This document shows positions 1-64,000 of a DNA stretch of 64,000 nucleotides, piece by piece. A model generated the notes under the pieces. It ran no database searches. It was not told the DNA's origin and saw only the letters and a program-made list of their open reading frames with translations. The stretch lies in NCBI GenBank assembly GCA_028583605.1, contig CM053330.1:28904598-28968597 (forward strand), read 5' to 3'. The DNA comes from Dastarcus helophoroides. Lineage: Eukaryota; Arthropoda; Insecta; Coleoptera; Bothrideridae. The position numbers and the translations under genes are program-made. Every line of letters begins with the position of its first letter. Within the stretch, counting starts at the first letter, position 1.

Positions 1-1152
1 AGATGTAAATACAATCAGTGAGCAAGAGGTTCATCCGCACGTTGCGCAGCGTATTATTATTAAATTTCTTGCCATTAAAGGTGTAAAGCCCGCAGAAATT
101 CTTTGTAGACTAGACTAGACAGTTTGGGGATACTTGTTTGAAGAAAACTCAAGTGTATGAATGGCACAAAAAAATTTCGGAAGGACGAACTCAAATTGAA
201 AATGAACCCGGTCGTCTTCAGACTAGTGTGACTGAGGACAAGATTAACGCTGTTCAACGCCTTTTAAAAGGTGATCGCCGTGAAATTGCAGCTCAGACAG
301 GGATAAGCTTTGGGAGTGCTCAATCTGTCATTAGAGATGAACTGGGGTTTAGAAAAATTTTTGCTAGGTAGGTACCTCGTTTTTTGACTGAAGAACAGAA
401 ACAACAACGTCTGGAGATTTGTCAGCGCCATCTTGGACGTTTTCAACACTGAAGGTCGTGGGTTTTTGCAACGTATCGTTACATGTGATGAGATTTGGGT
501 CCATCATTACACCCCTGAATCTAAACAAGCAAGCATGGAGTGGTGAAGAAAGGGAGAAGGTGCGCCCGTCAAGGCAAAAACTCGCCTCTCAGCTGAAAAG
601 GTTCTTGCGACAGTGTTTTGGGATTTTAAAGGAGTTGTGCACGTCGATTTTTTACAAGAACGTCGTACGGTTAATGGTGCCAACTACTGCCAGCTATTGG
701 ATGAAGCAAAACGTGCATATCGGCGGAAGAGGTGCGAATTTTCGGTCAGAAATGTGATTTCGCTTCACGACAATGCCCTCCCCCACTCAGTTAATCTGAC
801 ACATCAAAAATTAGAGGAAATGAATTGGGCAACATTAGGACACTCTCCTTGTAGTTCCGACTTATCAATATGAGATTATCATATATTTGGGCCACTGAAA
901 GAAGCTCTAGGAGGTGAGCGATTCCATGAGGATGCTGCTGTTGAGACATTAGTGCACAATTGGCTGCAAACACGCCTCCTTCCTTCCTTCCTTTTTATGA
1001 TGATGGCAGTAAGAAACTCCCAATCCGTTGGACAAAATGCATAACAAAATCAGAAGATTATGTAGAAAAACAGTTAATAACTTTTATATGGGCATCTTGC
1101 ATCAACATTTTTTTTTAAACAAATTTTGGTTCATATTTAATTTACCCTCGTA
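1..1152 (+). pseudogene. Decayed mariner transposon with transposase pseudogene
   Basis: Conceptual translation across three frames gives a mariner transposase. The N-terminal helix-turn-helix part runs from about 20 to 450: frame 2 to about 115, then the frame of 138, with motifs KGVKPAEI, YEWHKK and GISFGSAQS. The catalytic part lies in the frame of 487 and 613. The first catalytic Asp is in VTCDEIW (487-489), the second in SLHDNA (769-771) and the third at 874-876. Exactly 34 codons separate the last two, the mariner D,D34D spacing. In-frame stops at 369 (for the Trp of KWVPR), 544 and 871 (next to the third Asp), plus at least two frameshifts, make it inactive. The right end, read on the minus strand, begins TACGAGGGT, which suits the irritans-type mariner terminus, with a TA at 1151-1152. 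The left end is outside or at the edge of the window. Confidence 0.9.
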
Positions 1153-2510
1153 TATGAAAAGTTAAAGTTTACTAGAATCTCTTAGTGAGATACGCAGCTG
1201 GAGAAATTACTCATAGGTTCGAGACGTCTGTCGAATACTTACAAGTAATTAAGGCTATTAGGGAGATAAGTAGTTACTCCTTCAAAAGTTCGAGGTATCG
1301 AATATTCTATCATGCATGGAATACCCATAATAAGTCGGTAATCGCACCCTAAGTTAGTCAATAGTAAATTAGGGTTAAACGAATAAATTCGGTTGATCTG
1401 TTTTGAATTGTCGAATCGATACACGTGTAGTAATTTATTGAATTGAAACGAGAAAAACTGACACATGAGACGAGCAGAAGGTCCTCTCAAGATCTGTTTA
1501 AAATGAGCTGAATCGTCCGCGTATATTCATTAGAAAATGAGTTCAATACAATGTTTAGTTTGATAGGTTCTTAAATGCACACGTACGTCAGCTCGGAGAA
1601 GATGCATTACATTAAGTTTTAAGTTTAAACATAAATAACCCGATTGGTTTACTTAATTAGAGAGATGTGTATTCATTTCATTTATAAAGTACGAAAGATA
1701 TTTATTTAATTTGCAAGTTTATAGTCTAATAAAACGAAGAGCTCTCTTCAACACTTCAATAAAATCACTGATTTAAATTAAATACAATTTCATTATCGTG
1801 TCCCCTACATTTCTCCTTAATATTAGACTTTTTTGTTGTAAAGGGTGAAATAGACGCTTCATTGAAATGCACAATTTGTTTACTGCGGGGTTATTTTTTT
1901 ATGTAAAAAATGCCAGTGCGGCGCTTTCTTTCGTAAAGTTCTTTTTTCCAGTTGAAAAGGCACATTTTTCAATGTTTGCTTTTTGAAGGAAATCCATTCA
2001 GGTGCAGAAGGAGACTGTGTCAACTTCACACAATGCGCTATTGTTGGCATTATTCCGAAACAATGGTTTAGATTACAATTGCATAGAGGCTATATTTGTG
2101 TCTTGACTTAACTATGTGACGCTATGAGTTTTATGGTACATTTGAAAGATGCAATCCGAGAGGAGCTTTTAATAACTAAACCACAGTAAACTCTAAACAT
2201 AACAGCAGTTGATAATTTTACATAACACTTTCTTTATAACATTTCATTTTTTTATTTGTTTGAAATAATGTTTACTTAATTTTTGCGAACATTTTCGGTA
2301 CTCTGTTATAAAAAAATATACAAATTCTTGAAAAAAAAAACGAAAACCTTGATTTTCCCAAAAAAAATTGAATTTTGACGTACAACTAATAAGATGCAAA
2401 TAAGATACGACACATGGAGTACAAAGTGCAGCCCTCTATGTATCATAATTATCAAAATTATCAAAATACAAAATTTGATCGAAACCGTTAGTTGCGACAT
2501 ACACGGAATA
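1153..2510. other. Non-coding, apparently single-copy intronic sequence
   Basis: No open frame of interest and no repeat recognised. Base composition is more balanced and less periodic than in the AT-rich arrays, so it is probably ordinary intron DNA between the mariner relic and the kinase exon. Confidence 0.5.
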
Positions 2511-2557
2511 TATTTATGCTGACTTAAATATTTCAGAAAATTTTATATAAAACTCAC

Positions 2558-2747
2558 CTTTATTATGCGATGTGATGGGGGCACACGCCGTTGTTGAACT
2601 CAGAACCGTCATTTCTTTAAAGGCTTTTCCTTCCACCTTTACCCCTTGCTTGACGAAGGAGAGAAAAAGATGTCGACAGAGCTCTTCGGGGGTGCGAACT
2701 TCCAAAAAGGTGTCAACAAATTTTCGAAATCCCTCATAATCGATGTC
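2558..2747 (-). CDS. Internal exon of type I diacylglycerol kinase (N-terminal recoverin-homology region)
   Basis: Read on the minus strand, a 190-bp exon starts after a pyrimidine-rich tract ending TTTCAG (AG at 2749-2748) and ends at AAAG|GTGAGT (donor GT at 2557-2556). It is open throughout and enters in phase 0, leaving one base over (phase 1). It encodes 63 residues beginning DIDYEGFRKFVDTFLEV and containing EELCRHLFLSF and SSTTACAPITSHNK. This matches the diacylglycerol kinase N-terminal (recoverin homology) domain, which precedes the EF hands in type I DGKs. The enzyme phosphorylates diacylglycerol to phosphatidic acid and attenuates DAG signalling. GC content is much higher than in the surroundings, as expected for coding DNA. 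No other DGK exon was found, so the flanking introns must be very large: more than 2.5 kb on the downstream side and probably about 60 kb upstream. The family assignment is from memory of the domain, not a search. Confidence 0.85.
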
Positions 2748-2789
2748 CTGAAATAAAAAATAAAAATGACACGTTGAACACATTTTACC

Positions 2790-3211
2790 AATTCTAGTTT
2801 TAACTAGTTCTTTTTCAAAATTAAAAATTTAATTTTGAAATTGTGACATTTATTTCGAATTTCTAGTTTTAATTTGATAATCCGAGAAGTTATTTATAAA
2901 TTACAACTATTTTAGAAATTTCACCTCAATCTTGAAAATAAATCGATACTTGTTTTAAATGTAGGATGTAAACTCAAAATTGCAGTAAGACGTTTCAACA
3001 TTAATAGTATCAAAATACATAAAATAAATAATCAATAAATTGCATTTAGAAATTTAAAATAATTAAATTTGAAATTTCTGCAAATTTAGGATTTAAATTT
3101 AAACACTTTTTATAATTCTGGGTTTTTTCTACAAATTTAAAATATTCTTAATCTGCAGTTTTAATTAACTTACGATTTTCATTTCGAAATTTCGGATTAT
3201 AGTCAAAATTG
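2790..3211. repeat. Degenerate AT-rich array (left part)
   Basis: Low-complexity sequence built from variants of TTTTGAAAATTTCGACTTTTT-like words. It is continuous in character with 5539-8613 and is interrupted by the inverted-repeat element inserted at a TA. No gene seen. Confidence 0.6.
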
Positions 3212-4065
3212 TACCGGGTGCTTTTTTTAGTTGTGAGGTTACCTTTATATGGAGTACCACTCTTTATAAAAACAAATTAATTTTGTTGATGAGCTAATCG
3301 GGGTTAAACTTTTTTTTTAAAATATGTTTAACTTCCTCCTCTTTGCAGTTATACCGGAAGTAGACAACTTTTTTATTTCAAATGGAAACCCTAATATTTT
3401 ATATTTTATTTGGATTTTACTTCAAAAATTAAGGTAAGTTTATTTTTATTGGTATCATTAAGAGTTTTAAAGATATTTTCATTTTTCAAAAAAAAAAAAA
3501 CAGAAAAGAGGGTTATTTCGACTCTTTTTTATTATTTGCAGTAAAAAAATGAAATTTGGGTTAAAGTAATGGAATATTATGGAGACTATAATAACATAAT
3601 CAGGTTTAACATTTATTAAACAGGGTGACGAAAATTTTATGACCTTTATTGTTTTTGTTTCGAAGAACTGTGTGTTTTTTAATCATTTTTGGATTCTTCA
3701 CATAAAAAGGAGAAAAAGTCATATGACTAATTTTTAAAAATTCTGCACCGTTACAGAGATACAATTCAAAATAAAAAAGAAAAATATATCTTTTTTTTTT
3801 CTCTAGTATTAACTTGGCAGTAGACAATAAAATTTTAAAAGAAAAAACATAAGCACAAGGCCTACAAATTTAAGACTAAATAACATTAAAAAAAAAGAGT
3901 ACAAGGCGAATAAGTTTTTGGTTAATTGTTAGAATACTTATTGAAAAATATTTATGGAGCCACGAATTAAAGTTTCGTAAAAATGATTTGTTAAACAGAC
4001 ATCTCATTTGTGGAGTAATGAAAATCAACAACAAATGTTCAATAAAATCCGTCCTTTAACTGTTA

Positions 4066-4345
4066 TACTTGAAATACAAAACTTGTCCCCTGAAATCAAG
4101 AAAGATTACAAAACACAACAAAGGTAGCTCGAACGCGTTTTGACAGCCAAGCTATCATGTTAGAGAGATACTAACACCTAATCCTACAATTAGTATCTCC
4201 CTGAAGATGATAGTTTGGCTGTCGAAACCCGTTAGAGCAACCTTTCCTGTATTTTTCAATCTTTCTTGATTTCAAGGGACAAGTTTCGTATTTCAATTTT
4301 TAAAGATAACCAAGGACCAAGCCGTTTCACAAAAAAAACTATTAT
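4066..4345. repeat. Foldback element of hammerhead family 2 (copy A), nested
   Basis: Imperfect palindrome with arms 4066-4170 and about 4197-4335. Each arm contains an outer segment (CCTTGGTTATC, ACTTGTCCC, AAGAAAGATTA words) and an inner hammerhead-like core. The centre is a second small hairpin (GAGATACTAA...TTAGTATCTC). A direct repeat ACTGTTA flanks it (4059-4065 and 4346-4352). The family recurs at 38462-38694, 45113-45356, 52019-52081 and 54783-54862. The right-arm core is intact (see 4197-4237); the left-arm core is mutated (CUAACAU in place of CUGAAGA). Confidence 0.7.
4197..4237 (+). ncRNA. Putative hammerhead ribozyme, family 2 copy A right arm
   Basis: Core CUGAAGA at 4201-4207, one extra U (4208), helix II 4209-4214 with 4218-4223 (loop UUG), GAAA at 4224-4227, short helix III closing on U4232, and a GUU cleavage site before A4234. 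Helix I pairs 4197-4200 (CUCC) with 4234-4237 (AGAG) with one mismatch next to the core. All invariant core bases are present. Activity is untested. Confidence 0.6.
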
Positions 4346-4594
4346 ACTGTTAGATTCGAACTCAGGATTTGTGAGCGTTAAATTTTATAATGAAAATCGA
4401 AATAGAAAATATTATTAAGTGATTTTTTTTTAATCATAAATAAATCCGAATTTCATTATTTGCCTAAAGTATACAGAAATATTTTGCAATGATATGTTGA
4501 TAATGATGAGATATTGAGCCACATTTGAAAAATATACAAATGTAAATTTTTACTTTATTAATACTATGGAGCTCATAACGATATAATAGACAAT

Positions 4595-4862
4595 GACTTT
4601 CTCGACTACTTATTTGAGACCCAGTTTATTGCAAACGATGGTCCGCACGCGTGGCCGCCGCGCCTCCAAGAGATAAAACACCACTGGAATTCTTCTATGG
4701 GGAACCGTTTAGGAGCAAGTTTTTGCAACGACTAATGTAAGACAAGAATGTTGCTAGGAACAATCGGATGTGCTTAAAAAGGTTACTCAATTCGAAATCT
4801 TAAAATATGCCTTTAAATGCATTGCAACAGGAGACCGTCATTGTTGTTCTTGTTGTAAATTT
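4595..4862 (+). pseudogene. Transposase C-terminal remnant (mariner-superfamily DDE)
   Basis: In one frame, from 4595: DFLDYLFETQF, then DGPHAWPPR, which matches the FLDE-F...GPI-WPPRSPDLTP region of insect DDE transposases. After a frameshift near 4690 the reading resumes with LLWGTV, then QVFATTNV, LKKVTQFEIL and CIATGDRHCC, the usual FLWG...VFAT...TGGRHFEH tail. Two in-frame stops lie in the second segment. It is clearly dead and supplies the identity of the enclosing inverted-repeat element. Confidence 0.7.
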
Positions 4863-5538
4863 GTTGTCAGTTATTTCATTTTCCTATTACTTATTATGAT
4901 TAATTCTTCAAGCTTTTATTGCCTAGTCCTGCTTAATAGAAGAGATGTTTCATTCTTTTTATTTTGAGTTTTATGTAAAATACCTCTGTAACGGTGCAAC
5001 ATTTTTTTATGTACAGAATCCAAAACTGATTAAAAAACATAGAGTTGCTATTTAAAAAAACAGAATATTTTTGAATCAAACAAAAATAATAAAGATCATA
5101 AAATTTCCGTCACCCTGTATCATGAATGTAAAGTCTAATTACGCCATTATAGTCTCCATAATATTCCGTAACTTCAAACTAAATTTCTTTTTTTTCTCAA
5201 ACAATAAAAATGATACAAAAGTGAAAATAACCCTCTTTTCTGTCATTTCCTTTTTGAAAAATTAAAATATCCTTAAAACTATCAAAGGTAGCAATAATTG
5301 TGTATACATAAGCTCACCTTATTTTTTAAAGTAAAATCCAAATAAAATAGATAAAATGGGGGTTGCTATTTGAAATAAGAAAGTTGATGTCTATTCCGGT
5401 ATAACCGGAGGAAGTTGAAAATATTTAAAAAAAATAGTTTAGCTCCGATTAGCTCCATTGACAAAATCAGTTTGCCTGTATAATAAGTGGTGCTCCATAT
5501 AAAGGTAACCCCCCAACTAAAAAAAAAAACACCCGGTA

Positions 5539-8500
5539 CATTAAATTTCAACCTTTTTAAAAATTTCGACTCTTTCTTGAAGATATGAACGTTTCAAAAT
5601 TGTTTTCTTTTCAGTTTCAATTATTTCCATCAAATTGTTGACTTATTTTAAAAACTCCAACTTTTAAAATTCAGGATTTTCTCAAAATTTCGACTTTTTG
5701 TCCAAAACATGACTTTTTAGAAATGTCGACCTTTTTAAGAATTACAATTATTGAAAATTGTGAATTTCAAATTTCCATTTTTCTGTAAAATGTCGACATT
5801 TTGTTAAATTTTGACGCCTTTTCAAAATACTGATTTTTTTGAAAACCATCATTCATAAAAATTTTGGCTTTACTGATTTTTTTCCTTGAAACGACGTTAT
5901 TCAAAATTTTGATTTTCATAAATTTCCACTTTTTTTGAAAGTTTCTAATTTTTTTCAAAATTTCGACTTTTTCTCAGTTTCGGATTTAAAAATTTGAGCC
6001 TTTTTAAAATTTTTATTTTCTCTCAAAATTTTCATTCATTTTCAAAACGACTTTCTAAAAAATTTGTCCTCTTTCTTAAAATATTGATTTCTTTTGAAAA
6101 ATTCTACCTTTTTTAAAAAATTCGCAATTTTTTCTGAAAATATTTACTCTTAAAAATTTAAGACTTTTTGAAAAATTCGATTTTTTGCTTAAATTTTTGA
6201 ATTTTATGAAAATTTTGACCTTTTTCTAAAATAAAATTTTGTATTTTTTTCTGAATATTTCGACGTATTTTCGTCAACAAATTTATATTTTCGACGTTTC
6301 GATCTTTTTTAAACAGTTTGAATTTTTTTAAAAACTTGGATTTTTACCGAAGTTTCAAAAAAAACGTAAATTTTGAACTAACAAAAATTTTCAAAAAAAC
6401 GACATTTAAAAAAATCAAAATTTTCAAAATAATCAAAATTTTTTAAAGAAGTTAAAATGTTTAAAAATCGTCAATTTCTTCAAAAAAAGAGAAGGATTTT
6501 AAATCAACATCGACCAAAAACGTCAAGATTTCAAGAAAAAATTTCAAGAAATGTCAAACTTGTCAAACTTGGTCTTTTACCAAAGCTTTGACTACATTGT
6601 TTGGCTATTTTTATTTTGAAAATTTAGACTTTTATTAAATTTCCATTTAATTTAAAAATTTCGACCCTTTTTAAAATTCACAGTTTTTCCCGAAGTTTAG
6701 ACTCTTTAAAAATTTCGACTTTTTAAAACAATTCGCCTTTTTTCTTGAAATGTTGACGTATTTTCAGTATGTAATTTTTGAAATCCTATTTTTGTTAAAA
6801 AGAATTTGACTTTTCTTTGAAAATCTTGATTCGTTTAAAAATTTTGACTCTGAAAATTTTTATTTATTTTGAAGTTCTTTAAAGACTTTTATAAAAAATT
6901 TACCTTTATTGAATAACCCCATTTGCAGGAAATTTGGATTTTTCACAATTTGGATTTTTTTAGAATTTTGATTTTTTCACAATTTTGATTTTTTAAGATT
7001 CGGCTTTTTTGAAAATTTCGAAATTATTCAAAACTTAGATTTTCGCAGTTTTAATTTTTAAAAAACATTCATTTTTTTAAAGTAAGATTTATTGAATTTC
7101 ACTTAATCTGGAAAATTTTGACACTTCTAAAATTTTTACCATTTCTTGGAAGTTTTTTCTTAAAATTCTGACGTTTTTGGTCTATGTTGATTTAAAAAAA
7201 ACTTTTCTTTTTTTGAAGAATTTGACGTTTTTATTAAACATTTTGACTTCCTTAAAAAATTTTGATTATTTTGAAAATTTGATTTTTTTTAAATGTCGTT
7301 TTTTTGAAAATTTTTGTCCGTTCAAAATTTAGGTTTTTTTTTGGAAATTAGGACTTTTTTTTCAACATTTTGTTCTTTCTTGAAGTATTGGCACTTTTTT
7401 AAGTTTCGAGTTTTTTCAAAGTTACCACTTCTTTGTCTTAAAATTTAAAAAAATTTTGTCTTTCTAAAAAAAATCAGACTTAATTTGAACATCTGGATCT
7501 TTTTTACAATTTTTGCTTCTTCTCAAAGTTCCAACTCTGGAAATTTAAGCGTTGTTTAAAATTTTGACTCTTTTTGAAAATTTTAACATTTTTGTGAAAA
7601 TTTTAACATTTTTAAAAATTCTAACTTTCTGAAATTTCGACATTTTGTCCAAATTTTCACTTTTACAACTTTTTTAAAATTTTATATATTGAAAAATTTT
7701 GATTATTTTTTAAATTGTAACTTCCTTGAAAATATCAACTTTTTAAAATGTCCTCTTTTTAAATTTTCGATGTTTTTAAAATTTCGACGGTTCAAAAATT
7801 TCGTTCTTTTTTTTAAGATTTCGTCTTTTTTTTGTCTTCTATTTACAGTGCTCAAAGGGACGGTGGAACGAATGTATTTAAAAATGATTTCGATTATTTT
7901 AAATTTCCACTGCTTCTCAAAATTTTGACTTTACTAAAAATTGTGACCTATTGAAAATTTCAATTTTTCGAAAGGTTTCACTTTTTTGAATTTCGTCCTT
8001 TTCTTAAAATTTTGATTTTTTTTGTAAAAGTCGCTTTTTCTAAATTTTTTTTTGGTGTTTTTTAAATTTGATAGTTTTGACTTTTTAAATTCTAGATCAT
8101 TTTCGATTTTTAGAATTTTTTTTCACATTTCGAATTTTTCAAAATGTTCAAAACTGTGATAATCTAAACAAAGTCGAATCTTAAAAAATAAAAATTGTGA
8201 AAAAGTCAAAATTGTGAAAAAATCCAGATTGTGAAAAAATACAGATTGTGAAAAAATCCAAATTTCATGAAAATGGAATTATCCAAAAAAGGTAAATTTT
8301 TATAAAAGTCTTCAGAGAACTTCAAAATAAATAAAAATTTTCAAAAAGTCAAAATTTTTAAACGAATCAAGATTTCCGAATTTTTTTCAAAATGTTGACT
8401 TTCAGGATGTTTAATTTTCTTGGAAGTTTCGACTTTTAAAAGTTTAAATTTTAGTCGATTTTCACCTGCAGTAATTTGAAAATTTTAATATTTTTTAAAA

Positions 8501-8613
8501 TAGTTATTTTTTCTTTAAATTTTTTTCAAATTTTTTTAAAATTTAGATTTATTTAGTTGTCATTTAATCTGAAACTATCTAACTTCTTTAACATTTCTTT
8601 TTTTTTTCTTGAA
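5539..8613. repeat. Degenerate AT-rich TTTCGACTTTT-type array
   Basis: About 3 kb of strongly AT-rich, quasi-periodic sequence made of variants of TTTTGAAAATTTCGACTTT, mostly with CGACTTT on the plus strand. Short stretches are inverted and read AAAGTCGAAA. Two pairs of longer inverted duplications are visible (6350-6560 with 7160-7340; 6800-7010 with 8160-8390). All open frames here are low-complexity and I call none of them genes. Confidence 0.8.
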
Positions 8614-8625
8614 GTTCTTGACTTT

Positions 8626-9200
8626 GATAACGAAGGCTTCCACGGCCAGAGTCAGTACAGGATATACTTCTTCCGGGATTGGACCGTGTCAAAGAACTAC
8701 TAAAAGTGTTCGACGTTTCGCCCACCATCGTAGGGGGCTTCTTCAGGAACAAAGAAAGAAAAATAGATGAAATGAGGGACTATGCAAAAAAGAAAAATAA
8801 AAATAAAAGGCCAATTTCAAAGCATCAGAGCACGGTAACTCAGTATGTCCACCATACCAGAGGCGAAACTCTTCTGAATTGAAAATTGGTACGAAGGATA
8901 AGAAGAGTTTCGCCTCTGGTATGGTGGACATACTGAGTTACCGTGCTCTTCTGCCTAAACTTTCTTTTGTACCAAGTTTAAATTCAGAAGAGTTTCGCCT
9001 CTGGTATGGTGGACATACTAAGTTACCGTGCTCTTCTGTCTAGACTTTCTTATCCTTCGTACCAATTTTCAATTCAGAAGAGTTTCGCCTTTGGTATGGT
9101 GGACATACTGAGTTACCGTGCTCTGATGCTTTGAAATTGGTCTTTTATTTTTATTTTTCTTTTTTGCATAGTCCCTCATTTCATCTATTTTTCTTTCTTT
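8626..9200. repeat. Foldback element of hammerhead family 1 (copy a) with internal tandem copies
   Basis: The left arm starts GATAACGAAGGCTTCC and holds the hammerhead motif (minus strand). It continues as GAACAAAGAAAG... to an inner segment containing GAGCACGGTAACTCAG. That inner segment then appears inverted and repeated three times (about 8902, 8987 and 9077, period about 85-90 bp). The right arm ends just after TTTCTTTCTTTG, so it lacks the ribozyme and outer end. A 12-bp direct repeat GTTCTTGACTTT flanks the unit (8614-8625 and 9201-9212), although its last part resembles the local array. The same arm occurs at 33323-33668 and 56502-56590. Confidence 0.75.
8707..8751 (-). ncRNA. Putative hammerhead ribozyme, family 1 copy a
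   Basis: On the minus strand: helix I 5' strand UGUUC (8751-8747); core CUGAAGA (8746-8740); one extra A (8739); helix II GCCC (8738-8735) with GGGC (8723-8720); GAAA (8719-8716); then CGUC. A15.1-U16.1 and C-G form a minimal or intermolecular helix III, since ACGU is self-complementary. Predicted cleavage is after C8712. Helix I closes with GAACA (8711-8707), five Watson-Crick pairs with UGUUC. Every conserved core position is present. Confidence 0.75.
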
Positions 9201-9289
9201 GTTCTTGACTTTTATTATTTTCATAATTTTTGAATTTCTGGTTTTGTAAACGAGTTTTTTTGAAAATTTAGATCTTTCATAGCTATTAA

Positions 9290-9404
9290 TGTAACGAGAT
9301 TATTATGGGATTTATAATAATCGAGGACGTTGCCAGGCGACGAGGCGTTAGCTGAGTCGTCTGGCCACGTCCGAGATTGTTTAAATCACTAATAATCCAG
9401 TTGC
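9290..9404. repeat. Palindromic hairpin element with GAGGCGTTAGC apex
   Basis: Two inverted arms of about 50 bp (9290-9342 against 9355-9404), for example GGACGTTGCCAGGCGAC against the inverse of GTCGTCTGGCCACGTCC, around an apex CGAGGCGTTAGCTGAG. It is much GC-richer than its surroundings. A second element with the same apex but different arms is at 20027-20127. Class unknown; a small MITE is possible. Confidence 0.6.
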
Positions 9405-9470
9405 ATTTAAAGCTTTATTGTATCATTGACAACGAGGACATAAAAAAATCAAGAAACTTTTAAAATTAAA

Positions 9471-11897
9471 GGGTCTAGCCGTACTTCCATAGTGAAATTG
9501 TCCCCACCGGGAACCTATACACATTAGTAATTACTATATGTCAATTTTTGCCCTCCATCTTCGGTTACTAAGGAGATAATTAAAAAAAAAACCTTTCTCA
9601 GGCACTTTTTTTTCTAGGCGATATATTTATTAAACTATTAAAGGTAGCAAAGCAAAACAAACTGATGGTGATGGTACACTGTAGGGTTTATTTTATAAAT
9701 ATTTTTGGGGAAGCTAGCCCCCCTACAATTATTAATAAAATACAAATAAAAATTTTAAGTATTAATTTTTGTAGGGTCTCCTAAGTGATCACTCTAGAAA
9801 TAATTAGATTATTTTTGGCAGGGAACCATATTTTGCATTACATTTTATAGTTTTAAATGTAACTTCCTTGGTAGGATTCAAATTGCACATAAAACTTGTT
9901 TTTTTTTTTTAAATTGTCTTTGCAACCATAAGTTACTTTTTGAATTTCATTAATTTTATTTGAAGATGTATTAGGAAGTATAGCCTGTAGCATGCAAACT
10001 TCCATTATCATATTCTTTAAAACAAAGCAGTTATTTAGACATATGGAAAACAATTCTCCTAAGGTGTCTAATATAAAAGACATTATTTCACAGGCAAGTA
10101 TTGTATTTAAATCGACAGTCTGTTAAATGTTAGAAGTATTCTATTAAAATAATTGTATAAAAATAATGTATGTTTTTCTATAAGAGCCTGGTATGTTTAA
10201 TTGACCGATAAATAAATAATGATGACGATATGTGGCAAAATTGTTCTGAAATTAGTAACAAAATTCCGATGTAAAGGATATAGGGGCTGCGACTAATAAA
10301 ATACGGAACTAAATGTAATATGATCTACCCTTTACAGCAACATGTCATCAAACTGTTACCTGTCTCTACATCGTCATTTTGAAGGAGATATTCAGTAATT
10401 CATTTTTTATTAGCCACAGATCTCGTCTCTCGGAATTTTGCTACTAATTTCAGAACAATTCTTACTGGAGTGTTATTTGTCGAAAATATGAGATATTTAT
10501 TAGTTATTTTTATAAAATAATTTCATCACGGGTACCCGTCCCGCAATCGAATAAATGATTTTAATTAGAGATAACATGTCAGAGTAAATTTACTTCCTTG
10601 TCACAATCGTAGAGATACTATATGGTCTATCATCAGAATCTTTTTTATTCCTATATAGAACAAAATAAATAAATAAACCAGAATAAAAGGTAAACATTTT
10701 ATTGAATCTTAATGACCAGCACACTAACTTATATCTTAAAAAATTAATCAAATTAAAAATAGATAGAGTATCAAATTGGTTTTTCCAATGATCTGCAACA
10801 TGGGCCCCTTTCCATTAAAATTGTTGAAAGAGGTACAAGCTATGTTTACGAAATTGTCGTTAAAACGACTAAAGTTGTCTTGATTCAAACAAAATCAACC
10901 TATTTTTGCATTTTTTTAAGAATAAAAAATCCTACCATGTATTGGCTCTGTTAAGATTTGTTGCTTTACCTCGTATATAAATTGCTATAAATTTGCAAAA
11001 ATATTTTCCTGCTTTCAGTAATACATTTTTTAATACTACATAACAATTCTTATTCTTTTATCTTTTTAAGACTTTAACATGCAGTGGCATGGTATTTTTC
11101 TCACATGAAAATTTAATATTTATATTCTAACGTACGCCGCTGGCGTTTGAAAAAAAAGTGAATAAATGCAAAAGATTCCCTTTAATATACTGATACTATG
11201 TATCAAATTTCATGACACTAAGTCAAAGGGTTTTAGAAATATAAAAAATAATTTTATTTTCCTGCATAATGAAACAGCCTGTAACTTGGAAATAAAAAAG
11301 ATTAGAACTTGGGTTCATATGAACCTTTATTCCTTAAGTAATCTACAAAGTTATATTATTCAATATGAAAACGTATTTAAGGTAGGATAATAATAACAAT
11401 AATAATAATTTCATTTACTTCATATCAGCAGGCTTAGATATTATATGCAGACATATTAAATTATTTTTGACATGTCGCATCAACTGTATTTTAATGAAAC
11501 TCGGTAAGCTGTTAGACGACATATGAGTACATTTTTTGTATTTTTTGTAAAGTGGTCACTCCAACAGACATAGAAATTAATAATGAAAATTTTTATTTGT
11601 GTTTTATTCATATTTCTAGGAGGGCTGGCTCCCTGAAAAAAATTATAAAATGGATCCTGCAATGTACTATCACAAACAGTTTGTTTTCCTTCGCTACCTT
11701 TAATAGTTTAGCAGGTAGATCGCTTAGAAAAAAAAGGTGCCTGAAGAAGGTTTTCTTCAATTATTTCCATGGTAACCAAAGATGAAGGGGGGAAATCCAC
11801 CTATATTAATTTCTAATGACATTCTATACGTAACGACATAGATCACGGTATAGGTTCCCGGTGGGGGCAACTTAGCTATGGAAGTACGGCTAGACCC
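9471..11897. mobile_element. Inverted-end DNA element, about 2.4 kb, non-coding
   Basis: Ends are inverted copies beginning GGGTCTAGCCGTACTTCCAT. The similarity extends about 330-350 bp at each side (9471-9797 and 11545-11897), for example TTAAACTATTAAAGGTAGC in both. The interior has no recognisable transposase and holds a nested palindrome (10236-10462). I found no clear target duplication, so the superfamily is undetermined. Confidence 0.75.
10236..10462. repeat. Nested palindromic MITE-like repeat
   Basis: Inverted arms: AAAATTGTTCTGAAATTAGT near 10236 against its inverse near 10440-10462, each followed inward by ATTCCG and GGCTRMRACTAATAAAA-type words. No coding potential. It lies inside the 9471-11897 element. 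Confidence 0.6.
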
Positions 11898-12480
11898 TTT
11901 GTATTTAGGGTATAATGATAGATAAAAGTTATTATGAAGCTACTAAATATTATGAGGTTAATAATTATCAACAAAGATTTAATTTTAAGGACACTTAATT
12001 TTCAATGATAAAAAATATTATCTTCACTGAAAATTTGAATTTTTCTAAAAAAATGTTAACTGATTTAAAAATTTCGAACTTTTTTTGAAGGTTTCTAGTT
12101 TTCCATTCTAAGGACAAAATCTTTTGAAAGCGGAATGTATATTAGATGTATATTAAAAAAAAAGGTTTCTAATGTGTGAAAAGTTCGATTTCTTTTTTGA
12201 AAAATTAGAGAATTTTTGAAAACTTCTTTTTGTTGACTTTTGTTGAAAATGTTCTCTTTTTGACGACTTTTGGGATTTTCGTCTTTATTTTTTTTTTCAA
12301 AATTTCGACTCTCCTTTTATCTTTCCCCCTCTCTCTGTCTCACGTCATCTATCATCGTATTATCTTGCAAATTGCATATCATTGCCTTCAGTTTACATTT
12401 TTAGTGTCTTCAATCAATTGTTCTGACCATATTTCGAATTTGCACATTTTAATATTTCACCATCATTGACATTTTGTGAG
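11898..12480. repeat. Short AT-rich array and flanking intron sequence
   Basis: Contains another patch of the TTTCGACTTT-type degenerate array (about 12000-12310). No gene seen. Confidence 0.5.
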
Positions 12481-14810
12481 TAGACAATGTGTTATTTCTT
12501 TTTTTTATTGCAACGAAGACGTGATGTACAGTTGTCGCGGCTGGCGCATTATCAAGCGATATCTTGGGGGTTGATTAGTCATTCAAATAATTATATTACG
12601 TTCCTGCATCTTAAGGTATCTAACAAAAGTTTTCGGAAAAAATAACTAGCTGCGAAGTAATGGTATTATCGACGACTTGCCACTGATTCAATTTAATAAT
12701 CCGAATCATATTTGTCATATATTTTACGAAGTTATAGCGTATAAACTGGAAATTTAAAAAAGAATACCCAGAGATTGGTTAGAGGCTTGCAACGTCCTTT
12801 TTGTACCCAAAAATGATAGTTCACCAAATGTTCTATAGGCAGACCCAGCTGAAAATTTTTTGGAAATATAGGTCTGTGATAAATGCTGGAAGACCGGAAA
12901 TGAAGAATGGTTACAATGCCGCGAAAAGTGGACAAACAAATAAACAAACACTCCCATACATAGCGACCACCGATACAGATTAACACCAAAAAATATCTAA
13001 ATAGAATTGCACGTTTAAACTTGAAATTTCAAGCAAAAAGTGAAATTTTCTACAAATTAATAATATAAGTTGACCTCATATCACAAGTCATTTTCTTCTA
13101 GTTACAATTTAGTTTCTTTAACAGACTACTACAAGCATCTAAAAACATTCTTTAAAAATGCAGATGCCTTCAAAGAGTCACCATGTAGGTTTTTTATCGC
13201 TTTACATATTTTTACACTATGTATAACGTGTAGTGTTATGAAACGCGTTTTGTAAAAAAATTGTTGGTTATTGGCGTTGGGGGTTATTTAACGACACGAG
13301 AGCTTGATTAGAGAATTTTGCAGTAATAGGCCCGCCCCTTTAAAGTTTTCAACAACTCGCATTGATGAAATGTGATTATCTAACTTCACACTAGTGCGAA
13401 ACAAATTACCTCATAACGAAAGCGTAAAAGCGTCAAAAGGCCATAAAGCTTTATCAACAAGGTCGAAAAGCTTTCGGGGGAAGAGGGTGGTTACTTCGAG
13501 AACTAATATCGAAATGCTCTCAGTTCAGTTAATTATTTACCCCCTCGGTCTCATCCCAATTTGTCTTTCAGGAAAGTTATAATAAAGCACGTCCCGCTTC
13601 TGAATAAAACATTTTTCACTGTGTATTATAATGAACCGTTTAATTTATTTCAAAGACCTTCGGTATTTCTTGTTTAAGAGTGAATTATTGAGTTGTTTCG
13701 CCAGCAAAAATTTCGATGCGGATACTTGGTTAGATAACTGGAGTGGATACTTTCGTAGATAATTAGCTGAAAAAAAGTTGTAAGGGTTGGAGGTCGCCTA
13801 AATGAGCTTTGGCCCACCTTCCACTCCACGCATAATCTGCTTTACTCGAGGTTGGTAGAAGTTACTTTTACACAAACGTCGTTAAAGCCATATGCAATGC
13901 CAATGCCAGCGTAATCATTGCAGTCAATTTTCAGAATTTGTTGAAGAGTTTTTCATTCGACATCTGTTTACTAGATCTTCATCAATCCAGGGAATTATAA
14001 TCTCTGTATCTTCTTTGTCTAGTTGGGTTAATTCTATTTATATTGATTCTTTACGCCGTTTGCTTTCTCCACAAGTCCAGATATTCAGTACCGTTTGCTA
14101 CAGATTGTCAATCTCTTCACGAATGCCCTAAACAGAGATTGCGTTAGATCTTAGTTTATCGATCGCTATTTGTAACTTCAAACTCACTGAAGAAATACTT
14201 AAGAATCGTTTTAAAAATTAATGAAAAAGATAAACATTTCGGACAGTTCACATTTTATTCTGGTCAATCAATAAGTATAAATTGAATCAATCCAGTGAAG
14301 TATTTAATTCAGTCCAAAGCACGTCATAAAATCTTTCGATTAATTTACTAAACAAGATCAGAGAATTGCCTAAATTAATCACAAATAAAGGGCGGAATTT
14401 AGAGGTAAAATCGACGATATTTCATCGTGGATAATAAGCAAAACAATAAACGAGGTTCTGTGTTATCCTTCCAAATACAAATTGCGCTTCAGCGCTTCGG
14501 CCGTGTTGGCTTTTGAAATATAACCCCGTAGTGAAATCGACTCGTTTCTTCTAAATAAATATTAACCGAGATATTTGAGTTAAAGTTCAGAATTGTGTTT
14601 ATCCTTCCGACATTACTCTGAGAAGTTTGCTTATTAAACAATTGGGAAGCTTGTTCAATATTCGGATCTGCTGGAAGAGGAATCTCGTTAGCGATAAGGT
14701 AAGATCGACGCAATCTGGTTAATTAAATTTTTGGCTACTTCAAGAAACTATTTTAATCTATATTAATTAAATGTTCTGCAATGAAATACTCGAATGGTGA
14801 AATAATCTGC
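12480..14810. other. Single-copy intronic stretch without recognised genes
   Basis: More complex sequence than the arrays, moderate GC, several short open frames on both strands (for example 12732-12989, 13394-13582, 13892-14131 and 14489-14713). None resembles a known protein to me and none has convincing splice context. Intronic regulatory DNA or decayed repeats are possible. Confidence 0.4.
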
Positions 14811-14811
14811 A

Positions 14812-14869
14812 ACCACTAAACACACACCGGTTTAAGCCTTCCTTGGTCTCATCAGTATGATACGGTGGC
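14812..14869 (-). ncRNA. Decayed hammerhead ribozyme-like motif (fourth type)
   Basis: On the minus strand: outer helix I GCCAC (14869-14865) with GUGGU (14816-14812); inner helix I CAUA (14859-14856) with UGUG (14824-14821); core CUGAUGA (14855-14849); helix II GACC (14848-14845) with GGCU (14838-14835); then UAAA instead of GAAA (G12 to U); ACCGGU for helix III; G instead of H at the cleavage position. The two-part helix I with internal loops is as in natural type I hammerheads. Two key bases are lost, so probably inactive. Confidence 0.45.
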
Positions 14870-15197
14870 TCTAGACATTTCCAATTTATTAGATGGTCTA
14901 TAAATACTCAAGAGATATCAATCCCATTGAGTGATTTATAAGTGACTGTTAAATTTATACAGGGTAAGTTATAAGTAAGGTAACGCCCTGTAGCTTCTAC
15001 AATTATTTTGATAACCAAAATCTTTTTAGTACGAAGGTACACTACCACGAGATGCACATTTTAAAATTAATTTTCACTATACAGGATGAATATATGTATA
15101 GCCCACAAAACAACTTTTTACCAATTTCAGTTTTTTTCAAAAATTCTACTTTTTGCCAACAGTTTGTAATTTTTATTTTTTTTCTATTTCGAGTTTA
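14870..15197. other. Non-coding intronic sequence
   Basis: No gene. Contains ATACAGGGTAAGTTATAAG near 14957 and ATACAGGATG near 15080, possibly the two ends of another small TACAGG-type element, but the inward pairing is weak. Confidence 0.35.
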
Positions 15198-16260
15198 TAC
15201 AGGCTGCTTTCCAATAAGATGCTAATACTGAAAAAGCATAATCTTTGAACGATTTTAAGACAAAAAGTTTATATCATCATAGGTGCTAAACTGCTTAAAT
15301 TTTAAGATACAGGGTGTTGAAAATTAAGAAAAAAATTAGTTTTTCCTTAAATACATTGAAACCGTTTGAAATGTTTTTTTAAATTTTGGTAGATGCTAAG
15401 TAGACATAAAAGCGCATTTTTTTCAGAAAAAATATTTGCATTAGTTTCTTGGTAAAAATGCTCCCTTGACTTTTTTTCGCATGACAAAAGGTTTTCCGTT
15501 AAAAAAAATTATTCAGCTTTGAAAACCATAAGTTTACTTATTTCATGCAGTGGGTTTATTACTTATTAAAAATAGTTACTTCCAAAAAACATGTAAATTT
15601 AACTTGTTTAACATAAATTTTTATAAAGAAACCACATGATCAAAGTTGCCTTAAAATGAGACATTAAATTCGTAGTAAAGAATATCAAGCATCCATTAAA
15701 ATGTAAAGAAATGCATTTTATTTTTTTAGTCAAAAAGAATTCATCAGACGAAAAAAGTTACGAGGAAGTTTTACCAAGAAATAAAATTTCTTAATGAAAA
15801 CCATATTTATTTTGAGAAAAAGAATTATTTTCTTGACTAAAAATGTTTAAGGGCATATTAATCGAAAACCGGTCGTCATACGAAAAAAAATAGGGGAACA
15901 TTTTTCTCAAGAAATGAAGGATGTTTATGCAATTAGTACATATTTTAAAAAAAGCAGTGGTGCCGTTGAGAATACTCGAGGGCATGTTAACGCGGACGCC
16001 AGTGATAAAAGTAGAACAAATATTTTTTCTGCAAAAATTCGTTTTTATGCCTAGTTAGTATCTACCAAAATTGAAAAAAATATTTCAAGAGGTAGTTTCA
16101 AAGTGTTTAAAGAAAAACGACATTTTTTCTAATTTTCAAGACCCTGAATTTTAAAAATAAAGCGGTTCCGGACCTATGTTGCTATAAAAAATTTTTCCTA
16201 AAATAATCAAAATATTATGCTCTTTAAGTATTAGCATCGTATTCGAAAACAGCCTGTATA
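15198..16260. mobile_element. Inverted-repeat element with TATACAGGCTG ends, about 1.06 kb
   Basis: Ends begin TATACAGGCTG and are inverted copies over roughly 300 bp (15198-15500 against 15990-16260), with shared blocks such as GATGCTAATACT, GCATAAT and TTTTGGTAGATRCTAA. TA at both ends suits the Tc1/mariner superfamily. No transposase was recognised; the short open frame at 15791-15985 is not convincing. Confidence 0.7.
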
Positions 16261-16653
16261 TGTCTTTTTCGAAATATTTTTGCCTTATTCTCGAAAATTC
16301 CGTTTTACAAAAGTCTCAGTTTACATTTAAAACTTTTTCTTCTTTAACTAAATTTTTAGTTTTTAAACTCAAATTTTGATTTTTTTATGATATTTAATTT
16401 TTTTTTTCATAAACTCATTTCAAAATTTTTAAACTGATATTTATTTTAGCTTTTAAACATTTTATATTATGATTTGATTTGATTTGATTTTTTTTATTAT
16501 CCCTTTTGTAGTCGTGGGTCACTTTCAAAATTTTAGAAACATCACACACCACTTTCCGTAGGCGTAGGCAGTATTCCATTCAGGAGAAGGCAATAATATT
16601 TTTAATAAACTGATGGTTCAAATAAACAAACCAGAAAATTTTCAAACTTAGTA

Positions 16654-17036
16654 TACAGCGTGTCCCAGTGAACGTGGGATAATATGGGTAACTTCGTTAT
16701 TAGTGGAGATAGAGTCAAAACAATGTTGTAATAATTTTCTCAAAAATTATTCAAAACAAAAAACAGTTAGCAACGCCACTGAAAAGCCTATTGGAGGCGG
16801 AACAAAAATAATTTTAGGATTTGTCAATCAGACTGCAAATAAAGAAGTTACAGAAGATTTTAAAAAATGACGTTTTTCATTTCTTTCTTAATAAACCTAA
16901 ACAAGGCTTAGTTGTTTTCTTAATGGCATGTTAATAGACATAAAATTCCGCACTACTTTCTCCATATAACCGACTTTCTATCTCCACTGATAACGAAGTT
17001 ACCCATGCTATCCCACGTCCACTGGGACACTCTGTA
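16654..17036. mobile_element. MITE with TACAGNGTGTCCCAG ends, about 380 bp
   Basis: Terminal inverted repeats of about 60 bp: TACAGCGTGTCCCAGTG... at the left and the inverse of ...CCACTGGGACACTCTGTA at the right, both containing GGGTAACTTCGTTAT and AGTGGAGATAGA. Ends with TA. Non-coding. Confidence 0.8.
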
Positions 17037-17039
17037 TGT

Positions 17040-17660
17040 TTGTTTTTCGTAATGAATTTCCAGATTAAAGTCAAAATTTCGAAAAAGGCTGAACTTTGGG
17101 AAAAAAGTTCAAAAATTTAATTCAAAATAAAAACCGAACCTTTCGAAATACTTACAAAAGTATCGAAATTTTTAAAAGTCGAATTTTGTTAAAAAAAGTT
17201 GACATACTTAATCTTGAAATTTAATTAATTCCTTAAAATTTTCTAAAATATTATTCACAAAAATTCTAAATTTTTATTGAAATTCAGATCAAGTTTTGGA
17301 AAAATAAACGAATTTTAAGAAAACGTCCAAATTCGGAGAAAAAGTCCAGTTTTAATTAAAAGTTTTTAGAAATATGACATCGAATTTAGAGTTAAAAGTC
17401 AAAATTTTAAAAATACGACAAATTTTAAAAGTTTGAATTTCCTGAAAGTTAAATAAAAAGAGATATTTTCAAAAAAAGTCCAGTATTAAGAAAATTAAAT
17501 TTCGAAAAACAAACGATTTTTTGAAGAAAAATGCCGTCGAAATTTCGAGAAAAAGATCGAAATTTCTAGAAAATATTCAAAATTCCCAAGACCAAGTACG
17601 AGGAAAAGGTAGAGTTAAAATTCTTAATTTACAAAAATATGAATTTAAAGAAAAAACTCA
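17040..17660. repeat. Degenerate AT-rich array, AAAGTCGAAA orientation
   Basis: Quasi-periodic A-rich words (GAAAAAGTC, AAATTTCGA) in the opposite orientation to 5539-8613. No gene seen. Confidence 0.6.
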
Positions 17661-17661
17661 G

Positions 17662-18418
17662 TTTTGGCAAAAGTAGTGTACCAAGGTGGATTCTGGAGCA
17701 CAAAAAGGCGGGAAATTCAAAAAAGTGGTGGGGGTACCGACATTTAAAGATTTTATTTGTTCTAAAGTATCTTTACTTTTACGAAACATTCTATTGTTTA
17801 TCTACAGGTGTCCAGCTTCTTGTCTAACAGTTGGTTTGACTTGTACAACTACTTGTCTAACAGTTGCTTTCAGTTGTACAACTACTTGTCTAGGAGTTAG
17901 TTTGACTTGTCTAACAGTTGGTTTGAGTTGTAACCATTACTTATTTAACAGTTGATTTGAGTTGTCAACTACTTGTCTAGCAGTTGGTTTCAGTTGTACA
18001 ACTACTTGTCTAGGAGTTGGTTTGAATTGTCTAGCAGTTGGTTTGAGCTGTACAACTACTTGTCTAGGAGTTCGTGTTACTTGCCTAGCAGTTGGTTTGA
18101 GTTGTACAACTACTTGTCTAACAGTTAGACAAGTAGTGATAAAACTGAAAACAAATCAAACCAACTCCTAGACAAGTAGTTATACAACTGAAAGCAACTG
18201 TTAGACAAGTAGTTGTACAAATCAAACCAACTATTAGACAAGTCAAACCAACTGCTAGACAAGAAGCTGGACACCTGTAGATAAACAATAGAATGTTTGG
18301 TAAAAGTAAAGATATTTTAGAACGAATAAAATCTTTAAGTGTCGGTACCCCCTCCACCTTTTTGAATTTGCCGCCTTTTTGTGGTCCAGAAATCCCCTTG
18401 GTACACACTACTGGCAAA
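17662..18418. mobile_element. Foldback element with 33/21-bp tandem repeats in its arms
   Basis: Outer arms: 17662-17815, with TACCAAGG...GGGGGTACCGACA...CTACAGGTGTCCAGCTTC, are repeated inverted at 18245-18418. The middle (about 17817-18240) is a minisatellite of 33-bp units (TGTCTARCAGTTGG...TACAACTACT) alternating with 21-bp units (TGTCTAGGAGTTNG...), a 54-bp higher-order unit. It turns inverted at about 18125. This architecture, long inverted ends made partly of tandem repeats, resembles Drosophila FB elements; homology is not claimed. Confidence 0.8.
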
Positions 18419-20026
18419 ATGTCGACATTTTCAAAAATCAAATCCAAAATAAAAACCTTACCTTTCGAAAGATCGAAATTTGAGAAAATAAATCGCAATT
18501 TTCAAAAAGATTCTTCTGGAAATTGCGAAGTTTTTATTTAAATTTTGACATAGGTATATTTAAACTCTTAACATGTTTTTTGCAAAAGTTGTATTTATTT
18601 CTTAATATTTCGATTTGATTTAGAAAAAATAAACCGAACTTGGAAAAATCAAAATTTCAAGAATTATATAATTGAGATAAAAGTCAACATTTTTAAAAGA
18701 AGGCACAAATAAGTTGAAATTTTAAAATAGTCAAAAAAGGCAAAGTTTTTAGAAAAAGTCGAATATTAAGAAAAATATAGGAATTTCGAAAGCAGATATT
18801 TTTAAAAGGAAGGTCCAAAACGAGGAATTTTAAAATAATGCTTAAATTCGGAATAATTAAAAGAAAAACAAATTTTAGAAAAAAAAAGCTAATATTTAGA
18901 GAAAACGTAATAATTTCGAGAAAAAGAATTTGGGAACGTTGAAATTTCAAGAAGTAGCCATTTTCAACGAAAAAGTTGACATTTCTAGAATTATAAAATT
19001 ATTATAAAGTTCAAAATTTCTAAAATAAAACAAATCAATTGAAATTTCAAAAAACGAAATAAAGAAAAAAACGAAGTTTTTAGAACAAATCAAAGTCGGA
19101 ATTTGGAAACAACGATTTTTTTGAGATAAAGTCTTAAAAGTAGAATTTTTAATAAGGTTGAAATTCAAAATAAATCAAAGAAATGGCAAGTTACAGAAAC
19201 AAAACTAATTTTTAGAAAAAACGTGAAAGTATCTGGAAAAAGATGAATTTATAGAGAAAACGTGAACATTTCGGGAAAAGACGAATTTTGAAAAAAAAGT
19301 TGAAAAATTCAAAAAAATCAATCATCTAAATTTTAAATAAAATTAAAAATTTTTAGAAAAGGCAATCTTTAAAAAACAGTCAAAATTTGTTCTTAAAAGT
19401 TTAACATTTTCAAAAACACAATGTTAAGAAAAATAACGAAATTCCGAAAAGACAAAACGAAATTTCCAGAAAACTGTGGACATTTAGAAAAAAATCGAAA
19501 TTTTTCCAGAAAAGTCAAATTTATGAACAAAAGTAGAATTTTGCAAATAAAAGCCAAGTTAAAAATAAATAATTTTGCGAATAAAGACTAAAATAAAAAA
19601 CGACGAAATTTGAAAAAATATTCAAAATTGTAAAAAAGAATTCCAGGGCAACAGAAAATCAATTTTCGTCAAATTTTGCGGAAAAATTTGAGATTTCCAG
19701 AAACATCAATAAAGGATCGGATTTTGTTGTCCCAAGTCGACATTTCAAAAAAAGGTGGATTTTAAGAAAAATATTGAAATTTCGAGAAAAGGGCGACTGT
19801 CGAGGTAAACATCGAAAATTCCAAAAACCCAAAGAGACTGAAAAACTTCGAAATTTCGAAAAAAAGATTAAAATTTTTAAAAAATTTCTAGAAAAAAGTC
19901 GAAATATAGTAAAAAGTAGAAACTTTTTATACGAGTCAAATTTTGTGAAAAAAAGGCAAATTTGGAGGAGAGGTCGAACTTTCAGAAAAAAAGTAGGAAT
20001 TTCAAGAATAGTATATTCCCTATCTC
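18419..20026. repeat. Degenerate AT-rich array, AAAGTCGAAA orientation
   Basis: About 1.6 kb of A-rich quasi-periodic sequence (AGAAAAAGTCGAAATTT variants). Open frames inside, such as 19659-20093, are long only because stop codons are rare in this repeat on the opposite strand. Confidence 0.7.
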
Positions 20027-20127
20027 GTAGTAAAATCAAGCATTCCCGGATAACGATGAAAATTACGGCCGAGGCGTTAACCGAGGGCAACAAACATCGA
20101 AGTCCGGGAATGTGCTTTTACTGAGAG
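20027..20127. repeat. Palindromic hairpin element with GAGGCGTTAACC apex
   Basis: Arms TAAAATCAAGCATTCCCGGA (near 20030) and its near-inverse TCCGGGAATGTGCTTTTA (20102-20120), then ACGATG/CATCG inward, and the apex GGCCGAGGCGTTAACCGAG. It shares the apex with 9290-9404 but not the arms. Confidence 0.55.
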
Positions 20128-21335
20128 GTACACATAAATTTTTTTCTGAAATCATAATCAATAAGAATTTTTATAAATTCTTGACACTTTTCATTGTTAT
20201 TTACTTTGATATGACAATCACTATTTTTTTCTTGTCGGTTCGGGGAAGTTACCTAGTTTCTCGGCCTAGAACAGAAAAAGCTTTCTCGGACTCTTTTGTG
20301 ATAATTCCATCAATGGGATGACGTATTTTGGGGCCTTAAATTGCGTCGAGAAAGTAGGCATTCTAGACCGATTTTAGAAAAAGAAAAGTCGAAATTTCTC
20401 TGCTGAATATTTATTTCCTCGTGACTGCCTGAGTCAAGAGAAAGACCAGCTATATAATCTGTCTCACCGTAACGTCAGAAAATGTCTCGTATTTAAATAA
20501 ATTTGAAAATTTTGAAAAAAAAAGTTGCCAAGAAGCTGTGGAATATCAAAGATAACTTGTCAATAAAACAAGCCAAGTAAATGGAGAAATAGCTGTAAGT
20601 ATTAATTTTATTTGTAAATTCTTTTCTTTTTGTAAAACCTTTTTTTCGACAATTTCGAGCTGACTCTCAAAATTTTCACTTTACTTTAGAACTGTTACTT
20701 CTTTTAAATTTCGAATTTAAAGGGTTTTCACAAAATCCCTTTTTATACGTTTATCTTTTTAAAATATCTACGTTTGCTTTGAAATGTTGATTAGACTCAG
20801 GAAATCGAATTTTTCTTTAAAAAAATTTGCCAAAAGTTTTGAATTTTATTCAATGTCGAAGTTTTTTCGATGGTACGAAAGCAATTTTGAAAATTATTTC
20901 TTATAAATACCGGGGATTTCTCGAAATTTATAATTTTTGTCTCAAAATTCCAAGATTAGACTAAACATTTTTTCAATCTATCAAGGTTAAACTTAAAATT
21001 TTTATTATTTCCTAAAATTTTAACTTTAATTTTGGAATTTCGATTTAAGTCTTCAATTTTCAATTTTAAATTTGACATTATAAATATAATCACTAACAGT
21101 GCCGAATTTTTTTAAACAATTTCGAGTGTAATCTCAAAATTTCAATTTCGGTTTCGACATTTACTTCTTTTCGGCTATTTCCAAAGTAGACATTTCAAGT
21201 TTAATCCTAAAATATTGTTTGGTCTGTAAATTTGAAGTTTAACTTCAAATTTTCGACTTTAATCCTGAAATCTTAATTCCGATTTCGAAATTTTTATATT
21301 TTTCTGTTGAAATATTCCAGCTCAAATCATTTAAC
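20128..21335. repeat. Intronic sequence and degenerate AT-rich array
   Basis: About 20130-20480 is mixed single-copy sequence. From about 20480 to 21330 the TTTCGACTTT/AAATTTCGA words return. No gene seen. Confidence 0.5.
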
Positions 21336-21565
21336 TCGAGATTATGATATGCAGGTAGAATACAACCTATAATCCAAATTTATGCAGCCCTCTAGGCGTG
21401 TATAGTGCGAATCATATAATAAAAGGTTAACTGAACCACCAACAGTTGAAACACAAACACCAAGCGAAGCGGTTGCTCTCTAGGAGAAAAAGGTACCCCA
21501 GAAGACACGGATTTTAATGCACAGACCAATAGGTTTGAAAATTTATTAGATTCAAAAGATTGGAA

Positions 21566-21608
21566 ACTAAAGACCAGTTTCGATCTTGTAAGATCTCGTC
21601 AGTTTGGT
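21566..21608 (-). ncRNA. Putative hammerhead ribozyme, family 3 left arm
   Basis: Minus strand: helix I ACCAAA (21608-21603) with UUUAGU (21571-21566), one mismatch; core CUGACGA (21602-21596); helix II GAUCU (21595-21591), loop UACA, AGAUC (21586-21582); GAAA (21581-21578); helix III A-U and C-G around UG; GUC with cleavage after C21572. All core residues are consensus, including the G-C closing pair of helix II. Confidence 0.8.
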
Positions 21609-21632
21609 ATATTCAACTCGAATGCTAACAAA

Positions 21633-24240
21633 TAGGGATGCACACGATAAATCGATGTATCAAAAACATCGATGTTTTCGTTTCGATGTTCGATATTTTT
21701 GTATCGATACTTTCGTTCCGATGTATCGACGGTATCGCTACATTTTTTCGATGTATCGATTGGTGAAAGAAGTTCAAAAAAAATCTCAATTTTTCGACGG
21801 TCAAAATTTATCTAAATACCAGCTTATGTCACCCGATTCCATTCACTATTTCTCAGCCACTACTTTAATTTGTTTAAATAAATTGATTTTTTAAATATCG
21901 TTATTTTTAAAATTTCTGCCTTTTAAAATTTAGATTTTTTCTGGAATTTCAACTTTTAAAATTTCGACTTTTAAAATTTCGCCTCTTTTCAAACTTTCGA
22001 CTTTACCGAAAATTTTAACTTTTTTCAAAATTTTTCCCACTTCACTTTAATGAAAATTACTATTTTTTTACGGTTATTTAACCTGTCAAACAGTTAATCT
22101 TTTCGAAAAAAATGACTTTTTAAACATTTTAATTTTTTAATTTAAAATTTCTGAAATTTCAACTTCTCTGGAATGATCAGAATGTCGAGTTTTGTTGATG
22201 AATTTTTCTATAATTCCGACTTCATTTGCAAATTTTGAATGTTTTAATAAAATTTCAACTCTTTTAAAACTTTCGCTTAAAAATTTAACCTTTTTGAAAA
22301 TTTCGACTTTTCTGATAATTTCGACTTTTTTTAAAGCTTTTTCTTTAAAAAATTCTAGATTTTTTGGCAAGCTTAGCACCGAAGATTCTTTAAAATGTTC
22401 AATTTTTTAAAAAATTGTATTTCATTCAAAATTACGATTGCATTTCAAAATTTAAATTTTTTTCTGAAAATTTCGATTTCTTGTCAAAATTTGGGTTTTT
22501 TAAGACTTTCAATTTTCAAAATTTTTTAAATGTCTTTTCAAAAAAATTGTTTTCTTTTAATCTTGGCTTTTAAAAATGTAATTTTATTTTCCAAGATTTT
22601 GACACTTTTGAAAACCCCGATTTTTTCAAAACTCCAACTTTTTTCCAAATTTTGACTCCTAAAATTCTTACTTTTTCTAAACTTTAGTTTCTTTAAATTT
22701 TGACTTTTCCAAAAATTTTACCCTTTTCTGAAAACTTTGGATTTTTTGAAAATTTCTTTAAAATTTCGACTTGATTCGATTCGAGTTGTTTTGACATTTT
22801 GATCTATTTTGCAAAATTTCTAATTTTTTCCATACTTTCGCCGGTTTTAAAATATTCGGTTCGTTTTATAAATTTCAACTTCATCAGTGTCAACTTTTAT
22901 AGCTTTTAAAAAAAATCGAATTTTTGGAAAATTTCAATGTTTTTTCAAAATTCCAATCTTTTTGAAAATATTCAATCAAAAATTGACTCTTTAAAATAAA
23001 GACATTTATCTTTTTTTTTAAATTTTAACTAATCTAAGTTTTTCAACACTTCTACTTGCTTCGTTTCTAGTTTTTTTGGAAGTTTAGAATCCTTTGATAA
23101 TTTTTACTTTTCTTCAATATTTGGGCTCTTCAAAAATTTCGGCTTTTTTAAAAATTTAACTGTTAATGCTTCACCTTTTTAAAAAAATAAAAATTTTAAA
23201 GAAATTTTTGAGAAATGTCAAAATCTTTAAAATAGCTAAAATTTTCAATAAAATAAATCGGTCGAAATTCTGAAAAAAAATTTGTATTAAAAAACCCAAA
23301 TATAAAAAAATGGAGAAATTTTAAAAAATATTTGAATATATAAAAATGTTTCCAAAAATATTTTGAAAAAGGTTTTCAAAAAACTCAAATTTTAAAAATT
23401 TATAAAAGTTTTCTAAAATAGTCAACAATTTTAAAAGGTACTTAAAATGTTGAAAATAAGTGTAAAAATTTAAAATTAAGTCAAAATTTCGAAATTTTTA
23501 TAAACATTTAAAATTTTCAAAAAAAAACCAAGGGTTTTAAAAAAAGTAACGAGTTTTAAGGAAAGTTTGAATTTGCCTAAAAGTTGGTAAAAAAAGTCTG
23601 GAATTGAAAAAAGTAATCGAAAATTTGAAATAAAATGTCAAAATTATCAGAAGTTGAGATTTTCAAAAAAAATCGAATTTTTCGAAAAAATTGAAATATC
23701 TAACATTTCAAAAAAGTCGAAACTTTTAAAGGTTTAAAAGTTGAAGTCGACATTTAAAAAAAATAAAAATTTTGAGAAAAATCGCTATTTGCGGAAAAGT
23801 GCAAATTCTGGAAAAAAAGGTCCTAATTTTGGAATAAAATCGTAAAATAATTTCAACTTTTCAAAAAGTTTAAAGCCTAAAAACTGAAATTTTAATAAAT
23901 AGTTGCAATTTTTGAAGTTTAATAAAAAAAAAACGAATAATTTAAACAGAAGCAGAAGTTTTTTTATTAAATGATGTCGGATTTTGAAAAAGTCAAAAAT
24001 TTTGAATATTCGAAAATTTGAAATAAGTTAAAATTTGTATTAAAAAGCAGGAATTTAAAAAAAAAAGAAAAATATGAGAGGCCCGTCTCGCTGGTTGAGA
24101 ACTTTTGCTGTATCGTATTGTATTTATATGATATATCGAATATCGAATAAATTTGTCAATTGTCGAATCATATCGATATATCTTTTTCGATACATCAGTT
24201 GAGTACAGTATCCATGTTTTAAAAATTTTGAGCATCCTTA
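21633..24240. mobile_element. hAT-type element carrying an AT-rich array
   Basis: Ends TAGGGATGC (21633) and the inverse TAAGGATGC (ending 24240), flanked by an exact 8-bp duplication CTAACAAA (21625-21632 and 24241-24248), the hAT signature. The termini are followed by ATCGAT-rich hairpins (21650-21760 and 24110-24200). The 2.1-kb interior (about 21880-24060) is the degenerate TTTCGACTTT array, T-rich in the first half and A-rich in the second. No transposase recognised. It is inserted in the family 3 foldback element, interrupting its left arm. Confidence 0.8.
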
Positions 24241-24440
24241 CTAACAAATGTTCCGACAAGTAAATATTAAAGAATCAACGGATGTCAAGCGTGTGACTTT
24301 CAACACTACCTCCACCTATTGCTCCATAGAGAAACTATGGCCATCGCCAACAATGTCGTATGCAAGTAGAATACAACCGCTTGACATCCGTTGATTCTTT
24401 AGTACTTGTCGGAACATTTGTTAGCATTCGAGTTGAATAT

Positions 24441-24483
24441 ACCAAGCTGACGAGATCTAACAAGATCGAAACCGGTCTTTGGT
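24441..24483 (+). ncRNA. Putative hammerhead ribozyme, family 3 right arm (best candidate)
   Basis: Helix I ACCAAG (24441-24446) with UUUGGU (24478-24483), six pairs including one G-U; core CUGACGA (24447-24453); helix II GAUCU (24454-24458), loop AACA, AGAUC (24463-24467), five perfect pairs; GAAA (24468-24471); ACCGGU (24471-24476), self-complementary, for helix III; GUC with cleavage after C24477. Complete consensus. The short helix III suggests better activity as a dimer, as described for PLE hammerheads. Confidence 0.85.
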
Positions 24484-24549
24484 TATCAAACTTCGAATCT
24501 AATCAATGTTCAAACCTATTGGTATGTGCATTAGAATCGAGATTATGAT

Positions 24550-25875
24550 GTTAAATTGGGTAGTTTTTAAATACACGAATTAATTAAAAAAGCAATAAAG
24601 TTCGAAATTAAAGTCGCAATTTCAAATTTAAAGTCGTTCAATTTAAGTTTCCACATTTTGGGCTTAATCTCGATAGAAATTTTGATACCTTTCTGGAAAT
24701 TGTGATACTGAAACTGAAATTTGTAGTTAACAATGTTTATATTTTTCTTGAATTTCAATTTCTCCTGAAATTTTAACCTCGACCACAGTTTCTACTTTTC
24801 TACAGTTATTGGGACCTTTAATTTTCCAATTTAAGTTAAAAATTTGGACTTCAACCTCAAAATTTTGACTCTTTCTTTGACTTGAAGTGATGTTACTAAA
24901 AAAATTTTGTTTTTTCTTAGATTTTAATTTCAATATTTTTACTTTTTTCCATGAAATAAAATGTCAAAAAAATTAGAAGTGAGCTTGTTGATTTGAAATA
25001 AATCCTATGACAAAGCCTGTTGAAGTCAAAACCATTACAAGGCCATTTCGGCGACTTTGTAGAGTAAATTGCCAAATCTGCAGTATATAAAACGGGGCGT
25101 TTTTACAAGTTCAATATGGGTATCGAGCTGTATTTGAAAACGTAAAACGTCAATCACAAAGTTTCCATTCGGCGCATATCACAGCCAAGCTCGAAATTTT
25201 GTAGCACGCTTCCTCCCTGTTTGTTTTACAAGCATATATTTACGACCCAGAATGGAATCCCCTTTTACGATATGACATTTATTACGGGCTGGCTTTTGAG
25301 ACATTTTATCTAATATAGGGAATAAAGCGCTCCAAATTTTTTAACAACGGATGTGTGCTAAACATTTTATAACATTTTATGGCTGACAATTGTTTGACAG
25401 ACTACCCCTAATAAATTGAGGGAAAGGTGACTGATTCATGAGAAACACCGTTTTAAAAATATCTCATTTAAAGAGGCATCCTTGACAAAAGTATTAACTT
25501 TGATTTAATTGATTTATTAAATTTTTCGTAAATTTTGAAAACTCGTTTTTACGAAAGTTTTGATTTTTTCAAAATTCTAACTCTTTTAGCAATTTGTTTA
25601 TCGAAATATTGATTTTTCCCAAAAATGATTTCGACTTTTTCTGAAGAAGTCGACTTTTTTTTGAACATTTCGATTTTTTTGGAAATTTCTATTTTTGAGA
25701 ACCTGGATATTTCACAAGTGTAGTGAATACGTTTTTGTGAAAATTTCGACTTCAAAATCTTGACTTTTCTCGATATTTAGATTTTTGCTAATCTCGACTT
25801 AAGAAAATTTCGACAATTTGGGCTTTTACTTCATTTTTTATCAAAATTTCGACCTTCCTCCAAAATTTTGAGTAG
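24550..25875. repeat. AT-rich array with a single-copy island
   Basis: Array-like words at 24590-24960 and 25500-25860. The stretch 24970-25490 is more complex, without a convincing gene. Confidence 0.5.
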
Positions 25876-26250
25876 TGTAACGCAATATAAATAGATGAAA
25901 TAGGATTTAGAATAGAATTGTAGAATTAAGTAAATAAAAAAAGTTTCTAGAAGGTTCTGATAAGGGGAAAGCGGCCGCGATAACGAAACAAACGGCAGAT
26001 AAGCGTTCCAGAAATTTCGGCATTCGATAAGCCTTATCTGCCGAAAATTCTGGAAGCCACGGGCCGAAACTATAAAAAGGCGGTCAGTTTTCCCTCGAGT
26101 CAGTCAGTTAGAAGCAAGTGCTATAAGTTGGTTAGCAATTAGTAAATAATTAGTGAGTTACTGTTCAGTTGAAGTGTGCCGAGTTAATTCAGTAATAAAG
26201 TGGGTATAATCTATCACGTGTATCAATTCGAACCGGTAACGCACGTAACA
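25876..26250 (+). mobile_element. Solo LTR, copy 1
   Basis: Starts TGTAACG and ends CGTAACA (TG...CA). It carries promoter-like and polyadenylation signals: TATAAAAAGG (26071-26080), an AGTCAGTCAGTTAG start region near 26100 and AATAAA (26194-26199). An internal stem (CGGCAGATAAG ... CTTATCTGCCG, about 25990-26031) and a GCGGCCGC site are conserved in the other two copies (42461-42821 and about 58560-58896). No internal retroelement sequence adjoins. Lineage not assigned; no clear target duplication. Confidence 0.75.
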
Positions 26251-28140
26251 GGTATTTAAAAAACATATTCAATTTTATCAAAATGCAATCCAAATTCCGA
26301 CTTTTTTTAGGATTTTTGACTTTAAATTTTTTTAATTACTTTAAAAAATTCGTCTACTTTTTTATTTCGACTTTTGTTGACAACTTGAAAGATGTAGATT
26401 TTTTTCAAATTTTGACTTATTGAAAAATTCGACTTATTTTTTGGAAATGTTGACATTTCAACATTTTAAATTTATAGGGTTTCAAAATTTTAACTTTTTT
26501 TCGCAACTGTGACTTATTGTAAAAATTCGACTTTTTCTGAAAATGTTGACGTTTTTTTTGTAAAATTTGCGTTCTTGTTAAAAAAATCACCTATTTAAGA
26601 TTTAGATTTTTTTAAACATTTTAACTTTTAAATAATGCGATTCATTCAAATTTTCGATTTTGGTGTTAGAAAAATTCTATTTTTTTTGAAGAATTTGAAT
26701 TTTTACACATTTTGACTTTATATCAGATTTTTTAATTGTCCCAAAATTTTGTTCTTTCTAAATTACCATAAAAATTGGATATTTTAAAAATGTCCACTTT
26801 TTAAATACATATTTATGGTTTTTCTAAGTTGGACTTTTTCTAGAAATTTTGATTTTTTACAAACTTCGGCATTAAAAAATTCTTTGACTTTCTTGAACAC
26901 CTTGACTTTTTTGAAAGCTTTTACTTTTTCAATTTTAAATTAAAATTAGTATTATTTTACACGAAATTTTGAATTTAAATATTTTGAGATGGAAAGTTCC
27001 AAGCTTTATCTTTCAAAATTTTGACTTAATTATCAAAATCTTTAGCATAATTTCAAAAATTGTGGGAAATCCATTTTTACAAATGTTTCGTCTCCATATC
27101 TCGACTTTGAACTTGAAATTTTTAGTTTAAATTTGTGATTCTAATTTTCATTTGAAAAATAGTGATAAAGTAGGAAATTTGTTCCGGAAATATTATTTTA
27201 CATTTCTGTTACAAATTTTCATATTTTTTCTGTATCTGTTTCCACATTTTGACTTTCAACTCGAAATTCTCAATTGGACCTTAAAATTTCCAATTTAGAA
27301 TGCAATTTTCTAATTTAACCCGAAATTTTGAATTTATTTTGCAAATTTCAACTTTAACTTGGAAAATTTTAATAAAGCGGGACATTTTTTTTGCAAATTT
27401 CAATTTATTTTACACGAATTTTTAAATTTAAATCTTTTGATTTCAGATGGAAAACTTTGAAGTTTTTTTATTTCAGCAGAATTTAAACATTTTCGGAAAT
27501 CGATTTTTATAAATGTTTCGTCTACATATTTCGACTTTGAATTCGAAATTTTTACTTTAAGTTTGTGTTCTTACTTTTATTTGGAAAATTTTGATAAAGT
27601 AGGAAATTTGTTCCGGAAATATTATTTTAACTTTAACATTGAAATCTACAACAATTTGAAAACGAAAGGAAACATTTTTCTTAAACAGGTTCAAATTTTT
27701 CTTCCTTCTGTCTTCACATTTTGACTTTTAAACTGTAGATTTTGAATTGAAATTCAACATTACAATTTTAAAATGCAAATTTCTAATTTAACCCAAAATT
27801 TTGAAATTACATTTGAAGCTTCAAGCTTTCCTTAAAAAATTTCGATAAAGCTGGACATTTTTTTCTGAAAATTTCGACTTCAACATTGAAATCTTCATCA
27901 GTGCTTTTAAATGTAAGAAAACTTATTTTGTTTACAAATTGTTACGTTTCTTTTACTTAAGCAGTCACATTTCACACTTTAAATTAAAATTTTGGAATTT
28001 GATCTTGAAACTTTGTATTAAAAATTCGCTTTCAAGTTTGACCCTGAAACTCTTTTAGAAATTTTTTTTTTCAAACCTTTTAGAAACTTTGCTTTAAACC
28101 CAAGGAAAGTTTCATTTAAGATTTGGTGGATGCGCCAGGT
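26251..28140. repeat. Degenerate AT-rich array
   Basis: TTTCGACTTT-type words throughout. At 26930-27960 a longer unit (GACTTTGAACTTGAAATTTT..., GGAAATTTGTTCCGGAAATA) appears twice, about 430 bp apart (27110-27210 and 27530-27630). No gene seen. Confidence 0.6.
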
Positions 28141-29099
28141 CAATCAAATTAAAAAAAATATTTGCCTGCAATTGTTTTAAAATTAAATTTTGGTATCGTT
28201 ATTTACCGAAGGCATGAGCGTGTAATGTAATAGTTCCCATTCCATACAATAAGTGAATAAGTCAGCATGCTTGAAATTGATCATGAATTATAAATATTAT
28301 ACACGCAGATGTTCCGTTCAGTTTTTGCCCGTAGATCATAAATTAAACAAATTCAGACATATTTCATAGTTCTTCCCCTCATCTAACTTTTACGATTTAA
28401 AACATCATAGTATCAGTCTGCTTGAAACGTGTAATCTCCGAGATTACGAGTTATTCTATCCTGCAACTAGCAGCTTGGCGTATCCTGCTGTTGGTTTGCA
28501 TGCTTAAATAAATCCCTTTAACCTTTACCCGGTCTGGACGGCTCAGATACATCCTCATCCTAATCTGCAATTTCGCAGCTGGAAAAGAAGAGACAGAGGC
28601 GACAAAACCGCCGTGGGAGACGTACGATAGTGGCTGGAACATCGCCAAACCACTACTCCTCGGGGACCCTACCGAGGATTTAACCGACTCGGAGTCCACT
28701 AATTAATTCACCCGGCTATATTTAGCTGAGGAGTTTTATCAATGAAATTCTAATTGTGGGGAACTTTCGATTAGCGATAAGTGCCGCTTCATGAATTAAA
28801 TATCTCTCGGACGAAATTCAAAGTTGAGGGGACTTTTGCGAATTAAAATTAGGGACCCTATTGACTTATTTCCGTTCGGATGATAATCTAAAGTTGAATT
28901 GTAACTCTATTTAATGTAAACGTGGTAAATTTGAATTAAGCCGGGGGAATCATTCGCCTAAGAAGGTAGCAACTGAAAATTGTTGGTATGAAGCCAAAAG
29001 TGCAAATTCCATAAATTTTAAAGGATATTAGTAGAGGAGAGAAGTGCGGAGAGAAGTGATAAGACACGCACAAAGGTTTTACAGTTCAAACCATTTCCA
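28141..29099. other. Single-copy region with a GC-richer island
   Basis: Not array-like. It contains the candidate exon below and conserved-looking but unassigned sequence up to 29100. Confidence 0.4.
28451..28699 (-). CDS. Candidate exon or conserved non-coding island (uncertain)
   Basis: On the minus strand about 83 codons are open in a stretch of roughly 50% GC, far above the local average. The first codon is GTG, not ATG, preceded by ATTAATTAG, which could be an acceptor. An internal ATG begins MFQPLSYVSHGG. A possible donor is GACCGG|GTAAAG in the middle. I do not recognise the protein. It is on the same strand as the kinase exon, so an alternative first exon of that gene is possible. 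It could equally be non-coding. Confidence 0.22.
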   Translation of the reverse strand: MDSESVKSSVGSPRSSGLAMFQPLSYVSHGGFVASVSSFPAAKLQIRMRMYLSRPDRVKVKGIYLSMQTNSRIRQAASCRIE

Positions 29100-29437
29100 A
29101 CTTTTTTACAAGGGCACGAGCCCGGGGCCCTCGGTTTGATGGGGGCTTCAAGTGTCGACTGCGTTGTTTGCATGGAAAAAGAGTAGCTTAATTTTTAGTT
29201 CAAACTTAACAACGCAACGCCCGAACTCAATAATAGTAGTGAACTATCCATATAGGCAATATAGGCACCTTTCATAACTATTAAACTTCATTAACAATTA
29301 AAACAATAACAGCTGCAGTTGTTTTAATCCTTAATAGTTATGAATATTAAAAAATTCCACATAGTAAGAATTAGAAATGTCAATATAGGCAAATATCTAT
29401 GAGCCCAATGACGCTTAGGGGCCTCGTGGCCTATAAA
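29100..29437. mobile_element. Possible small DNA element with GGCACGAGCCC-type ends
   Basis: Left CAAGGGCACGAGCCCGGGG (near 29108) and, inverted at the right, TAGGCCACGAGGCCCCT (near 29435) look like diverged terminal inverted repeats. No target duplication was convincing. It contains the palindrome 29273-29342. Confidence 0.3.
29273..29342. repeat. Short palindrome sharing one arm with 39824-39866
   Basis: Inverted arms CATAACTATTAA...AATTAAAACAA and TTGTTTTAATC...TTAATAGTTATG around CAGCTGCAG. The outer side (GTGGAATT-TTTAATATTCA, inverted) and arm reappear at about 39824-39866, beside the PLE. Confidence 0.55.
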
Positions 29438-29944
29438 AAAAGTAAGTCTTTTCGTTTCACAAACTTTTAGGTTTACTTTTTAAGGGCCAATTTTTCTATA
29501 AGTTTCTAAAACTTTTCATTTGATGACACACTTCGTAAATCACAAAATTTTGCCAGAAACCTTTACTTATTTTGTAGGGGAAGTGTATCAATTTAAGATT
29601 CTTTTAATTTTGTATTCTTTCGTAGAATTCCTATCTATAAATTAGAATTTCGTTTACAAAATTTTCAAATTTAGAAAAAGTAGAAATATCTTAAATTAAA
29701 TTAATTTTTCATTTGATTTATAAGAAGACATTTTGTTGAATAATCAAAATGTTTAAAGTTATACTTTAAAGTTAAAACAAGTAGGTTTGCGATCAAGATT
29801 TTAGGGAAAAAAAGTAAAAGTGTAACCCAGAATTTTAAGCAATAGTTAAAATTAAAAACAAACTACATTTTTCAAGAAGTGATCATAATTTTGAGTTTAA
29901 TTTTGAAGTTTTGATATTTTCTTTAGATAGTTTCTCGAGTCACA
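29438..29944. repeat. AT-rich intronic sequence
   Basis: Array-like words, no gene seen. Its end is the target site of the next hAT element. Confidence 0.4.
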
Positions 29945-29952
29945 ATTTAGAG

Positions 29953-32900
29953 CAGAGTTAGACGCGGCCTGCGGGTCGCATGCGACTCGCCTAACATTTT
30001 TGGGGGCCCCCTAAGCTCTTCTACTTTATATAAAAATTTTGGAAATAAAAATGTCAAACAATTTGACGAAAAAAAAAGAACTGACTATTTGGAAGAAACA
30101 TATGTTATCAAAAAACACGAAACATTTTCCTTACTTGAGAAAAGAAACTCCTTCAGATAGAAGTAAATATGGCCAAGAAATTTAAAACTTAATAAACCAA
30201 TTTAAATCGAGATTTAAAATATTTCAATCTGAAAAAATTGCTCGTAGTCTCCGTATTTTTCTTAGTCATTTAATATAGGACACTGAAATGGTTCTAAATG
30301 AGTACAAATGGAATTAATAGGTTTACAAAATAACACCAATTTGAGGATTAAATTTCACAATAAAGACATTCAAAAATTCTAGTTAAATAACCTACCTGAC
30401 TAGCCAGGCATGCAATGCAAATCATGAGATATTATTGATATGAGCATAGGCCGAATTTTCTTCAAGGGGGGCAACAATCATTCTAAAAAATTTATGGGCA
30501 AAAAAAAACCTTGTGGCTGAGTAATGTGTATTTTCACTTAAAAACTACAGAACTGGGGAGATCGCATTTTTAGATTAAAGTCGAAATTTCAAAAAAAGCC
30601 CAATCTTAAGAAAAAACCTTTCCAAGAATTTTAAGAAAAGTTGAAATTTCGAACAACTGGAAATGCAAAAAAAGACGACATTTCCAAAAGTCAATTTGTG
30701 TAAAAAAAAGGGTAATTTCCTGAACAAGTCGAATTCAGGTATACAAAAATTGCAACTTTTAACAATTCTCTCAGAATTTTTATATTATATCAATTTTGCC
30801 ATATTCTTAAAATTTTTCAAGAAATCTTTTTGTCAAAATTTCCTACAAATATTGTTCTAAGATTTTTAGATTTCTATTAAAATTTGGCTTCAATTATAAA
30901 AAAATAAACGAATTTTGCGAAAAAGTCTAAACCTTCAAAAACATTTAATTTTAAATGGAAATGTCCAGGAATAAACAATATGGAATTGCGAAAGAAAAGT
31001 CAAAATTTAGAGAATGAGCTGAATTTTGGACAAGCTGAAATTACCGGAAATCAAATTTAAAAAAATCAGAAAAAGCAGAAACTTCGAAAAAAAATCACGA
31101 TATTTGCAAATTACGCTGCAATTATTAGAAAAAAATGAACTTTCTAGAAAATATTCCAAATTTTTAAGAGAAAATCCAATTTTACGAAGGAAATTGGAAA
31201 GTTGGAATTTTCAATAAATCGTATTAAACATAAAAACCTAACTTTTCTTAAAAACTCAAGAAATGTTTAAAATTCGAAAAAAGTCAAAATTTTCAAATGT
31301 CTAATATTGTGAAAAAACGCAGTTTTCAGAGAACGTCGAATTTTGAGGAAGAAAAATGGCAATTCTCGAAAAAAAATGTTCTCAAAATTTAAAATTCAGT
31401 AAAGATGTTGAATTTACAAGAAATATTTTTCTTGAAATCCCGAAAAATATTTTTTGCAACATTTTTACCAACATTTCGATCTAATTTAGAGAAAAGAATG
31501 AACATTTTGAGAATCATAAAACCATTTAAGATAAAAGTCGTAATTTGTTGAAAAAGACAAATATTCAAAAAAATGGTAAAATTTTGAAATAAATGAACCA
31601 TTTTTGAAAAAGGCTAAAAGATAGGATTTTGAAAATAAAATTGAACTTTCAAAAAAGACAAATGTTGAGGAATAGACAAATTTTAAGTAAAAGCTTGTTT
31701 TAGAAAAATTCTTCAAAACTTTGGAAAAAAAAATTACCAGGAAACAGAAAAAACTTATAGCAATATTAAATATTGGGTATTGAGATCAAAATCAAGATTT
31801 CCTGAAAAAGGAAAGCTTTAGGAAAGCAGTCAAAATTTCTAAAAAATCATAATCTAAAAGATCGAAATTTTCAGTTAAATGTTCAGAAAAATATCGAGAT
31901 TGGAAAAAAGTGAAATTTGGAGAAAACTTTGAAATGGGCAAAAACTTTTCAATGAAAGCAAATTTTAAAAAAAAGTTTAAATTTAAAAGAAAATGGTCGA
32001 AACCCCGAGAAAAAGACGATATTACGAGAGAGCTTTTTTAAAAAAGATTCAAGTTCTGAAAAAAACGTTTAAGCTTACTGAAATTTCAACATTTCATAAA
32101 ATGTCAGATGTTGTGATCTACATTGAAATTTGGACAAACAAGTTAAAACTTCCAGAAATTCGGTTTAAAAAAGGGTTGAAATTTACAAAGAAGCTTTCTT
32201 CGTAATTTTTGTCCTTTCACAAATATTTTAAATTTCCAAATAATATACTTATCTATCAGAAAATCGACCAGATTTTGAGGAAAAGGCAAATGTTAACAAA
32301 CAAGCTGAAATATTCAGAATTAAAAAAAGTCGTGAAAAAATCAAATTTCGAGAAATGGCGAAATTTCAGAAAAATAACGACAAACTTTTAAACTCGATAT
32401 TTTGACAGTTTGATAAAAGAAGTCGAATGCTATGAATGAATGCCAAATAACGAAAGAAAAAGACAAATCTTGTAAAAAAATCTACGAAATTTATAAAAAA
32501 GGCAGAGATTTCGAAAAAATGTTTCGAGGAAAGGATGAATTCTGAAGCCCCCCAACTAAATACATATAATTTTTCGGTTTGCTGCAGAGGGAGCTGCCCT
32601 ATTCTAGTTACGCCTAATATTTTGGAAGAACTTAGGTTTGAAAACCATTATTTTCCGTAATGGAAATAGTTAACAAGGACCGCAGGTTCAGACTAAATAA
32701 CGTACTACTGGAAAGTTCTGTGCGAGTTGCTGTGGCAAATTTGAAAAATAGGCAACTCCAAAATTTTCATTAAAGTTTGTTTAATCTTTTTTTCCACGAT
32801 AATTTTCCTTTGTTAATTTCTATTATGTATTTTAATTAGATAATTTTTTATAATACTTTTCGTATTTTGTTTGTTTTGTTAATAGAAACCTAATAGTTAA

Positions 32901-33003
32901 CGTTAATTATCTAATCTAACGTTCATATTTCCCTCACATGCGGCCCGAGCAAAAGTTTTCGCCTTGTAGTTGGCCCGCTGTAAAAAAAGGTTGCTCATCC
33001 CTG
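29953..33003 (+). mobile_element. hAT-type element, about 3.05 kb, carrying an AT-rich array and a transposase tail
   Basis: Left end CAGAGTTAGACGCGGCC; right end, inverted, CAGGGATGAGCAACC followed inward by GCGGGCC, a familiar arrangement of hAT termini. An 8-bp duplication flanks it with one mismatch (ATTTAGAG 29945-29952, ATTTAGAA 33004-33011). The interior from about 30540 to 32540 is A-rich array. A transposase C-terminal remnant sits near the right end (32600-32757). Confidence 0.75.
32600..32757 (+). pseudogene. hAT transposase C-terminal (dimerisation) remnant
   Basis: In the frame of 32624 the reading is FGRT, stop, V, stop, KPLFSVMEIVNKDRR, then LLESSVRVAVANL. This matches the hAT C-terminal pattern FGSTY-CE--FS-M--(N)K-R-RL---L---LRVA, with the Tyr and Cys of the pattern both lost to stops. 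It is a dead fragment on the plus strand, and it supports the hAT identity of the enclosing element independently of the termini. Confidence 0.65.
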
Positions 33004-33011
33004 ATTTAGAA

Positions 33012-33310
33012 ACAAACTGAGTTTTCTACTATATTTTTGGAAATTTTCCCTCTTCTCAACATTCTAATTTTTTACTTGCAATCTGGGTGTTTAAAATTTT
33101 TCCTTAGACCTTTGGGCTCTTTTAATATTTATTAATATTATAGCCAATTTTGAGTTTAAAAACTAAAAATTCAAACACAAAGCAGAAGAATATTTAGGTT
33201 TAATGTTTTCTACCTTAATGATGAAATTTTGGAATTTCTGTTAAAACTTCGAATTTTCAAATTTCCAAATTAAGAAAATTCTTTTCAATTTTATAAAATA
33301 TTTTCTAATG
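33012..33310. repeat. AT-rich intronic array sequence
   Basis: Array-like AT-rich words, no gene seen. Confidence 0.4.
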
Positions 33311-33370
33311 ATTTTAAAATTCAGGATATATTTCTTCCGGGATTGGACCGTGTCAAAGAACTACTAAAAG

Positions 33371-33414
33371 TGTTCGATGTTTCGCCCACTGTCGTAAAGG
33401 CTTCTTCAGGAACA
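33371..33414 (-). ncRNA. Putative hammerhead ribozyme, family 1 copy b left arm
   Basis: Minus strand: UGUUC (33414-33410), CUGAAGA (33409-33403), extra A, helix II GCCU (33401-33398) with GGGC (33387-33384), GAAA (33383-33380), then CAUC with cleavage after C33376, and GAACA (33375-33371) pairing with UGUUC. The core is intact. The G-to-A change at 33378 weakens helix III. Confidence 0.6.
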
Positions 33415-33546
33415 AAGAAACAATAAATGAAAAATAAAATACTACGAAATATACAAAAATGAAAAATAAAATAGACCAATTTCATTTTTTTTCATTTTTT
33501 ATTTTTGTATATTTCCTTGTATTTTATTTTTCATTTATTGTTTCTT

Positions 33547-33591
33547 TGTTCCCGAAGAAGCCCCCTACGATGGTGGGCGAAACGTCGAACA
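33547..33591 (+). ncRNA. Hammerhead-like motif, family 1 copy b right arm (U4 to C)
   Basis: UGUUC (33547-33551), CCGAAGA (33552-33558) instead of CUGAAGA, extra A, helix II GCCC with GGGC (33575-33578), GAAA (33579-33582), CGUC with the predicted site after C33586, GAACA (33587-33591). Helices are as in copy a. The lost U4 is expected to reduce or abolish cleavage. Confidence 0.55.
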
Positions 33592-33680
33592 CTTTTAATA
33601 GACAAGGTCCAATCCCGAAAGAAGTATATCCTGTACTGACTCTGGCCGTGGAAGCCTTCGTTATCATAATTTTAAAATTC

Positions 33681-34411
33681 GAGTGAATTTTGAGAATAAA
33701 AGTCAAAATTGGAATATTCGGGTTGAAGTCGAACTTTTGTTGTTGAAGTGAAAATTTCGAAAGATAACTCAATATTTTGGGACTTTTTTTCATAAACATT
33801 TTAAAAAATTGAATCCCTTCTCAGAATTTTAAGCAAAATCTTTTAAATCCTCCTTTTTCCCAAAATATTGATTTTGATCGAGTAATTTTGCATTGCAATT
33901 TAAAGGATCTTAAATTTTCGATCTTTTTATTAATTTTTTTCCAAAATTCGTTTTTTCTAATCAATTTCCTTATTGTAAAAAAGTCATTATCCAGAAGAAA
34001 AGTCAAAGCTATAATTTTTTTTTTAAATTTTAAGTCTGAAAAGGAAATTTAAAAAAATAAAAATCTAAATTGAGGAGAAAGTCGATCTAGAATTCTATAG
34101 AATATCTCATAATTTCTAGAATACTTTCTTTTTCTAAAGTGTTTTTGGAATGGTTGAATTTGTTTACTAAAATGATCGAAATTTTCTACTCTTTAAATTT
34201 TATAAATGTGTTTCATTTTAATGTTTACCTTTTTATTTCAGCACATTTCAAAAGTGTTCCTTTGGTATTAGATCATTTTAAAAAAGATTAAAATTTAGAA
34301 AAAAATTCAAAATCCAAGTAACTCTCTAACGTCGGAATTTTGAGTTTAATGTGAAATTTCGACTTCTGCCTTAAAATAATAATTTTTAAGGCAGAAGTCG
34401 AAATTAAAATA
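33681..34411. repeat. AT-rich array
   Basis: AT-rich array words. Near 34370-34420 a short direct and inverted duplication of AATAATTTTTAAGGC adjoins the next hAT end. No gene seen. Confidence 0.45.
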
Positions 34412-34419
34412 ATAATTTT

Positions 34420-37265
34420 TAAGGCCTCGAACCGTTATTTTTTTCGTTCCGGTTTTAGGTTTTCGTTCCAGAAAAAAAATTTATATTGGTTCAGTTCCGG
34501 TTTTCGTTCCGACAAAAATAACGGTTTTTTCCGGTTTTCGATTAGTTCCGGGTCTCATTTTTTTGATTTTTTAAAAGTTTTTCGAATTAAAAATTGCCTT
34601 TCAAATATAATTTAGCAATTGTTATGATTTTTTTCCCTTAATATTACAACTGCTCTGACCTTGCCTAAAAAAAAACGAAAATATTTGTTGTTTTTCAAAT
34701 TAAAACATTCAAGCTGAAATCCTGAATTCTGAGTTCAATTTGAGTTTAAATTTCAAGAAAAACCTGAATTTTATAAAACACTAATTCCCATTTTCGGGTT
34801 TAGAAATTTTAAATTAAAATTATTCTTCATTGTAATCTCTTATTGATCGAAAACATTATCATTATTAATTTTATTTAACATTTCTGCGTTAAATATTTCC
34901 AAACTGGTTTCAGAAATGTTAAATTTAATTTTAAACTCGGAATTTTCATAAAAATCTTAAATTATATACCCAAGACTTAAAAAGTTCTGGAATATACGAA
35001 ATTTGGCGATTAAAATAGAAAATTTGAGAGATTTTTCTTTCATAATTTTGATTTTCTAGCGAAGTTTTGACTTTGGTTCACTTTTTCTAACAGAACTAAT
35101 TTTTGCTGTTTTGACCTTGTTTTCTTCAACTTTGGATTGAGAAAATCAATTAAAAAAAAATAAATTAAAATGAAAAAGATCAAAAAATATAAAATAAAAA
35201 GTTTTAAATTGAGATTTTGATGAAACAGTCAAAATTTCGACAAAAGAACTTCAAAATTTAACAGAAGAATTTTTAAAATTTATACCTTAATTTAGAAATA
35301 TTGACCTTAAATCGAAATATTCGATTTTTTTTAAATGTTGCTGAAAACTTTAAAATTTCTAAAAGAAGTAAAATTTTTCAGAAAGTTTTGGCGAGTATAT
35401 TTACCTGCTTTCGATATTTTAACATTTCTTTTGAAGTTTCAAATTTAAACTGGTATGTAATTTTTATTATTATTTTTTTCACTAAAATTTCGCCTTTAAA
35501 TAAAATTTAGTCTTTCTTTAGCAAGTATAACCATTTTTATCGATATGTCGACTTTTATTCTTTAGTTCTAGACATTTTTCTCGACCTTTTCAGGTAAGAC
35601 TCAGACTATAAGTTTGAGTTTGAAATTTTCGACTTTTACCTCGAAAACTCAAAATTTTAGTAACTTGAAACTGTGAGATTAATTTGGAAAGATTGCTAAT
35701 CATAAATTTGGTTAGTTTTTTTCAAAACTTAGAGTTTTTCCAAAAATGTTAATTTCTCTCTTTAAATTTGAATATTTTTTCGAGATTTTGAATTAAGATT
35801 CAAAATAAAAAATAATATAAAATATTCAAATTCAAAATAGCACTTTTGCATTTAAAATCTGTCTTTTGCTAATATTTTTGGAAAAAAATCGAAATGTTTA
35901 ATTTTAATGTATATTTTAAACGGAACAATAAAGAATGTACAAAAAATGCAATTTTAGTGATTTCTAAATTTTAATTTTCTATAGAAAAATTGAAATTTCA
36001 AGATCAACGACAAATATTCTGAAAAAAAAACGCGAATTTTAATTTTAAAGATCAAATTGTAGGAAACATTTTAGCTATAGCTAAAAGGTTCGTGAAGAGA
36101 TTTAAAATTTTGAGAATCGATTTTGGACACAAAACTTCAAGGAGCAAAAAGCCGAACTTTCGGGCTAATACCGGAAGTTTCGCGAAAACAATTAATATTT
36201 AAAAAACACAATTTTGACTTCTAAATTCTAAACAATCTGAAGAAAATATCGCAATTTCGAGACTTAAGTCGAAATCTTGAAAAAAAAATCAAAGTTTTTA
36301 GAATAAAAATTACTATTTTAGCGTAAAAAAATCGTTGGAAGTTTAAATTAGACATTTTTTAAGATGTCACCATTTACTCTAAAAATGTCGACCCCAATTT
36401 CAAGATCCCAACTTTAGCTTGGAATATAATGTTGTTTTTCCCCTCAAATTTGTAAAATGAAATTTAAAAATGTTAAGGTTAAATTTGAAATAACTAGATT
36501 TTAGCGAAAATTTTAAGAAAAAAATCATATCTTGGAATTTTAGGAAGTTTTAGGAACTCGGCAGTGTATAAAATCATGAAAATTTAAATTTGGGATTTCA
36601 AAAAAAAATAAAATATTAAAAAAGATAGAATACCTTCAAAAAATAGAGATATCAAATTAAGAAAGGAAAATCGAAGTTTGAGGAAAGAAGTAAATTTGGA
36701 GTTTTCTAAAAAAAGTTTAACTTTTCAGAAAAACTTGAATTTGCAAATAAAAATGTGAAGAAAGCCAAGTTTCCCTAGCTTGAATGAAAAATACGTTACT
36801 GCTTTATTCTAAAGTTACAATGGAGGATATTTTTTAAATTTTAAACTCGATATTTTGAGTAATTTCTAGATAATAGCAGAAATTTTAAAAAATGCCAAAA
36901 ATTTTGGAAAAAGGTTCAAGTTAAAATGTAAAATTTTAATTTTGTTTGAAATTTTGAGAATAAAGCTAATATTTTTTAGAAAATGTGGAAATTGTTAGTT
37001 TCTAATCTAGCTTTTAAATAGAAATAAGTAAACTCTTAATTTTGAGATCAAATTTGCACGGATTTGTGTAAAATTTTAAAAAAGACATTGAAATCTCTAA
37101 AAAAAATTCGAAAATTAAGGGTGAAATAAAAACTTTTAAGTACATAAATTCAACGAACCGAAATAAACCGATACTTTTTCCGGTTTCACTCCGGTTTTCG
37201 TTCTGACGAAAATAACGATTTTTTTCGGTTTTTGGTTTTTAATTTAGTTCCCGTTCGAAGCCCTG
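34420..37265. mobile_element. hAT-type element, about 2.85 kb, filled with AT-rich array
   Basis: Left end TAAGGCCTCGAACCG (34420) and inverted right end CAGGGCTTCGAACGG (ending 37265), with subterminal CGTTCCGGTTTTCG-type words near both ends (34450-34560; 37170-37250). Exact 8-bp duplication ATAATTTT (34412-34419 and 37266-37273). No transposase recognised; the interior is degenerate AT-rich array. Confidence 0.75.
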
Positions 37266-37273
37266 ATAATTTT

Positions 37274-38446
37274 AATCAGAAAAAATTCAAATGCTGAAAA
37301 AATGGAAAAATTTTGAAAAAAAAATCAAAATATTAAGTTTAACTTAAGTTAAAATAAAAAAAGGAAAAGGTTTCAACCAAAAGTTAATTTTGTAGCGATA
37401 GTAGGTATACAGGTTGTAACAAATTCGCTTCTCACTGGAGGGATCTCGAAAACGGTAAGAGATGCAGCGAGTGGGTTAGTCGCCGCCCTCAATTATTTGT
37501 AGTTCTCCTTAACTGAGAGAAACCGCTGAAAGTTTGGAAAAAGATTTTTTTTAAATATCTTCAAATTTGTTATAACATAGTTTTAAGTTTTCACTTCTGT
37601 CGGCAGTCCCCATAACTACCCATTTTTTTTTTAAATTTTAATGTCTCCCCCAGCAGTGAAAATATTTTTTCTCCAATCCGGCCTGGGGGCAAAAACAGTT
37701 GGCCATTCCTGGGGGCTTCTACATGGTTTAATCCGGTCTTGTGAATTAAAATCAATTCTTTAAACTTTTTACTCAAAATTTCAAAGTTCTCCGAAGATTG
37801 TCTACTTCTTTTTCTAATTTTCGATTGTAATTTTAATATTTCATATTTATCACTTAATTTAACTCAGAAACGAAGTTTATAGTGTGAAATTTAGATCGAA
37901 TAATTCACTTTAAAATCGAAATTTTAAGACAATTACAAACAAAACATAAGCAAGAAATTCCTATCACAATTTAAAATTGATGCAAAAACATATTTTTTTC
38001 TTTAAATTTCGAAATTTTTTAGAAGACATTTTTGAAATGAAATATTATTAATCCAGAAATTATAATTTTCTAAATTTTAGATTAAATATAATTTGAAAAT
38101 TTCGACTTCATTCATAACATTTTTAGTTTATACACTCAAAATGTCAGTTTGAACTAAACATTGAAAGTTTCAATTAAAATTGAAAACAAAAGAAACAAAA
38201 AAGTATGCTTTAAGATTTCTTTTCAAAACCTCAGTTCCAGAAAAAAATTTGGTTTTTGTGTTTTTGTTTGTGTCACTTAAAAATGTCAACTCCTTTTTTG
38301 AACTTGACAGAGTCTCCCTAAAATTTCAACTTTTTTCGCGAAATTTGTCATTAATCTCTGTCCATATTCAACAGAAATAAAGTTTGGAATTTAAACTTAA
38401 ATTCGTTCACCGGTAAATTGCTGCTTCTCTATAGATTTTCTTTAAA
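37274..38446. other. AT-rich and single-copy intronic sequence
   Basis: 37370-37790 is more complex; the rest is array-like. The 61-codon frame at 37591-37776 (minus) is not convincing. No gene called. Confidence 0.4.
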
Positions 38447-38461
38447 TTTCCGTCAGATGTT

Positions 38462-38694
38462 TGGTGGAAACGGACTGGTCCCTGGTTATCTTCAAAAATT
38501 GTAATGCAGAACTTGTCTCCTGAAACTAAGAAAGATTAAAAAAAACATAACAAAGTTTGCTCTAACGCGTTTCGACAGCCAAGCTGTTATCTTCTCTCTG
38601 AATATGATAGCTTGGCTGTTCAAACGCGTTAGAGAAAACTTTGTTGTGTTTTTTAATCTTTCTTGCTTTCAGGGGACAAGTTCTGTTTTACAAT
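38462..38694. repeat. Foldback element of hammerhead family 2 (copy B)
   Basis: Arms 38465-38590 and 38600-38694, with GGACTGGTCC, CTTGTCTCCTGAAAC and GCTCTAACGCGTTTCGACAG in the left arm and the inverse at the right. A direct repeat TTTCCGTCMGATGTT of 15 bp with one mismatch flanks it (38447-38461 and 38695-38709). Both hammerhead cores are mutated. Confidence 0.7.
38592..38646 (+). ncRNA. Decayed hammerhead, family 2 copy B right arm
   Basis: Helix I is the best of the family: UUCUCU (38592-38597) with AGAGAA (38641-38646), six perfect pairs. The core reads CUGAAUA (G8 lost) and CAAA replaces GAAA (G12 lost), so cleavage is not expected. It confirms the helix I register of this family. Confidence 0.45.
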
Positions 38695-38709
38695 TTTCCG
38701 TCCGATGTT

Positions 38710-39823
38710 GCCGGCAATGTTACCTATACGCTTGCAAAATTAGACCCGTGCCAGTTCTGAACCCGAGATATTCAATATCAAAATTATGATTTTTAAACTG
38801 TAAGGTGCAGGCGAAGAATGTTTTCGAAGAAATTTTAATTTATTACGGCCAAACCTCCTATAAATTTTGACAAAAAAGCTAATCTATTATGTAGGATATT
38901 GTGAATAAAATAGTAAAATATGAAGATTACTAGCGGTACCGTTTGCGATGTTTCATTCCGCACGTTAGGGAAACATCTTGAAGTAATGGCAACATCGCAG
39001 CTCCACTACTTTTGACGAAAGCTCCGACGTGTAAATTTTTTGCCTAAGCAGGGCAATGTTGTTTGCTCAGAAAATCTACAGCAAAACGGTTGGAGATTTG
39101 TATTATTGTATCCACGCGACAGTCTATGCTAAAAATCGGGTAGTGCTTGCTATAAGCAGAGCAAAAAAAAGTATAGATATATTGAATACATATTCTCAAA
39201 AAGTCAAAGATATAATTGATAGTTTGCAAAAAAACGTAACAATAAAGTAAAATTACAATTTTGAACTTGTTGTAAAAAGGCGATTCATCGTCATCTATCC
39301 TTGCTTCCGCATCCTACTCGCGGTGCTCTCAAAAACTTTTAGCTACTATTACTAGGTACTGGTGAAGTATTTTAAGACATACAAAACAGTGGGAGATTGC
39401 TTGGCACAGGAAGGACTTCTGTGCATTGAGACTTTTTTTTTCTGCAGAACTTCCAATGTATGTAATTCGTTACAGTCTATGCTAAAAATCGAGTAGTGTT
39501 CGCTAGAATCAGAATAGGTCCAACGTTTCAAAAACTTTTAGCTACGATTAATGCCGGTCAACTACCTTAATGCATACAAAACAAATGGAGACAGCTTGGC
39601 ATAGAGAGGACTTGGAATTCATTACCGGAATTTTGTCCGACAATTACCAACCTATACGTAAAGGTGGTTCATCACTATCTATCTTTATTTCGTATCCTAC
39701 TCGCATTACTTCTAAGGCAGAATAGGGTTGTTCTTTGTAAGTAGATTGTACATAAAAAAAGGCCTAAATAAGGTCAAAAATCTGACTTAAAACATCGAAT
39801 TTTTTCCAACCCTTACTTCGTGG
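38710..39823. repeat. Diverged, rearranged local repeats
   Basis: Three blocks occur twice in different order and spacing: CAGTCTATGCTAAAAATCG (39119 and 39474), TCAAAAACTTTTAGCTAC (39328 and 39528), and AAAGG-G-TTCATC-TCATCT...CATCCTACTCGC (39277 and 39661). This is a rearranged duplication, perhaps part of an unrecognised element. The 64-codon frame at 39056-39250 overlaps the first copy; I do not call it a gene. Confidence 0.45.
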
Positions 39824-39909
39824 AATTCTTTAATATTCATAACTATTAAACTTTATTAACGAATAAAACGCAACAGATATTAAAAATTCCAAAATTTTTC
39901 GATAAATAT

Positions 39910-39965
39910 TTGCTAATACCGGACCAGGTTTCGCATTACTGCATCATCGGCGGTCATACCAGCAA
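39910..39965 (-). ncRNA. Decayed PLE hammerhead ribozyme downstream of the endonuclease frame
   Basis: Minus strand: outer helix I UUGCU (39965-39961) with AGCAA (39914-39910); inner helix I ACCG (39954-39951) with CGGU (39921-39918), separated by internal loops GGUAUG and AUU; core CCGAUGA (39950-39944; U4 to C); extra U; helix II GCA-GUAA-UGC (39942-39933); GAAA (39932-39929); minimal helix III; GUC with predicted cleavage after 39922. The position, 3' of a GIY-YIG frame, is where PLEs are known to place type I hammerheads. Confidence 0.65.
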
Positions 39966-40068
39966 TTTGTTCAGCCGTTCTTATGCTAACAAGTTCCATG
40001 GATCACAGACTCGTACGAATATTCCGTCTAATCCGAATTCTCATCCAAAGCTTCAATTAGAGATGTGT

Positions 40069-40942
40069 TCAGAAGATCAAGCTGTTCATAAGTGTAAGTG
40101 TAGATTGTAAATATTTGTGAATTTCTATGGCTTCCAAGAAATTAAGTTTTTTAATCTTGTTACAAATATGTAATACTTCTACTGTGTTCGCGCATGTAAG
40201 TTTATGTTGTGTTTCTAATGGATGCTTTGCAAAATTTGATCTTTCTGGATGTTGATTTCTGAGGGCAGCAAGATGTTCGCTGTACCTAATGTGAAAATTA
40301 CGTGATGTTTGACCTATGTAGACATCATTACAGTCAGAGTAATTCAATTTATAAAAATCAGATTTACCAGGTCGTGGAGTTTTTTCTTTTGCGTTAAAAA
40401 TAATGTTACTTAACGAATTATATGATTTAAAGCTAGGTGTTGCTTGGGATGTATGAAAAATTATATTACTGATCTTTTTCGAGATGTTTCCAAAATATGT
40501 AATACTAAAATAGTCTGTTTTTGTGTTTGGTTGTTTAGGAAAAATAGAATTAACAGATAATTTGTGTTCTTTTTTAGATATTAATCTATTAATTGTGTTT
40601 TCAGAATATCCATTGCTATAAGCTATTTGTTTAATTATCTTAATTTCTCGACTAAATTTTTCTTCATTCACTGGTACCATATAAGCTCTATTTATCATTG
40701 GTTTGTATGCTGCCAATTTGTGTGAAATTGAATGTAAGGAATTATTTGGAATTGTAACGTCTGTATGCGTAGGTTTTCTATAAATTGAAAATTTTAATTC
40801 ATCTGAGTTCCTTAATATGGTTAAATCCAGAAAATTTATTTTATTTTCATTTTCAATTTCTGCAGTAAATTTAATATTTGAATGTAGACCATTAATGTAT
40901 TATAAAAATATATTTAATTCCCTGAAAATGTCAATTATTTGA
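40069..40942 (-). pseudogene. Penelope-like element: C-terminal RT and GIY-YIG endonuclease, 5'-truncated
   Basis: The open part (40069-40716) encodes 215 residues. Extending upstream to about 40942 adds, in the same frame, the reverse transcriptase tail with NFLDLTI and IYRKPTHTD, then SLHSISHKLAAY and NRAYMVPV, all typical of PLEs. A stop (TAA) interrupts the upstream part near 40904. The GIY-YIG endonuclease follows at about residues 118-150: FYKLNYSDCNDVYIGQTSR, then the conserved Arg in HIRYSEH, and LEAIEIHKYL with the catalytic-region Glu. The GIY half is degenerate (DFY). PLEs retrotranspose by target-primed reverse transcription and often lack 5' ends, as here. The core RT domain is missing, so this copy is dead. 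Confidence 0.85.
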
Positions 40943-41320
40943 AGAAAAAAAAAATAGAAATTTGTAATTTAATGTTTAAATTTCCAGAGGAAAGTACAAA
41001 CTAAAGAAAAACAATACAAGTTTAAAAATTTCAAATATTGATTTTTTCTTAAAAAAGGTTTTCTCACAATATTTTCATTTTAGTCTCGAAATTGTCATCT
41101 AAAAATTTGCTTTGCGAAATTTTGACCTAAACGACGACAACTTTTAAAGTGAAAATTTCTTAAGGCGCGTTAAGCGCGTTACCACACACGTTACCAACAT
41201 GCTCAACCAACATTAGAGCATGTTAATGCAAATTAGCGTGATGAACGTGAAACGATAAGTCTACGTCCTGTCAAAAGTCACTCAAGATGCCCAAGAAGTT
41301 TAAACTTAAAAAATGCGTGC
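40943..41320. other. AT-rich intronic sequence
   Basis: Array words to about 41155, then mixed sequence. No gene seen. Confidence 0.4.
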
Positions 41321-41324
41321 GGGT

Positions 41325-41400
41325 TCGAACTTGTGACATCTCAAGCGTGTGATATGTACCCGTAACCAACTAAGTTATACTGGTCTTGATAAGTCTGCTT
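41325..41400 (-). repeat. tRNA-like sequence, possibly a SINE head
   Basis: On the minus strand an A-box-like TATAACTTAGTTGG and a B-box-like AGTTCGAACCC are spaced as in a tRNA, with an anticodon-arm-like ACAT...ATGT between them. The T stem and acceptor do not pair well, so it is not a functional tRNA. The following CACGCATTTTT-AAG is shared with the tRNA-like fragment at 63805-63850, suggesting one tRNA-derived SINE family. Confidence 0.45.
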
Positions 41401-42460
41401 CTAACTTGTGTTTTAAACATAACTGTACACCTATTATAAGTTAAAGTGACTATTGTGCATTGTGTTTTAGTTTAATTATTATTTTAACTGTTTAATTGTA
41501 GAATCACTGTACAGTACAATAATGAATATCAAAGTTGTTTTTATATATATAAGAGCCGATATGACGTTTATATCTCACGAGAAGGAATTTTGAGCACGAC
41601 GCCGCAGATGGAGTGCTCAATCGTTCGAGAATGTATTATTTTATAACCAAATATTTGTTAGCACTAAAAATAAAGTGTAAATTATGGTACTCTAGTGCTC
41701 CAAAAATGACAAATGACGCGATTAGATGCGATTACAAGAATCCAAACAATAAATAGAAAAAGATTGATCAATTTGATAGCATTTTTTAAAAATATTTTCA
41801 TTATTTTGACTTGTTTACTAATTTGGGATCGAACTACACCATTTAGACTCTGTTATTTCTTAGTTTTAAATTTTCGCTTCTGTCGTCAGGTCAAGCTCCA
41901 AGACTGCCTAATTTTTTTTCAACCTCAAAATGTCAAAATTAATCGTTTGAGTTCAAACTACAATCTGACATTTTAAAAGAAAGTGAAGGATTTGGAATTT
42001 ACAAAAAAGTATAAATTTAAAATAAAAGCGCAAAATGTCCAAAGAAAATATATTTGGAAATATTCAAGCTTCCGTTTTAAAAGGAAAATTATAATATTTT
42101 TTTTTAATTCGACTCAAAATTCTAAAATTAAACAGCTGAACATATCTATTTTGCAGTGGAAATGACAAAGCACTCGAACATTTTACTTCTTGCCACAGTA
42201 TTTTAATCTTAAACTTAAAATTTTAAATCAAAATTAAAATTTTTACTTTAACATAGAGGTTTAAATTTAAGTTTTTATTTTTACCTAATTTTAGTACATA
42301 TCCAAACATTATTTATAATTTATTCCCCATTAACTAAAAGGAGTTAATTTCGAATAAGAAATTTAGGTTTAAAGAAAATATTTTTCTTTAATTTTGAAAG
42401 AAAAGAAATTTTTTTTTTTTAAACCGCTCAGTAATTTGTTTTTTTTTTATAAATCCATGT
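41401..42460. other. Intronic sequence, possible degraded promoter-bearing repeat
   Basis: 41520-41700 has TATATATAAGAGCC, GAGTGCTC twice and AATAAA, the look of a small retroelement end, but I cannot define its limits. 41930-42460 is AT-rich array. No gene seen. Confidence 0.3.
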
Positions 42461-42821
42461 TGTTACGGGCTTTATCGGTTCGAATTAATTAACACGTGAA
42501 TTGAATAATACCCATTTAATTACCAAACTTAACTCGGAACATTACAACTGAATAATTAACTCACTTATTGACTTCTAACTACTAACTCACTAACTACACT
42601 GGCTTCTGACTGATTCTAACTGACTCGAGGGAAAGCTGACCGCCTTATATAGTTTTGGCTCCCAGGTTCTAGAAGTTTTTGGCAGATAAGACTTATCGTT
42701 TGCCGAAATTTCTGGAACGCTTATCTGCCGTTTGCTTCGTTATCGCGGCCGCTTTCCCCTTATCAAATCTTTCTAGAAACTTTTCTTATGTACTAAATTC
42801 TACAATTTACATTTCGTTACA
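42461..42821 (-). mobile_element. Solo LTR, copy 2
   Basis: Inverse orientation to copy 1: starts TGTAACG at 42821 and ends CGTAACA at 42461. It shares the GCGGCCGC site, the GGCAGATAAG-type stem, a TATA-like box (near 42648) and the TGACTCGAGG and CTAACTACTAACTC region. No internal sequence adjoins and its orientation is opposite to copy 1, so it is a separate insertion. Confidence 0.75.
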
Positions 42822-44128
42822 ATATAGTTATTGACGCGATGTAACAAATACTTACACAATCGCTTTTACAATTTTTGTCTAAACTGTCTTTGAATTTTGA
42901 GATTAATTTTAAAGTTTTTTATAATATGTAGGACATTTTCTGAACAAGTGATGGTGGATTTGGTCTTCGAAGCAACAATCATATAAATCGTTTTTTTAAG
43001 CTTTGGGAACAACACGCTGTAAATAATTTCTAATTCATTAAAAAATGTTGCTTTCAAAAATAAACGCGCCAAATTAGGCCAGTGATATCAAAGACCGTTA
43101 CAAAATAAAATTCAGAGTTAACTTGAGCAAAATATAAAAAGTAAAAATGTTATCGGTCGTAAAAAGCTGAGGGAAGTAATTCAAAGTAATTAAATTATGT
43201 GATCTTGAAATAAGGCCCCTCCGGTATCAATTAATGCCTTAAATCCCAAAATTAACTACTTAAGAATCTAAGCAAATTTAAATTAATGTTTTCCTTCCAG
43301 TTTTCCAGTGAGAATGAAATAAATCTTCCGAGCCTTAAAAAGCGCTTTCACGGGATAATTACCATAAAATATTATCAATCATAATTAAATTAAGTATTAC
43401 GTTACGAGCAATAACCAATAATTAGCTCTAATGTTTCATTGGCGCATACGAAACAAGGATAGGCGTCAGTTAACAAGCTGTAACGACGTCTTCTCTATCT
43501 TTAAGCTCTTCCACTGGAGAGAAAGCACTGACGTGCAAGATGATTAATGGGAGGATTATCCTTTCTTTCGCACTTCTCCCATCCTTCTATTCTAAGGGGG
43601 GGCGTCCTATATCAAATTTATTATCGCTTTCGCCCGTAGTTGCGGTGGTCGATTTTTCATTGAAAATAACAAAAAACGACAGCACGTCTAATGCTAAATT
43701 TACTTGTTCTTTTGCGCAAGATAAACATCTCTCACGTCCTTGCTTGGAAGCCTGCGGTAGTAACGGATGAATGTTTCCTTGAAACGAACATTTTCTAGAC
43801 CTTTAGAAACTTCAGAACATATGCAGATAATTTCGAATAATTTCAGCTCACTACGAATTGGGGACAAGATTTAAGGTTAGATTACCTGAAGATACGAGGA
43901 ACAAATTTATACAGGTGTCAGCAAATTTGACAGACAAGGCTTGACTTTAGATTTAGGATGACATATAAATACGTTCTACAAAAAAAGATGTTTAAAAAGA
44001 ATTAGTTTCCGAATTGCTCTCAGTGTTGTGAAAAAATTTATAATAACTTTATTAATAGAGAACGGATTATATGCAACTTGCATATGCTTGCATATTTTGC
44101 ATATTTTTGAGATGCTGGTATATTTTGT
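42822..44128. other. Single-copy intronic sequence
   Basis: Complex, moderate GC. A 68-codon minus-strand frame (42866-43072), read on past its stop, has the look of a transposon remnant (lysine-rich, no family recognised). The rest up to 44128 shows nothing I can name. Confidence 0.4.
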
Positions 44129-44136
44129 ATTGCATT

Positions 44137-44768
44137 CAGAGACTAAATAGACTGAACCTAACACGGTAAGCAGTGAAGCCAGTTGGAAGCCTGGCGAAAG
44201 CCTAGCTCGCAATGCCCTTTTATTATTTGACAGACCTTTGCGAAGATAACATCGGTTTTTTTTTTAAGAAAATGGGCTGTAAATATGGGGAAGTGTATTG
44301 TGGATCATTGTTGAAACCTCAGTGAACACATTAGTGAAGGAAAATCAAGAGTTTCATTCTTTGGGTAGGTAAAAATAAAATATATAAATATTCAATTATC
44401 GGCGTGCGCGCGTCGCCATTTCACTGCAATCATGACGTGTTTACAGCACCGGCTTAACAATATTGTACACAGGCGTCGCGTATTGAAAGAAAATTATTTT
44501 ACTATTAAACCAAGATGTCTTTGAAAATAGTTCTCCTGAACTTTTACCAAAAAGCACTTATAAAAATTATCCTATTGGTCCAAAAGCCCCTAATTCTAAA
44601 GTTTCATCTAAATCGTTAGAACCGTTACGCGGCAAGTTTCGTATTTATAAATTTTACTTAACCCGACCATATCAAAGAGTAGTGGAATGCACCTTCCCAC
44701 TTCCCCGCATTTTAGCTTCAGCTGTACGCATGAGACAACATTGAAACGTTCAGTCTATTTAGTCTCTG
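44137..44768. mobile_element. Non-autonomous hAT-like element, 632 bp
   Basis: Exact terminal inverted repeats CAGAGACTAAATAGACTGAAC at the left and its inverse at the right, with an exact 8-bp duplication ATTGCATT (44129-44136 and 44769-44776). The interior is non-coding and not array-like. Confidence 0.85.
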
Positions 44769-44776
44769 ATTGCATT

Positions 44777-45104
44777 CGACAAGAAAAATTGCATAGTTCA
44801 ACAATAAAGTAAAATGTTGCGTAAATTATATTATTTTTTGATAATGTAGACTCCACAGGTAAATTTTTCGTCCAGTAAGCATTACAATAGGATTGTTATC
44901 AAAATTACGACACCGGCTGGTGGAGTCCCGCAATTGCTTATAAGCAATTAATCAAAATCTAAAGATTTTAAAATAAACAGTGATTGTTATTAGTAAATAT
45001 TCGTATTTCTTATCCGGTAATTTTAACACTTGCGTTTTGTCTTTCATTATAGTTAAACCTTGTAATAGCTTCCAATGCAAAAATGTCTAGTATCGAATAT
45101 AAAC
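44777..45104. other. Intronic sequence
   Basis: No gene or repeat recognised. Confidence 0.35.
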
Positions 45105-45112
45105 ATGTGATT

Positions 45113-45356
45113 ATGATTTTTTTGATGGAATGGACTGGTCCTTGGTTATCTTCAAACATTGAAATAAAGAACTTGTCCTGTGAAACCAAGAAAGATTAAA
45201 AAACACAACAAAAGTTGCTCTAACGCGTTTCGACAGCCAAGCTGTCATCTTCAGAGAGAAACTGAAGATGACAGCTTGGGTGTCAAAACGCGTTAGAGCA
45301 ACCTTTGCTGTGTTTTTTAATCTTTTTTGATTTCAGGGGACAAGTTCTGTGTTTTA
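45113..45356. repeat. Foldback element of hammerhead family 2 (copy C)
   Basis: Arms 45125-45258 and 45262-45356: GGACTGGTCCTTGG, ACTTGTCC and GTTGCTCTAACGCGTTTCG at the left, the inverse at the right. Flanked by ATGTGATT at 45105-45112 and 45357-45364. The left arm holds an intact hammerhead (minus strand). The right-arm core has G12 changed to A and lacks the CUCU helix I strand. Confidence 0.75.
45218..45258 (-). ncRNA. Putative hammerhead ribozyme, family 2 copy C left arm
   Basis: Minus strand: helix I CUCU (45258-45255) with AGAG (45221-45218); core CUGAAGA (45254-45248); extra U; helix II GACAGC (45246-45241), loop UUG, GCUGUC (45237-45232), six perfect pairs; GAAA (45231-45228); ACGCGU, self-complementary, for helix III; GUU with cleavage after U45222. 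Complete core. An extra base between A9 and helix II occurs in some natural hammerheads. Confidence 0.7.
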
Positions 45357-45499
45357 ATGTGATTTCGACTATATCGCGAGTTAGTTCGGAACAAGGACGT
45401 TATTTTACCAATTCTACAATATTGTAAGTAGGTAAATACTACTGCACATATTTGGCTCATATAATATTGCCGCGCTTTCGTCTGTGTGAAAGGAAGAGA

Positions 45500-47299
45500 T
45501 AGGATTCATGGGTAAATTTTTTAAAAATTCCAACTTTTTTTGATTTTTCTTGATAATTTTGAATTATTTTAATCGACTTCTTTTAAAATCTCGACATTTT
45601 CTTGTTCGATTTACAAAATTTCAATTTTTGTTTGAAATTTTGATCTAATTTTGAAAATTTCGACTTTTTGGAAGGTTTGACTTTCTTTTAAAATTCCAAC
45701 TTCTTTAAAATTCCAATACTTTATATGCCTATATTTTGATTTTCCTTGAAATTGTTTCTTTATCATTTCTGTCATTATTAAAAATTTTCTGTTTTGGAAA
45801 TTTCAAATTTTTGGAAGGTTTCTTTTTGAATATTTAATTTCTTTTAAATATTTTGATTGTTTTGATTTATTTTGAAAATTTCGACTTTGTTACATTTTCG
45901 ACCCTATTTTTGAAAATTTTAACCATTTTTCAAAATCTGCAACTTGTATAGAAAATACATACTTTCTTTTAAACTTTGACTCGAAATTTCAACTTTTTTA
46001 CAAATCTGACCTAAGACACCTCAATTCTTTTTAAAAATTTGAAATATTTGAAAGTTTCGATTTTGAAAACATTGACTCGCTTTAAATTTTTGTTTTTTAA
46101 TTTGATTTTGGAAATTCAAAATTTTTAAAATGTAAAGTCGAAATATTCCAGAAAGTTAAGATTTTTAATAAAAATCGAGGAGCCAGTCAAAATTTTGAGG
46201 AAAAGCCAAATATTTGACTTTAAAAATGACAATTTTTTTTGAAAACACAATTTGATTTCTCGATTTTTATTGAAAAAATTTACTTTCTTGAACATTTCCA
46301 CTTCGTATTTTAAAAATTTCAAATTTTCCATTTTTTATAGGTTCCATTTTTCAAAATTTTATTTATTTTGTAAATTTCAACCCTTTCACAATTTCGGTTC
46401 GTCTTAAAATTTTGATTTATTTTCGATTTTTTGGAAAATGTTGTCACAACTTTTTCAGGTGTTAATTTTTTTTAAATAAGTAGGATTATGGTAAAATATT
46501 TTGTTTTAAAAACCTCTACCTTTTTTAGGATCTACACTTTTTTTGAAAATTTCCATCTTTGTCCAAGTTTTAACTATTTATCGAAGTTTTGATTTTTTGT
46601 TAAAATTATGAGTTTTTCTAGAAGTTTCGACCTTTATCTAGTAAACGGACTTTTATTTGAAATCTTCTTTTGAAAATACTCCCTTTTTTGAAAAATTCAA
46701 TTTTTAGCAAAATATCGACTTTTGAAATTTTCAGAACTTTCACTGTTTTTTTAAAAACCTCTACCTTTTTCAAGGTATCTACTCTTTTAAAAATTTGCAT
46801 CTTTCTTCAAATTTTTTATTATTTCTCGAAGTTTAGACTTTTATTTGAAAAACTGAAAAATTCAACTTTTTTATTTTAATTTTCACGTTTTTAAAAATTT
46901 GATTTTTTGCAAAATTTTGACTTTTGAAATTATCTAACTTTTTTCAGAATTTTCACCTTTTTTTTAAACCTCTACCTTTTCCAACACACCCACTTTTTTT
47001 CGAAAATTTGCATTTTTGTTCAAACTTTTCACTACTTTTCGAAGTTTTGACTTTTTTTAATGTTGATTTTTTAAAAAATTTTGACCTTTCCTCCATCTTT
47101 TGAGTTTTTTTCTTTGACCTTTAAAAATTTGATTTTTAGCAAAATTTTGCCTTTTAAAATTTTTTATCTTCAGAATTTTCACTTTTTTTGGAAATTTTTT
47201 AATACTTTTATTATCAATTTTAAATTTTTACCTTAAAACTAGAACTTTCTTTAGAATTAAAATATTTTTTCAAAATTTCAACTTTTTTTTTAAATTTAG
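45500..47299. repeat. Degenerate AT-rich array with a tandem sub-repeat
   Basis: TTTCGACTTT-type array, T-rich on the plus strand. From 46500 to 47065 a longer unit beginning AACCTCTACCTTTT (46510, 46757 and 46968), followed each time by an A/TCTACTC-like word, TTTGCATCTTTNTTCAAA and TATTTCTCGAAGTTT, repeats three times with a period of about 210-245 bp. No gene seen. Confidence 0.65.
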
Positions 47300-47307
47300 A
47301 CTTTTTG

Positions 47308-47735
47308 CATGGATGAATTAGGTCATTCGATATGCGGGGGGCTAAAAAATCCCCCGGTAATACCTTTGAGGGTCATTTATAGTTTCCTATTTAGAGCAAA
47401 CAATTTTTGTAGACTAAAAAGAAAAAAAAAGGTTCTGAAGTTATATATTCCTATTTCGGTGAAGCAATTTTTATACACTAAAAAAGTCCTCAATTTATAT
47501 TTTCATGCTTCAACTAATCAATTTTTTTCAGGACCAAAAAAGAATCTTCCATTTCTATTTTCCTATTTCGGTCAATCAATCTGTGTTCACCAAAAATTAA
47601 AAAAAAATCCTTGCCTATTTTGCCAGAACATTTTGCATCCACCAAGAAATATATGACTTCATATATTTTTTGGGGAGATTAATTCAAACTCTTGGGGAGC
47701 TAAGACCCTCTAACCCCCACCTAACTTCGCCCATG
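47308..47735. mobile_element. Small DNA element with 8-bp duplication, 428 bp
   Basis: Left end CATGGATGAATTAGGT, right end inverted CATGGGCGAAGTTAGGT, exact 8-bp duplication ACTTTTTG (47300-47307 and 47736-47743). GGGGG tracts follow both ends. An 8-bp duplication suggests hAT. The 115-codon plus-strand frame inside has no protein-like features and I do not call it. Confidence 0.75.
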
Positions 47736-47743
47736 ACTTTTTG

Positions 47744-50700
47744 TATTCGACTTTTTGTAACAGCCTTTTAAAAAATTGGCCTATTCCTAAAAATTTTAAT
47801 CATTTTTTTTAAGAATCTGATATTTTAAATTGAGAATGATAAAAGTGTTAAGCGGATCGCATAAAACAAATTCGAAACTTAACTAAATTTTGACTTTAAA
47901 GCTGGCATTTTAAAAAGGAGTATATTTCAAGTCTAAGCTGAAAAGTTTTTAAAACAATCGAAATTTAGAAGAAATTTTGAGTTTAAAATTTAAATAGAAA
48001 TTTTGAAAAAAGATCACAAAGCGAAATTTTGGCTCTAAAATTTGAATTTCTACAAAAATGTTTTTCGAAATTTTGAGTTCAAAGGCAAAATTTGCAAATG
48101 ATGTCCTTTCGAGAAGAAACTTCAAAATATCTAAACAAAATGTTCCTCAAGGTTTCGATTTAAGCATTTCAAATTGAAGTTTAGAAGTTTATATTAAAAA
48201 AAAAACAATCCTGATCACCTGAAAAAATGTAGATAAATTTGAAAACCTTTGAAGACATCAGATCTTTACGTGTACAGGCGACTTTAAATACAATCGTGTG
48301 TATTACTCATTGCATACATTTTAGTGGTTTTTAATATCCAGTTATACATCTTAGAAGCTTAATTTGTATAATTCTTTGTTAAGACTCTCCTACGTATTAC
48401 GGAAACACCTGTGCGAAATTTTATGCTCTTAGATACACCGGATTAAGCTGAGTATTGTCAGTGAGTCAGAGCTTAGAGATTTATTACGTACATACCGTGG
48501 CGGACCCAAATACATTGCCCTCTTTATTTATAAATATAAGTTTCAGTTTTTGGTTTAGCTTGATCAATATTTTTTGACTAAAATTACCCTAATACATCCC
48601 TAGTTCTTAGACGCCTCTAATATTTTTAGGAGAGAGATTTTTACGAGTTGAAAATAACTCGGGCAACTCCTCTGATGGAAACTTTTTTCCTGATGATTTT
48701 AATGAAATGTTTCTATCCTGATTTAAAAGAACATGAACGGTTGTGTAAATGTTCAACATTTCACCAAAAACTAATGTTCAACTCAGAAGTAAGGCGGCTC
48801 TAAAATTTTCATCACAAAAAGGGATTCCTACTTATTTAAAAATAGCGTAACAGTTTAGCTAGTGATTGATTTTTGATACATAATTTTGGTATGTAAAAAA
48901 ATCAATTAAATGAATAATCAAACCATACTTAACACCATAAAAATTCGAAACAGGAGTTGTTCTATTTATATTTTTGAAATAGTATGCACCAAGAAATTTT
49001 AATGCAGACAAATTGTTGCCAAAATAATTATTACATGAAAACAAAATTTCAATACTTCTGATTTATAACAATAAATTAATATTGGATGGAAATGTAGGTT
49101 TTTTTTAAAGGATCATTAAATATTTGTTTTATATCTAACTGAAATTTTTTGGATTTATGGTGCATGTAATGTATATTAATATGCATATGATTGCAAATAC
49201 GATGCACGTCTTATTAAAAAACTGCATATAATATGCGCATATTTCGTTAATTAAGATGTGCATATAATCAGCTCCATTTATTAATAACTAAATAACACCT
49301 TTAACGACCGGATTAAAATTTGAAACATATTTAGACCAACCTATTATTTAATTATATTTACTTTTATTATTTAAATAAATAGCGTTGGGAAACAATTTTA
49401 AAATCAGGGGAAAGATCAGACAATAATAAAACGTCTCGTTAACCATTACATTTTAAATGTTAAACACGAAGTTTTAAGAAAATAAGAAAAAAACGTTATA
49501 TAAAAAAGCTGAATTTGAACATAAAATTTTGAGAAAAAAGGTTTATTCTTCATAGTAGAAGTCATGAGGTGACGTTTTAAATAGATTTAGATATCACGTA
49601 GTCATATTTCAAAAATTGTTTTAGAAAACTGTCAGCAAACAATAAAAATTTAAATATTTTGAAAATGGGTCGTAGAAATATTAAATAAAATTAATAAACA
49701 TAAAAAGGTTGTTATGATTTGATTTTAATTTGGAAATTTCCAGAAAAAATTCCATATTTTTAATTAAGAAAAATTAAAATATTAAATCTGTACTCGAAGA
49801 TTTGAAAAAATCCAATATTTCATGATTAAATTTCAAATTTCGTAAAATAGCTAAAAAATCGAAAATTTTACCCAATAAATTAAACGTTTTATCAAATTTC
49901 GATTTTTTATTCTCGAATTTCGGATTTTAATAAAAAAGCTTCCGAGTTTAAAACGTCAGACGTTAAATTCGTATTTGGAGAACAAAGTTAAACATTTGGG
50001 AAGAAACAAAAAATGTATAAAAGTAAAATTTAATTATTTATGGTGGAGTCTTATTGGTCTGAAACATTATGTTTGTTAACAAATAACATAAAAGTAAAAC
50101 TAAAGTTTTAATTCCAAATTTAATTTAAAGTTTTGAGATTTTTTTTCCTATAGATTGGAATTTGCTTTCAAAGAATTCTCGAAATTTCAGATTAAAACAA
50201 ATTAAAAAAAAACAACAAAGTTTTAAATTAAATTCGAAATTTTTAGAGATCACCATTTCGAATAAAATCTTAAAATTTATATATAAAAAAAAATCATAAA
50301 ATAACTAGCTTAATTGCAAAATATTGATTTTTTTAAACTACACGTTCCCTTTTCTTGAAATTTTCAGTAAAAACAGCAAGTGAAAATTTTAAAACATTTT
50401 TATTATTTAAATTATTTTATCTAAACTTGGCTTCATGTTGAAAATTCGAAATTGACTTTAACGAAAGGTTGACTCCTAGTTTTCTTTTTTTTTGGAATTT
50501 TTATCTTAATTTCTAAAATTAGACTTTTCATCTGAAAATTTATAATTTAAACTCAATAACTTGTAAAGTTTAATAATAAGTTTAAAAAATATAAATTAAT
50601 TTCACGCGAATGTTGGAAATCTCATCAAATCCTAAGAATTTTTTAGTTATCGAAGCTAGAAAAACAATAAAATGTTTTCTCAAAACGATAAATAGGTCGA

Positions 50701-51590
50701 AAATTTGTGGTTTTTTGTGGTTTAATTTGGACTGCCATTTCAAATGTTATTGGGAAGTTCTGATATTCAAACTTTTTTGTAAGAGTTTTACAAATTTATC
50801 TTTACATGTATATAAAAATGGAAACTGACCGATAAATGTATATATCAAAGTGCAGGGGGCCTAAAGGGACACTAAAAGTACGCTCTGACGTCTGTCAATG
50901 TAATAGGTAGCGGTATCCAAATTCGAGTAGGCAAACAGCAAATTAATAGTTCTGACAGTTTTATTTTGAAATTTCATGCTATTTTTTTTTCTCGAAATTT
51001 TGAGTTTAATTTTTTTTTTATTTGTAAGGTGAAACGTTGACAAAAATCTATTTTTGAATAAATGAATTTTTACAATTTTTTTTTATAATTTTGAAAACTG
51101 CAATTTTCAAAATTTTTGAAAAGTTGGAGATGCTAGTTATCAAAAGAAATAAAGGTTAAGATATTTTTAAAAATTTCGAAATTTAAAAAAATGGCGAAAT
51201 TTTCAGAAAGTTAAAACAATTCTTAAATTTAAACACGTCGGAATTAAAAAAATTGAAATTTATGAAAAATTAAAATTTTCAAATAGTTTACATTTTAAGA
51301 CAAAGGGAAAGTTTTGGAAAAAAGTTAAACTTTTATAAATATCAATACCTACCTTCAAATAAATAAACAAAAACGAATCTTCAAAAGCATGTCAAAATTG
51401 TCATAAAAGTCAAGATTAAAAAAACCAAAAGGAAAAAATTTAATTTTTAAAAAGTAGGAATTTTAAAAAATCGAAACTTACCCAAGATACGAAATAGGCC
51501 TCATTGTATCCTACAAGATTACTTCAGATACTTTCGAACAAATATTTATCCAGAAACATAGATAAATTTTGATATAGATTTGATACTGTA
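47744..51590. repeat. AT-rich array with single-copy stretches
   Basis: Array-like at 47750-48230 and 49440-51480. 48240-49400 is more complex, with ATGCATAT-rich patches near 49190-49260. No gene seen on either strand. Confidence 0.5.
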
Positions 51591-51597
51591 TTAAAGG

Positions 51598-51626
51598 CGA
51601 GGACGAAGTTGCGGGTAACAGCTAGT
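51598..51626 (+). repeat. Possible transposon 3' end ending CTAGT
   Basis: GGACGAAGTTGCGGGTAACA then GCTAGT resembles a widespread insect repeat end that terminates in CTAG before a T, as Helitrons do. No 5' end found; other classes share such tails. Confidence 0.25.
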
Positions 51627-51859
51627 AATAAATACATTTCTAAAAAGTGAACACAGCGAACGCGATTTTTTTAAAAATGTACGAAACTTTGACTTTAATC
51701 TATAAAACCCTAATATTAAACTTTTGCTTGAAAGTTCAATTAAATTATTGGAAAATTTTAGAGAAAGAATGAAAAATAAAAGAAAACCTAAATTCCATGA
51801 TCTAACCTCAAAATTGCTGAAAAAATTGAAATTTCCAGATTATGGTGGGTTTTCCGGAT
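51627..51859. other. AT-rich intronic sequence
   Basis: No gene seen. Confidence 0.3.
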
Positions 51860-52330
51860 TCTAGACTTAAAGTGGGTCGCATAAAAGTCTAGGCCAGCAT
51901 TTAAACTACATTTTTTGGACCCATTGTTCCATTCCCGTGATTTAGGTGTCCTTGGTCATTGGTCATTCATTCAGCCATCCAATTTTATGGAAAAACTGAA
52001 GAAGTTCTCTTGGATGTGGAAGCTTGGCTATCGAAACGCGTTAGAGCAATATTTCTTGGTTTCAGCCCCTTCCTCCAAAATTTGGATGTGCTTCTCTCAA
52101 ACTGGACACATTAGGCCAGGAGACCTTCAGAATGATCCACTGATGCCCATGATGTGAAGACGTTCATTTAATTGACAGTGATTTGCCCAAATCCCTACCA
52201 GTTTTCTGTGGCTGACTGTTGAAAGTTGTAGGCATACTCGTGGCCTTTCCCTGCACGACATTTCAATGAATGCCTGGGTCTGTCGGCATGCATGACGGTC
52301 ATTGGCCTTGGCGTTTACGATAGTTATGAT
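51860..52330 (-). mobile_element. LINE 3' fragment (same family as 56591-58207), interrupted
   Basis: Read on the minus strand it matches the 3' portion of the plus-strand LINE at 57780-58200: the region of TTTACGATA, GACAGTG, CCAAATCCCTAC and GTAGGCATA blocks, and at its end GGTGTCCTTGG, GGGCCCATTG-like and GGCCAGCA words. It is frameshifted and has no open frame of its own; the 80-codon plus-strand frame at 51915-52157 is antisense to it. It carries a 63-bp insertion at 52019-52081 bordered by TTGGATGTG. Confidence 0.7.
52019..52081 (+). repeat. 5'-truncated family 2 arm inserted in the LINE fragment (copy E)
   Basis: The insert begins in hammerhead helix II (GAAGCTTGGCTATCGAAACG), continues CGTTAGAGCAA and TTGGTTTCAG as in the family 2 right arm, and is flanked by an exact 9-bp direct repeat TTGGATGTG (52010-52018 and 52082-52090). 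The uninterrupted LINE has one copy of this site (TTGGATGCG). Truncation inside the ribozyme plus a target duplication suggests an RNA intermediate. Confidence 0.65.
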
Positions 52331-53449
52331 GGAATTTTAAGAGCAAATTAAAAGTTTTAGGAAATAAGCAAAAAATTTGCAGTTTAAATTTAGGAGAAAA
52401 GGTCGATATTTTCAGAAAAATGCCAACCTATAAAAGAATGTTTCATTTTGCAAAAGATTTTCATGGAGAAGACTCCCCTGCTATAAATTCAGTTTTAGCT
52501 GCCAGTACATTCATTGGAGTGCATAATATGCTCCCTATCACGTAAAAACAACTAAAGAGCAGAATGCTCATTAAAATAGCTTTACATGTAGTTATTTTAC
52601 GAGTATGCTGTCATCAACGAAGGATCAAGGAGCTACATCTTAGTATTAAGTTGAGCTTTAGTCGTCAAGGTTCTACACCAAGCTTCCATTTTTCGATACT
52701 TCCATAAATGGGAAAGTGTATCAAAGGGTAATTATTTCAGAGTCAGATGAAACTATCAACAGTGCGAAACCTATCGGAATAAACAAATTTTCTCTTAAAT
52801 TTTCTTTGAAGGTAAAAGAGCATTTATGTTCTTCCTATTTTTATACGTATCAGCGTCAAAATGTTTACCTCTCCTGCGTCATTCCCCAACACTTCAAAAC
52901 ACGATATTTGTTTGTAGAAATAACCTTTATTTGGGTCGCACTGCAATATTAGACGATTTTCTTCTTAGCTCTCTATTTATTTACAAGAGACTATTTTTGA
53001 TGCCCATCGGCTCCTTTGGTTGTGTTTAGTTTTCAGCTCGCTTTGGTCTGAAAGCGGCAAGTTACCCATCTTAAACGATTTCATTGCTTTTGATAAAAAT
53101 GTTACGGGCGTTATGTTGGGTATAACATATTTGTGTCACGTTCGTCGGTGTGTTTTCCCAACCTTCGTGTATCCAAGCGATATAAATGTGCACATAGTTT
53201 TCAGTTCAACTAATGTTTGCTTTCATTTGTGTTCATGAAGGCGATTGCTTGTTGGTTTTTTAATTTTATTTTTGAGTTTTATGTTGATCTTTGCAATGAA
53301 AAAATTGTTTTCTTTTAAAATTTTTTGAATATCTGTCACCTGAATTAATTGAATAAATTATAGGAGTACCATTTTTCATTTTGAAAACTTTGTTTATTCT
53401 TTTTTACATAAGATACTGATTGTGATAAAATGTAAATAATTCTTGTTCT
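52331..53449. other. Single-copy intronic sequence
   Basis: Moderate complexity. The overlapping short frames at 52716-53238 are not supported by splice context or similarity. No gene called. Confidence 0.4.
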
Positions 53450-53925
53450 GGTAGTTTAAATGATTTAAATTTTTCCTAAATTTTGATTTTGAAAAATGGC
53501 CTTTGAAAAATATTTGAAATGATGAATAAATAATAATGATTATTTAAAGAAAATAAATACATTTTAAAGATTTCTTTTCCAGAAAATAATGCATCCAATA
53601 AAAAAAGAATTTCCACGTTAAATTTGAAATTTCGACATTAAAAGTCAAAATTTCAAGTACCTAATTAAACATTTTAATTTCAAAAGTGAAGTACTATGAA
53701 AAAGTGGCAATTTCAAGTAAAAACTCTGGGTGTCTAAGAAGATTGTTGTTTGCAAAGTTCAAGTTTTTTCTCACAATATCTTTTTCGACGTTTGACCTTG
53801 AAATCGAAATTTTAAGCGAAAATTGAAAATTTCGAGAGAGCACTAAAAAATTACATATTTTTCTTTAAATATCTCCTTTTTTTAATATTCCACTGTTTGC
53901 AGAAATTTTAAGTGTAAAATTAGTG
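53450..53925. repeat. AT-rich array
   Basis: Array-like words; no gene seen. Confidence 0.45.
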
Positions 53926-54310
53926 CTGCATCCGCGTTTTCGGAAGACGATTTGCGGGGTCTGATCAAAATCCAAACGAAATTTATCGCGAATTATGTTA
54001 AAAGCCCTAATACCTTTGTAGGCACGAAATCAATCGTAATAAAACCCTTTCCTTCCCCTGTCGAAAGGATAAAATAACACCGGCTTTTGAAGCCTTCCCT
54101 TCCGCAAGATTTAGCGGCAATCGATTGCCGTAAAAGAAAAGAGCATCAGAACGCCTCCCGTTCGATGACGTCAACGGGGCACCACTACGTCACGAACGGG
54201 GAGTCGTTGCGCCTCTCCTAGGGGCTAAATATAATCTAGGTCGGCCGATGACGTCAATATCCGGCCAATTCAAATGTTAAAGTGGAGATCCGCAATTGCG
54301 GAAAGACGAG
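53926..54310. promoter_or_regulatory. GC-richer island with two perfect CRE sites
   Basis: About 380 bp of markedly higher GC than its surroundings. It contains palindromic TGACGTCA at 54166-54173 and 54249-54256 (83 bp apart, each preceded by CGA), a half site TACGTCA at 54187-54193, and GGCCAATT at 54262. CRE sites bind CREB/ATF bZIP factors. An intronic enhancer or alternative promoter is inferred; no transcript evidence. Confidence 0.4.
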
Positions 54311-54782
54311 GACGGACGCTGCGGATCAACTACATCATTTCCACCAAACTGTAAAAAATATATGGAGCGAAATAAAAAGCTACGGTGTACATAAAACTCA
54401 GTTATTCGACCGGTTTTATGGGGGCAAAATATCGTCCGGATGGGCCGCCAACCACGTTAATATGCACCCTACAGGATAACTTGGGATGTGGTCACTTAAT
54501 CTTTTTTTTATTATTTAATTTTCTTTTTTTAGAGATGTCGAAATTAGATAGCAGATTTATCGAAATTTTGAAATTGAATTAAATTTTTAATTATTACGTC
54601 GAAATTTAACGATTACATAGAAATTTTAGGTAAAAAGGCAAAGTAGAAAAATGCGCACAAAAAAAATAGATTTTGTAAAGAAAAAAATACGTGTTGATAT
54701 TTCGAGGTTAATTTGAGTAGCGGGTTTTATTTGATTCGACACAGTAATTTTTCTTGCTTTCATTCTACATGCAGAAGTAATT

Positions 54783-54862
54783 TTGGTGGAACGGACTGGT
54801 CCTTGGTGATTTTTAAAAATTGAAATACAAATCTTGTTCTCTGAAACCAAGAAAGATTTAAA
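54783..54862 (+). repeat. Truncated family 2 foldback arm (copy D)
   Basis: Outer arm only: GGTGGAACGGACTGGTCC, CTTGGTGATTTTTAAA and CTGAAACCAAGAAAGATT, ending before the ribozyme part. No inverted partner nearby. Confidence 0.55.
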
Positions 54863-56490
54863 ATCACAACCCCTTACCATAAAAAACATAAAGTAAAAAA
54901 CAAAACAATAACAGACTAGTTTTTTTTAATAATGAGTTATGGATATAAGTATAAATTTTCAGAGTCCATATGAGTAAAAGAAAAGAAGCTGACAAAATAA
55001 AACTAAGAAATCGTAAAGTAAAAAAAAAACCAAGAGCAGTAAAATACAACATAATTTAAAAAAGAAACGGCAAACCAGACAAAAAACTATCAAAACCAAA
55101 AATCAGTAAAATAAATAAAACAAAAACACGTTTGTGAATTCTTTCTCCTACTACATCTTCATAATTTGTGTAAAATTCCAAATATCCAGGCCACATTAAT
55201 ATGTGCCCCTTTTGGGGATAAATTTTTAAAATCGACAACATCCGTTTTCAAGTAGTTTATCAAACATACATAAACTTTTGGATTATTGGAAGGAAGTTGC
55301 CACAAGCAACGGCTGTGAATCGGGATCCCCAATTAAATAAATATCGAGGTTGGTAAAAAAATAATTTGTTATGACTAAGCTATCAAATTGTTTTATATTT
55401 AGAAACATATTTTTAGAAGTAAATTGAACACGATGTGCATATGAAGAATCGTTCATAAATATAGAACAATTTGATGGAGTGGAAACGAACTCTCTATCAA
55501 ACTGAAATAAGACAAGTTAATAACATTGGCCCAAATATTCTTTCAAAGGTATTTACGTCTCTTACATAATACATTGGGCGATTTTCTCTTTGAGCTCCTT
55601 CAGACCGGAACATGTTCCTTTGTTTTATTCATAACATTAATTCTTCAGCGCTGAAAAATCCACTGGGGCTTATTTCACAAAGCTTCAAAAGCATTTTCTG
55701 AATCTATTTGATTTGATCTATACGGCAAAGCGAAATATACGCCCACATCGCTCGTAAACGATAGTTGCTGGGCAAAGTGACAAAATCAAGGAAATAATTA
55801 TGTTTTCAGTTTAAAAGTAATAGAAGACAAACGTAATTTTTCTCATTTTTCTGTTTAGATTAAAACATTAGAAATAATACTCGCTCTATAGGGCCAAGAA
55901 AATGAGTATCATTTATTATCTATGTTGTAGGCGTTCTTTTTTATCTTATTTCAGCTTAAGGATAAAGCGTATCCATTAAGACATCATTTAAGCCAGATAG
56001 GATGTTTGATCGATCAATAGATTGGAACTAATTTGGCGGATCGTGCTGACAGTAAAATATAAGTTCTCGAGGGAGATGCCAAATAAAAACGCTCGCATGG
56101 GGGATTTTGATTTAAAAATGATGAGACTTAATTACAAAATTGACCTTCTTTCCTCACCACAACTACAAAGTTTTTAGACAGAAATTTTTTTTTCGCAAAG
56201 TTCGTGGAATTACGTAAAATTACGTAACTTCTTCCATTTTCTGGTAGTAGTGGTTGTATCTCTAGTAATTTTTATTGACACAATTTTATCCTTAAAACTG
56301 TAAATTTTTGAGTTAGGTCGAAATTTTCTGGGTAAAGATGATAAAGTTTGTAAAATGATGTAAAAGGCCCATCACATGCATCATAAACTGATTTTCCGAT
56401 TTTTTTTCCAACAGCAGTCACATCTTTTGCATTAAAAAGTGATTTCTCTATCCCTTATTGATCGTCTTGCATTTCTCTAGAAATTTTAAT
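54863..56490. other. Intronic sequence without recognised features
   Basis: AT-rich at 54870-55120, then more complex. Short frames on both strands are unconvincing. Confidence 0.4.
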
Positions 56491-56501
56491 GTTATACTTG
56501 A

Positions 56502-58227
56502 CTATGATAACGAAGGCTTCCACGGCCAGAGTCAGTACAGGATATACTTCTTTCGGGATTCGACCGTGTCAAAGAACTACTAAAAGTGTTAGATGGATGA
56601 CCTTATCCGAAAACTCAATGACCGGGGTCTCTATACAATTGGCTACGCAGATGATATAACCATTCTGCTTTCAGGTAAACACAAGGGAGTACTTTTCGAG
56701 TTAATGCCCTATATAGTCGAGAAATGGTGTAAAGAACATTCCCTAGCAGCAAACCCTGCAAAGACGGAAATGATTCTTTTGACGAATAAGAGGAAATTAG
56801 CACGACTAAAATTTCCTAAACTCATGGGAACCCAGCTCGGTTTGTCAAATCGAGTGAAATACCTTGGTATTAAATTTGACAGCAAACTGAACAGGAAGTA
56901 CCACATTTTAAATAAATTAAACAAAGCTTACAAGATCTTCTGGGAATGCAGTGGGGCCATCGGGAGGTCTTGGGGGTTATCCCCTAAGATGACCTTTTGG
57001 CTATACACGGCAGTCATCAGGCCAATTGTAAGCTACGGAATTATAGTTTGGTGGCCAATGACAAAGTGCACCACTATAAAACAAAAGCTAAATCACATCC
57101 AGAGACTAGCATGTCTGGCAGTGATAGGAGCAATGAAATAGGTTAGGTAAAATGGTGGGTCACCGGCGCATAATGGAGGGGGTGCTCCAAAAGGCACCTA
57201 TCCTGGGTGCGCCGATGGACCATCTACCGGTGAAATATAACTTCACAAAATCCTACCGTATAAAAATGGATTAACTACAAGCAAGGATACCAGACGTAAG
57301 TATATACACGAATAGATCGAAAACAAATACGGGCACCGAAACAGGAACCTTCTCGGAAGACCTGAACCTAAATGTAAGTATTAAGTTAGATAAATACTCA
57401 ACAATCTTCTAAGCGGAGATGTTGGAATTTTATATAGCGCCGAACAAATGACGCAACTGAACAATACAGAAAAATATATCCAAATAAAGACGGACAGCCA
57501 GGCAGCCCTTAAGCCCCTGAGGAATGTGAAAACAAACTCAGTGCTGGTATGGAACTGCCACCTAGCTTTAGAACTTCTATCACAAGAGAATGCAATTGAT
57601 CTAATATGGATTAAAGGACATTCTGGGAAAGAGGGAAACGAACGCGCTGACAAACTGGCGAGGAAGGGTTCGGAGTTACAATTCGTTGGACCAGAACCAA
57701 CCCTTTCCCTGAAAGATCAACCGTAACATCCCTACTTAACGAAGAAATTTATCGTAAACACAAAGCCATATGGGCATCAATAACAACATACCGACAAACT
57801 CACGCATTCATTAGAATGCCGTGCAGGAAAAGAGTAAAACTATGCCTACAACTCTGAAGGAATAATCTCAGGAAACTTGTAGGGATTTGGACAGGTCACT
57901 GTCGATTAAACAAAGAGCTCCACAGAATGGAAATTATAAACGACCCGAGTTGTAGAGGGTGTTTAGAAGAAGATGAGAGTGTCGAACACGTGATGTGTCA
58001 CTGCCCAGCACTAGCATCAATCAGAGGATCCACGCTGGTAGGCTTCTGAGAGAGGCGCATCCAAGGGACGTTCCTCAGTTTCTCAACAATGTTGGGTGAC
58101 TGAATGAAAGACCAAGGACACCTCAATCATGGGGATAGCACAATGGGCCCGAAAAGGGTGGCCTAAGTGCTGGCCTAAACTTTAGGCAACCCACAACGAA
58201 TCCAGAATCCCGGAAGAAGTATATCCT
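56502..58227 (+). mobile_element. Composite: family 1 foldback ends enclosing a LINE RT/RNase H segment
   Basis: Left arm 56506-56590 is the outer part of the family 1 arm (GATAACGAAGGCTTCC...TAAAAGTGTT) and stops one base short of the predicted ribozyme cleavage site. The right end 58208-58229 is the inverse of part of that arm (CCGGAAGAAGTATATCCTGT). An 11-bp direct repeat GTTATACTTGA flanks the whole (56491-56501 and 58228-58238, overlapping the last bases). Between the arms lies a 1.6-kb LINE fragment. One insertion event of a chimeric unit is the simplest reading. Confidence 0.65.
56591..58207 (+). pseudogene. LINE ORF2 fragment: reverse transcriptase, RNase H and zinc finger (R1/I/Loa-like)
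   Basis: Open from 56593 to 57141 (182 residues), starting in mid-RT: GYADDITILL holds the catalytic YADD (residues 18-21), followed by VKYLGIKFD, then WGLSPKMTFWLYTAVIRP, VSYGIIVWW and IQRLACLAVIGAM, a typical non-LTR RT thumb. The same frame reopens at 57448 with RNase H: TDSQAAL, then IWIKGHSGKEGNERADKLAR (catalytic His and Asp). The first RNase H motif at 57305-57315 reads YTNRSK where TDGS is expected, and a stop precedes AEM. Near 57950 CRGC...EHVMCHCPAL is the C-terminal zinc finger. Stops and frameshifts make it dead. 5' end missing. An RNase H after RT fits the I, Loa and some R1 lineages. Confidence 0.85.
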
Positions 58228-58238
58228 GTTATACTTGA

Positions 58239-58559
58239 GCTTCTTTTCAAAATGGGAACATTTAACTAATTAAGAACTTCATTTTTTTTTAATTTTAAAT
58301 ATAATCTAGAAAAGCCAACATCTATTATAAATTTAGATAAACTGTGAAATTGTGATTTTGTTTTTTCAGTGACTTTAATTATTGTAAAGAAACTTTAAGT
58401 TAATTTCGAAATGATGAAGTTTCGAAAAAACAAAAATGTTTTTAGCAGTGTTGTTTTGCGTGTCCAACAAGCAGGCGGCCAAATTCATGTTCGATAAAAA
58501 TTTTAATTCGCCGATGAAGGAAAGTTTTAAAACATTTCTTTTTTTACCTAAAAACAGAA
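58239..58559. repeat. AT-rich intronic sequence
   Basis: Array-like; no gene seen. Confidence 0.4.
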
Positions 58560-58896
58560 CAGCAAGATCGTAGTTATAAAACTTGTATTAGAGATTATGT
58601 AAGGAATTCTCTAGAAACATTTGACAAAGGAAAGCGGCCGCGAGAATGAATCATACTGCAGATAAGCTCTCCAGAAGTTTCCGCAAGCGATAATCTTATC
58701 TGTACGGAGATTCGTCTAGAAAACCGGAACGGCATAAATGCGGGGTGGTCTTTTCGCTCGGAAGTTAGTTGGTTAATCAAGTTAGTTAGTTAGTCAGATA
58801 GTCTGATAGTTAAATGAATTGAAGTTGCGAAATAAGTTTGGAAATAAAGTGCTAAAATTCACGAAGTTTTAATTTTCGAACCGATAACGCACAACA
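58560..58896 (+). mobile_element. Solo LTR, copy 3 (diverged)
   Basis: Shares GGAAAGCGGCCGCGA, the CAGATAAG...ATCTTATCTG stem, a CATAAATG box, GTTAGTTAGTTAGTCAG, AATAAAGTG and CGAACCGATAACGCA with copy 1 in the same order, and ends ACAACA. The 5' end is too diverged to fix exactly. It is clearly older than the other two. Confidence 0.65.
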
Positions 58897-59289
58897 ATAT
58901 TTATATTCATTTCTTCCATCTATAAAACCATGTAGCCAGGAGAAACAAGGGCAGAACTAAGAGGGCTTCAGCTCCCTTCAAAATCCTGAGGCGGGGGTCT
59001 GGTAAACTGCTAAGTACGATTTGGTTCTTGAATTTAAATGAGTTGTTGAGGGGGGTTAGGAGAACAGCTAAGATTAGTGTACAGTGGCGGAAGGGGTTTC
59101 GGAGGGGAATTGGGTAAGAAGTTCGGTTTACGTCGTTCGAATTCGCAACCATTCATATCGTCACTTTACTGACATATGATACTGTGTAACTCGATCCATT
59201 TGAATACCTCAAGGAAGTGTGCATGTTGCTGATAGCAGTTTGTTTGATATTCATATTTGTTTGTAAACTTGCAAGTAGAGATTTTGACG
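58897..59289. other. Single-copy sequence
   Basis: GC-richer patch (58930-59150) with no supported gene; an 81-codon minus-strand frame lies across it but I see no family. Confidence 0.35.
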
Positions 59290-62200
59290 TGTTTCTTAAA
59301 TTAGTATTTTTTTGTCACGGTTTGATAAACATTTAAAACAGAATTGACAAACATTTTTTGTAAATTTCAATTTTTTTTTTGATATTTGGATTGTTGAAAT
59401 TTATCAAAAAAAAACGAAATTTTCTCGAAATATATTTTCTTCGGAAATTTTAATTTATTTATTAAATATTGACCTTTTTCCAATTCGACTTCAGAGCCAT
59501 GCGATAGATTATCTTAGTAGGACGTAACTGATAAATATGGATTTTATCTCAAAATTTGTTTTTTTTTTTAAATTTGTATTTACGTATTTAACTTTTATTT
59601 TTCTTTTCTTAATTTTCCTGAAAGGGTCTTTTTTTCTATTTGTGAAATTGAGTCTTAATTGCCCAATTTTTTTTTCTATATCGACCCTTTTTTTAATTCC
59701 GAGAAGTTTTTTTGAACATTTTCGAATTTGTATCTACTAATTTTCATTTTATCCAAATTTTGAATTATTTTACCAAAATCGCAAGTTTAAATTCGAAATT
59801 TTGTCCGTAAAGAGTAGCAGACTTTTTTCGGAACTCATAGTTCTAATTTTGTTATTCCAGAAATATTTTTATACACTTTAGCATTTTATTTAATTTTTAA
59901 CTTAAAATTTTAACAAAAAAAAGTATTTATTTTTCAATTAAATACGGAATTTAAAAACAAGGTGAATTAAGGCGATTTAATTTGGAGGATTAAACTTGAA
60001 AATTGGAAAAAAGTGAAATATCAAGATTTATAAAATAATTCAAAAACGGTCACATTTTTAAAATTGGAGACTTTTTCGAAATCTACAGTTTCAAATTTTT
60101 ACTTTTAATTACTATTTTTTCTTAATCTAAGGTATTACAATTGAAATTTCGTTATTTAAATCAAAATTTCAATAAACATCTCTAATATTTTAGGACCTAT
60201 TCGACTATTTAACGTCCAAAATTTTGTGAAAGAAGTGAACATTTCGAGTATAAAGTTAAAGTTTCGAAAAAAAGTCAAAATCTCTAAAAAAATTAAGAAT
60301 TTTTTTTATAAATTTTAAATTTTTCAAAGAAAAAACTATTTTTTAATTTCGACTTCAGAAACGAAATGTCGGGAATTAAGTCAAAACTTTGAGACTAAAA
60401 TCGAAATTCCAAGAGACAAGTTCAAAATGTTGAGATTTTGAAGTCGAGAGTTTAGAAAAAATTATAAACTTCGACTAAAATGTCAAAATTTTATGTTATT
60501 TAAAGTGTTGGTTAAAATTTCGAGTTTTAAAAATAGAATTTCGAGAAACGAGTGAAAATTCTAAACTTAAAAAAAGATACATTTAATTACATTTGGAAAA
60601 AAGTCAAAAAGTTTAAATTGGAAATTGGAAATTTCAAATTATTTTCTTAGAACTTGGACTTTGAAATACAATTTCTAAGAAAAAGGTCAAAATTACAAGA
60701 TTTTTAAAATTTCCATTTTACAAATGTCAATTTTTAGTTATTTTTATATTTATTTATTTATTTTCCTTAATTCGAATTTAGGATCCATATTTTCTTAAAC
60801 TTGAATTTAGAATCCAGAATTTGATATCTAAGTCAAAATTCTGGAAAAAACTTTGAACCAAATTGGGCCAGAAATTTAAAAATTTTCCACGGAATTTTGC
60901 AATTAAAAAAGACGTTACATGAATATTTTTTTCTTCTAAAGTTCGACTTTTTTGCCTGAAATTTTAGTTTACTTTAAAATTTAAAAATTAAGTTTTTCTT
61001 TTGTTGTTTTCATTTTGAACGGAAAGTAAAGGCTGAAAATTTAATTTTTCTTTCCAAAATTGCAATTACAATTAAAAAAAAACAATTTCAGATTTGAATT
61101 GGAAATTTTGAGAAAATAGTCAAAATTTAAAAAAAAATTCTTAGTGTTTCTTTAGAATTGCACCTTGAATTAAAAAAAAAAGAAATTCTCAGAGTTCCCA
61201 TTTAAATCACAAAACTTTGATTTTAAATTGGAATATTAGATATTTATCTCGACGTTTTCATGAAATTTCAAATTCTCTAGGAAAATTTAAATAGTTTAAA
61301 GTTTAAATTCAAAATTTCGAGAGAAAAGCTTGGAATTGGGCTAACGAATTGAAATATTTATAAAAAAATCATTTGACACTTATTCCTTCTTCCAGTTCTC
61401 TAAGTAGGTAAAGTACATAGTTAGAAATAGGTGACTTAAAAAGGTCTACTTTTACACTTTTTGTTTCCTGTTAATTCCTTTTAAATTAATATAATTTTCT
61501 GCAAGGATAGGGAAACACAGTTTTTTCTCGAAATTACAAATTTTCTCTGAAAATTCTTCTTTGTTGGCATTTTGGCTTTACCGCAAAATAAATAACAACC
61601 AGAAGATTAATTCTCCTCAACCGACCGTTGGAGTCCCGTGACCTTTGAGCTCGACTATTCTGAAAATCTAGTTTGAAACTGCTCAGTGCAGTAGAGACGG
61701 AAAGGTCCGAAATTTGAAAGAAATAGAATCGGGCTATATATCCAGTTCTATGGCTTTTCTTTAAGATCGAAGTTATCGTATTTTATTCTACCAATTATAT
61801 TTTAGGATTTAATTCTTTAAAGTAATTCAAACAATTACTCAAATAATATCACAACATAATAATTGAAATAATATGCGGTGCACCTATGTAAAAAAGCAGT
61901 TTATAATATTTCGAGAACACGAGCTGTCGGCATCAACCACAAAGAGATAAGGCGAGAGTTAACCTTCCGATTGCGATTTGTTTTGTGGCTTCACTCTCAA
62001 AATTTAATTTTTTTTGAAAAATTTGACTTTCAGACAACTTTTTTCCAAATTTCCACCAAATTTTTACCTTTTTTCTTTTAATTCGTGGTTTTTGGAATGT
62101 TGTCTTTTTTTTTAACTACGGTTTTCTAATAATTTCGACTTTTTTTGTTTATTTTTTAAAATGTCGAAATTGTCAAAAAAAGCAGAATTTTTTAAAAAAA

Positions 62201-62760
62201 GTCGAAATTTGCAATAAAATAAAAATTTTCCAAAAAAGTTGAAATTTTGAAAAATTAGGAAGTTCCTAAAATAGCAAAATTTTAGAAAAAGCGGAAATTT
62301 TGAAATAGTTACAATTTTCTAATTAAGTCAAAATATGAAATAGGTGGAAATTTTAAAATGTCCAAGTCGAAATCATTAAATAAGTGGCAATTAAAAATGC
62401 TGAATCATTAAAAAAGTAGAAATTAAAAATATCGAATTCTTCAGGAAAAACTAGAGATTTTGAATAAAAGTTAAAAATATGTCTTAGAAAATAGGAATTT
62501 TCAGGAAAAGTCGAAATATTTTGTGAGTGGTCGAAATTTTCAAAACTAAATAAGGAAAAGTCGAAATGAAAAATCATATTCCTCAAAAAAATTCATAATT
62601 TTCAAAAACAGTCCAAAGTTTCAAGATGTCGAAATTCTGAAAAAAGTTGAGATTTTCAAATAAAAGTAAATTTTCAAAAAACTGTCGAAATGTTGAAAAA
62701 AGCCAATATTTTCGAAGAAATCGAAATTTTCAAAAAGAGCCGAAATTTTCATATTCCCTC
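59290..62760. repeat. Degenerate AT-rich array
   Basis: Mostly array words. It changes orientation several times, most clearly at about 62158 from T-rich TTTCGACTTT to A-rich AAAGTCGAAA. A more complex island at 61390-61990 shows no gene. Confidence 0.6.
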
Positions 62761-63804
62761 GCATTTTCTCATATAGTCGAAGTAAGAGCTAAATATAAAT
62801 AAATATCTATTAATTAATTATGTGATAAACAGTTTCCTTCTTTACAGATATAATTGGTCGACTATCGACTACAAGTGATGCTAGTAGAATATAAAATTTC
62901 CAATTTAAATGATATAAAATCATTTTTTCTTTTTTTGCTTAAGTCTGTCGTAGTATTTATTTACCTAAACAAATTATATTTTTCAAAAGAGTAATATAAA
63001 AATATTAATTAGGAAAGAAAAAAATTTTGTAAAGATATCAAAACAAAAACCACTAAATATTCCATAAATTATGTATCATTTGACTCTCAAAATCCGGTAG
63101 AACAAATGCTTTAATATTATTTATTATTATTATGATATATCCACCGTGCTTAGATAAAGAAATATAAGCTTGGAAGCCGAAGGTACTTCGTTCGTTGATG
63201 ACGTATTGGAAAAGGGGCAAAAATTTCTCTGCTCCGCATCACGTCTGTCTCCGTACCCTGCCTGACCCGAGTGAGAGCAACTGAAATATAAGCGCAATTT
63301 TTATGCCAAACACCGCTCTGCCATTGTACAAATGGTGCCTTTATTTTTTAACATTTGTTTTCAAATTTGGAGAACTTATAAAGCAAGGTTGTCGAATTCG
63401 AGCTTTGAAAGTACTTTTTTCAAATTCCGCTTAATTTCCGAGATATAAGCTCCTCAAAACAGGCAAAAAAGGGACAAATTGTACGCCTATGTGTGGGAAT
63501 ACTAAGGAAAAAATAAAAAATCTGCTTCCAAAGCCCCAATTCCCCAACATTTCTAAACATAATTACCAATTTTCATTAAATTCTAAGCGATAGTATTGAC
63601 GTAGTTTGTAAAATGACAAGCGAAGAATTTCGACGTTTTAGGAGTACCAGACCGCCGGCCTAACTAGAAAAAATTAGCGTCCACTGTATGAAAAATTAAA
63701 TATGTCGGTAGCACAATTTAGTGTGGTGATGACGCGAAACCATTAGTTTACATAAGTTTATCCCTATTAAAAACAGCCCAACGGGCATAAAGAATTTTTA
63801 GCTT
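62761..63804. other. Single-copy intronic sequence
   Basis: Complex, partly GC-rich around 63160-63330. No gene or repeat recognised. Confidence 0.4.
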
Positions 63805-63850
63805 CAAAAATGCGTGATCGACACCGGGATTTGAACCCGGGACCTATTAA
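63805..63850 (-). repeat. tRNA 3'-half-like fragment (SINE relic)
   Basis: On the minus strand a perfect T arm CCGGG-TTCAAAT-CCCGG (63840-63824) follows AGGTC and is followed by TGTCGATCACGCA. No 5' tRNA half (A box, D arm) is present upstream, so not a tRNA gene. It shares the CACGCATTTTT-AAG continuation with 41325-41400. Confidence 0.5.
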
Positions 63851-64000
63851 ATGTGCTGTTTTTTGTTTTGTCCTTTATTCTTTAATATTTGTTTTTTGGC
63901 AGTCAGAGTTTTTGTCATTTGGTATTTTTTGATTTTTGTTTATTTCAGTTATTTTCCTTTGGTTTGTTTTTATTTGTTTAATTTTCTAATCCATCAATTT

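Follow-up and report, generated by a model that had tools for sequence, protein, structure and literature searches.

Hammerhead motifs in three foldback families of a Dastarcus helophoroides locus and their probable relation to Penelope-like elements

A 64,000-nucleotide stretch of the Dastarcus helophoroides genome (the window) holds three families of foldback elements with unrelated arm sequences, at the positions of the original prediction, and hammerhead ribozyme motifs lie in their inverted arms. Which type of mobile element produces such an arrangement is the question addressed here. The families are probably short, decayed insertions of three families of Penelope-like elements (PLEs), reduced to the element ends (pseudo-LTR and ORF start).

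Foldback families and their hammerhead motifs

The arms are called near or far according to how far past the predicted cleavage point they end. The family 1 element at 8626-9200 (12-bp flanking repeat GTTCTTGACTTT) contains nested inner inverted repeats; its left, far arm (8626-8760) carries an intact hammerhead on the minus strand (core 8740-8746) and its right arm ends just short of the hammerhead core. A 12-bp repeat also flanks the family 1 element at 33323-33668, whose left arm is near (core 33403-33409, minus strand) and whose right arm is far (core 33552-33558, plus strand, one core change), and the one at 56502-58226, which has no hammerhead motif. The left, far arm of the latter halts ~1 nt from the cleavage point, while its right, near arm of ~20-24 nt adjoins a LINE fragment situated between the arms. 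Three short elements of family 2 share one build and measure 233-272 bp; their arms join close to the 5' edge of the hammerhead. The element at 4070-4341 (flanking repeat of 7 bp, or 12 bp with one mismatch) has a near left arm whose core is lost and a far right arm with core 4201-4207 on the plus strand and imperfect helices. That at 38462-38694 (15-bp repeat with one mismatch) has a far left and a near right arm whose cores are damaged or cut, and that at 45113-45356 (8-bp repeat) combines a far left arm bearing an intact hammerhead (core 45248-45254, minus strand) with a near right arm (core 45262-45268, plus strand) in which GAA is changed. The family is completed by a plus-strand fragment at 52021-52062, which retains only a piece of the motif and adjoins an older LINE copy, and by the downstream half of a far arm at 54781-54870 (minus strand), which lacks the hammerhead and comprises nothing but sequence 3' of the motif. 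The family 3 element (21349-24536; 13-bp flanking repeat) has a long left arm (core 21596-21602, minus strand) and a near right arm (core 24447-24453, plus strand). Its length of 3.2 kb is explained by a 2.6 kb insertion (21634-24240) that has a 9-bp flanking repeat of its own and ends that we take to be hAT-like.

The predicted motif order (CUGANGA, hairpin, GAAA, self-complementary segment and UH, read outward) is found, with flanks able to pair as helix I at the motif sites, but not in every copy. A strict hammerhead descriptor identified four sites on both strands of the 64 kb (24447+, 45254-, 21602-, 8746-), all of them within the predicted elements and with all three families represented. 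The type I hammerhead core and three helices are present at these four sites, stem III being a loopless palindrome. Sixty order-1 Markov windows gave a mean of 0.05 strict matches (maximum 1). A similar descriptor passes 3 of the 12 core+GAAA sites of the window, one per family, and only 1, a weak one, of the 647 found in 353 viral and prokaryotic loci. A chance origin of the motif is set aside because of the Markov controls and of this low rate among unrelated core+GAAA sites. The controls of a laxer one-mismatch scan yielded 0.4 matches per window (0.1 at a total score of at least 10); one control reached 15.5, above the window best of 13.5, and the window has three sites scoring at least 11.

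The Rfam check, for which hits to hammerhead models had been anticipated, gave no match in the window at the gathering score and one below it, Hammerhead_HH9 at 24428-24501(+) (35.4 bits for a gathering score of 52; E 3.3e-5), which makes family 3 the sole one with Rfam support. There is no Rfam match for family 1 in 8600-8800. For family 2, the region 45110-45360 has 16 matches, of which none is a hammerhead. Rfam miRNA matches at the foldbacks were rejected: they fall far short of their gathering scores and resemble ordinary hairpins. Eleven arms reach the motif, of which six keep all core letters and four pass the strict descriptor. The family 2 core is no better kept than the rest of the arm among the window copies (7/66 versus 34/492 cells changed, p 0.31). 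Between the two arms of family 3, 0 of 12 core positions and 13 of the 111 others differ, numbers too small to count. The hammerhead observation itself is real, though confirmed only in part, as the motif is absent from some copies.

Arm ends, flanking repeats and the relation to Penelope-like elements

Target-site repeats of 7-15 bp flank all seven elements, in two cases with a mismatch or with no more than 7 exact base pairs; note that the element ends were first placed by eye, favouring repeat detection, and that the random control did not include that choice. Counted from the predicted cleavage point, near arms end at 53, 62, 64, 62 and 59 nt; the right end of 56502-58226 lies within ~2 nt of where the near arm of 33323-33668 ends. 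The far arms of families 1 and 2 end at 82, 90, 108, 102 and 109 nt, while that of family 3 reaches 223 nt. Each of the six scorable elements, drawn from three families, pairs a near with a far end (8626-9200, whose right arm ends before the core, is left out of this count). The gap between them is 29-47 nt in the five scorable elements of families 1 and 2, resembling the PLE tail of 30-40 bp on one pseudo-LTR, and 164 nt in family 3, where it is not tail-like. Flanking repeats of such variable length, arm lengths that differ in a set way and a motif recurring in three unrelated arms make it hardly credible that the elements are DNA-transposon foldbacks or MITEs with hammerheads as chance occurrences or passengers, even though other inverted repeats abound in the window (88 pairs reach 40 nt or more, 25 of which are listed).

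A frame of 34 codons starts at an ATG in stem II in the left arm of 8626-9200 (8627L), and one of 42 codons does so in the left arm of 45113-45356. Elsewhere in families 1 and 2, several arms contain stops or have lost the frame, and the family 3 arms have no start frame in stem II. These features can be accommodated if reverse transcription of each arm began within PLE RNA, at a point downstream of the minimal type I hammerhead located at the junction of pseudo-LTR and ORF start. Priming on each of the two cut target strands would produce the two arms of one insertion, with the RNA 3' ends outward and the upstream ends meeting centrally, as head-to-head inverted pseudo-LTRs. One arm would start from the near site and the other from a farther one, which in families 1 and 2 would account for the PLE 'tail'; the 7-15 bp repeat would result from repair. 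Template switching may have contributed, and the intact ancestors presumably had ribozyme activity. An alternative to two-strand priming, self-priming on antisense RNA as proposed in PMC3846280, is possible. The divergence of family 2 arms (0.142 within elements, 3 pairs; 0.158 between elements, 12 pairs) does not decide between one template and two, nor would it decide on self-priming.

The LINE sequence of 56502-58226 (plus strand; reverse transcriptase at 56593-57141, RNase H at 57394-57726) would have been trapped between the arms. It could also point to family 1 being a LINE-mobilised SINE-like element sharing its 3' end with that LINE, whose reverse transcriptase and RNase H adjoin the ~20-24 nt common to the arm. 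This is very improbable, however: the element at 33323-33668 has the same near end and no LINE, families 2 and 3 show the same build without one, and the older LINE copy (51872-52290) has no family 1 arm match.

The relation of the families to PLEs is further suggested by a PLE remnant on the minus strand of the same window (40069-40899), which spans the end of a reverse transcriptase and a GIY-YIG endonuclease-type region. It has 41 relatives; GIY-YIG is matched in 16 of 19 aligned sequences and RVT_1 in 10 of 19 (E up to 1). Just downstream of its frame lies a degenerate hammerhead-like motif with one core change (39902-39967, minus strand), for which a search of 301 bases gave an HH9 score of 19.0 bits and E 0.028. 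On its own this motif does not exceed chance expectation at the scale of the window (simulated windows average 0.23 at that score). Several observations count against assigning the families to PLEs. No arm in the window adjoins a PLE ORF (RT/GIY-YIG), and the ends of the remnant itself fall outside the three arm families. The far end of family 3 is not tail-sized and its arms lack the stem II start frame. Frames are interrupted or lost in several arms of families 1 and 2, 8626-9200 is unscorable and the family 2 core decays like the rest.

The lack of an ORF-joined arm and the uniform build of the three short family 2 elements would suit separate non-autonomous foldback satellites, retrozyme-like and with PLE-type ends, moved in trans by PLE proteins, as had been predicted; PLEs are named as candidate movers of retrozymes in the available part of PMC7229834. 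We regard such satellites as unlikely. The retrozymes described in that part are direct tandem repeats rather than inverted ones, abortive PLE insertions account for the same short forms, and an ORF-start frame is kept in one arm each of families 1 and 2. The predicted PLE link is retained on the strength of tail-like double ends, target-site repeats, the stem II frame of those two arms and the PLE remnant. A satellite class is possible but not needed, since head-to-head inverted pseudo-LTRs are the typical form of PLE insertions according to the accessible text of PMC3846280.

Comparison with described elements

That typical form, as given in the same partial text, comprises head-to-head inverted pseudo-LTRs, one optional 31-bp tail and 8-10 bp TSDs, and foreign sequence between pseudo-LTRs is on record (PMC3846280). 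The GIY-YIG Penelope of Adineta vaga shares with the present families the inverted arms, the one-sided tail, short target-site repeats (8-10 bp in that element) and the trapped sequence; its ORF starts in the pseudo-LTR, which would fit the frames kept in two arms here. The families differ from it by consisting of ends only, with no ORF-joined arm, by occurring as three families in one region of another animal genome, and by arms that carry hammerheads, which the consulted portion of that description does not mention (PMC3846280). The Poseidon element PAc of Anolis is comparable in its hammerhead at the ORF start, its ORF beginning in stem II and its two reverse-transcription start sites. Both strands are extended, and reverse transcription starts mainly 111-118 nt into the ORF; as the hammerhead is cut at 26, the main starts lie 85-92 nt past the cut (PMC11167929). 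In that study, cleavage was found to be unnecessary for insertion in vitro. PAc was studied as direct tandem repeats and its activity was assayed, whereas the present families are known from sequence (PMC11167929).

In PLEs and Terminons, minimal hammerheads resemble those found here in their type I layout and in a very short or missing stem III, but they are described in tandem in the available parts of PMC7761336 and PMC6155905, and here they lie in inverted arms, several of them damaged. Metazoan non-LTR retrozymes, too, occur in low-GC animal DNA as small repeats that are non-coding and carry type I hammerheads; in the portion of PMC7229834 at hand they form direct tandem repeats, mostly with canonical hammerheads, and circular RNAs, in contrast to the inverted arms, two end sites and minimal stem III of the window. 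The retrozyme trait, type I hammerheads in direct tandem repeats of 150-450 bp, was not found here, the arms being inverted. The arrangement, of which no description had been known at the outset, has for the most part been published: inverted pseudo-LTRs bearing a single tail, foreign sequence trapped between them and the hammerheads of PLEs are all on record (PMC3846280 and PMC11167929).

Searches for exact or near-exact arm patterns in viral contigs gave no match. Looser patterns gave 113, at least 120 and 4 stretches in viral contigs and at least 116 in prokaryote genomes. P0002 revealed no PLE locus in viral contigs, and ARAGORN reported no tRNA genes.

Pairing of the arm ends and folding of transcripts

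What is new is the strict pairing of near and far ends, for which coupled priming on both DNA strands may be the cause. We advance tentatively that PLE integration could be a coupled two-strand reaction using the near RNA site on one cut strand and the far site on the other, which would yield exactly one tail per double-armed insertion. With independent 50:50 choice, near/far pairing in 6/6 elements is expected in 1/64 and in 5/5 with a tail-sized gap in 1/32. On the PLE reading, the puzzling foldbacks can be read as traces of past insertions, whose arm ends would mark the start of reverse transcription on each strand. Near/far pairing across genome copies could test whether inverted pseudo-LTRs form by two-strand priming or by self-priming on antisense RNA, and whether ribozyme-cut RNA ever serves as template. 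The left arm of 56502-58226, halting so close to the cleavage point, is a single case that would fit copying of such RNA.

The expectation that the inverted structure places ribozymes on both strands holds for the DNA, but the foldback is predicted to hide the ribozyme in the full transcript. In the three full foldback transcripts folded, local stem II pairing was 0.0 and the motif lay within a long hairpin. The minimum-energy folds of four lone pieces were not complete hammerheads, local stem II pairing in these pieces being 0.34-0.54.

Termini of the foldback elements and their likeness to Penelope-like elements

Repeats of 7–15 bp flank all seven elements, which are those of family 1 (8626–9200, 33323–33668, 56502–58226), family 2 (4070–4341, 38462–38694 with one mismatch in 15, 45113–45356) and family 3 (21349–24536). 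Following the same order, the longest exact repeat in 21-nt flank windows is 11, 12 and 12 nt, 7, 8 and 8 nt, and 13 nt. Exact repeats of at least 7 nt occur in 5.6% of 1500 random pairs, of at least 8 nt in 1.8% and of at least 12 nt in none. The family 3 element owes its length solely to an insertion inside it; this insertion is flanked by a 9-bp repeat of its own and is taken to be hAT-like from its end motifs.

Arm ends were positioned by the distance from the predicted hammerhead cleavage point to the element end. In each of the six scorable elements one arm is near and the other far (L, left; R, right; numbered by element start). The near ends lie at 53 (33323L), 62 (4070L), 64 (38462R), 62 (45113R) and 59 nt (family 3 R), and the near arm 56502R ends within about 2 nt of the 33323L end position. 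The far ends lie at 82 (33323R, an arm with a 7-nt gap), 90 (56502L), 108 (4070R), 102 (38462L), 109 (45113L) and 223 nt (family 3 L). Element 8626–9200, whose left arm is far (86 nt) and whose right arm halts before the core, was left out of this count.

PMC3846280 describes the end units (pseudo-LTRs) of Penelope-like elements (PLEs) as inverted and mostly head-to-head, one of them at times bearing a 31-bp tail; they contain the first ORF codons, PLE duplications are of 8–10 bp, and solo pseudo-LTRs are found with foreign sequence trapped between them. In PAc both strands are cut and extended, reverse transcription starts from internal sites, mostly 111–118 nt into the ORF, and the hammerhead, whose stem II holds the ORF start, cuts 26 nt into the ORF (PMC11167929). 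By subtraction the PAc start sites lie 85–92 nt past the cut and are bracketed by the far ends of families 1 and 2 (82–109 nt), while the near/far gap of these families (29–47 nt) is close to the 30–40 bp of the PLE tail. An ATG in stem II opens 34 codons in 8626L and 42 codons in 45113L; this start frame is absent in family 3, and other arms show stops or lost frames. We therefore interpret the arms as probable termini of three distinct PLE families that integrated head-to-head, with family 3 the poorest fit.

The observed features would result from priming on both cut target strands: each would copy PLE RNA beginning at an internal site and halt at a variable distance, and the two copies would then join in the middle. 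Self-priming on antisense RNA, as proposed in PMC3846280, is a possible alternative to two-strand priming. No paper with exactly this combination of features was found among the matches listed by a search that covered part of the PLE-hammerhead literature; the component features are already published.

Detection and preservation of the hammerhead motif

A strict descriptor (complete core; at least 3 pairs in both stem II and helix I; self-pairing stem III) identifies four sites in the window (24447+, 45254−, 21602− and 8746−), all within the reported elements, and 0.05 sites per window in 60 Markov controls. A variant descriptor passes 3 of the 12 core+GAAA sites of the window, one in each family, and 1 of 647 in 353 viral and prokaryotic loci that were mostly picked for containing such a core. 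With one core change allowed there are five scoring sites: 33552(+) and 39950(−) are gained and 21602(−) is lost due to a stricter helix I. Controls then yield 0.4 sites per window, or 0.23 when the cutoff is the score of site 39950(−), and a single one, at 15.5, exceeds the window's best of 13.5. The helices of the three families differ in sequence and are all able to pair; their stem III palindromes are ACGU, ACGCGU and ACCGGU.

Rfam was run on the full window, in gathering and permissive mode, and on three short stretches. Among the three families, its hammerhead models recognised only family 3, below threshold: the full window has no match at gathering score, and its sole hammerhead in permissive mode is Hammerhead_HH9 (HH9) at 24428–24501(+), within the family 3 right arm (35.4 bits, E 3.3e-5). 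The family 1 stretch 8600–8800 gave no match and the family 2 stretch 45110–45360 gave 16, none a hammerhead. Reviews present PLE hammerheads as minimal, with helix III weak or absent and dimer cleavage possible (PMC7761336, PMC6155905).

The original observation of the hammerhead motif holds for all three families through their strict-descriptor sites and fails for some of the individual copies. Core letters are all intact in 6 of 11 motif-reaching arms (4070R, 45113L, 8626L, 33323L and both family 3 arms), four of the 11 passing the strict descriptor. No hammerhead is present in element 56502–58226, where the left arm ends beside the cleavage point and a LINE fragment (RVT_1, RNase H) lies between the arms; the incomplete family 2 fragments carry only the arm part downstream of the motif (54781–54870) or a motif piece (52021–52062). 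Family 2 departs from its consensus in 7 of 66 core cells and 34 of 492 other cells (p 0.31), a result that the original note had counted as refuting its reading; in dead insertions such parity is hardly informative in either direction.

Folding of full foldback transcripts gave a local stem II pairing of 0.0 in all three cases (45113 on both strands, 33323 on the plus strand); four lone pieces reached 0.34–0.54, none of their minimum-energy folds being a complete hammerhead. The ribozyme is predicted by these models to be buried within the foldback itself, and its relevance, if any, would be in the parent PLE RNA. The PAc ribozyme is dispensable for insertion in vitro (PMC11167929).

PLE remnant and neighbouring features

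Judged by its relatives, a PLE is present in the window at 40069–40899(−). This frame has 41 relatives among 599 candidates; its alignment with 18 of them (19 sequences) shows GIY-YIG in 16 and RVT_1 in 10 (E up to 1), neither being matched by the window's own copy at E up to 1. A flanking repeat was sought around the remnant and none was found. Directly downstream on the same strand is a hammerhead-like motif (39902–39967(−)) whose core carries one change; HH9 matches it with 19.0 bits (E 0.028, 301 bases searched), and it is a member of none of the three arm families. A small foldback at 29271–29377 has sequence in common with 39803–39869, just downstream of the remnant.

The window is AT-rich (29% GC) and, judged by the exon and transposase fragment given next, probably of animal origin. 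It codes for a diacylglycerol kinase N-terminal exon at 2514–2828(−) (DAG_kinase_N, E 3.9e-11), and the elements may be located in an intron of this gene. A mariner-type transposase fragment is found at 547–873(+) (Transposase_1, E 5.8e-17). Inverted and tandem repeats were searched in the window and the reported elements inspected in sequence. The family 1 element features at 8746–9200 a near-perfect nested inverted repeat (162 nt, 98%) with tandem units of about 90 bp. The 42-nt family 2 fragment sits between the two blocks, about 75% identical, of an older LINE copy (51872–52290, minus strand). A big foldback at 17676–18406, whose inner arms are made up of 33-bp tandem units, is without hammerhead. 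Two 132-nt copies in opposite orientation (25916–26047 and 42676–42807), 92% alike, are separated by 16.6 kb.
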